Positions 1 to 55,284 of a DNA stretch of 55,284 bases are shown here, one piece after another. The translations under genes and the position numbers were made by a program. The notes under the pieces were generated by a model. That model was given only the letters and a program-made list of their open reading frames with translations, was not told the DNA's origin and searched no databases. This DNA comes from Rubrivivax sp. GTDB taxonomy: Bacteria > Pseudomonadota > Gammaproteobacteria > Burkholderiales > Burkholderiaceae_C. The stretch covers positions 1 through 55,284 of the forward strand of contig JADLIA010000174.1 of NCBI GenBank assembly GCA_020848515.1, given 5' to 3'. Numbering within the stretch: position 1 is the stretch's first letter; each line of letters opens with the position of its first letter.

Positions 1-59
1 AGAGCTACCGCCTCAAGGAGGCTGCCGCACGCATCGCCATCACACCCGAGTCGTCATAA
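1..59 (+). CDS. istB: IS21-family helper ATPase IstB, C-terminal fragment
   Basis: Only the last 18 residues are visible (frame from base 3, stop TAA at 57-59). They start SYRLKEAA, and a SYRLK-type tail is common at the C-terminus of IstB transposition helper ATPases of IS21-family elements. The downstream terminal repeats support the call. The catalytic AAA+ part lies outside the window, so this rests on a short tail plus context. Confidence 0.6.
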   Translation, partial: SYRLKEAAARIAITPESS

Positions 60-120
60 TCTGGTCGTCCTGCCTGGGGGAATTTGGGGTGGCCAAGGGT
101 GGGGGAATTTGACCTGGCCA
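1..120 (+). mobile_element. Right end of an IS21-family insertion sequence
   Basis: The window opens inside an insertion sequence. The reading frame at 3-59 resembles an IstB C-terminus. After its stop, two 20-bp direct repeats (76-95 and 101-120) share 17 of 20 bases, each beginning GGGGGAATTTG and ending TGGCCA, with 5 bp between them. Repeated terminal motifs and a final CA dinucleotide are typical of IS21-family ends, so the boundary is placed at 120. The other end and the target duplication lie outside the window. The junction falls inside a Crp/Fnr-type gene. Confidence 0.72.
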
Positions 121-455
121 TCGGGGGTCAGGATGAGCGAATCGGTCAGGGTCTGCGCCGAGATCATGTAGGGCATGTCCATGAACATGACGGCTTCGGC
201 AAAGCTGTGGCCGGGCCCGCACAGCTCGATCACCTTCTCGGTGCCATTCGGCGCGATGGCGAACAGCTTGACCTGACCCAGCACCGTGACATGGAACTCC
301 TGGCACGGCTCGCCGGTGCGAAACACCAGCTTGCCGCGCTCCATCCGGCGCAACTGGCAGCCGCTGGCCAGGCGCGCCAGTTCCTCGTCACGCATGTTCG
401 AGAACAAAGGCAGCGTCGCCAGGTAGCGCGGCAGATTGAATTTCTTGAGATCCAC
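121..455 (-). pseudogene. Crp/Fnr-family regulator (DNR/NnrR-like), truncated by the insertion sequence
   Basis: About 110 native residues from a GTG start at 455 form the N-terminal cyclic-nucleotide-binding-like beta roll of a Crp/Fnr regulator (PLFSNMRDEEL near residue 17, then GE-P, F-V-GQVKLF, G-E-VIEL, GPGHSF-EA). Next to norCBQD this is what a DNR/NnrR nitric-oxide-responsive activator looks like. Native sequence stops near base 120; the frame then runs through the insertion-sequence end to a stop at 54. The long dimerisation helix and the helix-turn-helix DNA-binding domain are therefore missing on this side. The rest may survive beyond the insertion sequence. A truncated product could fold but should not bind DNA. 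Confidence 0.8.
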
Positions 456-511
456 GGCAGGAACGGGGGCCGACGCCAGCTGCGCCGCGCCCTCTCACAA
501 AGCAGACGAGT

Positions 512-2479
512 CTAGCGCACGGCCGCGGTCAGCCGCACGTAGACCTGGGTCAGCGCCCGCGCCAGTTGCTCCGGCCGATGCACCAGCGCGAACCCCTGGG
601 TGCCGAACAGGCGCGGCAGGTAGGCGTTGGCCTGCTGGTCGATGGTGACGCAGAACGGCACCAGGCCGGCCTGGCGCGCCGCATGGACGGCGTGGCGGGT
701 GTCTTCCAGGCCGTGCCGGCCTTCGTAGTGATCCAGGTCGTTGGGCTTGCCGTCGGACAGGATCAGCAGCAGGCGCTGGCGCTCCGGCCGTGCGGCCAGG
801 CGCTGCGTGCCGTAGCGAATGGCCGCGCCCATGCGGGTGTAAAAGCCCGGCTTGATGGCGGCCACCCGCTCTCGCGCAGCGTCGTTCCAGCGCTCGCCGA
901 AGCGCTTGAGCTCATGAATGCGCACGGCGCGCCGCACACTGGAAAAGCCCAGCATCTCGAACGGATCGCCCACGGCGTCCAGCGCGTTGCCGAACACGAA
1001 CAGGCTGTCGCGCACCAGGTCGATCACGCGCGCGCCTGGCCTGGCGTAGGCGTCGGTGGACAGCGACAGGTCGGCCAGCATCAGGCTGGACAGGCTGCGC
1101 TCCGAGCGCACCCGGCGGGCGTACACGGCGGGCGCCTCGACATGCCGGTGCGCCACGTCGCGCCGATCGACCTGGTGGCGCACCCAGGCGTCCAGGTCCA
1201 GCTCCTCGCCCTGCGTCAGTCCATGTTGCCAGCGCGGCGCAGCGCGCAGCGCCTCGAAGCGCCGCCGCACCTGCCTTGAAGTGGTTTTCAGGCGTTTTTC
1301 CAAGGCTGGGACTGCGCCGGCAGCTTCCGAATCGATAGCATCCGGCGAGGCTGCGCGGTGCCGCAAACGCTGCGCCCGGCAATGCTCGGGCAGCAGCAGG
1401 CCACGCTGGTAGTCCCACTCGGGCAGCGGCTCGCCCTCGCCCACCGGCAGATCGTCGGCGGCGGCGCTGGGCAGGTCGAGGTCGAACTTGATGCGCGCCG
1501 CCAGCGTCTCGCCCGGCTTGCGTGGCGCCAGTGCCAGTTCCTGCATGTCGTCCGCCACCTGGCTGTAGTCCTGGTTGTCCTCGTCGTCCGCGGTGCGGTT
1601 GACGCGCACGAACTCGCTCCAGCTCAGGATCGACTCGGCGCGAAAGAACATCACCAGGCCATGCTTGCTGCTGGTGTCCTCGGTGCGTTGCGCGCGACGG
1701 CGCTTGGGGTCCTGCGGGGTCGGCTGCTGTTGCGGGCGGGGCGGCGCGCCGTCGGCAGCGTCCGCCTCGGGCGCGGTCGCGGATGGGCCGACCGCTGTCT
1801 GCATGGCTTGCAGCCACAGCCAGACCGGCGCCACGCTGGCCGGCTGGCGGGCACGGCCGTCGAGCGACGCTCCCTGATCCTGCGGGGCGCACGGCTCGCG
1901 CGCCGCCGGCGGGGTTGTGTCACGACCTGCATCGACGCCGTCCAGGGACGCGCGCAGCGCCGCCTGGATGGCCCGTTCAAGCTCGCGCGGCGTGCCCTGC
2001 AGGCGCTCGGGGGCCGGGCGTTGCGCCAGATGCGCCTGCAGCAGCCGCGCATAGCGTGTGCGCAAGCCGGGAAAGCAGGCCAGCGCGCGCCGCGTGGCCG
2101 CCAGGTTGTCGGCCAGCCAACCGGCCGGCGTGGCCACATGGCAGGCTGCCTGCGCCGCCAGCCAGAGGTACAGGTCGCGATTGAGCGCGGCGTCGGCAAA
2201 CACCGCGATCACCGGCGGCAGGGCCAGCGTCTGCTCGTCCAGGGTGCCGATGCTGGCGCGCTCGCCCTGGCCGGCGAGCTTCTGCAGCCAGCTGCGCGGA
2301 CCGCCCACCTTCTCGGCGCTGGCCGGAGCCACCCGCACCAGCGGATCGCCGCCGCCGGCGCGAAACAACAGTTGCACCGCGCGCTGCACCTCCTCCAGTC
2401 GCACGGCCGCGTGCGCAAAACTGCGGTCTGCGGCGCGCCAGATGAAGCGGTGCCAGCGTTCACCCACCCACTCTTCCAT
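512..2479 (-). CDS. norD: NorD, nitric oxide reductase activation protein with C-terminal VWA domain
   Basis: NorD works with the AAA+ protein NorQ to mature or activate the NorCB nitric oxide reductase, probably by helping insert the non-haem iron. The 655-residue protein has a poorly conserved N-terminal half, an acidic/proline-rich middle (about 200-270) and a C-terminal von Willebrand A domain whose MIDAS motif is DLSLST (near residue 470), followed by LILSDGKPND. It is the last gene of norCBQD, 39 bp after norQ. Oddity: bases 1281-1344 are a family A repeat read in frame (DAIDSEAAGA), just before a conserved-looking helical segment. Confidence 0.9.
   Translation of the reverse strand: MEEWVGERWHRFIWRAADRSFAHAAVRLEEVQRAVQLLFRAGGGDPLVRVAPASAEKVGGPRSWLQKLAGQGERASIGTLDEQTLALPPVIAVFADAALNRDLYLWLAAQAACHVATPAGWLADNLAATRRALACFPGLRTRYARLLQAHLAQRPAPERLQGTPRELERAIQAALRASLDGVDAGRDTTPPAAREPCAPQDQGASLDGRARQPASVAPVWLWLQAMQTAVGPSATAPEADAADGAPPRPQQQPTPQDPKRRRAQRTEDTSSKHGLVMFFRAESILSWSEFVRVNRTADDEDNQDYSQVADDMQELALAPRKPGETLAARIKFDLDLPSAAADDLPVGEGEPLPEWDYQRGLLLPEHCRAQRLRHRAASPDAIDSEAAGAVPALEKRLKTTSRQVRRRFEALRAAPRWQHGLTQGEELDLDAWVRHQVDRRDVAHRHVEAPAVYARRVRSERSLSSLMLADLSLSTDAYARPGARVIDLVRDSLFVFGNALDAVGDPFEMLGFSSVRRAVRIHELKRFGERWNDAARERVAAIKPGFYTRMGAAIRYGTQRLAARPERQRLLLILSDGKPNDLDHYEGRHGLEDTRHAVHAARQAGLVPFCVTIDQQANAYLPRLFGTQGFALVHRPEQLARALTQVYVRLTAAVR
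1281..1344 (+). repeat. Family A repeat, copy 1 (inside norD)
   Basis: Matches the family layout: TTTTCAGGCG, a degenerate middle, then GCGCCGGCAGCTTCC and ATAGCATCC. norD reads it on the opposite strand without a stop, giving DAIDSEAAGA, the same frame used for the opposite-strand copy at 32002-32068. Confidence 0.75.
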
Positions 2480-2518
2480 CAGGGCCCTCCCCGGCGCCGG
2501 CGCGCTGGCTTCGTTGCC

Positions 2519-3328
2519 TCAGGCGTCATGCGACAGCACGGCCTGCACCACTTGGTCCAGCGCCGAAGCGGTGTCCAGATCGTCGGTCAGCGCGTCGACG
2601 ATGGCGGCGCGGCAGGCGGTCAGCGGCGGCAGGCCCGAGACGATCAGCCGCGCGGCCACCACCAGCAGGCGGGTGCTGACGGTCTCTTCGAGGTCCTGAT
2701 CGCTCAGACGCCGCAGCGCCGTGGCCAGCTTGACCAGGCGCGCACTCAGCGCGGCGTCGGCACCGGCTTCGGTTTCGATGATGCGCTGCTCGACCTCGGG
2801 CCGCGGATAGTCGAACACCAGCGCCACGAAGCGCTGGCGGGTGCTGGGCTTGAGGTTCTTGAGCAGGTTCTGGTAGCCCGGGTTGTAGGACGCCACCAGC
2901 ATGAACTCGGGCGTCGCCTGCAGCAGCTCGCCGGTGCGCTCGATCGGCAGCACGCGGCGGTCGTCGGCCAGCGGGTGCAGCACCACCGTGGTGTCCTTGC
3001 GCGCCTCGACCACCTCGTCGAGGTAGCAGATGGCGCCGGTGCGCACGGCACGCGCCAGCGGGCCATCGTTCCACACCGTGTTGCCGTCGCCGATCAGAAA
3101 GCGGCCCACCAGGTCGGCCGCCGTCAGGTCGTCGTGGCAACTGACCGTGACGAGCGGCCGACCCAGGCGCGCCGCCATGTGCTCGACAAAGCGGGTCTTG
3201 CCGCAGCCGGTCGGCCCCTTCAGCAGCACCGGCAGGCGCTGCCGGAAGGCGTGTTCGAACAGCCGGCACTCGCCGGCCTGCTCGGCATAGAAGGGGGTGG
3301 TGGCCGGGGAGGTGTCGGTGCGGTCCAT
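2519..3328 (-). CDS. norQ: NorQ, MoxR-type AAA+ ATPase for nitric oxide reductase activation
   Basis: NorQ is a CbbQ/NirQ/NorQ-family AAA+ ATPase that partners NorD in maturing nitric oxide reductase. Visible motifs are Walker A GPTGCGKT, Walker B CYLDEV, and the sensor-type segment ASYNPGYQN. The ATG at 3328 gives 269 residues, the usual family length; the frame stays open upstream to an ATG at 3421, but that would add an untypical low-complexity leader of 31 residues. Neither start has a clear ribosome binding site. It lies between norB and norD on the same strand. Confidence 0.9.
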   Translation of the reverse strand: MDRTDTSPATTPFYAEQAGECRLFEHAFRQRLPVLLKGPTGCGKTRFVEHMAARLGRPLVTVSCHDDLTAADLVGRFLIGDGNTVWNDGPLARAVRTGAICYLDEVVEARKDTTVVLHPLADDRRVLPIERTGELLQATPEFMLVASYNPGYQNLLKNLKPSTRQRFVALVFDYPRPEVEQRIIETEAGADAALSARLVKLATALRRLSDQDLEETVSTRLLVVAARLIVSGLPPLTACRAAIVDALTDDLDTASALDQVVQAVLSHDA

Positions 3329-3457
3329 GGGGCTGGGTGGATGACGATGCAGAAAAAAAGCATCGCCGCCGTGCGCTGCCGATGACGGGAAATCCTGCGG
3401 AGTTCGGATCGTCATCGCCACCGCGCCGGCGGCGAGGTCTCAGGGCGCGTCAGGCGC

Positions 3458-5387
<1,930 letters not shown>

Positions 5388-5492
5388 GTGCGTTTCCTCG
5401 CTCATTTAGGTGGTAACCCGCATAGGGTAGAACCCAGGTGATACCCAGACCTTAACTTGCGTCAAGAACGAGCTGCCGAAACCCAGAATTTC

Positions 5493-5506
5493 TTGACCGT
5501 CATCAA
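5493..5506 (-). promoter_or_regulatory. DNR/NnrR-type Crp/Fnr box upstream of norC
   Basis: Read on the minus strand the site is TTGATGACGGTCAA, an exact match to the TTGAT-N4-GTCAA pattern reported for DNR-type regulators and one base from the FNR/ANR consensus. It lies 105 bp upstream of the norC start, a reasonable distance for an activator site if the transcript has a leader. The adjacent regulator gene of the right family is interrupted (121-455). Confidence 0.75.
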
Positions 5507-5513
5507 CCGCAGA

Positions 5514-5572
5514 ACGCTACTATATCGATAGCTGCTGACGCTTTCTGGTCAAGGTCGGAGTCCTGAAATCGA
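5514..5572 (-). repeat. Family A repeat, copy 2
   Basis: On the minus strand it reads AAAGCGTCAGCAGCTATCG then ATAGTAGC, preceded by TTTCAGGACTCC. It lies between the DNR-type box and the family B element. Confidence 0.8.
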
Positions 5573-5740
5573 TCTCGGACAGGCATCGTGGGATTGGATC
5601 CCCGTCGTCGGCCAGGCGCAGCACAACGCCAGCGCTCCCGCGCGGCCAGGCAGCGCGGGCTGTCAAGGGTTAACCCCAAGAACGGCCGTAGGTTGCTGGT
5701 CATATCCGGGGGGGCCGGATCCATGCAGGGTTTGGCGGCT

Positions 5741-5982
5741 TCAACCTAGAAACGGCAGTTGGACGCCCCCGCCCGTGCCGTGATCGGCGTGCCAGGCAAG
5801 ACGCAACGCCGCCGCGGGCTCGTGCCCGCAAGGAGGAGCAACGCCGCATGGCGCGGCGAGCGCGGTGCGGGCGGGTGGGTAGCGGGCTCACCCAGGAGGT
5901 CAAGGCCATCGCAGCGGCGAAACCCCGCATCGATGCGGCCCGCCCGAACTTGACAAGCGGTCAACTGCCGTTTCAAGGTTCA
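5741..5982. repeat. Family B element with inverted ends (MITE-like)
   Basis: The ends are inverted repeats: the left arm (5741-5762) and the reverse complement of the right arm (5960-5981) agree at 20 of 22 bases around GAAACGGCAGTTG. The right 115 bp (5871-5985) match a second copy at 27992-28110 over almost their whole length, including TTGACCGCTTGTCAA. There is no open frame for a transposase, so if mobile it would move in trans. A 20-30 bp stretch just left of 5741 (GGATCCATGCAGGGTTTGGC) also resembles the family. Confidence 0.65.
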
Positions 5983-6123
5983 ATCGCCTTCACTTGTGGG
6001 GAGATCGTGCTGCACACCCGCCCGCACCGCGCTCGGTACCGGGGCGCGGGCGGGCGGCCAAGGTCTGGCGTGTGGGCGCGCCGCGCACCCGCCCGGGCCG
6101 TCCTGACGCTGTGTCGGACGCCC

Positions 6124-7680
6124 TCAGGCCGGCCGATCGCCCGTGACCGCCGCCAGCATGGCCGGCGAGCCCTGCACCGCAGCGCGCTGCAGCAGGTGCC
6201 TGACGGCGCGCAGACCGCCCAGCTCTTCGCCACCACCGGCGCGACCGGGGCCGCCGTGCTTGAGGTAGGGCAAGGCCGAGCCATGGCCGGTGGCCTCGGG
6301 TGCGGCGGTGCGATCGAGGATCTGCAGCCGGCCGTGCAGCTGCGCCATCGCCGGTATCACCTGCGCCGCCACCTGGTGGCTGCGCGTGACCAGGGTGGCG
6401 GCCAGGCTGCCCTGACCCTGCGCGGCCAGCGCCAGCGCCTGTTCGATGCCGTCGTAAGGCATCAGCGTGCTGACTGGGCCGAACGCCTCGACGTCGTGCG
6501 CGGCATGCTGCTGCGGCTGGCGCGCCAGCAGCAGCGTGGGCTGGAAGAACGCCCCACCCTGCGTGCCTTCACCCAGGGGCGCAAAGTCGGCGTCGCCGCC
6601 GCACACCACCTCGGCGCCCTGGCGCAGCTGGGCCACGCGCTCGGCCACATCGCGCTGCTGCGCGCGGCTGGCCAGGGCGCCCATGCGCACGCCCTCCAGG
6701 CGCGGGTCGCCCACGGTGGTCTTGGCCAGGCGCTCCTGCAACCGTGCGGCCACCGCGTCCAGGTGCTGCGACGGCACCAGGGCGCGCCGAATGGCGGTGC
6801 ACTTCTGGCCCGCCTTCTGCGTCATCTCGCGCACGACTTCCTTCACGAACAGGTCGAACTCCTCGTCGTCCGGGGTCACGTCGGGCGCCAGGATGGCGCA
6901 GTTGAGCGAATCGGCCTCGGCGTTGAAGGGAATGCTGCGCTGCACCAGGTTGGGCGTGACCCGCAGCCGCGCCGCGGTATCGGCCGAGCCGGTAAAGGTG
7001 ACCACATCCTGCACCTGCAGGCGATCCAGCAGATCGCCCGTGCCGCCGATCACCAGCTGCAGCGCACCGGCGGGCAGGATGCCGGACTCGTGGATCAGAC
7101 GCACCAGCTTTTCGGTCAGAAAGCTGGTGGCGGTGGCGGGCTTGCCGATGCAGGGCAAGCCGGCCAGAAAGGTCGGCGCGAACTTCTCCAGCAGCCCCCA
7201 GACCGGGAAGTTGAAGGCGTTGATGTGCACCGCCACGCCGCCGCGCGGCACCAGCACGTGGGTGCCGGCAAAGGCGCCGGTCTTGCCCAGCGGCATGCTC
7301 GGGCCTTCATGCCACAGGTTGCCGCAGGCGGGCAGCTCGCGCGCCATGCTGGCGTAGGCGAACAGGGTGCCGGTGCCGCCTTCGATGTCGACCCAGCCGT
7401 CGGCGCGCGTGGCGCCGGTGTGCAACGACAGCGCATACAGCTCCTCCTTGCGCTCGCCCAGGTACTTGGCCAGCGCCTTGAGCATGGCGGCGCGCTGCGC
7501 GAAATCGGTCTGGCGCATGGCCGCCAGGCCAACGCTGCGCGCATGGTGCAGTGCCTCGCCGAAGTCCAGCGCCTCGGCATGCGTGTGGGCCACGGTGGCG
7601 CCGTCGATGGCGCTGCTCAGCGCCTGCGCGGGCTGCTGGCCGATCCAGCGGCCGGCGATGAAACTCTGCAAAGTGGTCAT
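6124..7680 (-). CDS. paaZ: PaaZ-type phenylacetate-pathway aldehyde dehydrogenase, without the hydratase domain
   Basis: In aerobic phenylacetate degradation PaaZ opens the oxepin-CoA ring and oxidises the semialdehyde to 3-oxo-5,6-dehydrosuberyl-CoA. This 518-residue protein matches the NADP-dependent aldehyde dehydrogenase half closely (HINAFNFPVWG, GKPATA, FTGSADT, catalytic Cys in GQKCTAIRR, HGGPGRAGGGEELGG). It ends just after AVQGSPAMLAA, where E. coli PaaZ continues into its MaoC hydratase domain. A separate hydratase would therefore be needed. The ATG at 7680 has GGAG upstream. It follows livF by 146 bp on the same strand, with a family A repeat between them. Confidence 0.85.
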   Translation of the reverse strand: MTTLQSFIAGRWIGQQPAQALSSAIDGATVAHTHAEALDFGEALHHARSVGLAAMRQTDFAQRAAMLKALAKYLGERKEELYALSLHTGATRADGWVDIEGGTGTLFAYASMARELPACGNLWHEGPSMPLGKTGAFAGTHVLVPRGGVAVHINAFNFPVWGLLEKFAPTFLAGLPCIGKPATATSFLTEKLVRLIHESGILPAGALQLVIGGTGDLLDRLQVQDVVTFTGSADTAARLRVTPNLVQRSIPFNAEADSLNCAILAPDVTPDDEEFDLFVKEVVREMTQKAGQKCTAIRRALVPSQHLDAVAARLQERLAKTTVGDPRLEGVRMGALASRAQQRDVAERVAQLRQGAEVVCGGDADFAPLGEGTQGGAFFQPTLLLARQPQQHAAHDVEAFGPVSTLMPYDGIEQALALAAQGQGSLAATLVTRSHQVAAQVIPAMAQLHGRLQILDRTAAPEATGHGSALPYLKHGGPGRAGGGEELGGLRAVRHLLQRAAVQGSPAMLAAVTGDRPA

Positions 7681-7756
7681 GGCAAGGGCTCCGTTCCAAG
7701 GGTCGGGGCGGTGGCCGGCCAGGCCTGCCGGCCGGTCGCCCCGCCCGCTGATGATG

Positions 7757-7823
7757 AGTCAAATTGGCCTTCAGCGCTTGTCTGGAGAGCGCCGACAGCT
7801 ATGCTTTCGATAGTATTCGAGTG
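7757..7823 (+). repeat. Family A repeat, copy 3 (near full length)
   Basis: It reads AAATTGGCCTTCAGCGCTTG, then GAGAGCGCCGACAGCTATGC and ATAGTATTC. This is one of the most complete copies and sits in the gap between livF and paaZ. The half-sites GCGCT and AGCGC can pair. Confidence 0.88.
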
Positions 7824-7826
7824 CGA

Positions 7827-8563
<737 letters not shown>

Positions 8564-8567
<4 letters not shown>

Positions 8568-10372
8568 AGCACGTCCCCCCCCAGGTAGGCCGCGATCACG
8601 CGCGGGTTGGCCTGTACCTCGGCCGGCGTGCCGTGGGCGATCACGGTGCCGAACTCCAGCACCGTGATGCGGTCGGCCAGGTTCATGACGAATTCCATGT
8701 CGTGCTCCACCACCAGGATGGCCAGCCCCTCGCTGCGCAACTGCGTCAGCAACGTGGCCAGACCCTGCTTTTCGAGATGCCGCAGACCGGCCGCCGGCTC
8801 GTCCAGCAGCAGGATGGCTGGCTGCCCGGCCAGCGCGCGCGCGATTTCGACGATGCGCTGCTGGCCCAGTGGCAGCGCCGCGGCCGGGGTGTGGGCCACC
8901 TCGGCCAGGCCGCAGCGCTCGATCTGCCGCATGGCCTCGGCCAGCACCGCCGCCTCTTCGGCACGGTCCAGCCGCAGCATGCTGGCCAGCCAGCCCTGGC
9001 GGCCGCGCCGGTGCGCGCCCAGAGCCACGTTTTCCAGCACGCTGCGCTCGCCCAGCAGGCGCACATGCTGGAAGGTGCGGCCCAGGCCCAGCGCGGCGAA
9101 GGCGCGCGAGGGCTGGCCCTGCATCACCTGCCCCATCAGGCGCACCTGGCCTTCGGTCGGATCGTCGACGCCGGAGATCATGTTGAAGAAGGTGCTCTTG
9201 CCGGCGCCGTTGGGGCCAATCAGCGCATGCACCTCACCGGCGCGCACATCCAGATCGACCGCGTTGTTGGCCAGCAGGCCGGCAAAGCGCTTGGTGACCT
9301 TGTCGGCCTGCAGGATCAGTTCGCCCGCCGGTGGCAGCTGGCGCTGCGCCAGCGTGGCCGCGCCGGCGGCCAGCCGCCTGGGTGCCGCCGCTCCGGTGAA
9401 GCGCTGCAGGGCGCCAGCCAGCATCGGCCACAGCCCGTTGGGCGCGCGCTGCAGCACCAGCAGCATCAGCAGGCCGAACACCACGATTTCGAAGTTGCCG
9501 CTGCTGCCCAGCAGGCGCGGCAGCCAGTCCTGCAGCTGCTCCTTCAACAGCGTGATCAGGGTGGCGCCCAGCACCGCACCCCACAGGTGACCGGAGCCAC
9601 CGACCACCGCCATGAACAGGTACTCGATGCCGATGTTGAGCGCGAACGGCGTCGGGTTGACGAAGCGCTGCAGCAGCACGTACAGCCAGCCCGACAGCGC
9701 CGCCAGCAGCGCCGCCAGCACGAACACCTTGATGCGCTGGCGCGCCGTGTCCACACCCATCGACTCGGCCATCAGCCGCCCGCTCTTGAGCGCCCGGATG
9801 GCCCGGCCCTCGCGCGAATCCAGCAGGTTGTGCAGGCCCCAGATGGCCAGCAGCAGCACCGCCCAGATCACCAGGCCGAGCCGCCGCGGCGAGGCCAGCG
9901 AGACGCCGAACACCTCCAGCGGCGCGATGCCCGACAGCCCGGTGAAGCCGCCCAGCATCTCCAGGTTGCCGAACACGTAGTACAGGCTCAGCCCCCAGGC
10001 GATGGTGCCCAGCGGCAGGTAGTGGCCCGACAGCCGCAGCGTGACGGCGCCCAGCACCCAGGCCACCGCCGCCGTCACCGCCAGTCCCAGCAGCAGCCCG
10101 ACCCAGGGGTAGGCGCCCTTGGGCAGTGCCCCCAGCCACTGCGCCGCCTCGGGCGACAGGCTGATCCAGGCGGTGGCGTAGGCCCCCAGGCCGACGAAGG
10201 CCGCCTGGCCAAACGAGGTCATGCCGCCCACGCCGGTCAGCATCACCAGACCCACGGCCACCAGCGCATACAGGCCGATGTAGCTCAGCAGCGTGACGGT
10301 GAACGGTGGCAGAAAGCCCCAGGCCGCGCCCAGCAGGACGATGAAGGCCAGAACCAGGTGCATCGGCTTCAT
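8564..10372 (-). CDS. Fused ABC permease-ATPase (LivM-LivG)
   Basis: Two subunits usually made separately are joined in one 602-residue chain. Residues about 1-335 are a LivM-type permease with about 8-10 helices (GMTSFGQAAFVGLGAY, SGHYLPLGTIAWG). Residues about 350-602 are a LivG-type ATPase (Walker A GPNGAGKS, LPLGQQRIVEIARAL in place of the LSGGQ signature, LLLDEPAAGL). The ATG at 10372 overlaps the livH stop as ATGA and has GAGGA upstream. Such fusions occur elsewhere in Burkholderiales; there is no stop or frameshift between the halves. Confidence 0.9.
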
Positions 10373-11397
10373 TCCTCGTCCTCCACGTGGTGCGTGTGCA
10401 GCGAGCGCCACCAGAGCACCGGAATGATCAGCGTGAACACCAGCACTTCCTTGAACGCGCTGGCCCAGAACGAGGCAAACGATTCCAGCTGTCCCACCAG
10501 CAGCGCGCCGGCCAGCGCCAGCGGGTAGCTGGCCAGCCCACCGACGATGGCGGCCACGAAGCCCTTCAGGCCGATCAGAAAGCCGGTGTCGTAGTAGATG
10601 GTGGTTACCGGCGCGATCAGCAGGCCGGAGACGGCGCCGATCAGCGCCGCCAGCGCGAAGCTCAGGTCACCCGACAGCGCCGTCGGGATCCCCATCAGGC
10701 GCGCGCCGACCCGGTTGATGGCGGTGGCGCGCAGCGCCTTGCCGACGATGGTGCGCTCGAAGAACAAGAACATGCCCACCACCAGCGCCGCCGTCACCCC
10801 CAGGATCACCAGCGACTGACCCGACACCGTCAGGCCCAGCAGGTCCCAGCGGGCGTCGGAGAAGGCCTCGGTGCGGGAGCCCTCGGCGCCGAAGAAGAAC
10901 AGTCCCAGCCCGACCAGCGCCAGGTGCAGCGCCACCGACACGATCAGCAGGATCAGCACCGTGGCGTCGGCCAGCGGCCGGTACGCCAGCCGGTACAGCA
11001 GCGGCCCCATGGGAGTGACCAGCAGCAGCACCGCCAGCGAGCGCAGCAGCATGGCCTGCGGCTTGAGCACCAGCAGCATCAGCGCCGCCAGCAGCGGCAG
11101 CAGCACGGCCCAGAACAGCGTGCTGCGCCAGTCCACCTCGGCGCCGCGCGTCTGGCGCACCAGCTCGACGATCAGCACCAGCGCCGCCAGCCCCAGCAGC
11201 ATCCACAGCAGCGGCGGCGACTGACCGGCCTGCAGCGCCGCCATCGCCAGCGCGGCGTAGGCCACGAACTCACCCTGCGGAATGAAGATGACGCGGGTGA
11301 CCGAGAACACCAACACCAGCGCCAGCGCCATCAGGGCATAAATGGCGCCATTGATGATGCCGTCCTGCACCAACATCACGGCGATCTGAAGATCCAT
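10369..11397 (-). CDS. livH: Branched-chain amino acid-type ABC permease LivH
   Basis: This is the first membrane permease of the HAAT-type importer. The 342-residue protein starts LQIAVMLVQDGIINGAIYAL with the family segment FIPQGEF, and is hydrophobic throughout. It is about 50 residues longer than E. coli LivH because of an extra hydrophobic stretch between about 65 and 130. The ATG at 11397 matches the family N-terminus; an ATG 27 bp upstream is possible. Neither has a strong ribosome binding site. It precedes livMG with a 4-bp overlap. Confidence 0.88.
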   Translation of the reverse strand: MDLQIAVMLVQDGIINGAIYALMALALVLVFSVTRVIFIPQGEFVAYAALAMAALQAGQSPPLLWMLLGLAALVLIVELVRQTRGAEVDWRSTLFWAVLLPLLAALMLLVLKPQAMLLRSLAVLLLVTPMGPLLYRLAYRPLADATVLILLIVSVALHLALVGLGLFFFGAEGSRTEAFSDARWDLLGLTVSGQSLVILGVTAALVVGMFLFFERTIVGKALRATAINRVGARLMGIPTALSGDLSFALAALIGAVSGLLIAPVTTIYYDTGFLIGLKGFVAAIVGGLASYPLALAGALLVGQLESFASFWASAFKEVLVFTLIIPVLWWRSLHTHHVEDEE

Positions 11398-11484
11398 GCG
11401 AGCGGCGCCGGGCAAGCGGCGCATTCGGTTGAAAACGTGCGCGGCGACCCTCGGTCGCCGCGCCGTGGCCTGAAGGCCCCGGGT

Positions 11485-12639
11485 TTACTTGACTTCCTGG
11501 TACTTCCAGCGGCCGTTTTCGATCTTCACCATCACGCGGGCGCGCTGGTCCAGACCCAGGTGGTCGGAGGCCGACATGTTGAAGATGCCATGCGCGCCGG
11601 GCACCTCCTTGACGCCTTCCAGGGCATCGCGCAGCGCGTTGCGGAACTGCGGCGTGCCGGGCTGGCCGCCCTTGAGCGCCACCGGGATGGCCGCCTTCAG
11701 GATCTGGCCGGCGTCCCAGGCGTGGCCACCGAAGGTGGACACGCTGCCCTTGCCGTTGGCGCCCTCATAGGCGTTGATGTATTCCAGCGCCGACTTGCGC
11801 ACCGGGTTGGCGGCCGGCAGCTGGTCGGCCACCAGCACCGGGCCGGCCGGCAGCAACGTGCCTTCCACGTCCTTGCCGCCCACACGCAGGAAGTCGTTGT
11901 TGGCCACGCCGTGGGTCTGATAGTACTTGCCGGTGTAGCCGCGCTCCTTGAGCGTTTTCTGCGGCAGCGCCGAGGGCGTGCCGGAACCGGCCACCAGCAC
12001 GGCGTCCGGCTTGGCGCCGATCAGCTTCAGCACCTGGCCGGTGACGGCGGTGTCGGTGCGCGAGAAGCGCTCGTTGGCCACCAGCTTGATCTTCTTCAGG
12101 TCCAGCGCCTTGACCGTCTCGCGGTACCAGCCCTCGCCATAGGCGTCGGAAAAGCCGATGAAGCCGACCGTCTTGACGCCGTTGGCGGCCATGTGCTCGG
12201 CGATCGCCAGCGCCATCATGATGTCGTTCTGCGGCGTCTTGAAGGCCCAGCGCTTCTTGCCGTCCTGCGGCTCGATGATGGCGGCCGAGGCGCCGAGCGA
12301 AATCATGGGCGTCTGCGCTTCGGCCACGACGTCGATCATGGCCAGTGACGTGGGCGTGGTGGACGAGCCGATGATGACGTCGACGTTGCGCTCGGTGATC
12401 AGCTTGCGCGTGTTGGTCACCGTCTGGGTGGTGTCGGAGGCGTCATCGAGCACGATGTAGTTGATCTTCTGCCCGCCGATGGTCTGCGGCAGCAGCGCGA
12501 TGGTGTTCTTCTCGGGGATGCCCAGCGAAGCGGCCGGCCCGGTGGCCGACAAGGTGACGCCGACGTTGATGTCGGCCCAGGCGGCGGTGCAGCCGAAGGT
12601 GATGGCGGCAGCAAGCAGCGCCTTCTTGTTTGCGAGCAT
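11485..12639 (-). CDS. livK: Periplasmic substrate-binding protein of the Liv-type ABC importer
   Basis: This is the 384-residue type I periplasmic binding protein of the importer. Residues 1-22 are a signal peptide ending AAWA, followed by NVGVTLSATGPAASLG. Ligand-pocket landmarks are IIGSSTTPTS and SLGASAAI. The fold matches binding proteins annotated for branched-chain amino acids or aromatic compounds. GGAG lies upstream of the ATG. It is the first gene of the liv block, and a TetR-type palindrome lies 60-75 bp upstream. Confidence 0.9.
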   Translation of the reverse strand: MLANKKALLAAAITFGCTAAWADINVGVTLSATGPAASLGIPEKNTIALLPQTIGGQKINYIVLDDASDTTQTVTNTRKLITERNVDVIIGSSTTPTSLAMIDVVAEAQTPMISLGASAAIIEPQDGKKRWAFKTPQNDIMMALAIAEHMAANGVKTVGFIGFSDAYGEGWYRETVKALDLKKIKLVANERFSRTDTAVTGQVLKLIGAKPDAVLVAGSGTPSALPQKTLKERGYTGKYYQTHGVANNDFLRVGGKDVEGTLLPAGPVLVADQLPAANPVRKSALEYINAYEGANGKGSVSTFGGHAWDAGQILKAAIPVALKGGQPGTPQFRNALRDALEGVKEVPGAHGIFNMSASDHLGLDQRARVMVKIENGRWKYQEVK

Positions 12640-12701
12640 GTGGGTGGTCTCCAGGAGAAAGTTGAACGGCGGGCATCGACTCGGCCCGAGCCCAATAAAC
12701 A

Positions 12702-12713
12702 GACCGATCGGTC
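12702..12713. promoter_or_regulatory. Candidate TetR-type operator upstream of livK
   Basis: GACCGATCGGTC is a perfect 12-bp palindrome inside an AT-richer stretch (AATAAACA on one side, GCGAATGATT on the other). Sites with ACCGA/TCGGT half-sites are common for TetR-family repressors. It is 63-74 bp upstream of the livK start. No TetR gene is in the window, so the partner is unknown. The rest of 12640-12917 shows nothing else. Confidence 0.5.
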
Positions 12714-12917
12714 GGCGAATGATTCTACGTGCGACTGACGCAGGTCAAAGCCATGCTCTCGTCGGTGATTTCCCTAGCCGCGCGGCGCGCCGCAGCGTCC
12801 CCACGCGGCCGACCGAGGCGCCCAACAACCCCGCAGCCTGGGCTGCGGCGCGCATGGGCAGCGCCCAGCCGGTGAGCCGGAGCGGCCGAGCGGGCACGCG
12901 GGGTCGTTCACACCTGC

Positions 12918-13901
12918 TCAGCCCAGCACATGGGCCAGTGTCAGCAGCACCAGCAACAGCAGCCACAGCGCCACGGTGCGCCACACCAGGCCCACCACCT
13001 GGGTGAAATGGGCCGTGCGCGGCGGCTCGCCGGGCAGCCCCTCGCCCGACACGCCGGCCGCGCTGACCGGCACCGCCGCGGCGCCCTCGGGTGTCAGCGG
13101 CCGCAGCGAGGCACCGCCCAGTCGCACCCCCAGCGCACCCGCCGTGGCCGCCAGAATGACGCCGTCGTTGCGATCGGCAAAGCGCGACGCGTGGCTGCGC
13201 CAGACTTCGATCGCGTCCTCGAAGCTGCCGACGATGGCAAATCCCAGGGCGGTGGTGCGTGCCGGCAGCCAGTTGATGAGCTGCCATGCCTGCTCGGCCG
13301 CCAGGCACAGCGCCGGGCTGCTGGGCTGGTCGGCCGCCTGCGCCTTGCGGCGCCAGTAACGCGCCACGTACTCGGCGCTGCGGAAGAACACCGCCCCGGC
13401 CGGCCCCAGCCCCAGCAGCGCTCCGATGCAGAACCAGGCCAGCACACCGAACACATGGCGATGCGCGGCCAGCACCGAAACCTCGATCACATGGCGCACG
13501 ATCTCGCTGCGCGGCACCGTGCTTGCGTCCACGTGCTGCCAGTGCGCCAGCAGGCCGCGGGCACGCTCCTCGTCGCCGGCTTCCAGGGCGTCCCGGATGC
13601 CGGTGAAATGGTGGCTGAACTGCCGAAAACCCAACGTCAGGTAGAGCATGGCCACGCTCCAGACCAGCGCCAGCGGCCAGCCGCCCAGCCACGACAGCAG
13701 CAGGTGCACGGCGCTCACCGCCAGCGCCGGCACGGCCACCGCCAGCACCCAGGCCAGCCAGCCATGCTGGGCCGCGCCGGCGTCCACGTTGCGCCCGACC
13801 AGGCGCACCCAGCGGTGCAGGCCGACCGCTGCCGGATGGTCCGACGTCAGGGGACGCACCTGCTCCAGCAGCAGCGCCAGCGCGATCGCAAAAAAGGCCA
13901 T
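12918..13901 (-). CDS. CobD/CbiB-family (AmpE-like) integral membrane protein
   Basis: The 327-residue protein with several membrane helices resembles the CobD/CbiB family (adenosylcobinamide-phosphate synthase fold) and the related regulatory protein AmpE. Recognisable stretches are LGFRQFSHHF, RSEIVRHVIEVSVLAAHRHVFG and RSAEYVARYW. No cobalamin genes lie nearby. In Burkholderiales this gene usually sits beside the CoA pyrophosphatase and rplS, as here, so a true cobalamin role is doubtful. The ATG at 13901 begins the first helix directly; upstream sequence in the frame does not look like a protein start. Confidence 0.75.
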   Translation of the reverse strand: MAFFAIALALLLEQVRPLTSDHPAAVGLHRWVRLVGRNVDAGAAQHGWLAWVLAVAVPALAVSAVHLLLSWLGGWPLALVWSVAMLYLTLGFRQFSHHFTGIRDALEAGDEERARGLLAHWQHVDASTVPRSEIVRHVIEVSVLAAHRHVFGVLAWFCIGALLGLGPAGAVFFRSAEYVARYWRRKAQAADQPSSPALCLAAEQAWQLINWLPARTTALGFAIVGSFEDAIEVWRSHASRFADRNDGVILAATAGALGVRLGGASLRPLTPEGAAAVPVSAAGVSGEGLPGEPPRTAHFTQVVGLVWRTVALWLLLLVLLTLAHVLG

Positions 13902-13947
13902 GGCCCGATGATAGTGAGCCACCGACAGGTGCCAGAGGCAGGGCGGC

Positions 13948-14685
13948 TCAGGCGGATAGAAATCTGTAGAAGTTGCGCAACATGCCGGCGGTGGCACCCC
14001 AGATGAAGCGCTCCACCGCTGCGCCCGGCAGCGACTCGCCACTGCCCGCCACCACGCTCAGGGGCTCCACGTAGGGCATGGAAAACCACTCCCGCGCCTG
14101 CCCCTCCCAGGTCAGGCGATGGCGTCGGTGGTGGGCCGGATTCATCAGCCACGCCAGCGGCACCTCGAAGGCATGGGCCACCTCGCGCGGGTTGGGGCGC
14201 AGCACGAAGCCGGGCTGAACCACCGCCACCACCGGCGTGACGATGAACTGCGTACCGGTCACGTACACCGGCAGTTGCCCCAGCACGTCGACGAAGCGGC
14301 GCGACAGATCGACCTCCTCTTCGGCTTCGCGCAGCGCCGCCGCCACCGCGTCGGCATCCTCCGGATCGACCTTGCCACCGGGAAAGGCCACCTGACCGGA
14401 ATGGGTGGAAAGGTTCCCCGAACGCTCGGTCAGCAGCACCGACAGCCCCTGCGGCCGGTCCACCAGCGGCACCAGCACGGCCGCCGCGGCCGGTACGCGG
14501 TCGGTGAAGCGCGGCTCCTGGCGCAGTTCGGGCTGCCACGGCGGCGGCGCCTGGAAGCGCCGGCGCAGCGCAGGCAGCGTCAGCGCCTCGGCCGGCACCG
14601 GCGGCAGATGGGCATCGATTCCCGTCACCGGCACCTGGCGCGGATCGAAGTTGGGCAGCTTGGACAGCGGGGTGGGCGTACTCAT
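13948..14685 (-). CDS. CoA pyrophosphatase, Nudix hydrolase
   Basis: This is a Nudix enzyme of the NudL/CoA pyrophosphatase type, which hydrolyses CoA and its derivatives to 4'-phosphopantetheine and 3',5'-ADP. The UPF0035-like segment LLTERS-NLSTHSGQVAFPGG precedes the Nudix box, which ends REAEEEVDL. The usual glycine after EE-x in the box is an aspartate here. A start at 14685 (MSTPTPL) gives 245 residues; an ATG at 14694 is equally open. No ribosome binding site distinguishes them. Confidence 0.88.
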   Translation of the reverse strand: MSTPTPLSKLPNFDPRQVPVTGIDAHLPPVPAEALTLPALRRRFQAPPPWQPELRQEPRFTDRVPAAAAVLVPLVDRPQGLSVLLTERSGNLSTHSGQVAFPGGKVDPEDADAVAAALREAEEEVDLSRRFVDVLGQLPVYVTGTQFIVTPVVAVVQPGFVLRPNPREVAHAFEVPLAWLMNPAHHRRHRLTWEGQAREWFSMPYVEPLSVVAGSGESLPGAAVERFIWGATAGMLRNFYRFLSA

Positions 14686-14727
14686 GGCGCACATGCCGGC
14701 CAGCTCGCCAGCGGTCGTCCGGACATG

Positions 14728-14761
14728 AAAAAACCGCCTGAGCCAGGGGCCGCAGGCGGTT
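14728..14761 (-). terminator. Rho-independent terminator after rplS
   Basis: On the minus strand, AACCGCCTG and CAGGCGGTT form a 9-bp stem with a 12-nt loop (14741-14752), followed by a run of six Ts. It lies 26 bp after the rplS stop. Confidence 0.9.
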
Positions 14762-14786
14762 CCGATTGTGAGCGCAAAGCTGCCGA

Positions 14787-15170
<384 letters not shown>

Positions 15171-15310
15171 GGTTTCCTCATCTCTCGATCGTGCGCACGC
15201 TACGCTAGGGGCGGCCACACTGAACATGCATCCAGCGTGTTGAATCTGTGCCGCGGCTGGCAGAGGATCGAAAAGCCTTTGATTATAGCCTGACCGTCGC
15301 CTTCAGGCCA

Positions 15311-16099
15311 TCACCCTGGTCCGCCGCGCCCAAGCTGGGCCAGCAGCACCTCGTCGTGCGCGCTCAGGCGCCCGGCGGCGCGCGCGGCCACGATCAGGTC
15401 CGGGCGGTGGCGCGCCGTCAGACGCAAGCGCTGCTCGCGCCGCCAGCCCTCGATGCGCGCATGGTGTCCCGACAGCAGCTCGGACGGCACCGGCACCCCG
15501 TCCCAGACCTCGGGCCGCGTGTAGTGCGGGCAGTCCAGCAGGCCATCGACGGCCAGGTTGAAACTGTCCTGGTGGTGGCTGCCCTCATCGCCCAGCACCC
15601 CCGGCTGCAGGCGCGCCACCGCGTCCAGCAGCGCCAGTGCCGCGATTTCGCCGCCCGACAGCACGAAATCGCCCAAGCTGATCTGGTGCGTCACATGGCG
15701 GTCGATGAAGCGCTGGTCGATGCCCTCGTAGCGGCCGCAGATCAGCACGGCGCCGGCACCGGCGGCCCAGCGCTCGACGCCGGCGTGTGTCAGGGTCTGG
15801 CCGATGGGCGAAAACAGCACCACGGGGGCGGCGCCGCCCGCGCGCTCGGCCTGCACCGCCGCCAGGCAGCGCGCCAGCGGCTCGGCCAGCATCACCATGC
15901 CGGGGCCACCGCCGAAGGGACGGTCGTCGACGCGGCGGTAGTTGCCCTCGGCGTACGCGCGCGGGTTCCACAGTTTCAGGACGATCTGGCCACTGGCGTA
16001 AGCCCGGCGGGCGACACCAGCTTCCAGAAACGGAGCAAACAGTTCAGGAAACAGGGTGATGACGTCAAAGCGCAGCGCGCCGCCGGCGCGGTCGCTCAC
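15311..16099 (-). CDS. trmD: tRNA (guanine37-N1)-methyltransferase TrmD
   Basis: TrmD methylates G37 of tRNAs using S-adenosylmethionine in a trefoil-knot (SPOUT) fold. Diagnostic stretches are [36 protein letters not shown] and [15 protein letters not shown]. There is no ATG near the conserved N-terminus. The GTG at 16099 gives 262 residues and overlaps the hslO stop as GTGA. The usual upstream partners rpsP and rimM are absent; hslO takes their place. Confidence 0.95.
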
Positions 16100-17082
16100 T
16101 GCACCGACCCCGGTTGCGGCGACTGCTGGGCCGCCGGGGTGAACAGGCGCGCCACATCGACGGCGTCGAAGCGCTGCTGCTGACCGCAGAAGTCGCAGCC
16201 GACCTCGATTTCGCCGCGTTCGGCCAGGATCGATTCGGCCTCGGGTTGGCCCAGCCCCTGCAGCATCGCCGCCACTCGCTCGCGGCTGCACGAGCACGCA
16301 AAGCGCGGCCCCTGGTGGCCGGCCAGCGGGGCGAAGCGCAGCAGCGGCTCCTGCCAGAACAGGCGGTGCAACAGGGTGTCGGCATCCAGGCTCAGCAGCT
16401 CGGCGCGCTGCAGGCTGTGCGCCAGCAGGCGGATGCGTTGATAGTCGTCGTCGGCCGCGCTGCCGGCGTCCTCGCGCGCCACGCTGCTTTGCGACAGGTT
16501 GTCCTGGCCCTGCACCGGCAGGCGCTGGATCAGCAAACCGGCGGCCACCTGCTCGTCGGCCGCCAGCACCAGCGTGGTGTCGAGCTGTTCGGACTGGCGC
16601 ATGTAGTGCTCCAGCACGCTGGCCAGCGTCTGCAACGGCGCACCGCCCTCGTCCACCAGTGGCACCACGCCCTGGTAGGCCTGCTGGCCTTCGCGCCGGC
16701 GACGCGGATCGAGCGTGATGGCACAGCGGCCGCGGCCGTGGCGATTGACCAGCTCGGGCAGCGCCATGCCCGGTGTCACGCTCTGCACCACCGAGGCGGT
16801 GGCGCGCAGGCGCAGGTCGGGCTGCACCTCGGCCACCGCCAGCTTGAGCGGGCCGTCGCCGAAGATCTGCATGATCAGCGCGCCGTCGAACTTGATGTTG
16901 CCCTGCATCAGCACGGTGGCCGCGGCCATCTCGCCCAGCATTTCGGCCACCACCGGTGGCCAGGCGCCGGTCTGGGTGTTGGCGGCGCGCCGGCGCAGCA
17001 CCTCCTGCCAGGCGTCGGTCAGGCGCACCAGCTGGCCGCGCACCGGCAGGCCGTCGAAGATGAATTTGTGCAGTTCGGACAT
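16096..17082 (-). CDS. hslO: Hsp33 redox-regulated chaperone
   Basis: Hsp33 is a cytoplasmic holdase switched on by oxidative stress through loss of zinc. The 328-residue protein has the C-terminal zinc switch CSCS near residue 262 and CDFC near residue 296. The N-terminal domain contains [21 protein letters not shown]. The ATG at 17082 (MSELHKFIF) is 17 bp after the gamma carbonic anhydrase gene. No clear ribosome binding site precedes it, so translation may be coupled. Confidence 0.94.
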
Positions 17083-17099
17083 CGGAGGCAGATGGGGCT

Positions 17100-17624
17100 T
17101 CAGCCAAGCCGCTTCAAGCCAGCCTGAAAGCGCCGCGCGTTGTCGACGTAGTGGCGCGCGCTCTGGCGCAGGCCCTCGATCTGCTCGGGCGTGAGCTGGC
17201 GCACCACCCGCGCCGGCGCGCCGACGATCATGCTGCCGTCCGGAAATTCCTTGCCCTCGGTCACCAGCGCACCGGCGCCGACCAGGCAGTTCTTGCCGAT
17301 TCGGGCGCCGTTGAGCACCACCGCGCCGATGCCGATCAGCGACTCGTCGCCGACGGTGCAGCCGTGCAGCATCACCTTGTGGCCGACGGTGACGTGGCGG
17401 CCGACGGTCAGCGGCTGGCCGACGTCGGCATGCAGCACGCTCAGGTCCTGGATGTTGCTGCCCTCGCCGATCATCATGCGTTCGGTGTCGCCGCGCAGCA
17501 CGCAGCCGAACCACACGCTGGCGCCGGCGCCCAGACTGACGTTGCCGATCACCTCGGCCGAATCGGCGATCCAGGCCGCCGGATCCACCTGCGGCGCCAC
17601 GCCGTCCAACTCATACACCGCCAT
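17100..17624 (-). CDS. Gamma carbonic anhydrase-like hexapeptide-repeat protein (YrdA/PaaY type)
   Basis: The 174-residue left-handed beta-helix protein has regular hexapeptide repeats ([46 protein letters not shown]). Histidines in [17 protein letters not shown] are placed like the metal ligands of the family. Members include gamma carbonic anhydrases and the thioesterase PaaY; the substrate cannot be told from sequence. It is the first gene of the gca-hslO-trmD block and diverges from the DUF455 gene. Confidence 0.88.
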
Positions 17625-17671
17625 CGCTGGTCTCCTTCGCTCGCTGCTGCGCGAAACATAGAATTCTACGA

Positions 17672-18487
17672 ATGGACCTGCGCCCCCTGGCCCTGGCGGC
17701 CCTTTGCGAAGCCGATGTGGAACGAAAACTGGCTCTGGTGGCCGCCCTGCAAGCGCCGGCAGCTACGCTTTACATAGCGCCCGAGACCGCTCTCGAGGCG
17801 CCACCCGGCCTGCCCGGTCGTCCCTTGCGGCCGCCGCTGATCGATCCGGCGCGCGTACCGCAGCGCAGCGTGCACACGCGCGAGGGCCGTGCGGCGCTGG
17901 TGCACGCCATCTGCCACATCGAATTCAACGCCATCAACCTGGCGCTGGACGCCATCTGGCGCTTTGCCGGCATGCCCGAGGCGTATTACCGCGACTGGTT
18001 GCGCGTGGCGATCGAGGAATCGCACCACTTCAGCCTGCTGCACGCCCATCTGCAGACCCACCACCAGCTGCGCTACGGCGACTTCGAGGCACACGACGGG
18101 CTGTGGGCGATGTGCGAAAAAACCCGTGACGACCTCACCGCCCGCATGGCGCTGGTGCCGCGCACGCTGGAGGCGCGCGGCCTGGACGCCACGCCGCTGA
18201 TCCAGCGCAAGCTGCGCGCCGTGGCCACGCCCGACGCGCTGGCCGCCTGCGACATCCTCGACCTGATCCTGCGCGAGGAAATCGGCCATGTGGCTATCGG
18301 CAACCACTGGTACCGCTGGCTGTGCGCACGCCAGGGCCTGGAGCCGCTGGCGCACTACCGCCGGCTGACGCGCCAGCACCGCGCCCCGCGCCTGCGCGGG
18401 CCGTTCAACACCGAGGCCCGTCGACAGGCCGGCTTCAGCGACGACGAACTGCGCGCGCTGAGCGCCGACCCGCCAACCCCCAGCTGA
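17672..18487 (+). CDS. DUF455 ferritin-like protein
   Basis: The 271-residue protein has a ferritin-like four-helix metal site of the DUF455 family: [13 protein letters not shown], then [13 protein letters not shown], then [14 protein letters not shown], supplying the E and E-x-x-H ligands for a di-metal centre. The family has no firm function; a link to MiaE-like hydroxylases is only structural. Bases 17749-17785 are a partial family A repeat, read in frame as [10 protein letters not shown]. No ribosome binding site is obvious; the ATG starts 47 bp from the divergent gca gene. Confidence 0.85.
17749..17785 (+). repeat. Family A repeat, copy 4 (partial, inside DUF455 gene)
   Basis: It reads CAAGCGCCGGCAGCTACGC followed by ACATAGC. 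It is the right half of the element, read by the host gene as [10 protein letters not shown]. Confidence 0.65.
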
Positions 18488-18520
18488 GGCGGCGCCAAAC
18501 CAGCCCTGGCGCGCCTGCCG

Positions 18521-19726
18521 TCAGACCGGATCGGTGCCGAAGCGCTTCATCAGCTCGCCCTGCACCGCCGCCGGCGACAACGCCTGCCCGGCCCGCTCGC
18601 GCGCGAACACGGCCGCCGCCGCCGGGTCGGGGTGGAACTTCAGGTACAGGCGCCGCAGCTGGTCCTCGTCCGCGTGGCCCAGTTCGACCTGCTCGTCGAT
18701 GCGGCCGGCGCGGATCAGCGCCGGGTCCAGCCGCTCCAGGTGGTTGGTGGTCATGAACAGCAACGTGCCCTCCTGCGTGGCCACACCGTCCAGCGCGTTC
18801 AGAAAGCCGCTGAACGACAGTCGCACCTGCGCGTGCGCGGCCTCGCGTTCGCGAAAGAACGCGTCCACGTCCTCGATCAGCAGCAGCGCGCGCTGCGGCA
18901 CCGCCGCCAGCAGAGTGTGGATCTTCTCGTCGGTGACGACGGGCGAGGCCAGGCTGAGCGTGCACACGTTCAGGTGCAGCTCGCTGGCCAGCGCCGTCAC
19001 CAGCGAGGTCTTGCCGGTGCCCGGCGGCCCGTACAGCAGGTAGCCGCGCCGCCACGGAATGCCCAGCTCGGCATAGCGCTCGCGGCTGGCCAGAAAGCGC
19101 CGCAGGTCGGCCAGCAGCGCCTCGGCCTGCCCGGCCTTCAGCACCACCGAGGCCAGCGGCCGGCGCCAGCCCAGTCGCGCGCGCATCCAGTCGCCACCGT
19201 GAAAGGGGTTGGGCAGGTAGACCGACAGCCGGTCGGTCTCGCGCGCCGCGCGGGCGTCGATGGCGGCTTGCAGCAGGTCCTGCAGGTAGCGCGGCGAACG
19301 CCCCAGCGTCGACAGGCTGAGGCGCTCGAACACGCTCTGGCCCACCTGCAGTTCGCGCCGCAGCCACAGCCAGCGGCCGTCCACGCGCAGGATGTGCACG
19401 CCTTCGCCCGGGCTCAGAAAGGCGCGCGGCGGCTGACCGGCGCGCAGGTCCTCGGCCAGGCTCTGGTGCTCGGTGCCGCGGCGCACGCTGCGCGCGGTGA
19501 ACTGGTTGACGCCCGCCAGGCCCGGGTGCTGATCCATGTGCTCGACCAGCGCCGGAAACAGGAACTCGTCGCGCGAATCCACCGTCAGGGTGCTGACGAA
19601 GAAGCGCCGGCCCCATTGCAGCAGCAGCCGCGGCAGGTCCTTGAGCCAGTACGCCAGCGCGCCGGCCGCAGCCAGCAGCGCCGCTTGCAGCGCGGGTTGG
19701 GACAGCAGGCCGACCGGGCTTTCCAT
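18521..19726 (-). CDS. BCS1-like membrane-anchored AAA ATPase
   Basis: The 401-residue protein has the layout of mitochondrial Bcs1: a short N-terminal membrane segment (about 12-28), a BCS1_N-like domain (about 40-190, with FLSTLTVDS-type and YLPNPF stretches), then one AAA domain with Walker A GPPGTGKT, Walker B LLIEDVDAF, sensor MTTNH and arginine-finger region PALIRAGRID. Mitochondrial Bcs1 moves folded Rieske protein; bacterial homologues are scattered and uncharacterised. No Rieske gene is nearby. It converges with the DUF455 gene. Confidence 0.8.
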   Translation of the reverse strand: MESPVGLLSQPALQAALLAAAGALAYWLKDLPRLLLQWGRRFFVSTLTVDSRDEFLFPALVEHMDQHPGLAGVNQFTARSVRRGTEHQSLAEDLRAGQPPRAFLSPGEGVHILRVDGRWLWLRRELQVGQSVFERLSLSTLGRSPRYLQDLLQAAIDARAARETDRLSVYLPNPFHGGDWMRARLGWRRPLASVVLKAGQAEALLADLRRFLASRERYAELGIPWRRGYLLYGPPGTGKTSLVTALASELHLNVCTLSLASPVVTDEKIHTLLAAVPQRALLLIEDVDAFFREREAAHAQVRLSFSGFLNALDGVATQEGTLLFMTTNHLERLDPALIRAGRIDEQVELGHADEDQLRRLYLKFHPDPAAAAVFARERAGQALSPAAVQGELMKRFGTDPV

Positions 19727-19765
19727 GGGCGCGCTCGCATCAGATGAAAGCCCGATCGTACCCCA

Positions 19766-19806
19766 GAGCTTGCCGATCGGGCGCCAGCAGCTATCGCTTT
19801 AGGAGT
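19766..19806 (+). repeat. Family A repeat, copy 5 (partial)
   Basis: It reads AGCTTGCCGATCGGGCGCCA then GCAGCTATCGCTTT, just upstream of the BCS1-like gene start, in the gap before the alpha-2-macroglobulin gene. Confidence 0.7.
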
Positions 19807-19903
19807 CCGCCCGGCCCGCCCCGACGCCGCCCGCGCCAGTCCACCACCCACGCACGGCAGGCTTTTGCTACGCTGCCATCCATTGCCCACCCCGACGTCC
19901 GCC

Positions 19904-22900
19904 ATGCACCGCTCACCCGCCCTGGACCGCGCCCTGCGCCCCACCCTGCTCGTCCTGTGCGGCCTGGCCGCCAGCGTCGGCGCGCACGCCCTCGGCATCC
20001 GCTCGCTCAGCCCGCAGGGCGAGGTGGCGCGCGTGAACCAGGTGGTGGCCAGTTTCGACCAGGACGCGGTGCGCATGGGCGATGCCGGCGCGCCGGCGCC
20101 GCTGCGGGTGGACTGCGACCAGGCCGCCGCCGCGCGCGGCCAGGGGCGCTGGCGCAGCGCGCGCGAGTGGGTGTTTCAGTTCGAGGCCGACCTGCCGCCC
20201 GGCGTGCGCTGCCGCGTCACCCCGGAGCCCGGGTTCCAGTCGCCCACCGGCGCCCCATGGACGGGGGCCCGGAGCTATTCATTCCACACTGGCGGGCCGT
20301 TCGTGCAACAGCTGGTGCCGGCCCCGACGTCGACCATCGAGGAAGACCAGGCCTTCGTGCTGCGGCTCAATGGCGAAGCCAGCGCCGACAGCCTGAACGC
20401 CCACCTGTGGTGCGCCGTCGACGGCCTGGGCGAGCGCGTGCCGGTGCGGCTGGTCGAAGGCGCGCCGCGCGCCGCGCTGCTCAAGCACCTGGGCTGGGAC
20501 AAGGCGGCGCAGCAGGCCCCGGGCCGCTACGTCGCGCTGCAGTGCAACCGCCGCCTGAGCGCCGCCGCGCGCGTGCAGCTGGTGTTCGGCGCCGGCGTGG
20601 CCACGCCCAGCGGCGTGCTCAACCGCGTCGAGCGGCGCTTTGCCTTCACCGTGCGCGAACCGTTCAGCGCCAGCCTCAGCTGCGAGCGCGAAAACGCCCA
20701 GGCCGCCTGCATGCCGATCCGTCCGCTGACGCTGAAGTTCAGCGCCCCGGTCACGCGCGCCCAGGCTGCACAGGCGCGGCTGCGCGCCGACAAGCTGGAG
20801 TACGAGCCGGTGTTTGACGAGCCGCAGGACGGCGACGCGCTGATCGAGCAACTGCGCTTTCCCGCCCCGCTGCCCGAGCGCCGCAGTTTCACCCTGCACC
20901 TGCCGGCCGATCTGAAGGACGCCAGCGGCCGCGCCCTGACCAATGCCAGCAGCTTCCCGCTGCGGGTGTCCACCGGCCCGCTGCCCCCGCTGGCCAAGTT
21001 CGCCGCCGCGCCGTTCGGCGTCATCGAACGCTTTGCCGAAGGCCCCGATGGCCCGGCCCTGCTGCCGCTGACGCTGCGCCGCGTGGAACCGGCGTTGCAG
21101 GCGCAGGCCCTGCACATCCACAGCCTGCAACCGCAAAGCGACGCCGACATCATTGCCTGGTTCAAGCGCGTGCAGCGCTACGACGAGGCCTACGTGCCGC
21201 GCGCGCTGGCCCGGCGCGACCTGGGTGAACGGCTGCCGCCGCCGGTCAACGAGCAGACACGCGATCAGGTCGAGTCGCGCACGCTGTCGCTGCTGCAGGG
21301 CCGCAGCGGGCTCAACACCTTGACGCTGCCGGCCGCGCCCAAGGAAGGCGAGCGCCCGTTCGAGGTGGTTGGCGTGCCGCTGCCACCCGGCTTTCATGTG
21401 CTGGAACTGGCCTCGCAGCAGCTGGGCGAAGCGCTGCTGGACGCCAGGTACGGTGCCCGGCGCCCGATGTTCGTGCGCAGCTCGACCCTGGTGACCAACC
21501 TGGCGGTGCATTTCAAGCTCGGGCGCGCCGGCTCGCTGGCCTGGGTGACGGCGCTGGACAGCGGCAAGCCGGTGGCCGACGCCCTGGTGCGCGTGTCCGA
21601 TTGCCACGGCAAGCCAGCGGCGGAGGCGCGCACCGACGCCCAAGGCATCGCCCGCTTCGATCGCCTGTCGCCCGAGCCGCCCAGCTGCTCGGGCGAGGAC
21701 GAGTTCTACGCCGACTTTCAGCAGGCCTGGTTCGTCAGCGCGCGTGCCCGGCAGGCCGGTGTCGACGAGCTGGCCTTCACCTGGTCGTCCTGGCAGCGCG
21801 GCATCGAACCGTGGCGCTTCAACGTACCCACCAGCAGCCAGCCGCAGCCCGACCTGCGCGCCCACACGGTGTTCGACCGCGCGCTGCTGCGCACCGGTGA
21901 AACGGTGTCGATGAAGCACCTGCTGCGCAGCGAGACGCCTGGCGGCTTCGGCCTGCCGCCGCAGATGCCGGCCACGCTGGTCATCACCCACCTGGGCAGT
22001 GGACAAACGTTCACGCAGCCGCTGCAGTGGCGCCGCACCGCCACCGGCGGGCGCAGCGCCGAAAGCAGCTTCGCCATCCCGCAGGCGGCCAAACTGGGCG
22101 TCTATCAGGTGACGCTGCGCCACGGCGGCGCAGCGGGTGCGGACGGCGGCGACGACGCCGGCGACATCGAAACCGGGAGCTTTCGCGTCGAGGAGTTTCG
22201 CCTGCCGGTGCTGCAGGGCCGCGTCGCCCCGCAGTCGGGCGAGCCGCTGGTGGCCGCCACCCAGGTGCCGGTGCAGGTGCAGGTCAGCTACGTCTCCGGC
22301 GGGCCGGCGGCGCGGCTGCCGGTGCGGGTGTCGGCGCTGACGCGCGGCAAGACGCTGTCCTTTGCCGACTACGAGGCCTTCAGCTTCGAGCCGCCGCGCC
22401 CGCCCGCCGCCGGGCCCGACCGCAGCGACGACGCCGAACCGCCGGACGCGGCACGCCAGGACCAGCAGGTGGTGGCCGACAAGCTGGCCGTCACGCTCGA
22501 CGCGCAGGGCAGCGGCCAGACCCGCATCGAAGCCATCGCCGCCGCGCCGCAGGCACGCGAGCTGGTGCTGGAAGCCAGCTACGCCGACCCCAACGGCGAA
22601 ATCCAGACCCTGCGCGGCAGCACCACGCTGTGGCCGGCCGGCGTGATCGCCGGCATCCGTGCCGACAGCTGGACCTCGGTGCAGCAGACGCTCAAGATGC
22701 AGGCGCTGGCGCTCGACCTGGACGGCCAGCCACGCGCCGGCGTGCCGCTGGACGTCAAGGCCGTGGCGCGCAGCACCACCAGCAGCCGCAAGCGCATGGT
22801 GGGCGGCTTCTACACCTACGACAACCGCACCGAAACGCGCGAGCTGGGCACGCTCTGCACCGGCCGCAGCGACACGCGCGGCCTGCTGACCTGCGACATC

Positions 22901-25891
22901 CGGCTGACGCACCCGGGCGAGGTCGAGCTGGTGGTCAGCGCGCGCGACCCCCAGGGCCGCGCCAGCCAGGCCGCGCGCAGCGTGTGGGTGACGCGCCAGG
23001 GCGAGCTGTGGTTCGGCGGCGAGGACCACGACCGCATCGACGTGCTGCCCGAAAAGCGCGAGTACGCGGTCGGCGACACCGCGCGCTTTCAGGTGCGCAT
23101 GCCGTTTCGGCGCGCCACCGCCCTGGTGGCGGTGGAGCGCGAGGGCGTGATGCAGACCCAGGTGGTGGAGCTTCGCGGCGACGACCCGACGCTGACGCTG
23201 AAGGTCGGGCCGGACTGGTCGCCCAACGTCTACGTCAGCGTGCTGGCGCTGCGCGGGCGGCTGGTCGAGGTGCCCTGGTACAGCTTCTTCACCTGGGGCT
23301 ACCGGCGCCCGCGCGACTGGTGGCAGGCGTTCTGGCACGAGCGCGGCGACTACGCCCCGCCCACCGCGCTGGTGGACCTGAGCAAGCCCGCCTTCCGTCT
23401 GGGCATGGCCGAGATCCGCGTCGGCACCGACGCCCACCGCATCGCCGTCGACGTCCAGGCCGACCAGACCAGCTACCCGGTGCGCGGCAAGGCGCGCGTG
23501 CGCATCCAGGCGCGCCTGCCGGGCGGTCAGCCGGCCGCCCACGCCGAGGTGGCGGTGGCGGCGGTGGACGAGGCGCTGCTGGAGCTGCTGCCCAACCGCA
23601 GCTGGGACGTGCTGCCGGCCATGCTGCGGCGCCGCGCCTGGGGCGTGCAGACCGCCACCGCGCAGATGGAGATCGTCGGCCGCCGCCACTACGGTCGCAA
23701 GGCGGTGCCCGCCGGCGGCGATGGCGGCACCGCGCCCACGCGCGAGCTGCTGGACACGCTGCTGCTGTGGCAGCCGCGCGTGGTGCTCGACGACCAGGGC
23801 CGCGCCGACATCGAGGTACCGCTGAACGACGCCCTGAGCACCTTCCGCGTGGTGGCCGTGGCCGACAGCGGCACGGCCCTGTTCGGCAGCGGCCACACCC
23901 GTCTGCGCGTGACCCAGGACCTGCAGATCATCGGCGGCCTGCCGCCGCTGGTGCGCGGCGGCGACCGGTACCGTGCCCTGCTGACGCTGCGCAACACCAC
24001 CACCCGGCCGATGCAGGTGCAGGTCAGCCCGCGCGCCACCCTGGTCGAGCTGAAGCCGCAGAGCGTCGACATCCCGGCCGGCGAGGCGCGCGAGGTGGGC
24101 TGGGACGTCACCGCCCCGCCCGAGCTGGCGACGCTGCGCAGCGGCGAGATCCTGTGGGAAGTCGAGGCCCGTGACCGCGCGAGCGGCGCGCGCGACGCGC
24201 TCAAGCTCAGCCAGCGCGTGCTGCCGGCGGTGCCCGTGACGGTGCAGCAGGCCACGCTGACGCAGCTCGAAGGCCCGCTGACGCTGCAGCTGGCCGCGCC
24301 CGCCGCGGCCCTGCCCGGGCGCGGTGGCGTCGGGCTGGCGCTGCAGCCGACGCTGGCCGATGGCCTGCCCGGGGTGCGCGACTGGCTGGCGCGCTATCCC
24401 TACGCCTGCCTGGAGCAGCAGACCAGCGTCGCCCTCGGCCTGCGCGATGCGACGCGCTGGCAGAAGACCGCCGCCCAGCTGCCGGTCTACCTGGACGCCG
24501 ACGGCCTGGCGCATTACTTCCCGCCGCGCGCCGGTGACGAGCACCGCGGCAGCGACACCCTCACCGCCTGGCTGCTGGCGGCCACGCACGAGGCGTCGCG
24601 CCTGGACGCGGCCTTTGCCCTGCCGGCCGCGTTGCGCGCGCAGATGGTGGCCGGCCTGACCCAGTTCGTCGAAGGCCGCATCGAGCGCCGGCACTGGTCG
24701 CCACGCGGCGACCTGGACGTGCGCAAGCTGGCCGCACTGGAAGCGCTGTCGCGCCATGGCGCCGTGCGCCCGGCCATGGTCAGCAGCCTGACCATCGCGC
24801 CCCAGCAATGGCCCACCAGCGCCGTGATCGACTGGATCAACCTGCTGCGGCGCGTGCCCGGCATCGCCGACCAGCGCACGCGGCTGCAGGAGGCCCAGCA
24901 GGTGCTGCGCGCGCGCCTGTCCTTCCAGGGCACGCGCCTGGCGTTCAGCACCGAGCAGGACGACCACTGGTGGTGGCTGATGGCAGGCGGCGACGTCAAC
25001 GCCGCGCGCCTGCTGCTGAGCGCGCTGGACGACCCGGCCTGGCAGGCCGATCTGGGCCGCCTGGCCAGCGGCCTGATCGCGCGCCAGCAGAGCGGCGCCT
25101 GGACCACCACCACCGCCAACCTGTGGGGCAGCCTGGCGCTGGAGCAACTGGCTCGCCAGCGCGAACGCGAGGCCGTGGCCGGCACCACCCAGGCCGCCCT
25201 GGGCGACGCGCGGGACAAGGTCGACTGGTCCAAGGTGGTGCGCCTGAAGGCCGACGAGCCGGGCAGCGCCGCGCACGCGCGCAGCCTGTTCGGTGCCCCC
25301 GCCAGCCCCGGCCAGTGGACCGGCAACCGCCTGCTGCTGCCCTGGCCCGAACCGCCCGGCGCCCCGGCGCCGCTGACCGTGACGCACCAGGGCAGCGGCA
25401 AGCCCTGGCTGACGCTGCAAGCGCTGGCCGCGGTGCCGCTCGCCGCCCCGGTGGCCGATGGCTACCAGATCACGCGCAGCGTGCATGCCGTCGAGCAGGC
25501 CAACCCTGCGCTGCCGGCGGGCCAGTACTCGCGCGGCGACGTGCTGCGCGTGACGCTGGACGTGCAGGCGCGCGCCGACATGACCTGGGTCGCCATCACC
25601 GACCCGGTGCCGGCCGGCGCCACCGTCCTGGGCAGTGGCCTGGGGCGCGATTCCGACCTTGCCACCCAGGGTGAGCGGCGCAGCGGCCAGGGCTGGCTGG
25701 CCTATGAGGAACGCAGCTTCGAGGCCTTCCGCGCCTACTACGAGTTTCTGCCCAAGGGCAAGCTCAGCCTGAGCTACACCGTGCGTCTGAACAACCCCGG
25801 TCGGTTCCAGTTGCCGCCCAGCCGGGTGGAGGCGCTGTACGCCCCCGAAATGCACGGCCTGACGCCCAACGCACCGCTCATCGTGCACTGA
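19904..25891 (+). CDS. Large bacterial alpha-2-macroglobulin with CLEQ thioester motif
   Basis: Bacterial alpha-2-macroglobulins trap attacking proteases in the periplasm by means of a reactive thioester. The ATG at 19904 gives 1,995 residues with a signal peptide ending GAHA; no lipobox is seen, so it should be free in the periplasm rather than a lipoprotein. It has macroglobulin-like beta domains, an A2M family core (TLLLWQPRVVLDDQGRA, PLNDALSTFRVVAVAD), and the thioester motif CLEQ in YPYACLEQQ (Cys near residue 1502). It is about 300-450 residues longer than E. coli YfhM. No penicillin-binding protein 1C gene follows, unlike many systems. Confidence 0.93.
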   Translation: MHRSPALDRALRPTLLVLCGLAASVGAHALGIRSLSPQGEVARVNQVVASFDQDAVRMGDAGAPAPLRVDCDQAAAARGQGRWRSAREWVFQFEADLPPGVRCRVTPEPGFQSPTGAPWTGARSYSFHTGGPFVQQLVPAPTSTIEEDQAFVLRLNGEASADSLNAHLWCAVDGLGERVPVRLVEGAPRAALLKHLGWDKAAQQAPGRYVALQCNRRLSAAARVQLVFGAGVATPSGVLNRVERRFAFTVREPFSASLSCERENAQAACMPIRPLTLKFSAPVTRAQAAQARLRADKLEYEPVFDEPQDGDALIEQLRFPAPLPERRSFTLHLPADLKDASGRALTNASSFPLRVSTGPLPPLAKFAAAPFGVIERFAEGPDGPALLPLTLRRVEPALQAQALHIHSLQPQSDADIIAWFKRVQRYDEAYVPRALARRDLGERLPPPVNEQTRDQVESRTLSLLQGRSGLNTLTLPAAPKEGERPFEVVGVPLPPGFHVLELASQQLGEALLDARYGARRPMFVRSSTLVTNLAVHFKLGRAGSLAWVTALDSGKPVADALVRVSDCHGKPAAEARTDAQGIARFDRLSPEPPSCSGEDEFYADFQQAWFVSARARQAGVDELAFTWSSWQRGIEPWRFNVPTSSQPQPDLRAHTVFDRALLRTGETVSMKHLLRSETPGGFGLPPQMPATLVITHLGSGQTFTQPLQWRRTATGGRSAESSFAIPQAAKLGVYQVTLRHGGAAGADGGDDAGDIETGSFRVEEFRLPVLQGRVAPQSGEPLVAATQVPVQVQVSYVSGGPAARLPVRVSALTRGKTLSFADYEAFSFEPPRPPAAGPDRSDDAEPPDAARQDQQVVADKLAVTLDAQGSGQTRIEAIAAAPQARELVLEASYADPNGEIQTLRGSTTLWPAGVIAGIRADSWTSVQQTLKMQALALDLDGQPRAGVPLDVKAVARSTTSSRKRMVGGFYTYDNRTETRELGTLCTGRSDTRGLLTCDIRLTHPGEVELVVSARDPQGRASQAARSVWVTRQGELWFGGEDHDRIDVLPEKREYAVGDTARFQVRMPFRRATALVAVEREGVMQTQVVELRGDDPTLTLKVGPDWSPNVYVSVLALRGRLVEVPWYSFFTWGYRRPRDWWQAFWHERGDYAPPTALVDLSKPAFRLGMAEIRVGTDAHRIAVDVQADQTSYPVRGKARVRIQARLPGGQPAAHAEVAVAAVDEALLELLPNRSWDVLPAMLRRRAWGVQTATAQMEIVGRRHYGRKAVPAGGDGGTAPTRELLDTLLLWQPRVVLDDQGRADIEVPLNDALSTFRVVAVADSGTALFGSGHTRLRVTQDLQIIGGLPPLVRGGDRYRALLTLRNTTTRPMQVQVSPRATLVELKPQSVDIPAGEAREVGWDVTAPPELATLRSGEILWEVEARDRASGARDALKLSQRVLPAVPVTVQQATLTQLEGPLTLQLAAPAAALPGRGGVGLALQPTLADGLPGVRDWLARYPYACLEQQTSVALGLRDATRWQKTAAQLPVYLDADGLAHYFPPRAGDEHRGSDTLTAWLLAATHEASRLDAAFALPAALRAQMVAGLTQFVEGRIERRHWSPRGDLDVRKLAALEALSRHGAVRPAMVSSLTIAPQQWPTSAVIDWINLLRRVPGIADQRTRLQEAQQVLRARLSFQGTRLAFSTEQDDHWWWLMAGGDVNAARLLLSALDDPAWQADLGRLASGLIARQQSGAWTTTTANLWGSLALEQLARQREREAVAGTTQAALGDARDKVDWSKVVRLKADEPGSAAHARSLFGAPASPGQWTGNRLLLPWPEPPGAPAPLTVTHQGSGKPWLTLQALAAVPLAAPVADGYQITRSVHAVEQANPALPAGQYSRGDVLRVTLDVQARADMTWVAITDPVPAGATVLGSGLGRDSDLATQGERRSGQGWLAYEERSFEAFRAYYEFLPKGKLSLSYTVRLNNPGRFQLPPSRVEALYAPEMHGLTPNAPLIVH

Positions 25892-25914
25892 GCCCAGGGT
25901 GAATCGAGGGCCTC

Positions 25915-25972
25915 AGAATGCTATCTTTAAGATAGCTTCTGGCGCTTGCCGGATAAGCGCTAGCGACATCTT
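25915..25972 (-). repeat. Family A repeat, copy 6, two perfect hairpins
   Basis: It contains two consecutive stems: GCTATCTT/AAGATAGC (25920-25936) and GCGCTT/AAGCGC (25942-25960, 7-nt loop). It sits 24 bp after the alpha-2-macroglobulin stop and could act as a transcript end or stabiliser, though no long T-run follows. Confidence 0.85.
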
Positions 25973-25977
25973 TTGCC

Positions 25978-26042
25978 AGGGTTCAACCCATTGCTCCGGC
26001 TGCCCGAAGTTGACAGGCGGTCAACTGCCGTTTCCGGGTTCA
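25978..26042 (-). repeat. Family B repeat, partial copy
   Basis: It reads GAAGTTGACAGGCGGTCAAC then TGCCGTTTCCGGGTTCAAT, matching the conserved end of the 5871-5985 and 27992-28110 copies. It lies just beyond the 3' end of the acyl-CoA ligase gene and is inverted relative to the copy upstream of that gene. Confidence 0.75.
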
Positions 26043-26048
26043 ATAGGT

Positions 26049-27749
26049 TCAGTGAACCGAGACGCTGGCCTCGGCTTCCTGCAGGGTGCGCCACATCACC
26101 TTGCCGGTGCCGCTCTTGGGCAGGGCGTCGACGAACTGCACCGCGCGCGGCGCCTTGTAGGCGGCCATGTTGGCGTGGCACCACTCGACGATGTCCTGCT
26201 CGCTGACCTGCCCCTTGTGGCTGGCGCGCAGCACCACCACCGCCTTGACCGACTCGCCCCGGTAGGCGTCCTTGAAGCCGATCACGCAGGCTTCCTGGAT
26301 CGCCGGGTGCTTGAACATCAGCGCCTCGACCTCGGCCGGCCAGACCTTGAAGCCGCTGGCGTTGATCATGCGCTTCAGGCGATCGGTGATGAAGAAGTAG
26401 CCCTCCTCGTCGACGCGACCCAGATCGCCGGTGCGGAAGAAGCGCTTGCCGTCCAGCTCGAAGAACGCCGCCGCCGTGGCCTCGGGGCGCTTCCAGTAGC
26501 CGGCGAACACCTCGGGGCCGCAGACCACGATCTCGCCGGTCTCGCCCTGCGGCAGTTCCTTGAGCGTCTCGGGGTCGACCACGCGCGCGTCGGTGCTCAT
26601 GAACGGGATGCCCAGGCATTGCTGCTTGGGCCGGTCGGGCGGGTTGCTGTGCGAGGGCGCGGCGGTTTCGGTCAGGCCATAGCCTTCGGCGTACTTCAGG
26701 CCGTACTGCTCTTCCAGCCGCTGGGCCACCGCCGCCGGCATGGCGGCGCCGCCGCCGCCGATGGTGCGCAGGCTGGACAGGTCGAAGCTGGCGAAGTTGG
26801 GGCTGGCCAGCAGGTCGATGATCATGGTCGGAATGTTCGTCCAGCCCGTCACCTGCCAGCGCGAAATCAGGCGCCCGGCCAGTTCGCGGTCCCAGCGCGG
26901 CATCAGCACCATGGTGGCTGCGCTGTAGACGGCCGAGTGCATCACCGACACCATGCCGGTGATGTGGAACATGGGGACCACCACCAGCACCACCGATTCC
27001 GAATGCCCCGTGCCCCACAGGCTGGAGGCCACCGCGTTGTGCATGATCGAGCCATGCGTGTGCATGCAGCCCTTGGGCAGGCCGGTGGTGCCGCTGGTGT
27101 AGGGCAGCACCGACAAATCCTGCGGGCCGACCGTGGTTTCGGCCAGCGGGCCACCGAACGCCAGCGCGTCGCGCCAGGTGTGCACCTGGCCGCCGGCGAG
27201 CTGGGGCAGCGCGCGCGCAGTCAGCAGCCAGTCGCGCCAGTGCTCGGGCGGGGCGTCGTCGCCCTGCACGCCGGCGTCGAAAGCGTCGCTGTACTGCGTC
27301 ACGATCAGGTGCGCCAGCCGCTGGGCTGCGGGCAGCGCGTCGGAGGCGGCCGCCAGCTCGCCCGCCAGATCGGCGCTGGTGATGGCCACCCGGGCGTCGG
27401 GGTCGGTGATGTAGTGCTTGAGCTCCTCGGCCTTGTTCATCGGGTTGACCGGCACCACCACCGCATCGGCGCGCAGAATGGCAAAGTGCGCCACGATCAG
27501 CTGCGGCGTGTTTTGCAGCATCAGCAGCACGCGATCACCCTTGGCCACGCCCAGCGCCTGCAGGCGCGCGGCCAGGCGCTCGGCAGAGAGCTTCAGCTGC
27601 GACCAGCTGAGCACCGTGCCGAAGAACACGGTGGCGGGCTTGTCAGGGTAGCGCAGCGCATTGATGGCCAGGTTCTGCCACAACGAGGTGGCTGGCGGGG
27701 TCAGGCTGTAGGGCAGGCGCTTGGGCCAGAAAGCATGATGGGGGCGCAC
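26049..27749 (-). CDS. Fatty-acid--CoA ligase, ANL superfamily
   Basis: It activates a carboxylic acid to an acyl-adenylate and then an acyl-CoA. The 566-residue protein has the AMP-binding P-loop YTSGTTGLPKG, the A5 motif GYGLTETA, TGD, and the catalytic lysine in KSGTGKVMWR. Family neighbours are annotated as medium/long-chain fatty acid ligases; chain length cannot be read here. The start is GTG at 27749 with AGGAGA upstream. Family B repeats flank the gene in opposite orientation. Confidence 0.9.
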   Translation of the reverse strand: MRPHHAFWPKRLPYSLTPPATSLWQNLAINALRYPDKPATVFFGTVLSWSQLKLSAERLAARLQALGVAKGDRVLLMLQNTPQLIVAHFAILRADAVVVPVNPMNKAEELKHYITDPDARVAITSADLAGELAAASDALPAAQRLAHLIVTQYSDAFDAGVQGDDAPPEHWRDWLLTARALPQLAGGQVHTWRDALAFGGPLAETTVGPQDLSVLPYTSGTTGLPKGCMHTHGSIMHNAVASSLWGTGHSESVVLVVVPMFHITGMVSVMHSAVYSAATMVLMPRWDRELAGRLISRWQVTGWTNIPTMIIDLLASPNFASFDLSSLRTIGGGGAAMPAAVAQRLEEQYGLKYAEGYGLTETAAPSHSNPPDRPKQQCLGIPFMSTDARVVDPETLKELPQGETGEIVVCGPEVFAGYWKRPEATAAAFFELDGKRFFRTGDLGRVDEEGYFFITDRLKRMINASGFKVWPAEVEALMFKHPAIQEACVIGFKDAYRGESVKAVVVLRASHKGQVSEQDIVEWCHANMAAYKAPRAVQFVDALPKSGTGKVMWRTLQEAEASVSVH

Positions 27750-28125
27750 GGATCGGTCTCCTGTGTGGCCTCGCGACGAGGTCAGTCAAGGTTGAACTGG
27801 GCGCAACATACATCAAACATCGACGTCTGCGTAGCCGGCTGTCTCCCGGGCGACCTTCGCCGTTCGGCTGCCATCGTCCGTGCGCAGGCACGCGGTGCGC
27901 CGTTGCGGGTCCGCCGAACCCGAGCCAGCGTGCCCGTGCTGCAAGGCCCCGTCCCGGACGGCCTGCAAGGCGCATTCGTCGCCGGGTCCCGGCACTGAAC
28001 CTAGAAACGGCCGTTGACCGCTTGTCAACTTCGGGCAGGCCGCATCCGTGCAGGGTCGCGCGGCTGCGATGACCTTCACCTGCTGGGTGAGAGCGCTACG
28101 CACCCACCCGCGCCGGGGCGGCCGC
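27750..28125. other. 376-bp intergenic region upstream of the acyl-CoA ligase gene
   Basis: 27750-27990 probably carries the ligase promoter; I see no convincing promoter box or gene. 27992-28110 is a family B copy. The remainder runs into the end of the small exported protein gene at 28126. Confidence 0.6.
27992..28110 (+). repeat. Family B repeat, near-complete copy
   Basis: It begins TGAACCTAGAAACGGCCGTT, continues with GACCGCTTGTCAACTTCGGG, and matches the reverse complement of 5871-5985 over about 115 bp with scattered substitutions. It lacks the second inverted end seen at 5741. Confidence 0.8.
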
Positions 28126-28365
28126 TCAACCGGGCCGCTTGACGCAACGCACCTTGCGCGGGATCGACTGCCGCTCACTGCCGCCGGTGATCTCCTTCAC
28201 TTCGCCCTTGGGACAGCTGCGATCGTCCACGTAAACCACTTTCCGATGCGGCAGGCTGCCCTTTGGAGGGTCCTCCGTCAGGTACTCCACTCGCGGCTGC
28301 GCCTGGGCGGGCACCCCCAGCGAAACCCACAGCGTTGCGGCAACCACCCAGACATGCATCGTCAT
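28126..28365 (-). CDS. Small exported protein, DUF6719-like
   Basis: The 79-residue protein has a signal peptide (cleavage near VPAQAQ) and a compact mature part with two cysteines (DRSCPKGE and VRCVKRPG) that could form a disulfide. The pattern KVVYVDD-CPKGEVKEITGG resembles small periplasmic proteins of the DUF6719 type; no function is known. A methionine two codons in (28359) could also be the start. Confidence 0.65.
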   Translation of the reverse strand: MTMHVWVVAATLWVSLGVPAQAQPRVEYLTEDPPKGSLPHRKVVYVDDRSCPKGEVKEITGGSERQSIPRKVRCVKRPG

Positions 28366-28471
28366 CTCTCGTCCTCCGTCGGGCCACGCATGGCGAACGC
28401 GACCCGGCCAGTCACCATCGTGCGCCCGTCATTGAAGACCGGCCGAACTCCGGGCGCACCCCAGGCCCTGA

Positions 28472-28927
28472 TCAAAGATACTTGCTTTCGGTCCCGATGG
28501 CCATCCAGTACCGGCGTCGATCGGTCGGATGCAGATGGACCTGGATGTGATCTCCGACCGCCAGCCGGGGGCGCGGATCGGCACGCAGGATGTCGCTCTT
28601 GAACACGGTGGGGGCGGCGGTGCCGGTGGGCGCCACGGCGAGCGCCTGCACGCGCCAGCCCTTGCCGCGGCGGCCGATCTTGACCACCTCGGCCTGTACC
28701 GCCCGGCCGTGCCGCCGCAGCCAGTCGGCGTCGCGCGCCTTGCGGTCGGCCAGCAACGCATACAACAGCGTATGCAGCGTCAGCATCAGGGCAACGAAAC
28801 CGGCAGCCCACGCGAACATCGACGCCCTGGCCGACGCGCCCGCACCACGGGCCAGATAGGCGGTCAGCAGCCACCCCAGGACACTCAGGATGCCGAACAC
28901 CAGGGTGCCGGCAGCTTTTCGAGTCAT
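28472..28927 (-). CDS. Hypothetical membrane protein with C-terminal beta domain
   Basis: The 151-residue protein has two hydrophobic helices (about 7-26 and 37-57) followed by a soluble domain (AEVVKIGRRGKGWRVQALA, VGDHIQVHLHP) reminiscent of DUF3592-like or OB-like beta domains. I do not recognise a function. The ATG at 28927 (MTRKAAG) directly precedes the first helix; the upstream extension is proline-rich and unlikely. Confidence 0.6.
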   Translation of the reverse strand: MTRKAAGTLVFGILSVLGWLLTAYLARGAGASARASMFAWAAGFVALMLTLHTLLYALLADRKARDADWLRRHGRAVQAEVVKIGRRGKGWRVQALAVAPTGTAAPTVFKSDILRADPRPRLAVGDHIQVHLHPTDRRRYWMAIGTESKYL

Positions 28928-29018
28928 GGCAGCGCCCGGTGCAGGCCCAGGCCCGGTCAGAAGCGGGCGACGCCCCACGCGCCGCGCCGAGGCAGTGGCC
29001 AGCTACCCATGGCGTCGG

Positions 29019-31033
<2,015 letters not shown>

Positions 31034-31110
31034 GAATGCAGGCAGGTGGCAGACCGGGCGAGTATCGTAACGCGGCGCAGCGGCCGGCCGACGCGGCGCC
31101 CGCGCTGCAG

Positions 31111-32379
31111 GTGCTGGACACGCCGGCCGCGCTCGACGCCGCGCGCTGGAACGCCCTGCTGGCGCGTCAGCCCAGCCCCACGCCCTTCATGCGCCACGAA
31201 TACCTGCTGGCGCTGCACGCCAGCGGCAGCGCCGTCACGCACACCGGGTGGACGCCGCGCTTCATGCTGCTGTGGGCCGGCAGCGAGCTGATCGCCGCCT
31301 GCCCGCTGTACCTGAAAAGCCATTCCTTCGGCGAATACGTGTTCGACTGGGCCTGGGCCAACGCCCACGCCGAACACGGCCTGCCCTACTACCCCAAGGC
31401 GGTGGTGGCCGTGCCCTTCACGCCCGTGCCCGGCACGCGCCTGCTGGCGCGCGACCAGGCGGCGCGCGCGTCGCTGATCGCCGCCGTGCGCGACTGGTGC
31501 GCCGACCAGCGGCTGTCGTCGCTGCACCTGCTGTTCGGTGATGAAGCCGATCTGGCCGCCTGCGAAGGCGCCGGCCTGATGCGGCGCAGCCAGGTGCAGT
31601 TTCACTGGAAAAATGGAGCGCCCCCACGCTCCGCGGCTGCGCCTGCTGCGCTGCCCCCCGTGGGGGCCCTCGCCGCCTTGGGGCGGCCCGGCGGCGGCTC
31701 GGACGCGCCGGTGGAGCGTCCGTTTGCCGATTTCGACGACTTCCTGGCTGCGCTGACGCAGGACAAGCGCAAGAAGATCCGCCAGGAGCGGCGCCGCGTG
31801 GCCCAGGCCGGGGTGCGTTTTCGCTGGGCTGCGGGCAACGACATCACGGCCGAGGACTGGGCCTTCTTCTACCGCTGCTACCGGCGCACCTACCTGGAGC
31901 ACGGCAACGCGCCCTACCTCACGCCGGCCTTCTTTGCCCACATGGCGCGCCACATGGCGGACGTCTGGGTGCTGTTCACGGCCGAGCGCGAAAGCCGCCC
32001 GATCGCTACCAGTTTGATAGCTGTCGGCGCACGCCCAGAAAGCGCTGGAGGCTCAAACGATGCCTATAACGGAGCGGTGGCCTACGGCCGCTACTGGGGC
32101 GCGCTGGAGCGCGTGGATGGCCTGCACTTCGAAGCCTGCTACCACCAGCCGCTCGAATGGTGCATACACCACGGCGTGGCGCGCTTCGAAGGCGGCGCCC
32201 AGGGTGAACACAAGATGGCGCGCGCCCTGCTGCCGGTGGCCACGCACAGCGCCCACTGGCTGGCGCACCCCGGCTTTGCCGACGCCGTGGCGCGCTTTCT
32301 GGCGCGCGAATCGCTTGCCGTCGATGGCTATCTGGGCCAGTTGGGCGAGCGCTCGCCGTTCCGGCGACCGGACGGCTGA
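31111..32379 (+). CDS. COG3146 GNAT/FemAB-like acyltransferase (peptidogalycan biosynthesis family)
   Basis: Members of this family have an acyl-transferase fold related to FemAB and GNAT enzymes; no member's substrate is firmly known to me. Landmarks are FMRHEYLLAL, DWAWANAHAEHGLPYYPKAV, KRKKIRQERRRV, YGRYWGALERVDGLHFEACYYQ-type and GAQGEHKMARALLP. The ATG at 31036 would be only 2 bp from the divergent nadE start, so GTG at 31111 (422 residues) is preferred. Two inserts break the family pattern: a GC-rich repeat at 31613-31706 and a family A repeat at 32002-32068. Confidence 0.82.
   Translation: MLDTPAALDAARWNALLARQPSPTPFMRHEYLLALHASGSAVTHTGWTPRFMLLWAGSELIAACPLYLKSHSFGEYVFDWAWANAHAEHGLPYYPKAVVAVPFTPVPGTRLLARDQAARASLIAAVRDWCADQRLSSLHLLFGDEADLAACEGAGLMRRSQVQFHWKNGAPPRSAAAPAALPPVGALAALGRPGGGSDAPVERPFADFDDFLAALTQDKRKKIRQERRRVAQAGVRFRWAAGNDITAEDWAFFYRCYRRTYLEHGNAPYLTPAFFAHMARHMADVWVLFTAERESRPIATSLIAVGARPESAGGSNDAYNGAVAYGRYWGALERVDGLHFEACYHQPLEWCIHHGVARFEGGAQGEHKMARALLPVATHSAHWLAHPGFADAVARFLARESLAVDGYLGQLGERSPFRRPDG
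31613..31706 (+). repeat. GC-rich in-frame repeat-like insert (family C)
   Basis: It starts GGAGCGCCCCCACGCTCCG and contains CTGCCCCCCGTGGGGGCCCT and CTTGGGGCGGCCCGGCGG, a set of nested GC hairpins. It encodes an Ala/Pro/Gly-rich loop between two conserved parts of the COG3146 protein. I recall similar sequences between genes of other Comamonadaceae, but see no second copy here. Confidence 0.6.
32002..32068 (-). repeat. Family A repeat, copy 8 (inside the COG3146 gene)
   Basis: On the minus strand it reads TTTGAGCCTCCAGCGCTTTC, then GCGCCGACAGCTATCAAAC and GGTAGC. The host gene reads the other strand as ATSLIAVGA, adding about 15-20 residues before the conserved YGRYWGA. Confidence 0.85.
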
Positions 32380-32398
32380 GGCGCGCGCGCGCCGCCGC

Positions 32399-32716
32399 TC
32401 ATTCGCGGTCGCGACGCGGGGCGCGCACGCGCCGGCTGTCGGGGCGCAGCGCCGCCGGGGTCAGCACGCCGCCGTCGTGCAGCTCGACTTCCTGCCCGCA
32501 GGGCGCATCGAGCAGACCGAACACCATGTGGGCGCCCGGGCCGAAGCGCTCCGGCACGCTCAGGTGCAGCGGCAGCGACATGTCCACCGGCGGGTTCGGG
32601 CTTTCCGACAGGATCTGACCCTTGGGCCCCAGCACGGTGTAGCAGGCGGCCTGCGCGCCCACGGCGGCACCCAGCACGGCGGCGCCGATCGACAGCCTGG
32701 CAATGGAAAGTTTCAT
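32399..32716 (-). CDS. Small exported protein of unknown function
   Basis: The 105-residue protein has a signal peptide ending VGAQA and starts its mature part ACYTVLGPKGQ. Two cysteines (ACYT and APCGQ) could form a disulfide; the tail is arginine-rich. It resembles conserved hypothetical periplasmic proteins of Comamonadaceae (ACYTV, SP-PPVDMS, GAHMVFG pattern), with no known role. The ATG at 32716 has a G-rich ribosome binding site. It converges with the COG3146 gene. Confidence 0.7.
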   Translation of the reverse strand: MKLSIARLSIGAAVLGAAVGAQAACYTVLGPKGQILSESPNPPVDMSLPLHLSVPERFGPGAHMVFGLLDAPCGQEVELHDGGVLTPAALRPDSRRVRAPRRDRE

Positions 32717-32781
32717 GGTGGTCCCCCGAGGTTGAACGGCCGGCGTCGGCACCGGCCCCGCTGACGCTGAGTGTATGCCGC

Positions 32782-34284
32782 TCAGCGCCCGACGCTGCTG
32801 CCCGGCACCCCCAGTTGCGGGATCAGGCGGTGATAGAAACGGATCGCGTTGGCGTAATGCGTCACGCCCAGCCGTTCGTCGGTGCCGTGAAAGCGCGGCA
32901 GGTCGTCGCTGACGGCGCGGATGGGCGAGAACTTGAACACATGCCGGCTGATGGCCTCGTAGTGCACCGAATCGGTGCCCGCCACCATCAGCCCCGGCGC
33001 CACCAGGGCGTCGGGAAACACCTCGCGGACCGTGCGCGCCAGCATCTGGTAGGGGGCCGAATCGGTGGGCGCGACCTGCGAGGCTTCCTTGCCGCCAGGC
33101 AGGGCGGTCACTTCGAACTGGCCTTCGGGCACCACCCGAGCGAGCTGCTGGCGCACGTGGCGCAGCACCTGCTCGCGCGTTTCGCCCGGCAGCATGCGGA
33201 AGTTGACCGTGGCCTCGGCGCGGCCGGGCAGCACGTTGTCCTTGTTGCCGGCCTGCAGCATGGTCAGCGCGGTGGTGGTGCGCAGCATGGCGTTGGTGCT
33301 GGCCCCGCCTTCCAGCTGCTTCTGCACCAGCGGGCCGAACAGCCACAGGTTGGACAGCGCCACGCGCGCCAGGCCGCCCATCTCGGGCGCCAGGGTGCCG
33401 AACATCTCGCCCGCCACGCCGCGGATGCCGGCCGGCATCGGCGCGTGCTCCAGCCGGTCCAGGCCGGCGCTCAGCAGGGCGATGGCGCTGCTGCCGGGCC
33501 TGGGCGGCATGGACGAGTGCCCGGGCGGCGCCGTCACCGTGATGCGCACCGACAGATAGCCCTTTTCGGCCACGCCGATCAGCGCCGCCGGCTGCTTCAG
33601 GCCGGGCATCACGCCGTCGAGCACCAGCAGCCCCTCGTCCAGCACGAAGTCGGCCTGCACGCCGCGCGACTTCAGCAGCTCGGCGATGCGGGCCGCGCCA
33701 CGGTGGCCACCGACCTCCTCGTCGGCGCCATAGGCCAGATGGATGGTGCGCGGCGGCCGGTAGCCCTCGGCCAGCAGGCGCTCGACCGCCTCCAGCTGGG
33801 CCAGCAGGTTGCCCTTGTCGTCCCAGGAGCCGCGGCCCCAGATGAAACCGTCCTTCACCAGCCCGGCAAACGGCGGCTGCTGCCAGTCGCCCTCGGTGCC
33901 GGGCGCCACCGGCACCACGTCCTGGTGCGCCAGCAGCACGATGGCGTTGGCTTTCGGGTCGGCGCCTTCCCAGGTGTAGAGCAGGCTCAGCTCGTTGACG
34001 ATTTCGCGCTTGAGCGTGGCGTGCACGCGCGGAAACTGCGTCTGCAGCAGCGCGTGCAGGGCGCGGAACTGATCGGCGTTGAGCTGCGCGTCGCTGGCCG
34101 AAGACACGGTCTGCAGCCGCACCGCCTGCGCCAGCCGATCGGCCACCGCGGGCTCGTCGATCGCCAGCGGCGCCAGCGGCGCCACCTGCAGCTGGCGCGA
34201 CGACTGGCGCCAGGTGTTGCCCGCCACCCCCGCCGCCAGCGCCAGCAGCACGGCCAGCAGGCCCAGCACGATCTTCTTCAGCAT
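32782..34284 (-). CDS. M20-family zinc carboxypeptidase, membrane-anchored
   Basis: The 500-residue protein is an M20 metallopeptidase of the PM20D1/CPS1-like subgroup. An N-terminal helix (about 4-22) should anchor it, with the enzyme in the periplasm. Metal-site motifs are LLAHQDVVPV, GRGSWDDKGNL, GADEEVGG and DEG, with the dimerisation domain between about 225 and 370 (APPGHSSMPP). Peptide or N-acyl amino acid substrates are possible. It is on the same strand as the DUF3482 gene, 87 bp downstream of it. Confidence 0.88.
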   Translation of the reverse strand: MLKKIVLGLLAVLLALAAGVAGNTWRQSSRQLQVAPLAPLAIDEPAVADRLAQAVRLQTVSSASDAQLNADQFRALHALLQTQFPRVHATLKREIVNELSLLYTWEGADPKANAIVLLAHQDVVPVAPGTEGDWQQPPFAGLVKDGFIWGRGSWDDKGNLLAQLEAVERLLAEGYRPPRTIHLAYGADEEVGGHRGAARIAELLKSRGVQADFVLDEGLLVLDGVMPGLKQPAALIGVAEKGYLSVRITVTAPPGHSSMPPRPGSSAIALLSAGLDRLEHAPMPAGIRGVAGEMFGTLAPEMGGLARVALSNLWLFGPLVQKQLEGGASTNAMLRTTTALTMLQAGNKDNVLPGRAEATVNFRMLPGETREQVLRHVRQQLARVVPEGQFEVTALPGGKEASQVAPTDSAPYQMLARTVREVFPDALVAPGLMVAGTDSVHYEAISRHVFKFSPIRAVSDDLPRFHGTDERLGVTHYANAIRFYHRLIPQLGVPGSSVGR

Positions 34285-34371
34285 CAGCGGTCTCCCGGAA
34301 TTCGTGAGCGATGGTAACCGCAGCGCGGCGCACGGCGGCGCCCCATTCAGCGGCCGCGGCCGCAGGCAAGA

Positions 34372-35772
34372 TCAAGCCGGCTGGCGCTCGAGCGCTGGCC
34401 GCAGCGCGCCGGCCAGCGCCTCCAGCAGGCGGGCGCGCTCGGCATCGTCCAGTGCGCCGGCGACGCCGCGCTCCCACGCCGGGTGGCCGCGGGCGGCGCT
34501 CAGCGCGTCGATCAGCGCCTGCCCGTCGTCGCCCAGGGCGCCGGCAGCTTCGGCGCCCAGGCGCAGCCGCTGCTGCGCCGCATGGCCACGCTGCGCCAGC
34601 GCGCGCGCCAGCGCCAGCAGGCGCTCGGCCAGCAGCCACAGCACCGGGTCTTCCACCGTCAGCTCCTGCACGCCATCCAGACGGTTCTGCAGCTTGCGCC
34701 ACAGCGGCTGCCAGCCGCCGGAGATAGCGCCACCCAGGGTGGCGCCCAGGGTGGTGGCGGCGCCCAGCGACAGACCGGCCAGCGCCACGTCGGCCACCGC
34801 GCCCATGCCGGCACCGATCATGGCGCCCAGGCCCAGGCGCCTGCCGGCCTGCTTGAGCAGCTCGGGATTGAACAGGTCGTCTTCCCAGCGGCCGCCGGGC
34901 AGCGGCAGCTCGGTCAGCTCGGCGTCGTCGGCGCCGAAGGCGTACAGCGTCAGCAGCTCGTCGACGGCGCGGCGCGCGTGGCGGCCAGTCTGGGCCTGAA
35001 AGTCACGCACCCAGGCCTGCTGCTGCTCGGGGTCGGCAAACGCCTCGGCCGACAGGCTGCGGCGCTGGGCGGCAACGTCGATCAGCGTGCTGGCGATGAC
35101 GCGGCAGGCCGCCAGGCGGCGCTCGCGCTCGGCCTGCGCCAGCGCTTCGACGATGTCCTGCAACTGCGCGCGGCGCGCCGGCAGCAGGGTGGCCAGGTCG
35201 GCGTACAGGCGCTGCTCGGCGCCGGTGAAGGGCGCCACCACGTCGAACTCGGCACGCGCGTGCAGATTGCTTTCTTCCAGCGCGCGGTGCCAGTCGGCCA
35301 GGCGGCTGGCGCCGTCGCGCACGAAGTTGAGCACCGGCATCACGGGCTTGGCGCAGCTGGCCAGGATTTCGATTTCGGCGCGGTGCTTGGGCAGCACCGG
35401 CTCGCGCGTGTCGATCACCAGCATGGCGCAGCCGGCCTGCTCCAGCAGGGCGCGCAGCACCTTGGCCTCCTGCTCGAAGCTGGCGCGCGCCTCGGGCCCG
35501 GCCAGGAAGGCGCGCACGCGCTCGGGGCGCGAATCGCCGCTCTGGCGCGCCAGAAAATCCAGCAGCGCCACCGAATCTTCCAGCCCCGGCGTGTCGATGA
35601 AGCGCACCGCCTCGCGCCCGTCCAGCCGCAGCGCCACCGCCTCGGCATGGCGCGTGGTGCCGGGGCGATCCGACACCTGGCCAAAGTCGGCCCGGCGCGT
35701 GAGCGTGCGCAGCAGCGAGGTCTTGCCCGCGTTGGTATGGCCGACGACGGCGATGGTGAGCGCTTCAGTCAT
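34372..35772 (-). CDS. DUF3482 GTPase with glycine-zipper segment
   Basis: The 466-residue protein has an N-terminal TrmE/Era-type G domain: G1 GHTNAGKTS (11-19), G3 DTPG (60-63) and a helical middle. Residues about 314-353 form a Gly/Ala-rich hydrophobic zipper able to insert in or cross the membrane. It always pairs, as far as I know, with a DUF2868 membrane protein, here directly upstream with an 8-bp overlap. The function is unknown; membrane remodelling or stress response is speculation. Confidence 0.85.
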   Translation of the reverse strand: MTEALTIAVVGHTNAGKTSLLRTLTRRADFGQVSDRPGTTRHAEAVALRLDGREAVRFIDTPGLEDSVALLDFLARQSGDSRPERVRAFLAGPEARASFEQEAKVLRALLEQAGCAMLVIDTREPVLPKHRAEIEILASCAKPVMPVLNFVRDGASRLADWHRALEESNLHARAEFDVVAPFTGAEQRLYADLATLLPARRAQLQDIVEALAQAERERRLAACRVIASTLIDVAAQRRSLSAEAFADPEQQQAWVRDFQAQTGRHARRAVDELLTLYAFGADDAELTELPLPGGRWEDDLFNPELLKQAGRRLGLGAMIGAGMGAVADVALAGLSLGAATTLGATLGGAISGGWQPLWRKLQNRLDGVQELTVEDPVLWLLAERLLALARALAQRGHAAQQRLRLGAEAAGALGDDGQALIDALSAARGHPAWERGVAGALDDAERARLLEALAGALRPALERQPA

Positions 35773-37210
35773 GGTGTGCGGCGTCGCCGGATGCTATCCA
35801 TTCGATAGCTGTTTGCGCTTGCTCCACAAGCGTCACAGCCTCAAAACCCTCTGAATCCAGCCAGGCGCGCCAGCGCCCTGCCCCGCTCGACCCACCCGCC
35901 CCCAGCGCCAGCAGCGCCATGCGGTGACACAGCGCCTGCGCCTCGCGCACGAAGCGCGCCGTCCCGCGGTCGGGGCTGGACGGGCCATGCACCACCAGCA
36001 GCAGCGACTCGGGCCGGCTGGCCTGCAGGCGCGCCAGCGCGGCCTGCCGATCGGCGGTGCTGCCGGCGATGCGCTGGGGTGGCTCGCTGCCTGCAGACAA
36101 ACCGGTGGGCAAGCCGGGCAGCGGCCAGGGCTGCTCGGGCGGCAGCTCGAAACCCAGCACCGCCAGCGAACCCGGCGCGCCGGGCGGGCCGGCACGCACG
36201 GCGTAGGTTGGATGGGCGCTGCGCTGCTCGGCGTCGATCACCTGCGGCGGCGGCTCCAGCGCGTCGAGCCGCGCCACGATGCGGCGCACGTACGGGTCGG
36301 CCATGTCCGGCTGCGCCAGCCGCGCCTGCCCGGCGCGCCAGCGCCAGCCGCACAGCAGCGCCAGCAGCACCCGCGGCAGCAGGCCATAGGCCACCACGCA
36401 GCCGATCAGCCACCAGGCCCAATCGCTCTGGGCGATGGCGGTTGCACCCACGGCGGCATGGCCCGCCTGCGTCACCGCCGCCGCGTCGGGCACGGCAAAG
36501 CCCAGCAGCGCCGGCAGCGCGCCCGTGATCTGCACGAAGCGTTGGAAGAACGACGCGCTCAGGATGGTGCTCTCCCAGGTCAGCGCGTAGGCATGAAAGG
36601 CAAAGCCGAACACCAGCACCGCCCCCATGATGACAAAGCCCAGCGCCCACACCGCATGGCTGATCGCGCCCGTCAGCCACACCAGCAGGCCGTGGCGGCC
36701 CAACACCGCGCCCAGCGCACGCAGCAGCGTCAGCGCATGCGGCCCGCGCTCCAGCGGCAGGCGCGCCGACAGCCACAGCGCCAGCCGCCCCAGCGGCGCC
36801 CCGCCGCGCCGTCCGGCCGGCAGCAACAGGCCCAGCAGCCACAGCACCAGCGTCAGCGCGTGCAGCCCCAGCAGACTGACGAACGCCGCCACCGCGTTGA
36901 TGCTGCGCCCCTGGCCCAGCACCGCCCGCGCCAGCCCCAGATCGGCCAGCGCGAGCAACAGCGCCAGCCCCAGCAGCACCCCCGCGCCCAGCCGCCGCCA
37001 GCGCGCCCATTCAACCGGCAGCCCCAGCCGCTCGGCCAGCAACTGCGAGCGCGCCAGCACCTGCGCACCCCGTCCGCCCGGCATGCGGTGCGCCTGCGCC
37101 AGCGCCTGGGCGTCGTCCAGCGGACCGGCGTCTTCGATGCGACGCACGGTTTCGTGCAGGACTGCTGCGGCGACGGGCGTGCTGGGACTGGTGGATGTGG
37201 TGACGCGCAT
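35765..37210 (-). CDS. DUF2868 multi-pass membrane protein, partner of the DUF3482 GTPase
   Basis: The 481-residue protein has about 5-6 hydrophobic helices in the first 270 residues and a cytoplasmic C-terminal domain. The ATG at 37210 (MRVTTSTS) is the likely start. The gene ends inside the ATG of the DUF3482 GTPase gene, so the two should be translated together. The last 22 residues are encoded by a family A repeat (35789-35856), read as EQAQTAIEWIAS. Confidence 0.82.
   Translation of the reverse strand: MRVTTSTSPSTPVAAAVLHETVRRIEDAGPLDDAQALAQAHRMPGGRGAQVLARSQLLAERLGLPVEWARWRRLGAGVLLGLALLLALADLGLARAVLGQGRSINAVAAFVSLLGLHALTLVLWLLGLLLPAGRRGGAPLGRLALWLSARLPLERGPHALTLLRALGAVLGRHGLLVWLTGAISHAVWALGFVIMGAVLVFGFAFHAYALTWESTILSASFFQRFVQITGALPALLGFAVPDAAAVTQAGHAAVGATAIAQSDWAWWLIGCVVAYGLLPRVLLALLCGWRWRAGQARLAQPDMADPYVRRIVARLDALEPPPQVIDAEQRSAHPTYAVRAGPPGAPGSLAVLGFELPPEQPWPLPGLPTGLSAGSEPPQRIAGSTADRQAALARLQASRPESLLLVVHGPSSPDRGTARFVREAQALCHRMALLALGAGGSSGAGRWRAWLDSEGFEAVTLVEQAQTAIEWIASGDAAHHD
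35789..35856 (-). repeat. Family A repeat, copy 9 (C-terminus of the DUF2868 gene)
   Basis: On the minus strand it reads GGTTTTGAGGCTGTGACGCT, then GCAAGCGCAAACAGCTATCG and GGATAGCATCC. It is near full length and encodes the end of the protein. Confidence 0.88.
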
Positions 37211-37388
37211 GAGGGCGTGAAGTGCTGCAAAGCATGATAGCGAGGGACCTGCACCGCAAACGGATTGGCCGGCGCAACGACCGACGCCCATCGCCCGGTC
37301 CGATCACGCTTCAGCGCATGCGCACTAACTGATCCACCTCGATCATCGACCGCTGCCCGACTGCACCGTTGCGCGTATCCTGCGCCTG

Positions 37389-38060
37389 GTGTGCAACCGC
37401 TACGAGTCCCCCCAAGCCCGCGAAATCGAGCGCCTCTGGCACGTGGGCCGCGATCAGCCCAGCCGCTGGTGGGACGAGGTGCTGCACCCGCGTGGACAGG
37501 GGCCGTTCATTCGCCGCGCGCGCGAGGGCGGCGGGCGCGAGCTGGTGGTGGGCCAGTGGGGGCTGATTCCGTGGTTTGCGCCGCAGGCGCGCCTGGCGTA
37601 CAGCACCAACAACGCGCGCAGCGAGGAGCTGGCGAGCAAGGCCTCGTACAAGCAGCCCTGGGCGCGGGGCCAGCGCTGCATCATCCCGGCCCGCTCGTTC
37701 GACGAGCCGTGCTGGGAGACGGGGCGCAACGTGTGGTGGCGCTTTCGGCGCGCCGACGGCCAGCCCTGGGGTCTGGCAGGGCTGTGGAACACCTGGATCG
37801 ACCGCGCCAGCGGCGAGGTGCACGAGAGCTACACCATGCTGACGATCAACGCCGACCAGCACCCGCTGATGCGCCGCATGCACAAGCCCGACCCCAAGCT
37901 GGCCCCCGACCAGCAGGACAAGCGCAGCGTGATTGCCATCGAACCGGGCGACGTGCCGCAGTGGCTGGAGGGCACGCTGGACGAGGCGCGCGCCCTGCTG
38001 CGCGCGCCGGCGCCGGAGCTGTTTGACGCGGGCCCGGCCGTGCAGCTGCCCGCTTTATGA
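37389..38060 (+). CDS. SRAP-family protein (YedK/HMCES-like)
   Basis: SRAP proteins bind abasic sites in single-stranded DNA through a thiazolidine link made by the Cys right after the start. The GTG start gives CNRYE, the expected N-terminus once the initiator residue is removed. Other site residues are Asn in TNNARSE and His in QHPLMRRMH. The protein has 223 residues, typical for the family. No LexA-type box was evident in the 178-bp upstream gap. Confidence 0.93.
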   Translation: MCNRYESPQAREIERLWHVGRDQPSRWWDEVLHPRGQGPFIRRAREGGGRELVVGQWGLIPWFAPQARLAYSTNNARSEELASKASYKQPWARGQRCIIPARSFDEPCWETGRNVWWRFRRADGQPWGLAGLWNTWIDRASGEVHESYTMLTINADQHPLMRRMHKPDPKLAPDQQDKRSVIAIEPGDVPQWLEGTLDEARALLRAPAPELFDAGPAVQLPAL

Positions 38061-38122
38061 GCGCGTTTCGCCTGCTGCGCCCGTCCAGCAAACGCTAACA
38101 GCTATTGTTTTGACAAGACAAG
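38058..38122 (+). repeat. Family A repeat, copy 10
   Basis: It reads GCGCGTTTCGCCTGCTGCGC, then GTCCAGCAAACGCTAACAGC and TATTGTTTTGACAAG. Its start overlaps the stop codon of the SRAP gene. Confidence 0.8.
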
Positions 38123-38378
38123 CGGGGCTGATGGGGTGAGTTGGGATCAGAGAGGTGAAGTAGGGTCAAATCATGATTCTCATGAGAGTTTGAGCCTTCA
38201 CCCTTCACCCATCAAGCGCGATCAGCTACCAATTCGATAGTACTCAGTAGATAGTGATTGACCGCATCAGTCAGTCGCCAGCCCCGCCTCCAGGCCGGGC
38301 TCACCCTGCGGGCGACGGGCCGGGCGGCCGGCTTGGCGGGCTTGTCCGGGCGCGCGCGCGCCGCGCTACCATTGCCGC
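38061..38378. other. 318-bp intergenic region with two family A repeats
   Basis: No gene is seen. It contains family A copies 10 and 11 in the same orientation about 70 bp apart, a short inverted repeat TCATGATTCTCATGA (38171-38185) and, near the end, a GC-rich stretch before the NTF2-like gene. The low GC of 38100-38260 contrasts with its surroundings. Confidence 0.7.
38188..38247 (+). repeat. Family A repeat, copy 11
   Basis: It reads GTTTGAGCCTTCACCC, then CATCAAGCGCGATCAGCTAC and CAATTCGATAGTACTC. Confidence 0.82.
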
Positions 38379-38777
38379 ATGACGCCACACCCGATCGACG
38401 CCTGGCACGCCCTTGTCCGCTCTCACGACCCGCGCGGGCTGGACGCGCTGCTGGCCGATGACGCGGTGTTCATCTCGCCGGTGGTGCACACGCCCCAGCG
38501 GGGCAAGGCGGTCACGCGGGCCTATCTGTCGGCGGCGTTTCAGGTGTTCGTCAACCCGACGTTCCGCTACGTGCGCGAGATTCGCGGCCCGTCGGACGCG
38601 ATGCTGGAGTTCGAGACCGAGATCGACGGCATCCTGGTCAACGGCGTGGACATCATCCGCTGGGGCGCCGACGGCCGCATTGCCGAGTTCAAGGTGATGG
38701 TGCGCCCGCTGAAGGCGATCCAGTTGATCCACCAGCGCATGGCGGCCCTGCTGGCCGCCGCCCCGCGATCGGCCTGA
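38379..38777 (+). CDS. NTF2-like (SnoaL-type) small protein
   Basis: The 132-residue protein has the cone-shaped NTF2-like fold pattern: a first helix pair (DAWHALVRSHDPRGLDALLADDAVFISP), then strands with FRYVREIRG and ILVNGVDIIRWGADGRIAEFKVMVRP. It resembles SnoaL-like polyketide cyclase or limonene-epoxide hydrolase relatives, but no catalytic set is certain, so the function stays open. It stands alone and converges with qor. Confidence 0.8.
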   Translation: MTPHPIDAWHALVRSHDPRGLDALLADDAVFISPVVHTPQRGKAVTRAYLSAAFQVFVNPTFRYVREIRGPSDAMLEFETEIDGILVNGVDIIRWGADGRIAEFKVMVRPLKAIQLIHQRMAALLAAAPRSA

Positions 38778-38859
38778 CTTGGCATGCGCAGGCCCGCCGG
38801 GGCCAGGGCGCTTGTGCCCCTTGGCGCGCAAGCCGCAACCCAGGCGGCCGCGCGCCGGC

Positions 38860-39840
38860 TTACAGCGTCAGGATGGTCGATCCGGTGGTCTGGCGCGCTT
38901 CCAGGGCGCGATGGGCGGCCTGCACGTCCTGCAGGGCAAAGCGCTGGTCGATGTGGATCCTGACCTGGCCGGAGCGCACCACGGCAAACAGCTCGTCGGC
39001 CATGGCCTGGCAGCGCTCGCGCGTGGCGATGTGGGTGAACAGGGTGGCGCGCGTGACGTACAGGCATTTGGGCGCCAGCACGGCGGGGGCGAAGGGCGGC
39101 ACCGGACCGCTGGCGTTGCCAAAGCTGGCCATCAGCCCGAACGGGCGCAGGCATTTGAGCGAGCCTTCCCAGGTGTCTTTGCCGACCGAGTCGTAGACCA
39201 CCTTGACGCCCTGGCCGTCGGTGATCTGGGCAACCCGCTGGGCGAAGTCTTCTGCTCTGTAATTGATAGCTGCTTGCGCACCATTGGCAAGCGCCCGCGC
39301 GCATTTTTGTTCTGAACCGGCGGTGGCGATGAGGCGGTAGCCCAAGGCCTTGGCCCACTGGCAGGCGATCAGGCCCACGCCGCCGGCGGCGGCGTGCCAG
39401 AGGATGTGGTCGCCCGGCTGCAGACCCTCCACCGGCAGGGTGCGGCGCAGCAGGTACTGCGCGGTCAGGCCCTTGAGCATCATGGCGGCGGCGGTGTCGA
39501 AGTCGATGTCGTCGGGCAGCCGGCACACGGTCAGCGCGGGCATCACGCGCACCTGGCTGTAGCTGCCGGGCGGGTTGCCGGCGTAGGCGGCGCGGTCGCC
39601 GGGCTTGAGGTGGGTGACGCCCTCGCCCACCGCCTCGATCACGCCGGCGCCTTCCATGCCCAGGGTCAGCGGCATGGGCAGCGGGTACAGGCCGGTGCGC
39701 TGGTAGACGTCGATGAAGTTCAGGCCGATGGCGTGGTGGCGGATGCGCACCTGGCCGGGGCCGGGCTCGCCCACGGGCAGATCGACCAGTTTCATTTCCT
39801 CGGCGCCACCGGGGCGCTCGATCAGGACGGCGATGGGCAT
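38860..39840 (-). CDS. NADPH:quinone oxidoreductase, zinc-free MDR family
   Basis: The 326-residue protein belongs to the QorA/zeta-crystallin branch of medium-chain reductases and reduces quinones with NADPH. It lacks the zinc-binding cysteine cluster. Landmarks are GLNFIDVYQRTGLYPLPMPLTLG-type N-terminus, the nucleotide motif AAAGGVG, GSEQK and KVVYDSVGKDTW. The ATG at 39840 has GAGGAG upstream. Bases 39250-39317 match a family A repeat although the protein keeps its normal length here (NGAQAAINYRAEDF). Confidence 0.92.
   Translation of the reverse strand: MPIAVLIERPGGAEEMKLVDLPVGEPGPGQVRIRHHAIGLNFIDVYQRTGLYPLPMPLTLGMEGAGVIEAVGEGVTHLKPGDRAAYAGNPPGSYSQVRVMPALTVCRLPDDIDFDTAAAMMLKGLTAQYLLRRTLPVEGLQPGDHILWHAAAGGVGLIACQWAKALGYRLIATAGSEQKCARALANGAQAAINYRAEDFAQRVAQITDGQGVKVVYDSVGKDTWEGSLKCLRPFGLMASFGNASGPVPPFAPAVLAPKCLYVTRATLFTHIATRERCQAMADELFAVVRSGQVRIHIDQRFALQDVQAAHRALEARQTTGSTILTL
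39250..39317 (-). repeat. Family A repeat, copy 12 (inside the quinone oxidoreductase gene)
   Basis: On the minus strand it reads TTCAGAACAAAAATGCGCGC, then GGGCGCTTGCCAATGGTGCG, CAAGCAGCTATC and AATTAC. The GCGCTTGCC/GGTGCGCAAGC half-sites form a hairpin. It covers a normally conserved part of the Rossmann fold. Confidence 0.75.
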
Positions 39841-39875
39841 GGGCGATCTCCTCGGGGGCGGGTGCGTGAAAGCCG

Positions 39876-39921
39876 CGATGTTGCCACGCCGGCGCGGGGG
39901 ATGCCCGGCGTGGCAACATCG
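39876..39921. promoter_or_regulatory. Perfect 17-bp inverted repeat between divergent qor and eamA genes
   Basis: CGATGTTGCCACGCCGG (39876-39892) and its exact reverse complement (39905-39921) are separated by 12 bp. The right arm ends 6 bp before the eamA ATG and the left arm is 36 bp from the qor ATG. It could be an operator for a dimeric or tetrameric regulator of both genes, or an mRNA hairpin covering the eamA start. Confidence 0.65.
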
Positions 39922-39927
39922 CCCTAC

Positions 39928-40830
39928 ATGGCCCATCCACCCCTGACGCTGAAGAACGCCGCCCTGCTGACCCTGCCGCCGCTGCTGTGGGCGGGCAACG
40001 CGGTGCTGGGGCGGCTGGTGGTGGATCTGGTGCCGCCGGCGACGCTGAACTTTCTGCGCTGGCTGCTGGCCTTCTTCATCCTGCTGCCGCTGGCCGGCTG
40101 GGTGCTGCGCCCGGGCAGCGGCCTGTGGCCCCACTGGCGGCGCTTTGCCGTGCTGGGCCTGCTGGGCGTGGGGCTGTACAACACGCTGCAGTACCTGGCG
40201 CTGCACACGTCGACGCCGGTCAACGTGACGCTGGTGGCGTCGAGCATGCCGCTGTGGATGCTGGCGCTGGGGCGGCTGTTCTTCAACGCCCCGGTGAGGC
40301 GCCCGCAACTGCTGGGGGCGCTGCTGTCGATGCTGGGCGTGACGGTGGTGCTGGCGCGCGGCGATCTGGCCAACCTGGCGCGGCTGCAACTGGTGCCGGG
40401 CGATCTGTACATCCTGGCGGCCACACTGGCCTGGGCGCTGTATTCGTGGCTGCTGGCGCGGCCGGCCGAACCGGCGGCGATCCGCGCCGACTGGGCCGCC
40501 TTGCTGCTGGCACAGGTGACCTTCGGGCTGGGCTGGTCGGGCCTGCTGGCGGGCGGCGAATGGCTGCTGACCGACGCGCAGATCCGCTGGGGCTGGCCGC
40601 TGGCGGGGGCGCTGGTGTTCGTGGCCTGCGGGCCGGCGGTGCTGGCCTACCGCTGCTGGGGCCTGGGGGTGCAGCGCGCCGGGCCGGCGCTGGCGGGCTT
40701 TTTCTCGAACCTGACGCCGGTGTTCGCGGCGCTGCTGTCGACCGTGCTGCTGGGCGAAGCTCCGCGCGACTACCACGCGCTGGCCTTCGGGTTGATCGTG
40801 CTGTCGATCTGGGTGTCGTCGCGGCGCTGA
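39928..40830 (+). CDS. EamA-family (DMT) transporter
   Basis: The 300-residue protein has ten predicted helices in two EamA repeats, typical of drug/metabolite exporters. It carries LLWAGNAVLGRLV at the first helix and SNLTPVFAALLSTVLLGE in the ninth. The substrate cannot be told. The ATG at 39928 has no Shine-Dalgarno; a large inverted repeat directly precedes it. It diverges from qor with 87 bp between start codons. Confidence 0.9.
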   Translation: MAHPPLTLKNAALLTLPPLLWAGNAVLGRLVVDLVPPATLNFLRWLLAFFILLPLAGWVLRPGSGLWPHWRRFAVLGLLGVGLYNTLQYLALHTSTPVNVTLVASSMPLWMLALGRLFFNAPVRRPQLLGALLSMLGVTVVLARGDLANLARLQLVPGDLYILAATLAWALYSWLLARPAEPAAIRADWAALLLAQVTFGLGWSGLLAGGEWLLTDAQIRWGWPLAGALVFVACGPAVLAYRCWGLGVQRAGPALAGFFSNLTPVFAALLSTVLLGEAPRDYHALAFGLIVLSIWVSSRR

Positions 40831-40887
40831 GCCGGCCCGCCGCCGGTCTACACTGGCCTGCCCTACCCGATCCCTGAAAGGCGCCCC

Positions 40888-41406
40888 ATGATCCCCAACG
40901 TGAGCGAAGACGAACTGATGCTGCTGGCCACGCTGCCGCAGGCCATCGGCTCCTGCGTGGCCACGGCGGCGGGCAGCGGCGTGCTGGGCACGGGCAAGGA
41001 ACTGTTCGCCTCGGGCCAGGCGGTGATGGCGGGGCTGAAGGACTACCCCGACAACGCGCTGATCCAGGCGCTGGTGCCCGACCCGGCCGCCGCCGACAAG
41101 CACGGCGAGCTGGCGCAGGCGCGCGCCACGCGCGACTGGGCGCTGGCGCGCCTGAAGGAGCGCAACATCCGCACGCCGGCGCAGATGGCGGCGCTGACGC
41201 TGGAGGACGCGCGCGCGGTGGCACTGCTGCTGGACAGCCGCGTCGAGCCGGCGCAGGCGGCGCAGTACCGCCAGTGGGCGATGTCGGTGGCCGAGAAGGT
41301 GGCCATGGCGGCCACCGAAGGCGGCTTTCTGGGCTTTGGCGGCACCCGCCTGAGCGAGGCCGAGCAGGCGCTGATCGCGCAACTGCGCGCCGCCCTGGGC
41401 GCCTGA
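40888..41406 (+). CDS. Conserved hypothetical protein
   Basis: The 172-residue, all-helical, soluble-looking protein has no signal peptide. The start is MIPNVSEDELMLLATLPQAIG with GAAAGG upstream. Features are a small Gly/Ser stretch (AAGSGVLGTGKEL) and a helical C-terminal half with a GGFLGFGGTRLSEAEQ segment. I do not recognise a family. It follows eamA by 57 bp and may share its transcript. Its stop abuts the stop of the converging MaoC-Pta gene, giving TGATCA. Confidence 0.6.
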   Translation: MIPNVSEDELMLLATLPQAIGSCVATAAGSGVLGTGKELFASGQAVMAGLKDYPDNALIQALVPDPAAADKHGELAQARATRDWALARLKERNIRTPAQMAALTLEDARAVALLLDSRVEPAQAAQYRQWAMSVAEKVAMAATEGGFLGFGGTRLSEAEQALIAQLRAALGA

Positions 41407-42834
41407 TCAGGGCCGCACCAGCCGGTGGTGCAGGGCCAGGCGCTTGGCCAGCACCGCCGAGGCCAGGTAGGTGTTGGCGCTGTCCAGACGGTGCGTCACC
41501 ACGGTGATTGGCACGCGCGCGCCCACGATCACGCCGCAGGCGGTGGCGCCGGCCAGGTACAGCAGCTGGCGCGCCAGCATGGAGCCGGTTTCCATGTCCG
41601 GGGCCAGCAGCACGTCGGCCTGGCCCGCCACGGCCGAACGCGGGTGCTTGCCCTGCGCCGACGCCGGAGAGACGGCGCTGTCGAAGGCCAGCGGCCCGTC
41701 GATCAGGCCGCCGCCGATCTGGCCCGCGTCGACCATCTTGCACAGCGCCGCGGCGTCGATGGTGGAAGGCACGGCGGCATCGACCTGCTCGGACGCCGAC
41801 AGCACCGCCACGCGCGGCTGCTCCACCCCCATGACGCGCAGCAGGTCGATGGCGTTGCGCGCGATGTCGGCCTTGTCTGCCAGCGTGGGCGCCGCGTGCA
41901 GCATGGCGTCGGTCAGCCACAGCGGCCGGGCGTGGCCCGGCACGTCGAGCCGAAACACGTGCGACAGGCGCCGGCGCGTGTGCAACGCGGTCTGCGCGCG
42001 CACGGCGTCGAGCAGCTCGCTCAGGGCCAGGCTGCCGGCGATCAGGGCTTCGAGCCGACCATCGGCCGCGCGCTGCGCCGCCACGGCGGCCGCCGCGTCG
42101 CTGTGCGGGGCCTCGATGATCTCCACGCCCTGCAGGTTCAGCCCCGCCTGCTCGGCGGCGGCATGGATGCGCTCGGGCGGGCCGATCAGCTGCGGCACGA
42201 TGAGCCCGGCATGGGCGGCGCGCAGCACGCCCTCCAGCACCCCGGGATGGCACGGGTGGACCACGCCGCAGTGCACCGCGGGTGTGCCGGCGGCCTGCGC
42301 CACCCAGGCCTTGAGCCGCGCCTCGGGGTCGAACAGGCGCAGCTGCGGCAGTGGGGTGCGCGGCTGACGCACTTTTTCGGTCGGCGCCAGCACCTTGGCC
42401 ACGCCGGACAGCACCCGCTCGCCATGCTGGTTGCTGACCTGGCAGTCCAGCTCGACCCGCTTGCGGGCGTCGTCCTTGCTCAGCACGGTGGCGGTGACGG
42501 TCAGTGTGTCGCCCACCCGCACCGGGCGCGAAAAGCGCAGGGCCTGCTCCAGGTAGATGGTGCCCGGGCCCGGCAGCTGGGTGCCCAGCACGGCCGATAT
42601 CAGTGCCCCGCCCCACATGCCGTGGGCAATCACGCCCTGGAACAAGGTGGCGTCGGCGTACGCCGGATCGAGGTGGGCCGGGTTGGTGTCGCCCGAGACG
42701 GCGGCAAAGGCCTGGATGTCGGACTGGCTCAGCGTGCGCACCAGGCGCGCGCTCTGCCCGATGGCAAGCTCGTCGAACGTGATGTTCTCGATGAAGTCGT
42801 CGCCCGCCGCAGCGGTGCAGGTGGTGGCGGTCAT
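41407..42834 (-). CDS. Bifunctional MaoC enoyl-CoA hydratase / phosphate acyltransferase
   Basis: The 475-residue fusion joins an N-terminal MaoC-like (R)-specific hydratase (about 20-160; SGDTNPAHLDPAYADAT, FQGVIAHGMWGG) to a C-terminal phosphate acetyl/butyryltransferase (about 170-475). It could interconvert acyl-CoA and acyl phosphate and hydrate enoyl-CoAs, a set used with polyhydroxyalkanoate or fermentative acid metabolism. An acetate kinase gene often follows; here the next gene in the same direction is absent and the downstream gene converges. Confidence 0.87.
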   Translation of the reverse strand: MTATTCTAAAGDDFIENITFDELAIGQSARLVRTLSQSDIQAFAAVSGDTNPAHLDPAYADATLFQGVIAHGMWGGALISAVLGTQLPGPGTIYLEQALRFSRPVRVGDTLTVTATVLSKDDARKRVELDCQVSNQHGERVLSGVAKVLAPTEKVRQPRTPLPQLRLFDPEARLKAWVAQAAGTPAVHCGVVHPCHPGVLEGVLRAAHAGLIVPQLIGPPERIHAAAEQAGLNLQGVEIIEAPHSDAAAAVAAQRAADGRLEALIAGSLALSELLDAVRAQTALHTRRRLSHVFRLDVPGHARPLWLTDAMLHAAPTLADKADIARNAIDLLRVMGVEQPRVAVLSASEQVDAAVPSTIDAAALCKMVDAGQIGGGLIDGPLAFDSAVSPASAQGKHPRSAVAGQADVLLAPDMETGSMLARQLLYLAGATACGVIVGARVPITVVTHRLDSANTYLASAVLAKRLALHHRLVRP

Positions 42835-42897
42835 GTGGAGGTTCGGTTGCAGGCTGGCCCGGCACGGCCGCGCCGGCGTGGCGCCGGGCCGATGACG

Positions 42898-43695
42898 TCA
42901 GAAGCTGCCAGGATAGGCGCCGCCGTCGGGCAGGATGTTCTGCCCGGTCAGGTAGGCCGCCTGCTGGCTGCACAGAAAGGCGCAGATGGCGCCGAACTCG
43001 GCCGGCGTGCCGAAGCGGCGCGCCGGAATCTGGGCCTGCTGGGCGGCGCGCACCGCCTCCAGCGGCTGGCCCGACTTCTGCGCCGCGCCCTGGAAGGTGG
43101 CGGCCAGGCGGTCGGTGTCGAACTTGCCGGGCAGCAGGTTGTTGATGGTCACGCCGCGGGCGGCGATCTGCGGGTTGCGCGCCAGCCCGGCGACGAAACC
43201 CGTCAGCCCGGAGCGCGCGCCGTTGGACAGGCCCAGGATGTCGATCGGCGCCTTCACCGCGCTGGAGGTGATGTTGACGATGCGCCCGAAGCCGCGCGCC
43301 AGCATGCCGTCGAGCGTGGCACGGATCAGCTCGATGGGCGTGAGCATGTTGGCGTCCAGCGCGCGGATCCAGGCCTGGCGGTCCCAGTCGCGAAAGTCGC
43401 CGGTGGGCGGCCCGCCGGCGTTGGTGACCACGATGTCGAACTCGGCACGCCGCGCCAACACCGCCGCGCGGCCTTCGGGCGTGGTGATGTCCTGTGCCAC
43501 GAATTCGACGCTGACGCCCGCCCGGTCAGCGCCGGCAGCTCTTATTTCTGCAGCAGCCTGGGCCAGCGCCGACTCGCCCCGCGCCACCATCAGCAGGTTC
43601 ACGCCCTCGCCGGCCAGCGCCTGTGCGCAGCCCAGGCCCAACCCCTTGCTGGCGCCGCACACCAGCGCCCATTTGCCTGCAATGCCCAGATCCAT
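42898..43695 (-). CDS. Short-chain dehydrogenase with altered catalytic motif
   Basis: The 265-residue SDR has the nucleotide motif GASKGLGLG and NAGGPP. The catalytic serine position is kept (NITSSAVK), but where YxxxK should stand the sequence is LSNGARSG, so Tyr and Lys are replaced by Ser and Arg. This variant occurs in a known subgroup of SDRs often annotated as 3-oxoacyl-ACP reductases. Its reaction is unknown and may not be a dehydrogenation. It is on the same strand as the MaoC-Pta gene, 63 bp upstream. Confidence 0.85.
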   Translation of the reverse strand: MDLGIAGKWALVCGASKGLGLGCAQALAGEGVNLLMVARGESALAQAAAEIRAAGADRAGVSVEFVAQDITTPEGRAAVLARRAEFDIVVTNAGGPPTGDFRDWDRQAWIRALDANMLTPIELIRATLDGMLARGFGRIVNITSSAVKAPIDILGLSNGARSGLTGFVAGLARNPQIAARGVTINNLLPGKFDTDRLAATFQGAAQKSGQPLEAVRAAQQAQIPARRFGTPAEFGAICAFLCSQQAAYLTGQNILPDGGAYPGSF

Positions 43696-43740
43696 GCGTG
43701 CTCTCCTTGGTCAATCACGTGTGGCGGCGGCCGCGGCGCG

Positions 43741-44682
43741 TCAGCGCCCGGCGCGCCCGAACAGATAGATGCCGGCCACCACCAGCAGCGTGCCGACCGC
43801 CAGCCAGGGGGTCAGCGGCTCGTCCAGAACGACAAAACCCATGGCGATGGTGGACAGCGGCCCGATCATGCCCACCTGCGCCGCCAGGCTGGCGCCGATG
43901 CGCTCCACCCCCATCATCACCAGCAGCACCGGCAGCGCCGTGCACAGGGTCGAATTGAGCAGCGACAGCCACAGCACCGGTTCGGCCACGCGCGCCGCCT
44001 GCCACGGGTTGACCAGCAGGAAATGCGCGATGCAGCACAGGCTGGCCACCACCGAGGCCAGGCCCACCAGCCGCAGGCTGCCGATGCGGGCCACGAATTC
44101 GCCGCTGAAGAACAGGTACAGCGCATACGAAACCGCCGACAGGAACACCCAGAACGCCCCCCAGGCGGTGGCGGCCCCGGGCGTGTCGCGCACCTCCATG
44201 CCGAACACCAGCAGCGCGCCACCGTAGCTGACCGCGGTGGCCAGCAGATGCCCGGCGCCGAGCGGGCGTGCGCGCAGGGCCCAGCCGCACAGCAGCACCA
44301 GCGTGGGCGTGAGGTACAGGATCAGCCGCTCCAGGCTGGCGGTGATGTACTGCAGGCCGATGAAGTCCAGCATGCTGGCCAGGTAGTAGCCGCAAAAACC
44401 CAGCCCCAGCACGGCCCGCGTTTCGGTGCGCGACAGCGCCGGCCGCCCGCGCCCGCCCCACCAGGCCATCAGCACGAAGAACGGCAGCGCCATCAGCATG
44501 CGGTACATCAGCAGCGTGATGGCGTCCACGCCCCAGCGGTAGGCCAGCTTGACAATGATCGCCTTGCCGCTGAAGCCGATCGCCCCCAGGGCCGCCAGCA
44601 GCAGCCCGAATGCTACCGTATTTGTAGCTGTCGGCGCTTGTCCGGCGGGCGCCAGAGCCGGTTTGGATGCAGAATGCGTCAC
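43741..44682 (-). CDS. EamA-family (DMT) transporter
   Basis: The 313-residue protein has ten predicted membrane helices in two EamA repeats (GAIGFSGKAIIVKLAYRWG, and LVVAGIYLFGR at the end). The GTG start at 44682 overlaps the DUF3422 stop as GTGA. Its first 25 residues are encoded largely by a family A repeat (44608-44676), giving GQAPTATNTVA before the first helix. The substrate is unknown. Confidence 0.88.
   Translation of the reverse strand: MTHSASKPALAPAGQAPTATNTVAFGLLLAALGAIGFSGKAIIVKLAYRWGVDAITLLMYRMLMALPFFVLMAWWGGRGRPALSRTETRAVLGLGFCGYYLASMLDFIGLQYITASLERLILYLTPTLVLLCGWALRARPLGAGHLLATAVSYGGALLVFGMEVRDTPGAATAWGAFWVFLSAVSYALYLFFSGEFVARIGSLRLVGLASVVASLCCIAHFLLVNPWQAARVAEPVLWLSLLNSTLCTALPVLLVMMGVERIGASLAAQVGMIGPLSTIAMGFVVLDEPLTPWLAVGTLLVVAGIYLFGRAGR
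44608..44676 (-). repeat. Family A repeat, copy 13 (N-terminus of the second eamA gene)
   Basis: On the minus strand it reads AAACCGGCTCTGGCGCCC, then GACAAGCGCCGACAGCTAC and GTAGCATTC. The gene reads it in the shared frame. Confidence 0.85.
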
Positions 44683-46010
44683 GGCGATGACCGGTCCGTG
44701 GTCGGCGCGCCGTGCCCGACGATGCGGTGGTGCAGTCGGCGCAGCGACCACCACACGGCCAGCACCACCAGCGGCACCGCGGCGGCGATGCTGGCTTCGG
44801 CGCTGAACGGCCAGCCGACGCGCTGCGCCCCCTTGAGCAGGTAGCCCAGCAGGCCCAGCACGTAGTACGAAATGGCCGCCACCGACAGCCCCTCGACCGT
44901 CGATTGCAGCTTCAGCTGCAGCTCCTGGCGCTGGTTCATGCCGGCCAGCAGCTCGCGGCTGGACTGCTGCTGCTCGACCTCGACGCGCGTGCGCAGCAGG
45001 CCGCTGACGCGTTCGATGCGCGCCGACAGCGCGGCCTGGCGCCGTTCGGCCGAACGGCAGGTGTGCATGGCCGGCATCAGGCGCCGCTGCATGAAGTCGT
45101 GCAGCGACTGCATGCCTTCGATGCGGGTTTCGGCGATTTCGGCCAACCGCTGATCGAGCAGGCTGAAGTAGGCTGCGCTGGCCGAAAAGCGCGTGTGCGT
45201 GGCGGCGTAGTGGCCTTCCAGCTGCGCCGCCAGGCGCGTCAGGCGATCCAGCAGCGCCGCCTCGTCGTCCGGCGCGGCGTGCTGCACCGCCTGCGCCAGC
45301 CGCGCCAGCTCGTCTTCGCCGCTGGCCAGCCAGGCCACCGACTGGCGCGCCGCCGGCAGGCCCATCAGCGCCGCCATGCGGTAGGTTTCGATGTCCAGCA
45401 GGCGCTGCACCAGCCGCCCCAGGCGGCGCGGCGTCACGCGGCCGGGCGCGTGCTCGCCCACCAGCACCAGCATGCGCAGGCTGCCGTCGGCCTGCAGGCG
45501 CATGTCGGTGTGCAGGTCGGAGCTGTGGCTGATGACGGTGGAGCCGGTGACGCTGCTGGCGTCGAACAGCGCGCGCACGGCGACAGCGCCGTCGACGGCC
45601 TCGCGCGGCACCGCCCACAGGCGCAGCCGGGTCAGGCACTGACCGGGCAATGCGGCCAGCCAGGCCGCGGGCACGCCATCGGCATCGTCGCGCGGTGCGC
45701 CGGCCTGCAGCGCCTGCAGGTCGGCCGCCGCCATCGGCCGCAAAAAAGTCCAGGCGACGAACTCGGTGTGCTGTTCCCAGCGCAGCGTCAGCTCGGGCCA
45801 CTGGGCGCGATGGAAGTTGGCGCCTTCCGGCGGCGCCGGCAGACCGGCGGCAGCCAGCAGACTGGCCAGATGGGCGCGGCTCTGCTGGCGCGCAGCGGCG
45901 TCGGCCCACATCACGCAATGCAGCACCGCCAGCGGCGCGCTCAGGGCTTCGGGCGGGCGGGCGTGCAGTTCGTGGTGCAGTTCGGCTCTCAGGGGGTGCG
46001 CGGTGGGCAT
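44679..46010 (-). CDS. DUF3422 family membrane-anchored protein
   Basis: The 443-residue protein starts with the family signature LRAELHHELHARPPE and has a long soluble, partly helical body and two C-terminal hydrophobic segments (about 380-400 and 410-430) that should tether it to the inner membrane. The function is unknown. A coiled-coil stretch (about 300-370) precedes the helices. It is the first gene of a pair with eamA (GTGA overlap), hinting at a joint role. Confidence 0.87.
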   Translation of the reverse strand: MPTAHPLRAELHHELHARPPEALSAPLAVLHCVMWADAAARQQSRAHLASLLAAAGLPAPPEGANFHRAQWPELTLRWEQHTEFVAWTFLRPMAAADLQALQAGAPRDDADGVPAAWLAALPGQCLTRLRLWAVPREAVDGAVAVRALFDASSVTGSTVISHSSDLHTDMRLQADGSLRMLVLVGEHAPGRVTPRRLGRLVQRLLDIETYRMAALMGLPAARQSVAWLASGEDELARLAQAVQHAAPDDEAALLDRLTRLAAQLEGHYAATHTRFSASAAYFSLLDQRLAEIAETRIEGMQSLHDFMQRRLMPAMHTCRSAERRQAALSARIERVSGLLRTRVEVEQQQSSRELLAGMNQRQELQLKLQSTVEGLSVAAISYYVLGLLGYLLKGAQRVGWPFSAEASIAAAVPLVVLAVWWSLRRLHHRIVGHGAPTTDRSSP

Positions 46011-46078
46011 GAGGTGGTGTGCATGGGCGGATCGGGCTGCATTGTGTCGGAGTCCGGCCGGCACCGTCGCCGCCAAGC

Positions 46079-46108
46079 AAGAACGGCACCCGCGGGGGTG
46101 CCGTTCTT
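46079..46108. terminator. Hairpin terminator between tctA and the DUF3422 gene
   Basis: AAGAACGGCACC (46079-46090) and GGTGCCGTTCTT (46097-46108) form a perfect 12-bp stem with a 6-nt loop. The A/T-rich outer ends of the stem give a short U-tract for tctA (minus strand), which ends 33 bp away. Confidence 0.75.
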
Positions 46109-46141
46109 CGTTCTGGCTTGGGGCCCGCAGGCGGGCGGGCG

Positions 46142-47653
46142 TCAGTCTTCGACGAAGGCTTCCTCGCGGCTCTTCTTGATCGCCGGCAGCAGCACGATCA
46201 CCAGCAGCGCCGCCGCCAGCGCCAGCAGCGAGGCCGACAGCGGGCGCGTCACCAGAATGCTCCAGTCGCCGCGCGACAGCAGCAGCGCACGGCGCAGGTT
46301 TTCTTCCATCATCGGGCCCAGGATCAGGCCCAGCAGCAGCGGCGCCGGCTCCATCGACAGCTTGTGGAAGATGTAGCCGACGATGCCGAACCAGCCCATC
46401 ATCCAGATGTCCCAGGTATTGTTGTTGGTGGTGTACACGCCGATGGCGCAGAACAGCACGATGGCCGGGAACAGCCAGCGGTAGGGCACCGTCAGCAGCT
46501 TGATCCACAGGCCGATCAGCGGCAGGTTCAGGATCACCAGCATGGCGTTGCCGATCCACATGGAGGCGATCAGGCCCCAGAACAGCTCGGGGTTGCTGGT
46601 CATCACCTGCGGGCCGGGCTGGATGTTGTGGATGGTCATGGCGCCCACCATCAGCGCCATCACGGCGTTGGGCGGAATGCCCAGCGTCAGCAGCGGGATG
46701 AAGGAGGTTTGCGAGCCGGCGTTGTTGGCCGATTCCGGCGCCGCCACGCCGCGGATGTTGCCCTTGCCGAACGGCATTTCGCCGGACTTGAGCTTGGTTT
46801 TCTTCTCGATCGTGTAGGCCGCAAACGCCGACAGCACGGCGCCGCCACCCGGCAAAATGCCCAGCGCCGAACCCAGCAGCGTGCCGCGCACGATGGACGG
46901 CGTCATCAGCTTCCAGTCTTCCTTGGACGGGTACAGGTTCTGCAGCTTGACGTCGAACACTTCGCGCTTGCCCTGGGCATGCGACAGGTTGGCGATGATC
47001 TCGCCGTAGCCGAACACACCCATGGCGATGGCGATGAAGCCGATGCCGTCGGTCAGCTCGGGGATGTCGAAGCTGTAGCGCGCCACGCCGGAGTTGACGT
47101 CGGTGCCGACCAGGCCCAGCAGCAGGCCCAGCACGATCATGCCGACGGCCTTGATCAGCGAACCGGAAGCCAGCACCACGGCGCCGATCAGGCCCAGCAC
47201 CATGAGCGAGAAGTATTCGGCCGGGCCGAACTTGAAGGCCACCTCGGTCAGCGGCACGGCAAAGCCGGCCAGCACCAGGGTGCCGAAACAGCCCGCCAGG
47301 AACGAGCCTATGGCGGCCGAGGCCAGCGCCGGCCCGGCGCGGCCCTTGCGCGCCATCTGGTGGCCGTCGATCACCGTCACCACCGACGAGGCCTCGCCCG
47401 GCAGGTTGACCAGGATGGCGGTGGTCGAGCCGCCGTACTGCGCGCCGTAATAGATGCCGGCCAGCATGATCAGCGCCGCCACCGGCGGCAGCGCGTAGGT
47501 GGTGGGCAGCAGCATGGCGATGGTCGCCACCGGGCCGACGCCCGGCAGCACGCCGATCAGCGTGCCCAACAGGCAGCCGATGAAGGCGTACATGAGGTTC
47601 TGCAGCGTGAAGGCCACGCTGAAGCCAAGGGCAAGGTGTTCCAGCAATTCCAT
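46142..47653 (-). CDS. tctA: Tripartite tricarboxylate transporter large membrane subunit TctA
   Basis: TctA is the 12-helix transport subunit of TTT importers, driven by an ion gradient. The 503-residue protein has GVLPGVGPVATIAMLLP, IYYGAQYGGSTTAILVNLPGE, GILPGGGAVLSAF and ESANNAGSQTSFIPLLTLGIP, all diagnostic. The cargo is set by a TctC binding protein, which is not encoded next to it. It follows tctB by 19 bp. Confidence 0.95.
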   Translation of the reverse strand: MELLEHLALGFSVAFTLQNLMYAFIGCLLGTLIGVLPGVGPVATIAMLLPTTYALPPVAALIMLAGIYYGAQYGGSTTAILVNLPGEASSVVTVIDGHQMARKGRAGPALASAAIGSFLAGCFGTLVLAGFAVPLTEVAFKFGPAEYFSLMVLGLIGAVVLASGSLIKAVGMIVLGLLLGLVGTDVNSGVARYSFDIPELTDGIGFIAIAMGVFGYGEIIANLSHAQGKREVFDVKLQNLYPSKEDWKLMTPSIVRGTLLGSALGILPGGGAVLSAFAAYTIEKKTKLKSGEMPFGKGNIRGVAAPESANNAGSQTSFIPLLTLGIPPNAVMALMVGAMTIHNIQPGPQVMTSNPELFWGLIASMWIGNAMLVILNLPLIGLWIKLLTVPYRWLFPAIVLFCAIGVYTTNNNTWDIWMMGWFGIVGYIFHKLSMEPAPLLLGLILGPMMEENLRRALLLSRGDWSILVTRPLSASLLALAAALLVIVLLPAIKKSREEAFVED

Positions 47654-47672
47654 GGTGTGTGCTCCCTGCGAC

Positions 47673-48161
47673 TCAGCCCGAAATGAAGCTCGGCCAGACC
47701 GGCATCTGCAGGTTCAGGCCCCAGATGAAGACCAACCAGCTGCCGGCGGCCAGGACGATGGCCAGGATGATCACTTCCTTGAGCTTGAACTCCGGCCCCG
47801 CCTTGGCCGCCACGAGCGTGAGCACCAGGATGCCGATCATCACCCCGAGCGACGGAATGCCCAGCGAAGGCACGCCGCCCAGCAGCAGGCCGAACAGGAA
47901 GTTGGCCAGGATGATGTAGATCAGCGGCTTCCAGGCCCACGGGCCGATCGGGTCGCCGTCGGGCGTTTCCACCACCAGCGACTTGACCACGATGATGGCG
48001 CCCAGAATGGCCAGCAGAATGCCCACCAGCAGCGGAAAGTAGCCCGGCCCCATGCGGGCGGCGTTGCCGATCGTGTAGTTGTTGGCGCCGATGGCAAAGG
48101 CGCCGCCGATGACCACATACAGCAGCCCGGCAAAGAAGTCTCTCTGACTTTTGATGCGCAC
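47673..48161 (-). CDS. tctB: Tripartite tricarboxylate transporter small membrane subunit TctB
   Basis: TctB is the four-helix small subunit of the transporter. The 162-residue protein starts at a GTG (VRIKSQRDFFAGLLY) with AGGAGA at good distance; an ATG 21 bp upstream lacks that. Family features are GPGYFPLLVGILLAILG and a helix pair near the C-terminus. It is the first gene of tctBA; no tctC is in the window. Confidence 0.92.
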   Translation of the reverse strand: MRIKSQRDFFAGLLYVVIGGAFAIGANNYTIGNAARMGPGYFPLLVGILLAILGAIIVVKSLVVETPDGDPIGPWAWKPLIYIILANFLFGLLLGGVPSLGIPSLGVMIGILVLTLVAAKAGPEFKLKEVIILAIVLAAGSWLVFIWGLNLQMPVWPSFISG

Positions 48162-48364
48162 GAATCTTCTCCTGGAGTGCAAAACCCAGCGCCCATTGTC
48201 ACCAGCGCATGGGCGCCGGTCGATGTGGATTCCACCTAGACCGCCCCTGGGATTACCCTAGGGCGCACGAGGGGGACGGTGGCATGCAGACGCCCCCGAT
48301 GGCTGCGGTGGACGCAGCATGCTGCGCCATTTCGGCGGGCGCGGCGGCCGATACGCCCGGCAAC

Positions 48365-50179
48365 TCAGGAGTGGGCGCGCGGCTCCAGCGGCGGCGTGGC
48401 GGCGATCACCTCCTGCAGCGTAGTCAGGCCTTCGGCGGCGCGCAGCGCACCGGCCAGCCGCAGTGGGCGCATGCCGTCGGCGATCGCCTGCTGGCGCAGC
48501 GCCGCCAGGTCGACATCGGCACGCACCCGGTCCTTGAAGGCGTCGCTGACGGTGAGCAGTTCGTAGATGCCCATGCGACCGCGAAAGCCCGTCATGCGGC
48601 AGTCCACGCAGCCCACCGGCTTGTACGGGCGGTAGTCGGCGGCGTTGATCTTCCAGGGTTTGATGACATCGGCCAGCAGCGGCTGCGAACCCTGCTCGTC
48701 CGGCTGGCGGCAGTGCGGGCACAGGGTGCGCACCAGGCGCTGCGCCAGCACCCCCAGGATGGTGGCCGACAGCAGGTAGGGCGGCACACCCAGCTCCATC
48801 AGGCGCGTCAGCGCCGAAGGGGCATCGTTGGTGTGCAGGGTGCTGAACACCAGATGGCCGGTGAGCGCGGCCTGCACCGCCATCTCGGCGGTCTCCAGGT
48901 CGCGGATCTCGCCGATCATGATGATGTCCGGGTCCTGCCGCATCAGGGCGCGCACGCCTTCAGCGAAGCTGAAGTCGAGCTGCGGCTGCACCTGGGTCTG
49001 GTTGAGCGCCGGGTCGATGCGCTCGATCGGGTCCTCGATGGTGCTGACGTTGACCTCCTCCGTCGCCACGCGGCGCAGGGTGGAGTACAGCGTGGTGGTC
49101 TTGCCCGAGCCGGTCGGCCCGGTCACCAGAATGATGCCGTGCGGGCGCTGCACCAGCGCTTCCCAGCGCGCCGCGTCGTGCGGGGTGAAGCCCAGCGCCG
49201 CCAGGTCCTTGACGGCGGTGTCGGGGTCGAAGATGCGCATCACCAGCTTTTCGCCGAAGGCGGTGGGCAGGGTGGACAGGCGCATCTCGATTTCTTCGCC
49301 GCCCGGGCTGCGCGTCTTGATGCGTCCGTCCTGCGGCCGGCGGCGCTCGACCACGTCCATGCGGCCCAGCAGCTTGATGCGCGCGGTGATGGCGTTCATC
49401 ACGCCGGCGGGCACCTGATAGACCGGGTGCAGCACGCCGTCGATGCGAAAGCGGATCACGCCCTGCTCGCGCCGCGGCTCCAGATGGATGTCGCTGGCGC
49501 GCTGATCGAAGGCGTATTGCCACAGCCAGTCCACCACCTGGATCACGCCCTGGTCGTTGGCGTCGAGCTGGCGACCGGTGCGACCCAGCTCGACCAGCTG
49601 CTCGAAGCTGGCGGCGCCGGCGCTGCCGCCACCCTGCTTCTGCGCCACCCGCACCGACCGGGCGAGGGCAAAGAACTCGGCCGTGTAGCGCTTGATGTCG
49701 AGCGGGTTGGCCACCACGCGCCGCACCTGCCGGCGCGATTGGCGCTCGACCTCGGCCACCCAGTCGTCGATGAAGGGCTCGCTGGTGGCCACCACCACTT
49801 CGGCCGGCGTGACCTGCACCGGCAGCACCTTGTGGCGTTCGGCGTAGCTGGCGCTCATGGTGTCGGACACCTTGCCCACGTCCACCCGCAGCGGGTCGAT
49901 GCGCAAGTAGGCCAGGCCGGCGCGTTCGGCCAGGTAGCGCGTCAGCGCTTCCACGTCCATGGCGGCGCCGTCGGCAGCGCGCGTGATGCCCACCGCCGCC
50001 AGCCGCACCAGGGCGTGCTGCGCACTCTCGGCCTGCGCGCAACGCGCATGCACGCGGGCGGCTTCGGCGGCGCTGATGACCGCGTCCTCGCGCAGCCATT
50101 GCAGCAGCAGGCGCCAGTGCACCGGGCCACGGTAGCCGTCGACGACGGTCAGGGGGGTAGGGCGGGTGGAACGCTTCAT
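48365..50179 (-). CDS. GspE/PulE-type secretion or pilus assembly ATPase
   Basis: The 604-residue protein has an N-terminal MshEN-like region (about 75-200) and a type II secretion/type IV pilus ATPase core: Walker A GPTGSGKTTT, Asp box TIEDPIE, Walker B with MIGEIRD-ETAEMA, His box TGHLVFSTLHTNDA, and a tetracysteine zinc site (LCPHC near 480, CVDC near 515). No other gsp or pil genes are nearby. The ATG at 50179 overlaps the stop of the upstream gene as ATGA. Confidence 0.9.
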   Translation of the reverse strand: MKRSTRPTPLTVVDGYRGPVHWRLLLQWLREDAVISAAEAARVHARCAQAESAQHALVRLAAVGITRAADGAAMDVEALTRYLAERAGLAYLRIDPLRVDVGKVSDTMSASYAERHKVLPVQVTPAEVVVATSEPFIDDWVAEVERQSRRQVRRVVANPLDIKRYTAEFFALARSVRVAQKQGGGSAGAASFEQLVELGRTGRQLDANDQGVIQVVDWLWQYAFDQRASDIHLEPRREQGVIRFRIDGVLHPVYQVPAGVMNAITARIKLLGRMDVVERRRPQDGRIKTRSPGGEEIEMRLSTLPTAFGEKLVMRIFDPDTAVKDLAALGFTPHDAARWEALVQRPHGIILVTGPTGSGKTTTLYSTLRRVATEEVNVSTIEDPIERIDPALNQTQVQPQLDFSFAEGVRALMRQDPDIIMIGEIRDLETAEMAVQAALTGHLVFSTLHTNDAPSALTRLMELGVPPYLLSATILGVLAQRLVRTLCPHCRQPDEQGSQPLLADVIKPWKINAADYRPYKPVGCVDCRMTGFRGRMGIYELLTVSDAFKDRVRADVDLAALRQQAIADGMRPLRLAGALRAAEGLTTLQEVIAATPPLEPRAHS

Positions 50180-50931
50180 TTCTCGATCGCCTTGAAAACC
50201 TTCAGCCATTTGCGCGCCGGCAGGCCCCAGCGTGCCTCGATCTCTTCGGCGCGCTGCTGCAGCAGCGGACGCTTGGGGCGCGTTGCGCTGCGCTGGGCCA
50301 GCACCACGGTGTTGCCCTCGCGCGTGGCCTTGAAGGCCCACACCGCCTGGGCGCCGAAGGCTTCGCTGATGCATGCCAGGCTGCGTTCGAAGCTGCTGGA
50401 GCGGCCGAACAGGTTGACTGTCATGCAGCCGTCTTCGGTCAGCAGGCGCCGGCAGTCGGCATAGAAAGCGGCCGAATCCAGCACCGGCGCGGCGGCCTCG
50501 TCGTCGTACAGATCGACCGCCAGCGCGTCGACCGTGCCCAGCCACTCGTCGCGGCGGATTTCTTCGGCGGCGTCGGCGAGCACCACGCGCAGGCGCTCGT
50601 CGTCGGGCGGCAGGCGCAGCCAGGCGCGGCAGACGTCGGCCACGCGCGGGTTCAGCTCCACCGCGGTGCAGGTCATGCGCAGCTTCTTGTAGCAGAACTT
50701 GGTGATCGCCCCTGCCCCCAGACCCAGCTGCATGGCATGGCGCCCGGCCACGCTGTCTTCCGGCACGAACAGCAGCCAGGCCATCATGCGCTGCACGTAT
50801 TCCAGGTCGATCTCGAACGGCGCGTCGATGCGCATCGACCCCTGCACCCATTCGGTGCCCAGGTGCAGGTATCGCACGCCGTCGTGTTCGGACAGGTTGA
50901 CTTCGCTGAAGGTGGGCTGCTGGCGTTTCAA
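50176..50931 (-). CDS. Spermidine synthase-like (SpeE/MTase fold) protein
   Basis: The 251-residue protein has the Rossmann methyltransferase core of polyamine aminopropyltransferases: LGLGAGAITKF, CTAVELNPRV, VVLADAAEEI and DALAVDLYDDE. The short N-terminal domain and absence of the usual polyamine-binding Asp in a clear GGG-D-G-R context make a true spermidine synthase role uncertain. It precedes the GspE-type gene with an ATGA overlap. Confidence 0.8.
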   Translation of the reverse strand: MKRQQPTFSEVNLSEHDGVRYLHLGTEWVQGSMRIDAPFEIDLEYVQRMMAWLLFVPEDSVAGRHAMQLGLGAGAITKFCYKKLRMTCTAVELNPRVADVCRAWLRLPPDDERLRVVLADAAEEIRRDEWLGTVDALAVDLYDDEAAAPVLDSAAFYADCRRLLTEDGCMTVNLFGRSSSFERSLACISEAFGAQAVWAFKATREGNTVVLAQRSATRPKRPLLQQRAEEIEARWGLPARKWLKVFKAIEK

Positions 50932-51122
50932 GATGGACGGAGGTTATCACCGCAGGTGCCCGCGCCGGGGCGGTTTGCCCGCCCGCAGGCCGCGCACACG
51001 GTCTGCGGGCACCCTGCGACGTGACATGCATCACGGCGCAGACCGTGGGCGCCGGCGGCGCGGGCGAAGTCGTGGCAAAGTCGCCGCCTCGGACATTCAC
51101 CCGCGCATTGCGAGCAACCACC

Positions 51123-51947
51123 ATGAACACCCAGGACATCCTGCATTTCATCACCACCCAGGGCGCCGAGTTCGGCCTCAAGCTGCTGACCGCCATCGCC
51201 GCCTGGATCGTCGGCCGCTGGTTGATCGGGCTGGCGGTCGGCCTGATGGGCAAGATCTTCGAGCGCGGCGGCAAGATCGACACCACGCTGGCCCATTACC
51301 TGAAATCCATCACCAGCGTGCTGCTCAACATCGTCCTGATCCTGGCGATCCTGGACATCTTCGGCGTCAAGACCACCTCGTTTGCCGCGCTGCTGGCCGG
51401 CGCGGGCCTGGCCATTGGCGCGGCCTGGAGCGGCATGCTGGGCAACTTTGCCGCGGGCGTGTTCATGCAGGTGCTGCGCCCCTACAAGGTGGGCGACTTC
51501 ATCAGCGCCGGCGGCGTGGTGGGCACGGTGACCGAGCTCGGCCTGTTCGCCACCACGCTGACCACGCCCGACAACGTGATGACCGTGGTCGGCAACGGCA
51601 AGATCTTTGGCGACAACATCCAGAACTTCAGCGCCCTGCCGGTGCGCCGCGTGGACTGCGTGGCCAAGGTGGCCAACAGCGTGAACCCGCTGGACGCGAT
51701 GGCGCGCCTCAAGCCCGTGATCGCCGCGATTCCCAACGTGGCCGCCTCGCCCGCGCCGGACATCGAGATCCTGGAATTCACGCCCGAAGGCCCCAAGCTC
51801 TGCGTGCGCCCCTACACCCACACGGACCATTACTGGCAGGTGTACTTCGACACCCACAAGGCCATCGTCGAGACCTTTGGCGCCGCCGGCTATCCGGTGC
51901 CGGAGACGCCGGTGGCCTATCGCAGCGCGCCTTCCGGGGTGGCGTGA
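51123..51947 (+). CDS. Small-conductance mechanosensitive channel (MscS family)
   Basis: The 274-residue protein has three N-terminal helices and the MscS pore helix (GAGLAIGAAWSGMLGNFAAGVFMQVLRPYKVGDFI), then the beta domain (GTVTELGLFATTLTTPDN, NGKIFGDNIQNFS). It opens under membrane tension to release solutes on osmotic downshock. The ATG at 51123 starts the family N-terminus; no strong ribosome binding site is seen. It stands alone. Confidence 0.94.
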   Translation: MNTQDILHFITTQGAEFGLKLLTAIAAWIVGRWLIGLAVGLMGKIFERGGKIDTTLAHYLKSITSVLLNIVLILAILDIFGVKTTSFAALLAGAGLAIGAAWSGMLGNFAAGVFMQVLRPYKVGDFISAGGVVGTVTELGLFATTLTTPDNVMTVVGNGKIFGDNIQNFSALPVRRVDCVAKVANSVNPLDAMARLKPVIAAIPNVAASPAPDIEILEFTPEGPKLCVRPYTHTDHYWQVYFDTHKAIVETFGAAGYPVPETPVAYRSAPSGVA

Positions 51948-52033
51948 CGGCCGGCGTGCAGAACAACCCAACCGCCGGAAGCAGAAGTCGCCAAGGATTC
52001 GCGCAGGACGCGAAAGAGGTCGAAGAAGGGCCC

Positions 52034-52074
52034 GTCATCCCCGCTGTCGCGGGGATGACGCATCCGTTGCGTCA
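52034..52074. terminator. Paired hairpins between converging mscS and glmM
   Basis: GTCATCCCCGC/GCGGGGATGAC (52034-52059) is a perfect 11-bp stem with a TGTC loop. An overlapping stem TGACGCA/TGCGTCA (52056-52074) includes the glmM stop codon and cannot form at the same time. The first hairpin resembles the GTCATCCCCGC palindromes scattered in many proteobacterial genomes. It probably ends transcripts from both sides. Confidence 0.7.
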
Positions 52075-53433
52075 GCCCGCCGCCGCCGCCAGCCGCTCGG
52101 CGCAGCGCTGGGCCTGGGCGGCATCCACCGCCTCGACCATCACGCGCAGCAGCGGCTCGGTGCCGCTGGCGCGGATCAGCACCCGGCCGCTCGCGCCCAG
52201 TTCGGCTTCGACGGCGCGCGTGGCGTCGGTCAGGCGGGTGTTGTGGCGCCAGTCCTGACCGGCCTGCAGGCGCACGTTGATCAGCACCTGCGGGCACAGC
52301 GCCACACCCTCGAGCAGCTGCGCCAGCGTGCGCCCCTGCATGGCGCAGGCCTGCAGCACCTGCAGGGCGGAGATCAAGCCGTCGCCGGTGGTGTGCTTGT
52401 CCAGCGCCAGCAGGTGGCCCGAACCTTCGCCGCCCAGAATCCAGCCGCGCTGCACCAGCTCTTCCAGCACGTAGCGGTCGCCCACCTTGGCGCGCACGAA
52501 GTCGAAACCACGCGCGCGCAGCGCCTGCTCGACCGCCAGGTTGGTCATCAGGGTGCCGACCACGCCTGCCAGCGCCGGCGGGCGCGGCGCGCCCGCGCCG
52601 CGCAGGCTGGCGTCGCGCGCCAGCCGGTCGATCGCCAGCACGTACAGCAGTTCGTCGCCGTTGAACAGGCGGCCGCTGGCGTCGACCGTCTGCAGGCGGT
52701 CGGCGTCGCCGTCCAGCGCAATGCCGTAGTCGGCGCCGTGTTCGGCCACGGCGCGCACCAGCGCCTCGGGGTGGGTGGCGCCGACGGCGTCGTTGATGTT
52801 CAGGCCGTCGGGCGCGCAGCCGATGGCCAGCACGTCGGCGCCCAGTTCATGGAACACCTTGGGCGCGATCTGGTAGGCGGCGCCATGCGCCGCATCGACC
52901 ACGATCTTCAGTCCGCGCAGCGTCAGGTCGTTGGCAAAAGTGCTCTTGCAGAACTCGATGTAGCGGCCGGCGGCGTCGTCGAGCCGGCGCGCGCGCCCCA
53001 GGGCATCGGCACTGACCCACTGCGGCACCTCGGCCAGCACGGCCTCGACTTCGCGCTCCCAGTCGTCGGGCAGCTTGGTGCCGCGGGCGCTGAAGAACTT
53101 GATGCCGTTGTCGGGGTAGGGATTGTGGCTGGCGCTGATCACCACCCCCAGCTCGGCGCGCTGGGCACGCGTCAGGTAGGCCACGGCCGGCGTGGGTACC
53201 GGCCCGAGCAGCACCACGTCGACGCCGGCCGAGTTGAAGCCCGATTCCAGTGCGCTCTCCAGCATGTAGCCCGAAATGCGCGTGTCCTTGCCGATCAGCA
53301 CCGTGGCGTCGGGCTGCGTGCGTCGCAGCACGCGCCCGACCGCGTGGCCCAGGCGCAGCGCGAAATCCGGCGTGATCGGGGCCTGCCCCACGGTGCCACG
53401 AATGCCATCGGTGCCAAAGTACTGTCGGCTCAT
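52072..53433 (-). CDS. glmM: Phosphoglucosamine mutase
   Basis: GlmM converts glucosamine-6-phosphate to glucosamine-1-phosphate for peptidoglycan and lipopolysaccharide. The 453-residue protein starts [13 protein letters not shown], has the phosphoserine loop [16 protein letters not shown], the metal loop DGDADR and the C-terminal [14 protein letters not shown]. The ATG at 53433 is the family start; GGAGG lies 11 bp upstream, closer to a TTG two codons earlier. It follows folP by about 60 bp, with a hairpin between. Confidence 0.96.
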
Positions 53434-53451
53434 GCCCAAGCTCCCTCCTTA

Positions 53452-53516
53452 GAAAGAAAAACGGCGCTTGCGCCCGCAGGGCAAGCGCCAGCAGCTATGA
53501 TTTTAATAGTGTCTGG
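53452..53516 (+). repeat. Family A repeat, copy 14, forming the folP stop codon and a terminator-like hairpin
   Basis: GGCGCTTGC (53463-53471) and GCAAGCGCC (53481-53489) make a 9-bp stem. On the minus strand it is followed by GTTTTTCTTTC, the shape of a Rho-independent terminator between folP and glmM. The element's CTATTAAAATCATAG supplies the last folP codons and the TAG stop. Confidence 0.85.
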
Positions 53517-54352
53517 CGGGCCTGGCGCCACACCGCCAGCGCCTGCACGGTTTCGCGCACATCATGCACGCGCACGATGCGGGCGCCGCGCTCGACCGCC
53601 AGCAACGCCGCCGCCACACTGCCCAGCACGCGCTCGGCAGGCGGTGGCGGCGCCGGCGCATCGCCCTGCAGTGCTGCGCCGATGCTGGACTTGCGCGACC
53701 AGCCGACCAGCAGCGGCCAGCCCGCCGCCAGCAGCTCGCGCTGGCGCGCCAGCAGGCTGAAGTTCTGCGCCACGGTCTTGCCGAAGCCGATGCCCGGGTC
53801 CACCACGATGCGGGTCCTGTCGACGCCCAGCGCTTGCAGGCCCTGCGCCGCATGCTCCAGAAACGAGAGCACCTGGGGCGGCGCGTCGCCCTCCATGGGG
53901 GCGGTCTGCATGCTGCGCGGCTCGCCATGCATGTGCATCAGCACGATGCCGCAGGACGGGTGGCGCGCCACGAGCTGGGCCGCGCCGGGCTGGCGCAGCG
54001 CCCAGACGTCGTTGACGATGTCCACGCCCAGATCCAGCGCGGCCTGCATGACCTCGGGTTTGTAGGTGTCGATCGACACCGGCACGCCCAGCTGCACGGC
54101 ACCGCGCAACACGGGCAGCACGCGCGCCAGCTCTTCGGCCAGCGGCAGCGGCGGGCTGCCGGGGCGGGTCGATTCGCCGCCGATGTCCAGCAGCTGCGCC
54201 CCGTCCTTCAGCAGGCGCTCGCAGTGGCGCAGGGCCGAGGCGGCGTCCGGGTGCTGGCCGCCGTCGGCAAACGAGTCGGGCGTGACGTTGACGATGCCCA
54301 TCACCCGCGGCTCGGCCAGGTCGATGCGAAAGCGGCTGGTCTGCCAGATCAT
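53495..54352 (-). CDS. folP: Dihydropteroate synthase
   Basis: FolP joins 4-aminobenzoate to dihydropterin pyrophosphate in folate synthesis and is the sulfonamide target. The 285-residue TIM barrel has VMGIVNVTPDSFADGG, DIGGESTRPGS, SIDTYKPEV, DPGIGFGKT, GWSRKSSIG and the terminal RVHDV. It is downstream of ftsH and upstream of glmM, the classical order. Its stop comes from a family A repeat. Confidence 0.96.
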   Translation of the reverse strand: MIWQTSRFRIDLAEPRVMGIVNVTPDSFADGGQHPDAASALRHCERLLKDGAQLLDIGGESTRPGSPPLPLAEELARVLPVLRGAVQLGVPVSIDTYKPEVMQAALDLGVDIVNDVWALRQPGAAQLVARHPSCGIVLMHMHGEPRSMQTAPMEGDAPPQVLSFLEHAAQGLQALGVDRTRIVVDPGIGFGKTVAQNFSLLARQRELLAAGWPLLVGWSRKSSIGAALQGDAPAPPPPAERVLGSVAAALLAVERGARIVRVHDVRETVQALAVWRQARQTLLKS

Positions 54353-54402
54353 GCGACGTCAGTAGAAACGGGGCGGCGGCCCCGTAGAAGCCAGAAAATC
54401 CT

Positions 54403-54515
54403 GAACCTCCCTACGCGGAGGATGCAAAGCATTCGCAGAGAACGCAGAAAAACCTGGATGGGCGGTTCTTTTGCGTCTTTGGCGCAAGCTTTGCGTCCTT
54501 GACGTACGGGGGTTC
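54403..54515. repeat. 113-bp imperfect inverted repeat between ftsH and folP
   Basis: Arms of about 48 bp (54403-54452 and 54468-54515) around GATGCAAAGC, CGCAGAGAACGCAGAAAA and their complements, with an approximately 15-bp spacer, pair with scattered mismatches. The arms contain GCGTCTTTG/GCAAAG repeats. It may end ftsH transcripts or be a dispersed palindromic repeat. A smaller stem ACGGGGC/GCCCCGT lies at 54368-54385. Confidence 0.7.
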
Positions 54516-54537
54516 GACGGGTTCGTCAGCGGCCCAA

Positions 54538-55284
54538 TCAGGCTGCTGTCGGTGCCGGATCGGCCGGCTTGGCTTCGGCCGGGGTGCCGCCGGTGCCGCC
54601 CGAGGGCGGCGTGCGTGGCGTGAAGTCCTTGGGCGGACGCGGCTCGCGCCCGGCCATGATGTCGTCGAGCTGCTCGCCGTCGATGGTTTCCCATTCCAGC
54701 AGCGCCTTGGCCATGGCGTGCATCTTGTCCTGGTTGTCCTCGATCAGCTTGCGCGCCAGCGCGTACTGCTCGTCGATGATGCGACGCACCTCGGCATCGA
54801 CCTTCTGCATGGTCTCTTCCGAGATGTTGGTGGTCTTGGTGACGCTGCGGCCCAGGAACACCTCGCCCTCGTTTTCGGCATACACCATGGGCCCCATGGC
54901 CTCGCTCATGCCGTAACGCATCACCATGTCGCGCGCGATCTGGGTGGCGCGCTCGAAGTCGTTGCTGGCGCCGGTGGTCATCTGGTTCATGAACACCTCT
55001 TCCGCGATGCGGCCACCGAACAGCATGCTGATCTGGTTCAGCATGTACTGCTTGTCGTAGCTGTAGCGGTCGTTCTCGGGCAGGCTCATGGTCACGCCCA
55101 GCGCCCGGCCGCGCGGGATGATGGTGACCTTGTGCACCGGGTCGCACTTGGGCAGCAGCTTGCCGATCAGGGCGTGGCCGCTCTCGTGGTAGGCGGTGTT
55201 GCGGCGCTCCTCTTCGGGCATGACCATGCTCTTGCGCTCGGGGCCCATCAGGATCTTGTCCTTGGCCTTTTCGAAGTCCTGCAT
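54538..55284 (-). CDS. ftsH: ATP-dependent zinc metalloprotease FtsH (C-terminal part)
   Basis: The visible 248 residues are the M41 peptidase domain and tail of FtsH, the membrane AAA+ protease that degrades LpxC, sigma-32 and unassembled membrane proteins. The zinc site HESGH (near visible residue 34) and the third ligand Asp in TTGASNDFERAT are present. The N-terminal helices and AAA domain lie beyond 55284. The tail is Pro/Thr-rich. Confidence 0.97.
   Translation of the reverse strand: MQDFEKAKDKILMGPERKSMVMPEEERRNTAYHESGHALIGKLLPKCDPVHKVTIIPRGRALGVTMSLPENDRYSYDKQYMLNQISMLFGGRIAEEVFMNQMTTGASNDFERATQIARDMVMRYGMSEAMGPMVYAENEGEVFLGRSVTKTTNISEETMQKVDAEVRRIIDEQYALARKLIEDNQDKMHAMAKALLEWETIDGEQLDDIMAGREPRPPKDFTPRTPPSGGTGGTPAEAKPADPAPTAA

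Follow-up and report, generated by a model that had tools for sequence, protein, structure and literature searches.

Why do the copies of a short DNA repeat that lie within genes appear to be read in one reading frame, and do they represent peptides inserted into proteins? The question is raised by a 55,284-nt stretch of Rubrivivax sp. DNA (the window), for which a first-pass annotation proposed that intragenic copies are always read in the same frame in a given orientation, that chance avoidance of stop codons is an insufficient reason, and that the arrangement recalls the palindromic elements that add peptides to Rickettsia proteins. The repeat is a 67-bp, non-palindromic motif extending from about −16 to +51 around ATAGCTGCTnGCGC, and it is spread hundreds of times over the chromosomes of some Comamonadaceae. 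If the favoured reading given below is right, it is an abundant motif of a large bacterial family that has apparently escaped description; within the open-licence literature, no paper describing it was found, and none printing its core letters (as 14-mers).

A profile search over 1.08 Mb returned 325 matches at E ≤ 0.1, and none in the reversed-sequence control. Synonymous shuffles, which keep both the protein and its codon usage, gave 0, 0, 1, 0 and 1 matches at E ≤ 1e-4 compared with 68 in the real sequences; the copies in open reading frames (ORFs) are real at the level of DNA. A larger set of 594 copies was drawn from the genome to which the window belongs (an assembly that is 77% complete), four relatives, and named contigs. 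Information is spread over −16 to +51 and amounts to about 65 bits in copies selected by the profile. The overrepresentation is clade-specific, with hundreds of copies per genome in some genera and 0–7 per genome in other families, among the genomes listed. Regular spacing, which some expect of uptake motifs, was sought on genome G230 and is absent, the copies there being clustered (spacing CV 1.30, compared with 0.98 for random placement). A BLAST search with the 67-base consensus, a low-sensitivity method that finds 0–33 matches per Mb where the profile finds 45–231, matched 4 of 72,556 plasmid records and 0 of 50,697 phage records; because it misses most copies detected by the profile, the signal of depletion in plasmids and phages is weak. 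A Diaphorobacter plasmid carries three copies in 150 kb, and a Polaromonas plasmid stretch none in 50 kb.

Copies in the window are collected in Table 1. All seven peptides that had been quoted are present, within the two frames named: the five antisense copies (DUF455, nadE, DUF2868, qor, and eamA) all use frame a2, the antisense QAPAAI frame, and those in norD and the COG3146 gene share s0, the sense IAAGA frame. A strict test for internal position, with both flanks coding in one frame and no stop across, accepts two of the seven, qor and COG3146; the DUF455 and eamA copies have one coding flank each, and the DUF2868 copy is near the gene end. The norD copy falls beyond positions 17749–44676, the range given in the first-pass annotation.

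Table 1. Copies of the element in the 55,284-nt window; E values are from a profile search of the window only.
Feature	Position	Strand	E value	Peptide, frame and remarks
DUF455 gene (17672–18487 +), element copy	17721–17776	−	0.0013	frame a2; peptide 17750–17779 +
nadE (29375–31033 −), half element	30254–30292	+	0.0032	profile positions 1–37; AAAAIELKA, 30254–30280 −, frame a2
COG3146 gene (31036–32379 +), element copy	32006–32065	+	4e-12	ATSLIAVGA, 32005–32031 +, frame s0; scored intragenic
DUF2868 gene (35765–37291 −), near 3′ end, element copy	35794–35855	+	6.5e-9	QAQTAIEWIA, 35792–35821 −, frame a2
qor (open frame 38860–41406 −), element copy	39255–39317	+	5e-11	GAQAAINYRA, 39253–39282 −, frame a2
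eamA (−), 5′ side, element copy	44614–44675	+	9e-11	QAPTATNTVA, 44611–44640 −, frame a2; single flank coding
norD (512–2479 −), diverged element	1306–1346	−	0.47 and 5.4	two sub-threshold pieces; DAIDSEAAGA, 1313–1342 −, frame s0
Element at gene boundary	7753–7813	−	1.6e-15	coding flanks on same strand, in differing frames
Element	25921–25977	+	4e-12	no flank scored coding
Element at gene boundary	53449–53509	−	5e-13	
Element	38055–38112	−	1e-6	single coding flank
Partial element	19768–19805	−	3e-6	single coding flank
Partial element	5517–5553	+	2e-5	no flank scored coding
Weak element-like stretch	43502–43540	−	6e-4 (0.03 in larger set)	in 270-codon frame, s0

Under the strict test, 84 of the 594 copies in the larger set are intragenic and open. 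The 44 antisense copies divide into 33 in a2, 10 in a0, and one in a1, and the 40 sense copies into 31 in s0, five in s1, and four in s2, such that the two leading frames hold 64 of the 84 (76%). Among 448 non-intragenic copies (E < 1e-3), the shares free of stops are 65%, 26%, and 59% for a2, a0, and a1, and 64%, 3%, and 50% for s0, s1, and s2. Avoidance of stops alone is rejected as the cause, as the first-pass annotation had argued, since a1 and s2 are open nearly as often as a2 and s0 and are used once and four times. Chi-square tests against the stop-free expectation, which take copies as independent although some are orthologous pairs, gave p values of 2e-6 (antisense) and 4e-7 (sense), and of 3e-4 and 4e-3, respectively, when restricted to 50 copies at E ≤ 1e-6. 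A looser definition, using stop-to-stop coding ORFs in the window's own genome (92 copies), keeps the same leading frames with weaker exclusion of the others (a2 30, a1 12, a0 2; s0 37, s2 9, s1 2). The bias is therefore strong and goes beyond stop avoidance, yet the frames are not ‘always’ the same, as had been claimed.

Peptides from the favoured frames are unremarkable and for the most part rich in Ala and Gly, and the rare frames add more Cys, Trp, Tyr, or Arg. Mean log residue frequency is −2.80 for both s0 and a2, −2.98 for a1, and −3.10 for s2; the highest value is that of s1 (−2.70), a frame that stops exclude. A model of proteome compatibility, based on the frames of near-matches in shuffled ORFs, fails to predict the frames used: a2 accounts for 77 and s0 for 156 of 1318 near-matches, a spectrum unlike that of the real copies, and an in-place origin alone thus does not predict the frames.

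Comparison of orthologous sites gives an indication of age. Many of 467 loosely defined orthologue pairs were false, and only 75 were used, in which both flanks have at least 60% identity, the length change is at most 150, and the subject was not picked by the element. The site is occupied in 49 of these comparisons, empty in 22, and weak in four. Between the window's own genome and G230, it is occupied in 18 of 19 (reciprocals counted), and the element is common to different genera at 56–66% flank identity (L087/L265 and L034/L263). Because sites are mostly occupied in orthologues, the copies are old rather than fresh insertions. In the DUF455 gene, 12 of 15 same-genus sequences have a profile match (E < 1) and all 15 have ATA at one position, a codon that makes up 1.4% of Ile codons. 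GC3 is 0.51 within this element and 0.88 elsewhere; mean synonymous codon identity is 0.69 in the element compared with 0.72 in the rest of the gene, that is, with no excess.

A whole element corresponds to about 22 codons, and a clean insertion should lengthen the protein accordingly. Net length was compared over a 132-codon fragment between the window's own genome (for TruB, a named contig) and other families of the order, in figures that do not place the gap. Changes were 0–1 codons for RecN in all 15 full-span matches, −3 to 6 for AroA (nine matches), −2 to 8 for TilS (15), 3 to 10 for LeuS (15), and −1 to 4 for TruB (14). An amidase (L059) differs by one codon from L275, which is without the element (50% flank identity), and paralogues of qor align across the site without a gap. 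Other proteins have gained about 11–22 codons: 11–14 in the element-holding part of COG3146, 17 and 20 in one gene (L232 and L073 compared with L253), and about 22 in MoeA relative to a 43%-identical paralogue. As a general rule, the comparisons do not support the clean insertion of an entire element in frame that the first-pass annotation had expected orthologues to reveal; the likeness to Rickettsia is thus partly supported, by the presence of intragenic copies with a frame bias and by the longer gains in some genes. That intragenic copies use mainly two of the six frames, and often occur with no lengthening by a full motif, points to a DNA signal that is maintained and not to plain inserted junk.

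Different explanations may be considered for these observations. It is barely credible that the intragenic copies are native coding sequence, rich in Ala, that happens to look like the motif: the shuffled and reversed controls refute this origin for strong copies, which are common to orthologues. At E ≤ 0.1, there are 114 real matches and 3–7 per synonymous shuffle, so a few weak intragenic calls are chance, possibly including the stretch at 43502–43540. A structure acting in RNA (a terminator, a processing site, or a hairpin in the 3′ UTR), to which the intragenic copies would be incidental, is distinctly unlikely. It would suit the placement of 46 copies between convergent genes and four between divergent ones, and the weak covariation that intergenic copies have towards the inside of stem 2 (z 3.4, 5.8, and 2.1 for pairs 14–24, 15–23, and 16–22; pair 9–29 has z 4.1). 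However, codirectional copies have no orientation preference (77 sense, 70 antisense), stem 1 has no covariation, with pairs at expectation, stem 2 has none in 70 ungapped intragenic copies, and no Rfam family was found in the window at gathering thresholds. Conserved palindromic pairing was not found.

An old mobile insertion resembling REP sequences or Rickettsia palindromic elements (RPEs), selected in frame and later trimmed or accommodated by loss of adjoining native codons, is a real possibility, though one that we regard as doubtful. It would account for the near-full insertions of 17–22 codons in some genes, the intermediate gains of 3–14 codons in LeuS, TilS, and COG3146, and the empty intergenic sites that are shorter than L174 by exactly 67 bp in one case and by 57 in another (L259 and L270); REPs and RPEs within ORFs are on record in the relevant passages of PMC3733652 and PMC2229807. 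Against it are the near-constant lengths of RecN and the amidase, and the distribution of Y1_Tnp (RAYT-type), although the latter says little about a RAYT link. Y1_Tnp occurs in 221 of 299 family genomes at E ≤ 0.001, many of them without the element, is absent at that threshold from the 77% complete assembly, and has no evident relation to element count among the 58 genomes listed. Random insertion with no peptide filter would, furthermore, leave the avoidance of the open frames a1 and s2 unexplained.

The reading that we favour, with a probability of about 0.4, is that nucleotide-level selection or drive preserves a linear, family-specific DNA motif as a putative recognition signal, with tolerance of the encoded peptide filtering the frames. 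What is observed directly is that real copies are numerous, that orthologous sites are conserved, that letters of the element persist in spite of codon bias, and that two frames are favoured. A protein would recognize the motif, and selection or drive would keep copies and could build or improve them in place; by analogy with the uptake sequences of Neisseria and Haemophilus, the drive would most likely consist of preferential DNA uptake and subsequent homologous recombination. Within genes, a copy would survive only where the native protein tolerates its peptide, and such a filter on a DNA-level signal would give rise to the frame bias. Counting for a recognition signal are the near-absence of net gain in length in RecN, AroA, TruB, the amidase, and qor, the preference for convergent over divergent placement, the lack of covariation in stem 1, the commoner residues of s0 and a2 relative to a1 and s2, and the transformation records of two Acidovorax species given below. 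The 65-bit length compared with uptake sequences of 9–12 bp, the clustering of copies, the gains of 11–22 codons, the lack of excess codon identity in DUF455, the frame spectrum of the shuffles, and the common residues of s1 count against it. If the reading is right, the motif shapes codon and amino-acid choice within core genes, and would make it possible to test concretely to what extent proteins can be rewritten by a signal in DNA.

A bolder form, rather unlikely, is that Comamonadaceae would have evolved, independently, a third system of DNA uptake sequences, in which an unusually long candidate motif with genus-level dialects rewrites housekeeping genes in place at synonymous and tolerable codons. 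Passages of PMC4212676 on transformation report natural transformation of Acidovorax temperans and A. facilis, though DNA from other species of the genus did not transform them, and contigs of both carry the element (L158 and L136); an uptake sequence would explain this reported specificity. For A. delafieldii, the same passages record no transformation, and a strain of that name carries the motif (L126), which counts against the favoured reading.

Among known systems, the Beta-proteobacterial repeat element (BRE) similarly occurs in betaproteobacteria including Comamonadaceae, with some copies in coding sequences, but it is described in PMC3110155 as about 90 bp long, often in tandem, with at most 29 copies per genome; the motif and this Bordetella repeat may still be identical in sequence. 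RPEs are likewise repeated, found in frame in many protein genes, and also intergenic; they differ in being palindromic and 105–146 bp long, according to their description in PMC2229807, whereas the motif here is 67 bp with weak or no conservation of pairing, and several of its host genes have no full-length gain. REPs of the GTAG/CGTC families, associated with RAYT, are alike in their hundreds of copies, mostly at the 3′ sides of genes with some in ORFs (in the passages of PMC3733652 on their distribution), but no GTAG or CGTC tag was visible by eye at the hairpin foot in the consensus of 142 seeds, and there is no clear Y1_Tnp link; the text of that paper mentions no Acidovorax, Comamonas, Polaromonas, or Delftia. 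The uptake sequences of Neisseriaceae (DUS) and Pasteurellaceae (USS) differ in length, being about 9–12 bp compared with 67 bp here, where no such short core was found. They resemble the motif in being genome-wide, with clade-specific variants and many copies at permissive sites, and, in the parts of PMC3630211 and PMC2346458 that treat coding regions, in that reading frame constrains the intragenic copies.

Copies of the 67-bp element, oriented as GCTAT-N6-ATAGCTGCTnGCGC-N11-GCGC..., were collected from ~1.08 Mb of the genome to which the window belongs (assembly of 2.48 Mb, 77% complete). A profile built from 142 ungapped seeds produced 325 matches at E<=0.1 in this ~1.08 Mb and 0 in the reversed-sequence control of the same search, and a pattern count across the whole genome gave 315 strict matches. 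With four relatives and 117 named contigs, which are biased towards the element because they were fetched by the motif itself, the collection comprised 594 copies after removal of double-strand duplicates. Information in the profile-selected copies spans -16 to +51 (~65 bits); no covariation was detected in stem 1, and that in stem 2 is weak.

Inside genes the element is conserved at the level of DNA. Counted before duplicate removal, real ORFs gave 68 matches at E<=1e-4 and 114 at E<=0.1, compared with 0, 0, 1, 0, 1 and 3-7, respectively, in synonymous shuffles that kept proteins and codon usage unchanged. The DUF455 gene provides an example, using 15 same-genus sequences (including that of the window) found by protein search rather than by motif, which share ancestry and are therefore not 15 independent events. 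A profile match at E<1 lies within the gene in 12 of the 15; all 15 use ATA at one element codon, and at other element codons every Ala codon is GCA (11) or GCT (13). Genome-wide, these codons make up 1.4% (ATA), 4.5% (GCA), and 2.9% (GCT) of their families, and GC3 is 0.51 in the element versus 0.88 in the rest of the gene. Mean synonymous identity in the DUF455 element is not raised (0.69 versus 0.72), since outside the element codon choice converges on a small GC-rich set.

Copies were classed by codon usage in 150 bases on each side, and 84 of the 594 were intragenic, with both flanks coding in one frame without a stop across. The first-pass annotation proposed a single frame per orientation, for which chance stop avoidance was not a full explanation. 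One frame does dominate each orientation, but not exclusively: antisense copies use a2 (QAPAAI type) in 33 cases, a0 in 10, and a1 in 1, and sense copies use s0 (IAAGA type) in 31, s1 in 5, and s2 in 4. The second part of the proposal is borne out. Among 448 non-intragenic copies, a2, a0, and a1 are stop-free in 65, 26, and 59%, and s0, s1, and s2 in 64, 3, and 50%, so that a1 and s2 are disfavoured in spite of being open (2e-8 for a2 versus a1 and 5e-5 for s0 versus s2, binomial p). Exclusion is weaker under a looser ORF definition (a1 12 and s2 9 of 92 copies). The favoured frames encode commoner residues than a1 and s2, with fewer Cys, Trp, Tyr, His, and Met, and a filter on the encoded peptide is thus the simplest explanation of the bias. 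Mere resemblance of host proteins to the motif does not account for the preference, as chance near-matches in the shuffles have a different frame spectrum. Separately, an Ile-to-Glu change (ATAGCT to GAAGCT) occurs in 5/31 s0 copies versus 9/510 non-intragenic ones, and likewise in norD.

Across 75 filtered syntenic comparisons the element was present at the orthologous site in 49, weak in 4, and absent in 22; between the window's genome and G230, 18/19 sites were occupied, counting reciprocal comparisons. Different genera have intragenic copies in common at 56-66% flank identity. Clean in-frame insertion, also suggested earlier, would apply to some genes only. Five 132-codon fragments, each searched in 40 relatives and measured by net length only, differed from other families by 0-1 (RecN), -3 to 6 (AroA), -2 to 8 (TilS), 3 to 10 (LeuS), and -1 to 4 codons (TruB). 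DNA comparison gave 1 codon for an amidase pair, and qor of the window aligns gap-free with paralogues at 33-34% identity. Larger differences were seen in the element-bearing part of COG3146 (which exceeds that of other families by 11-14 codons), a methyltransferase-like gene (17-20, DNA comparison), and MoeA (~22 versus a paralogue). Full insertion is the exception among these genes, a small sample hand-picked for conserved proteins. The COG3146 gene also holds a second, GC-rich repeat, which matches many unrelated ORFs in same-genus genomes. G313 lacks it, and its matches to 1-197 and 226-446 join there with nothing left between them (28 codons); those of G230 and same-genus G015 overlap at this point as though the stretch had been duplicated.

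At least one pattern match occurs in 185/299 genomes of the family, with tens to hundreds in a minority only; named carriers include Ottowia, Acidovorax, Simplicispira, Comamonas, Diaphorobacter, Giesbergeria, and Polaromonas. A survey of 195 genomes from other families gave 0-7 per genome among those listed, similar to the control pattern. Copies shun divergent promoters (46 convergent versus 4 divergent) and have no clear preference in orientation relative to genes. Separately, same-genus G015 has 14 Y1_Tnp matches, several of them identical. The Pfam family DUF1010 (PF06231) seems to be based in part on the element; its positions 3-26 match a copy in the window's genome (G000:C138) below the cut-off, and on plasmid pPH1JI a copy overlaps the DUF1010 ORF of a class 1 integron cassette.

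Positions of the second repeat and of further loci
Feature	Sequence	Positions
Second COG3146 repeat (residues ~195-226)	window	31618-31713
Copy within annotated lpdA CDS; second match inside adjoining aceF CDS	Diaphorobacter plasmid, L308	486-2345
DUF1010-related locus	L098	2450-2521
DUF1010-related locus	L307	1352-1597

An old REP- or RPE-like element, inserted and then trimmed, would account for the length of the motif and for genes with near-full gains. Retention of the element as a recognition signal in DNA would account for its DNA-level conservation and for the lack of full insertions. According to a published account (PMC4212676), Acidovorax undergoes natural transformation with a species barrier, which makes uptake a testable version of the recognition signal, with the element as a candidate DNA uptake motif.
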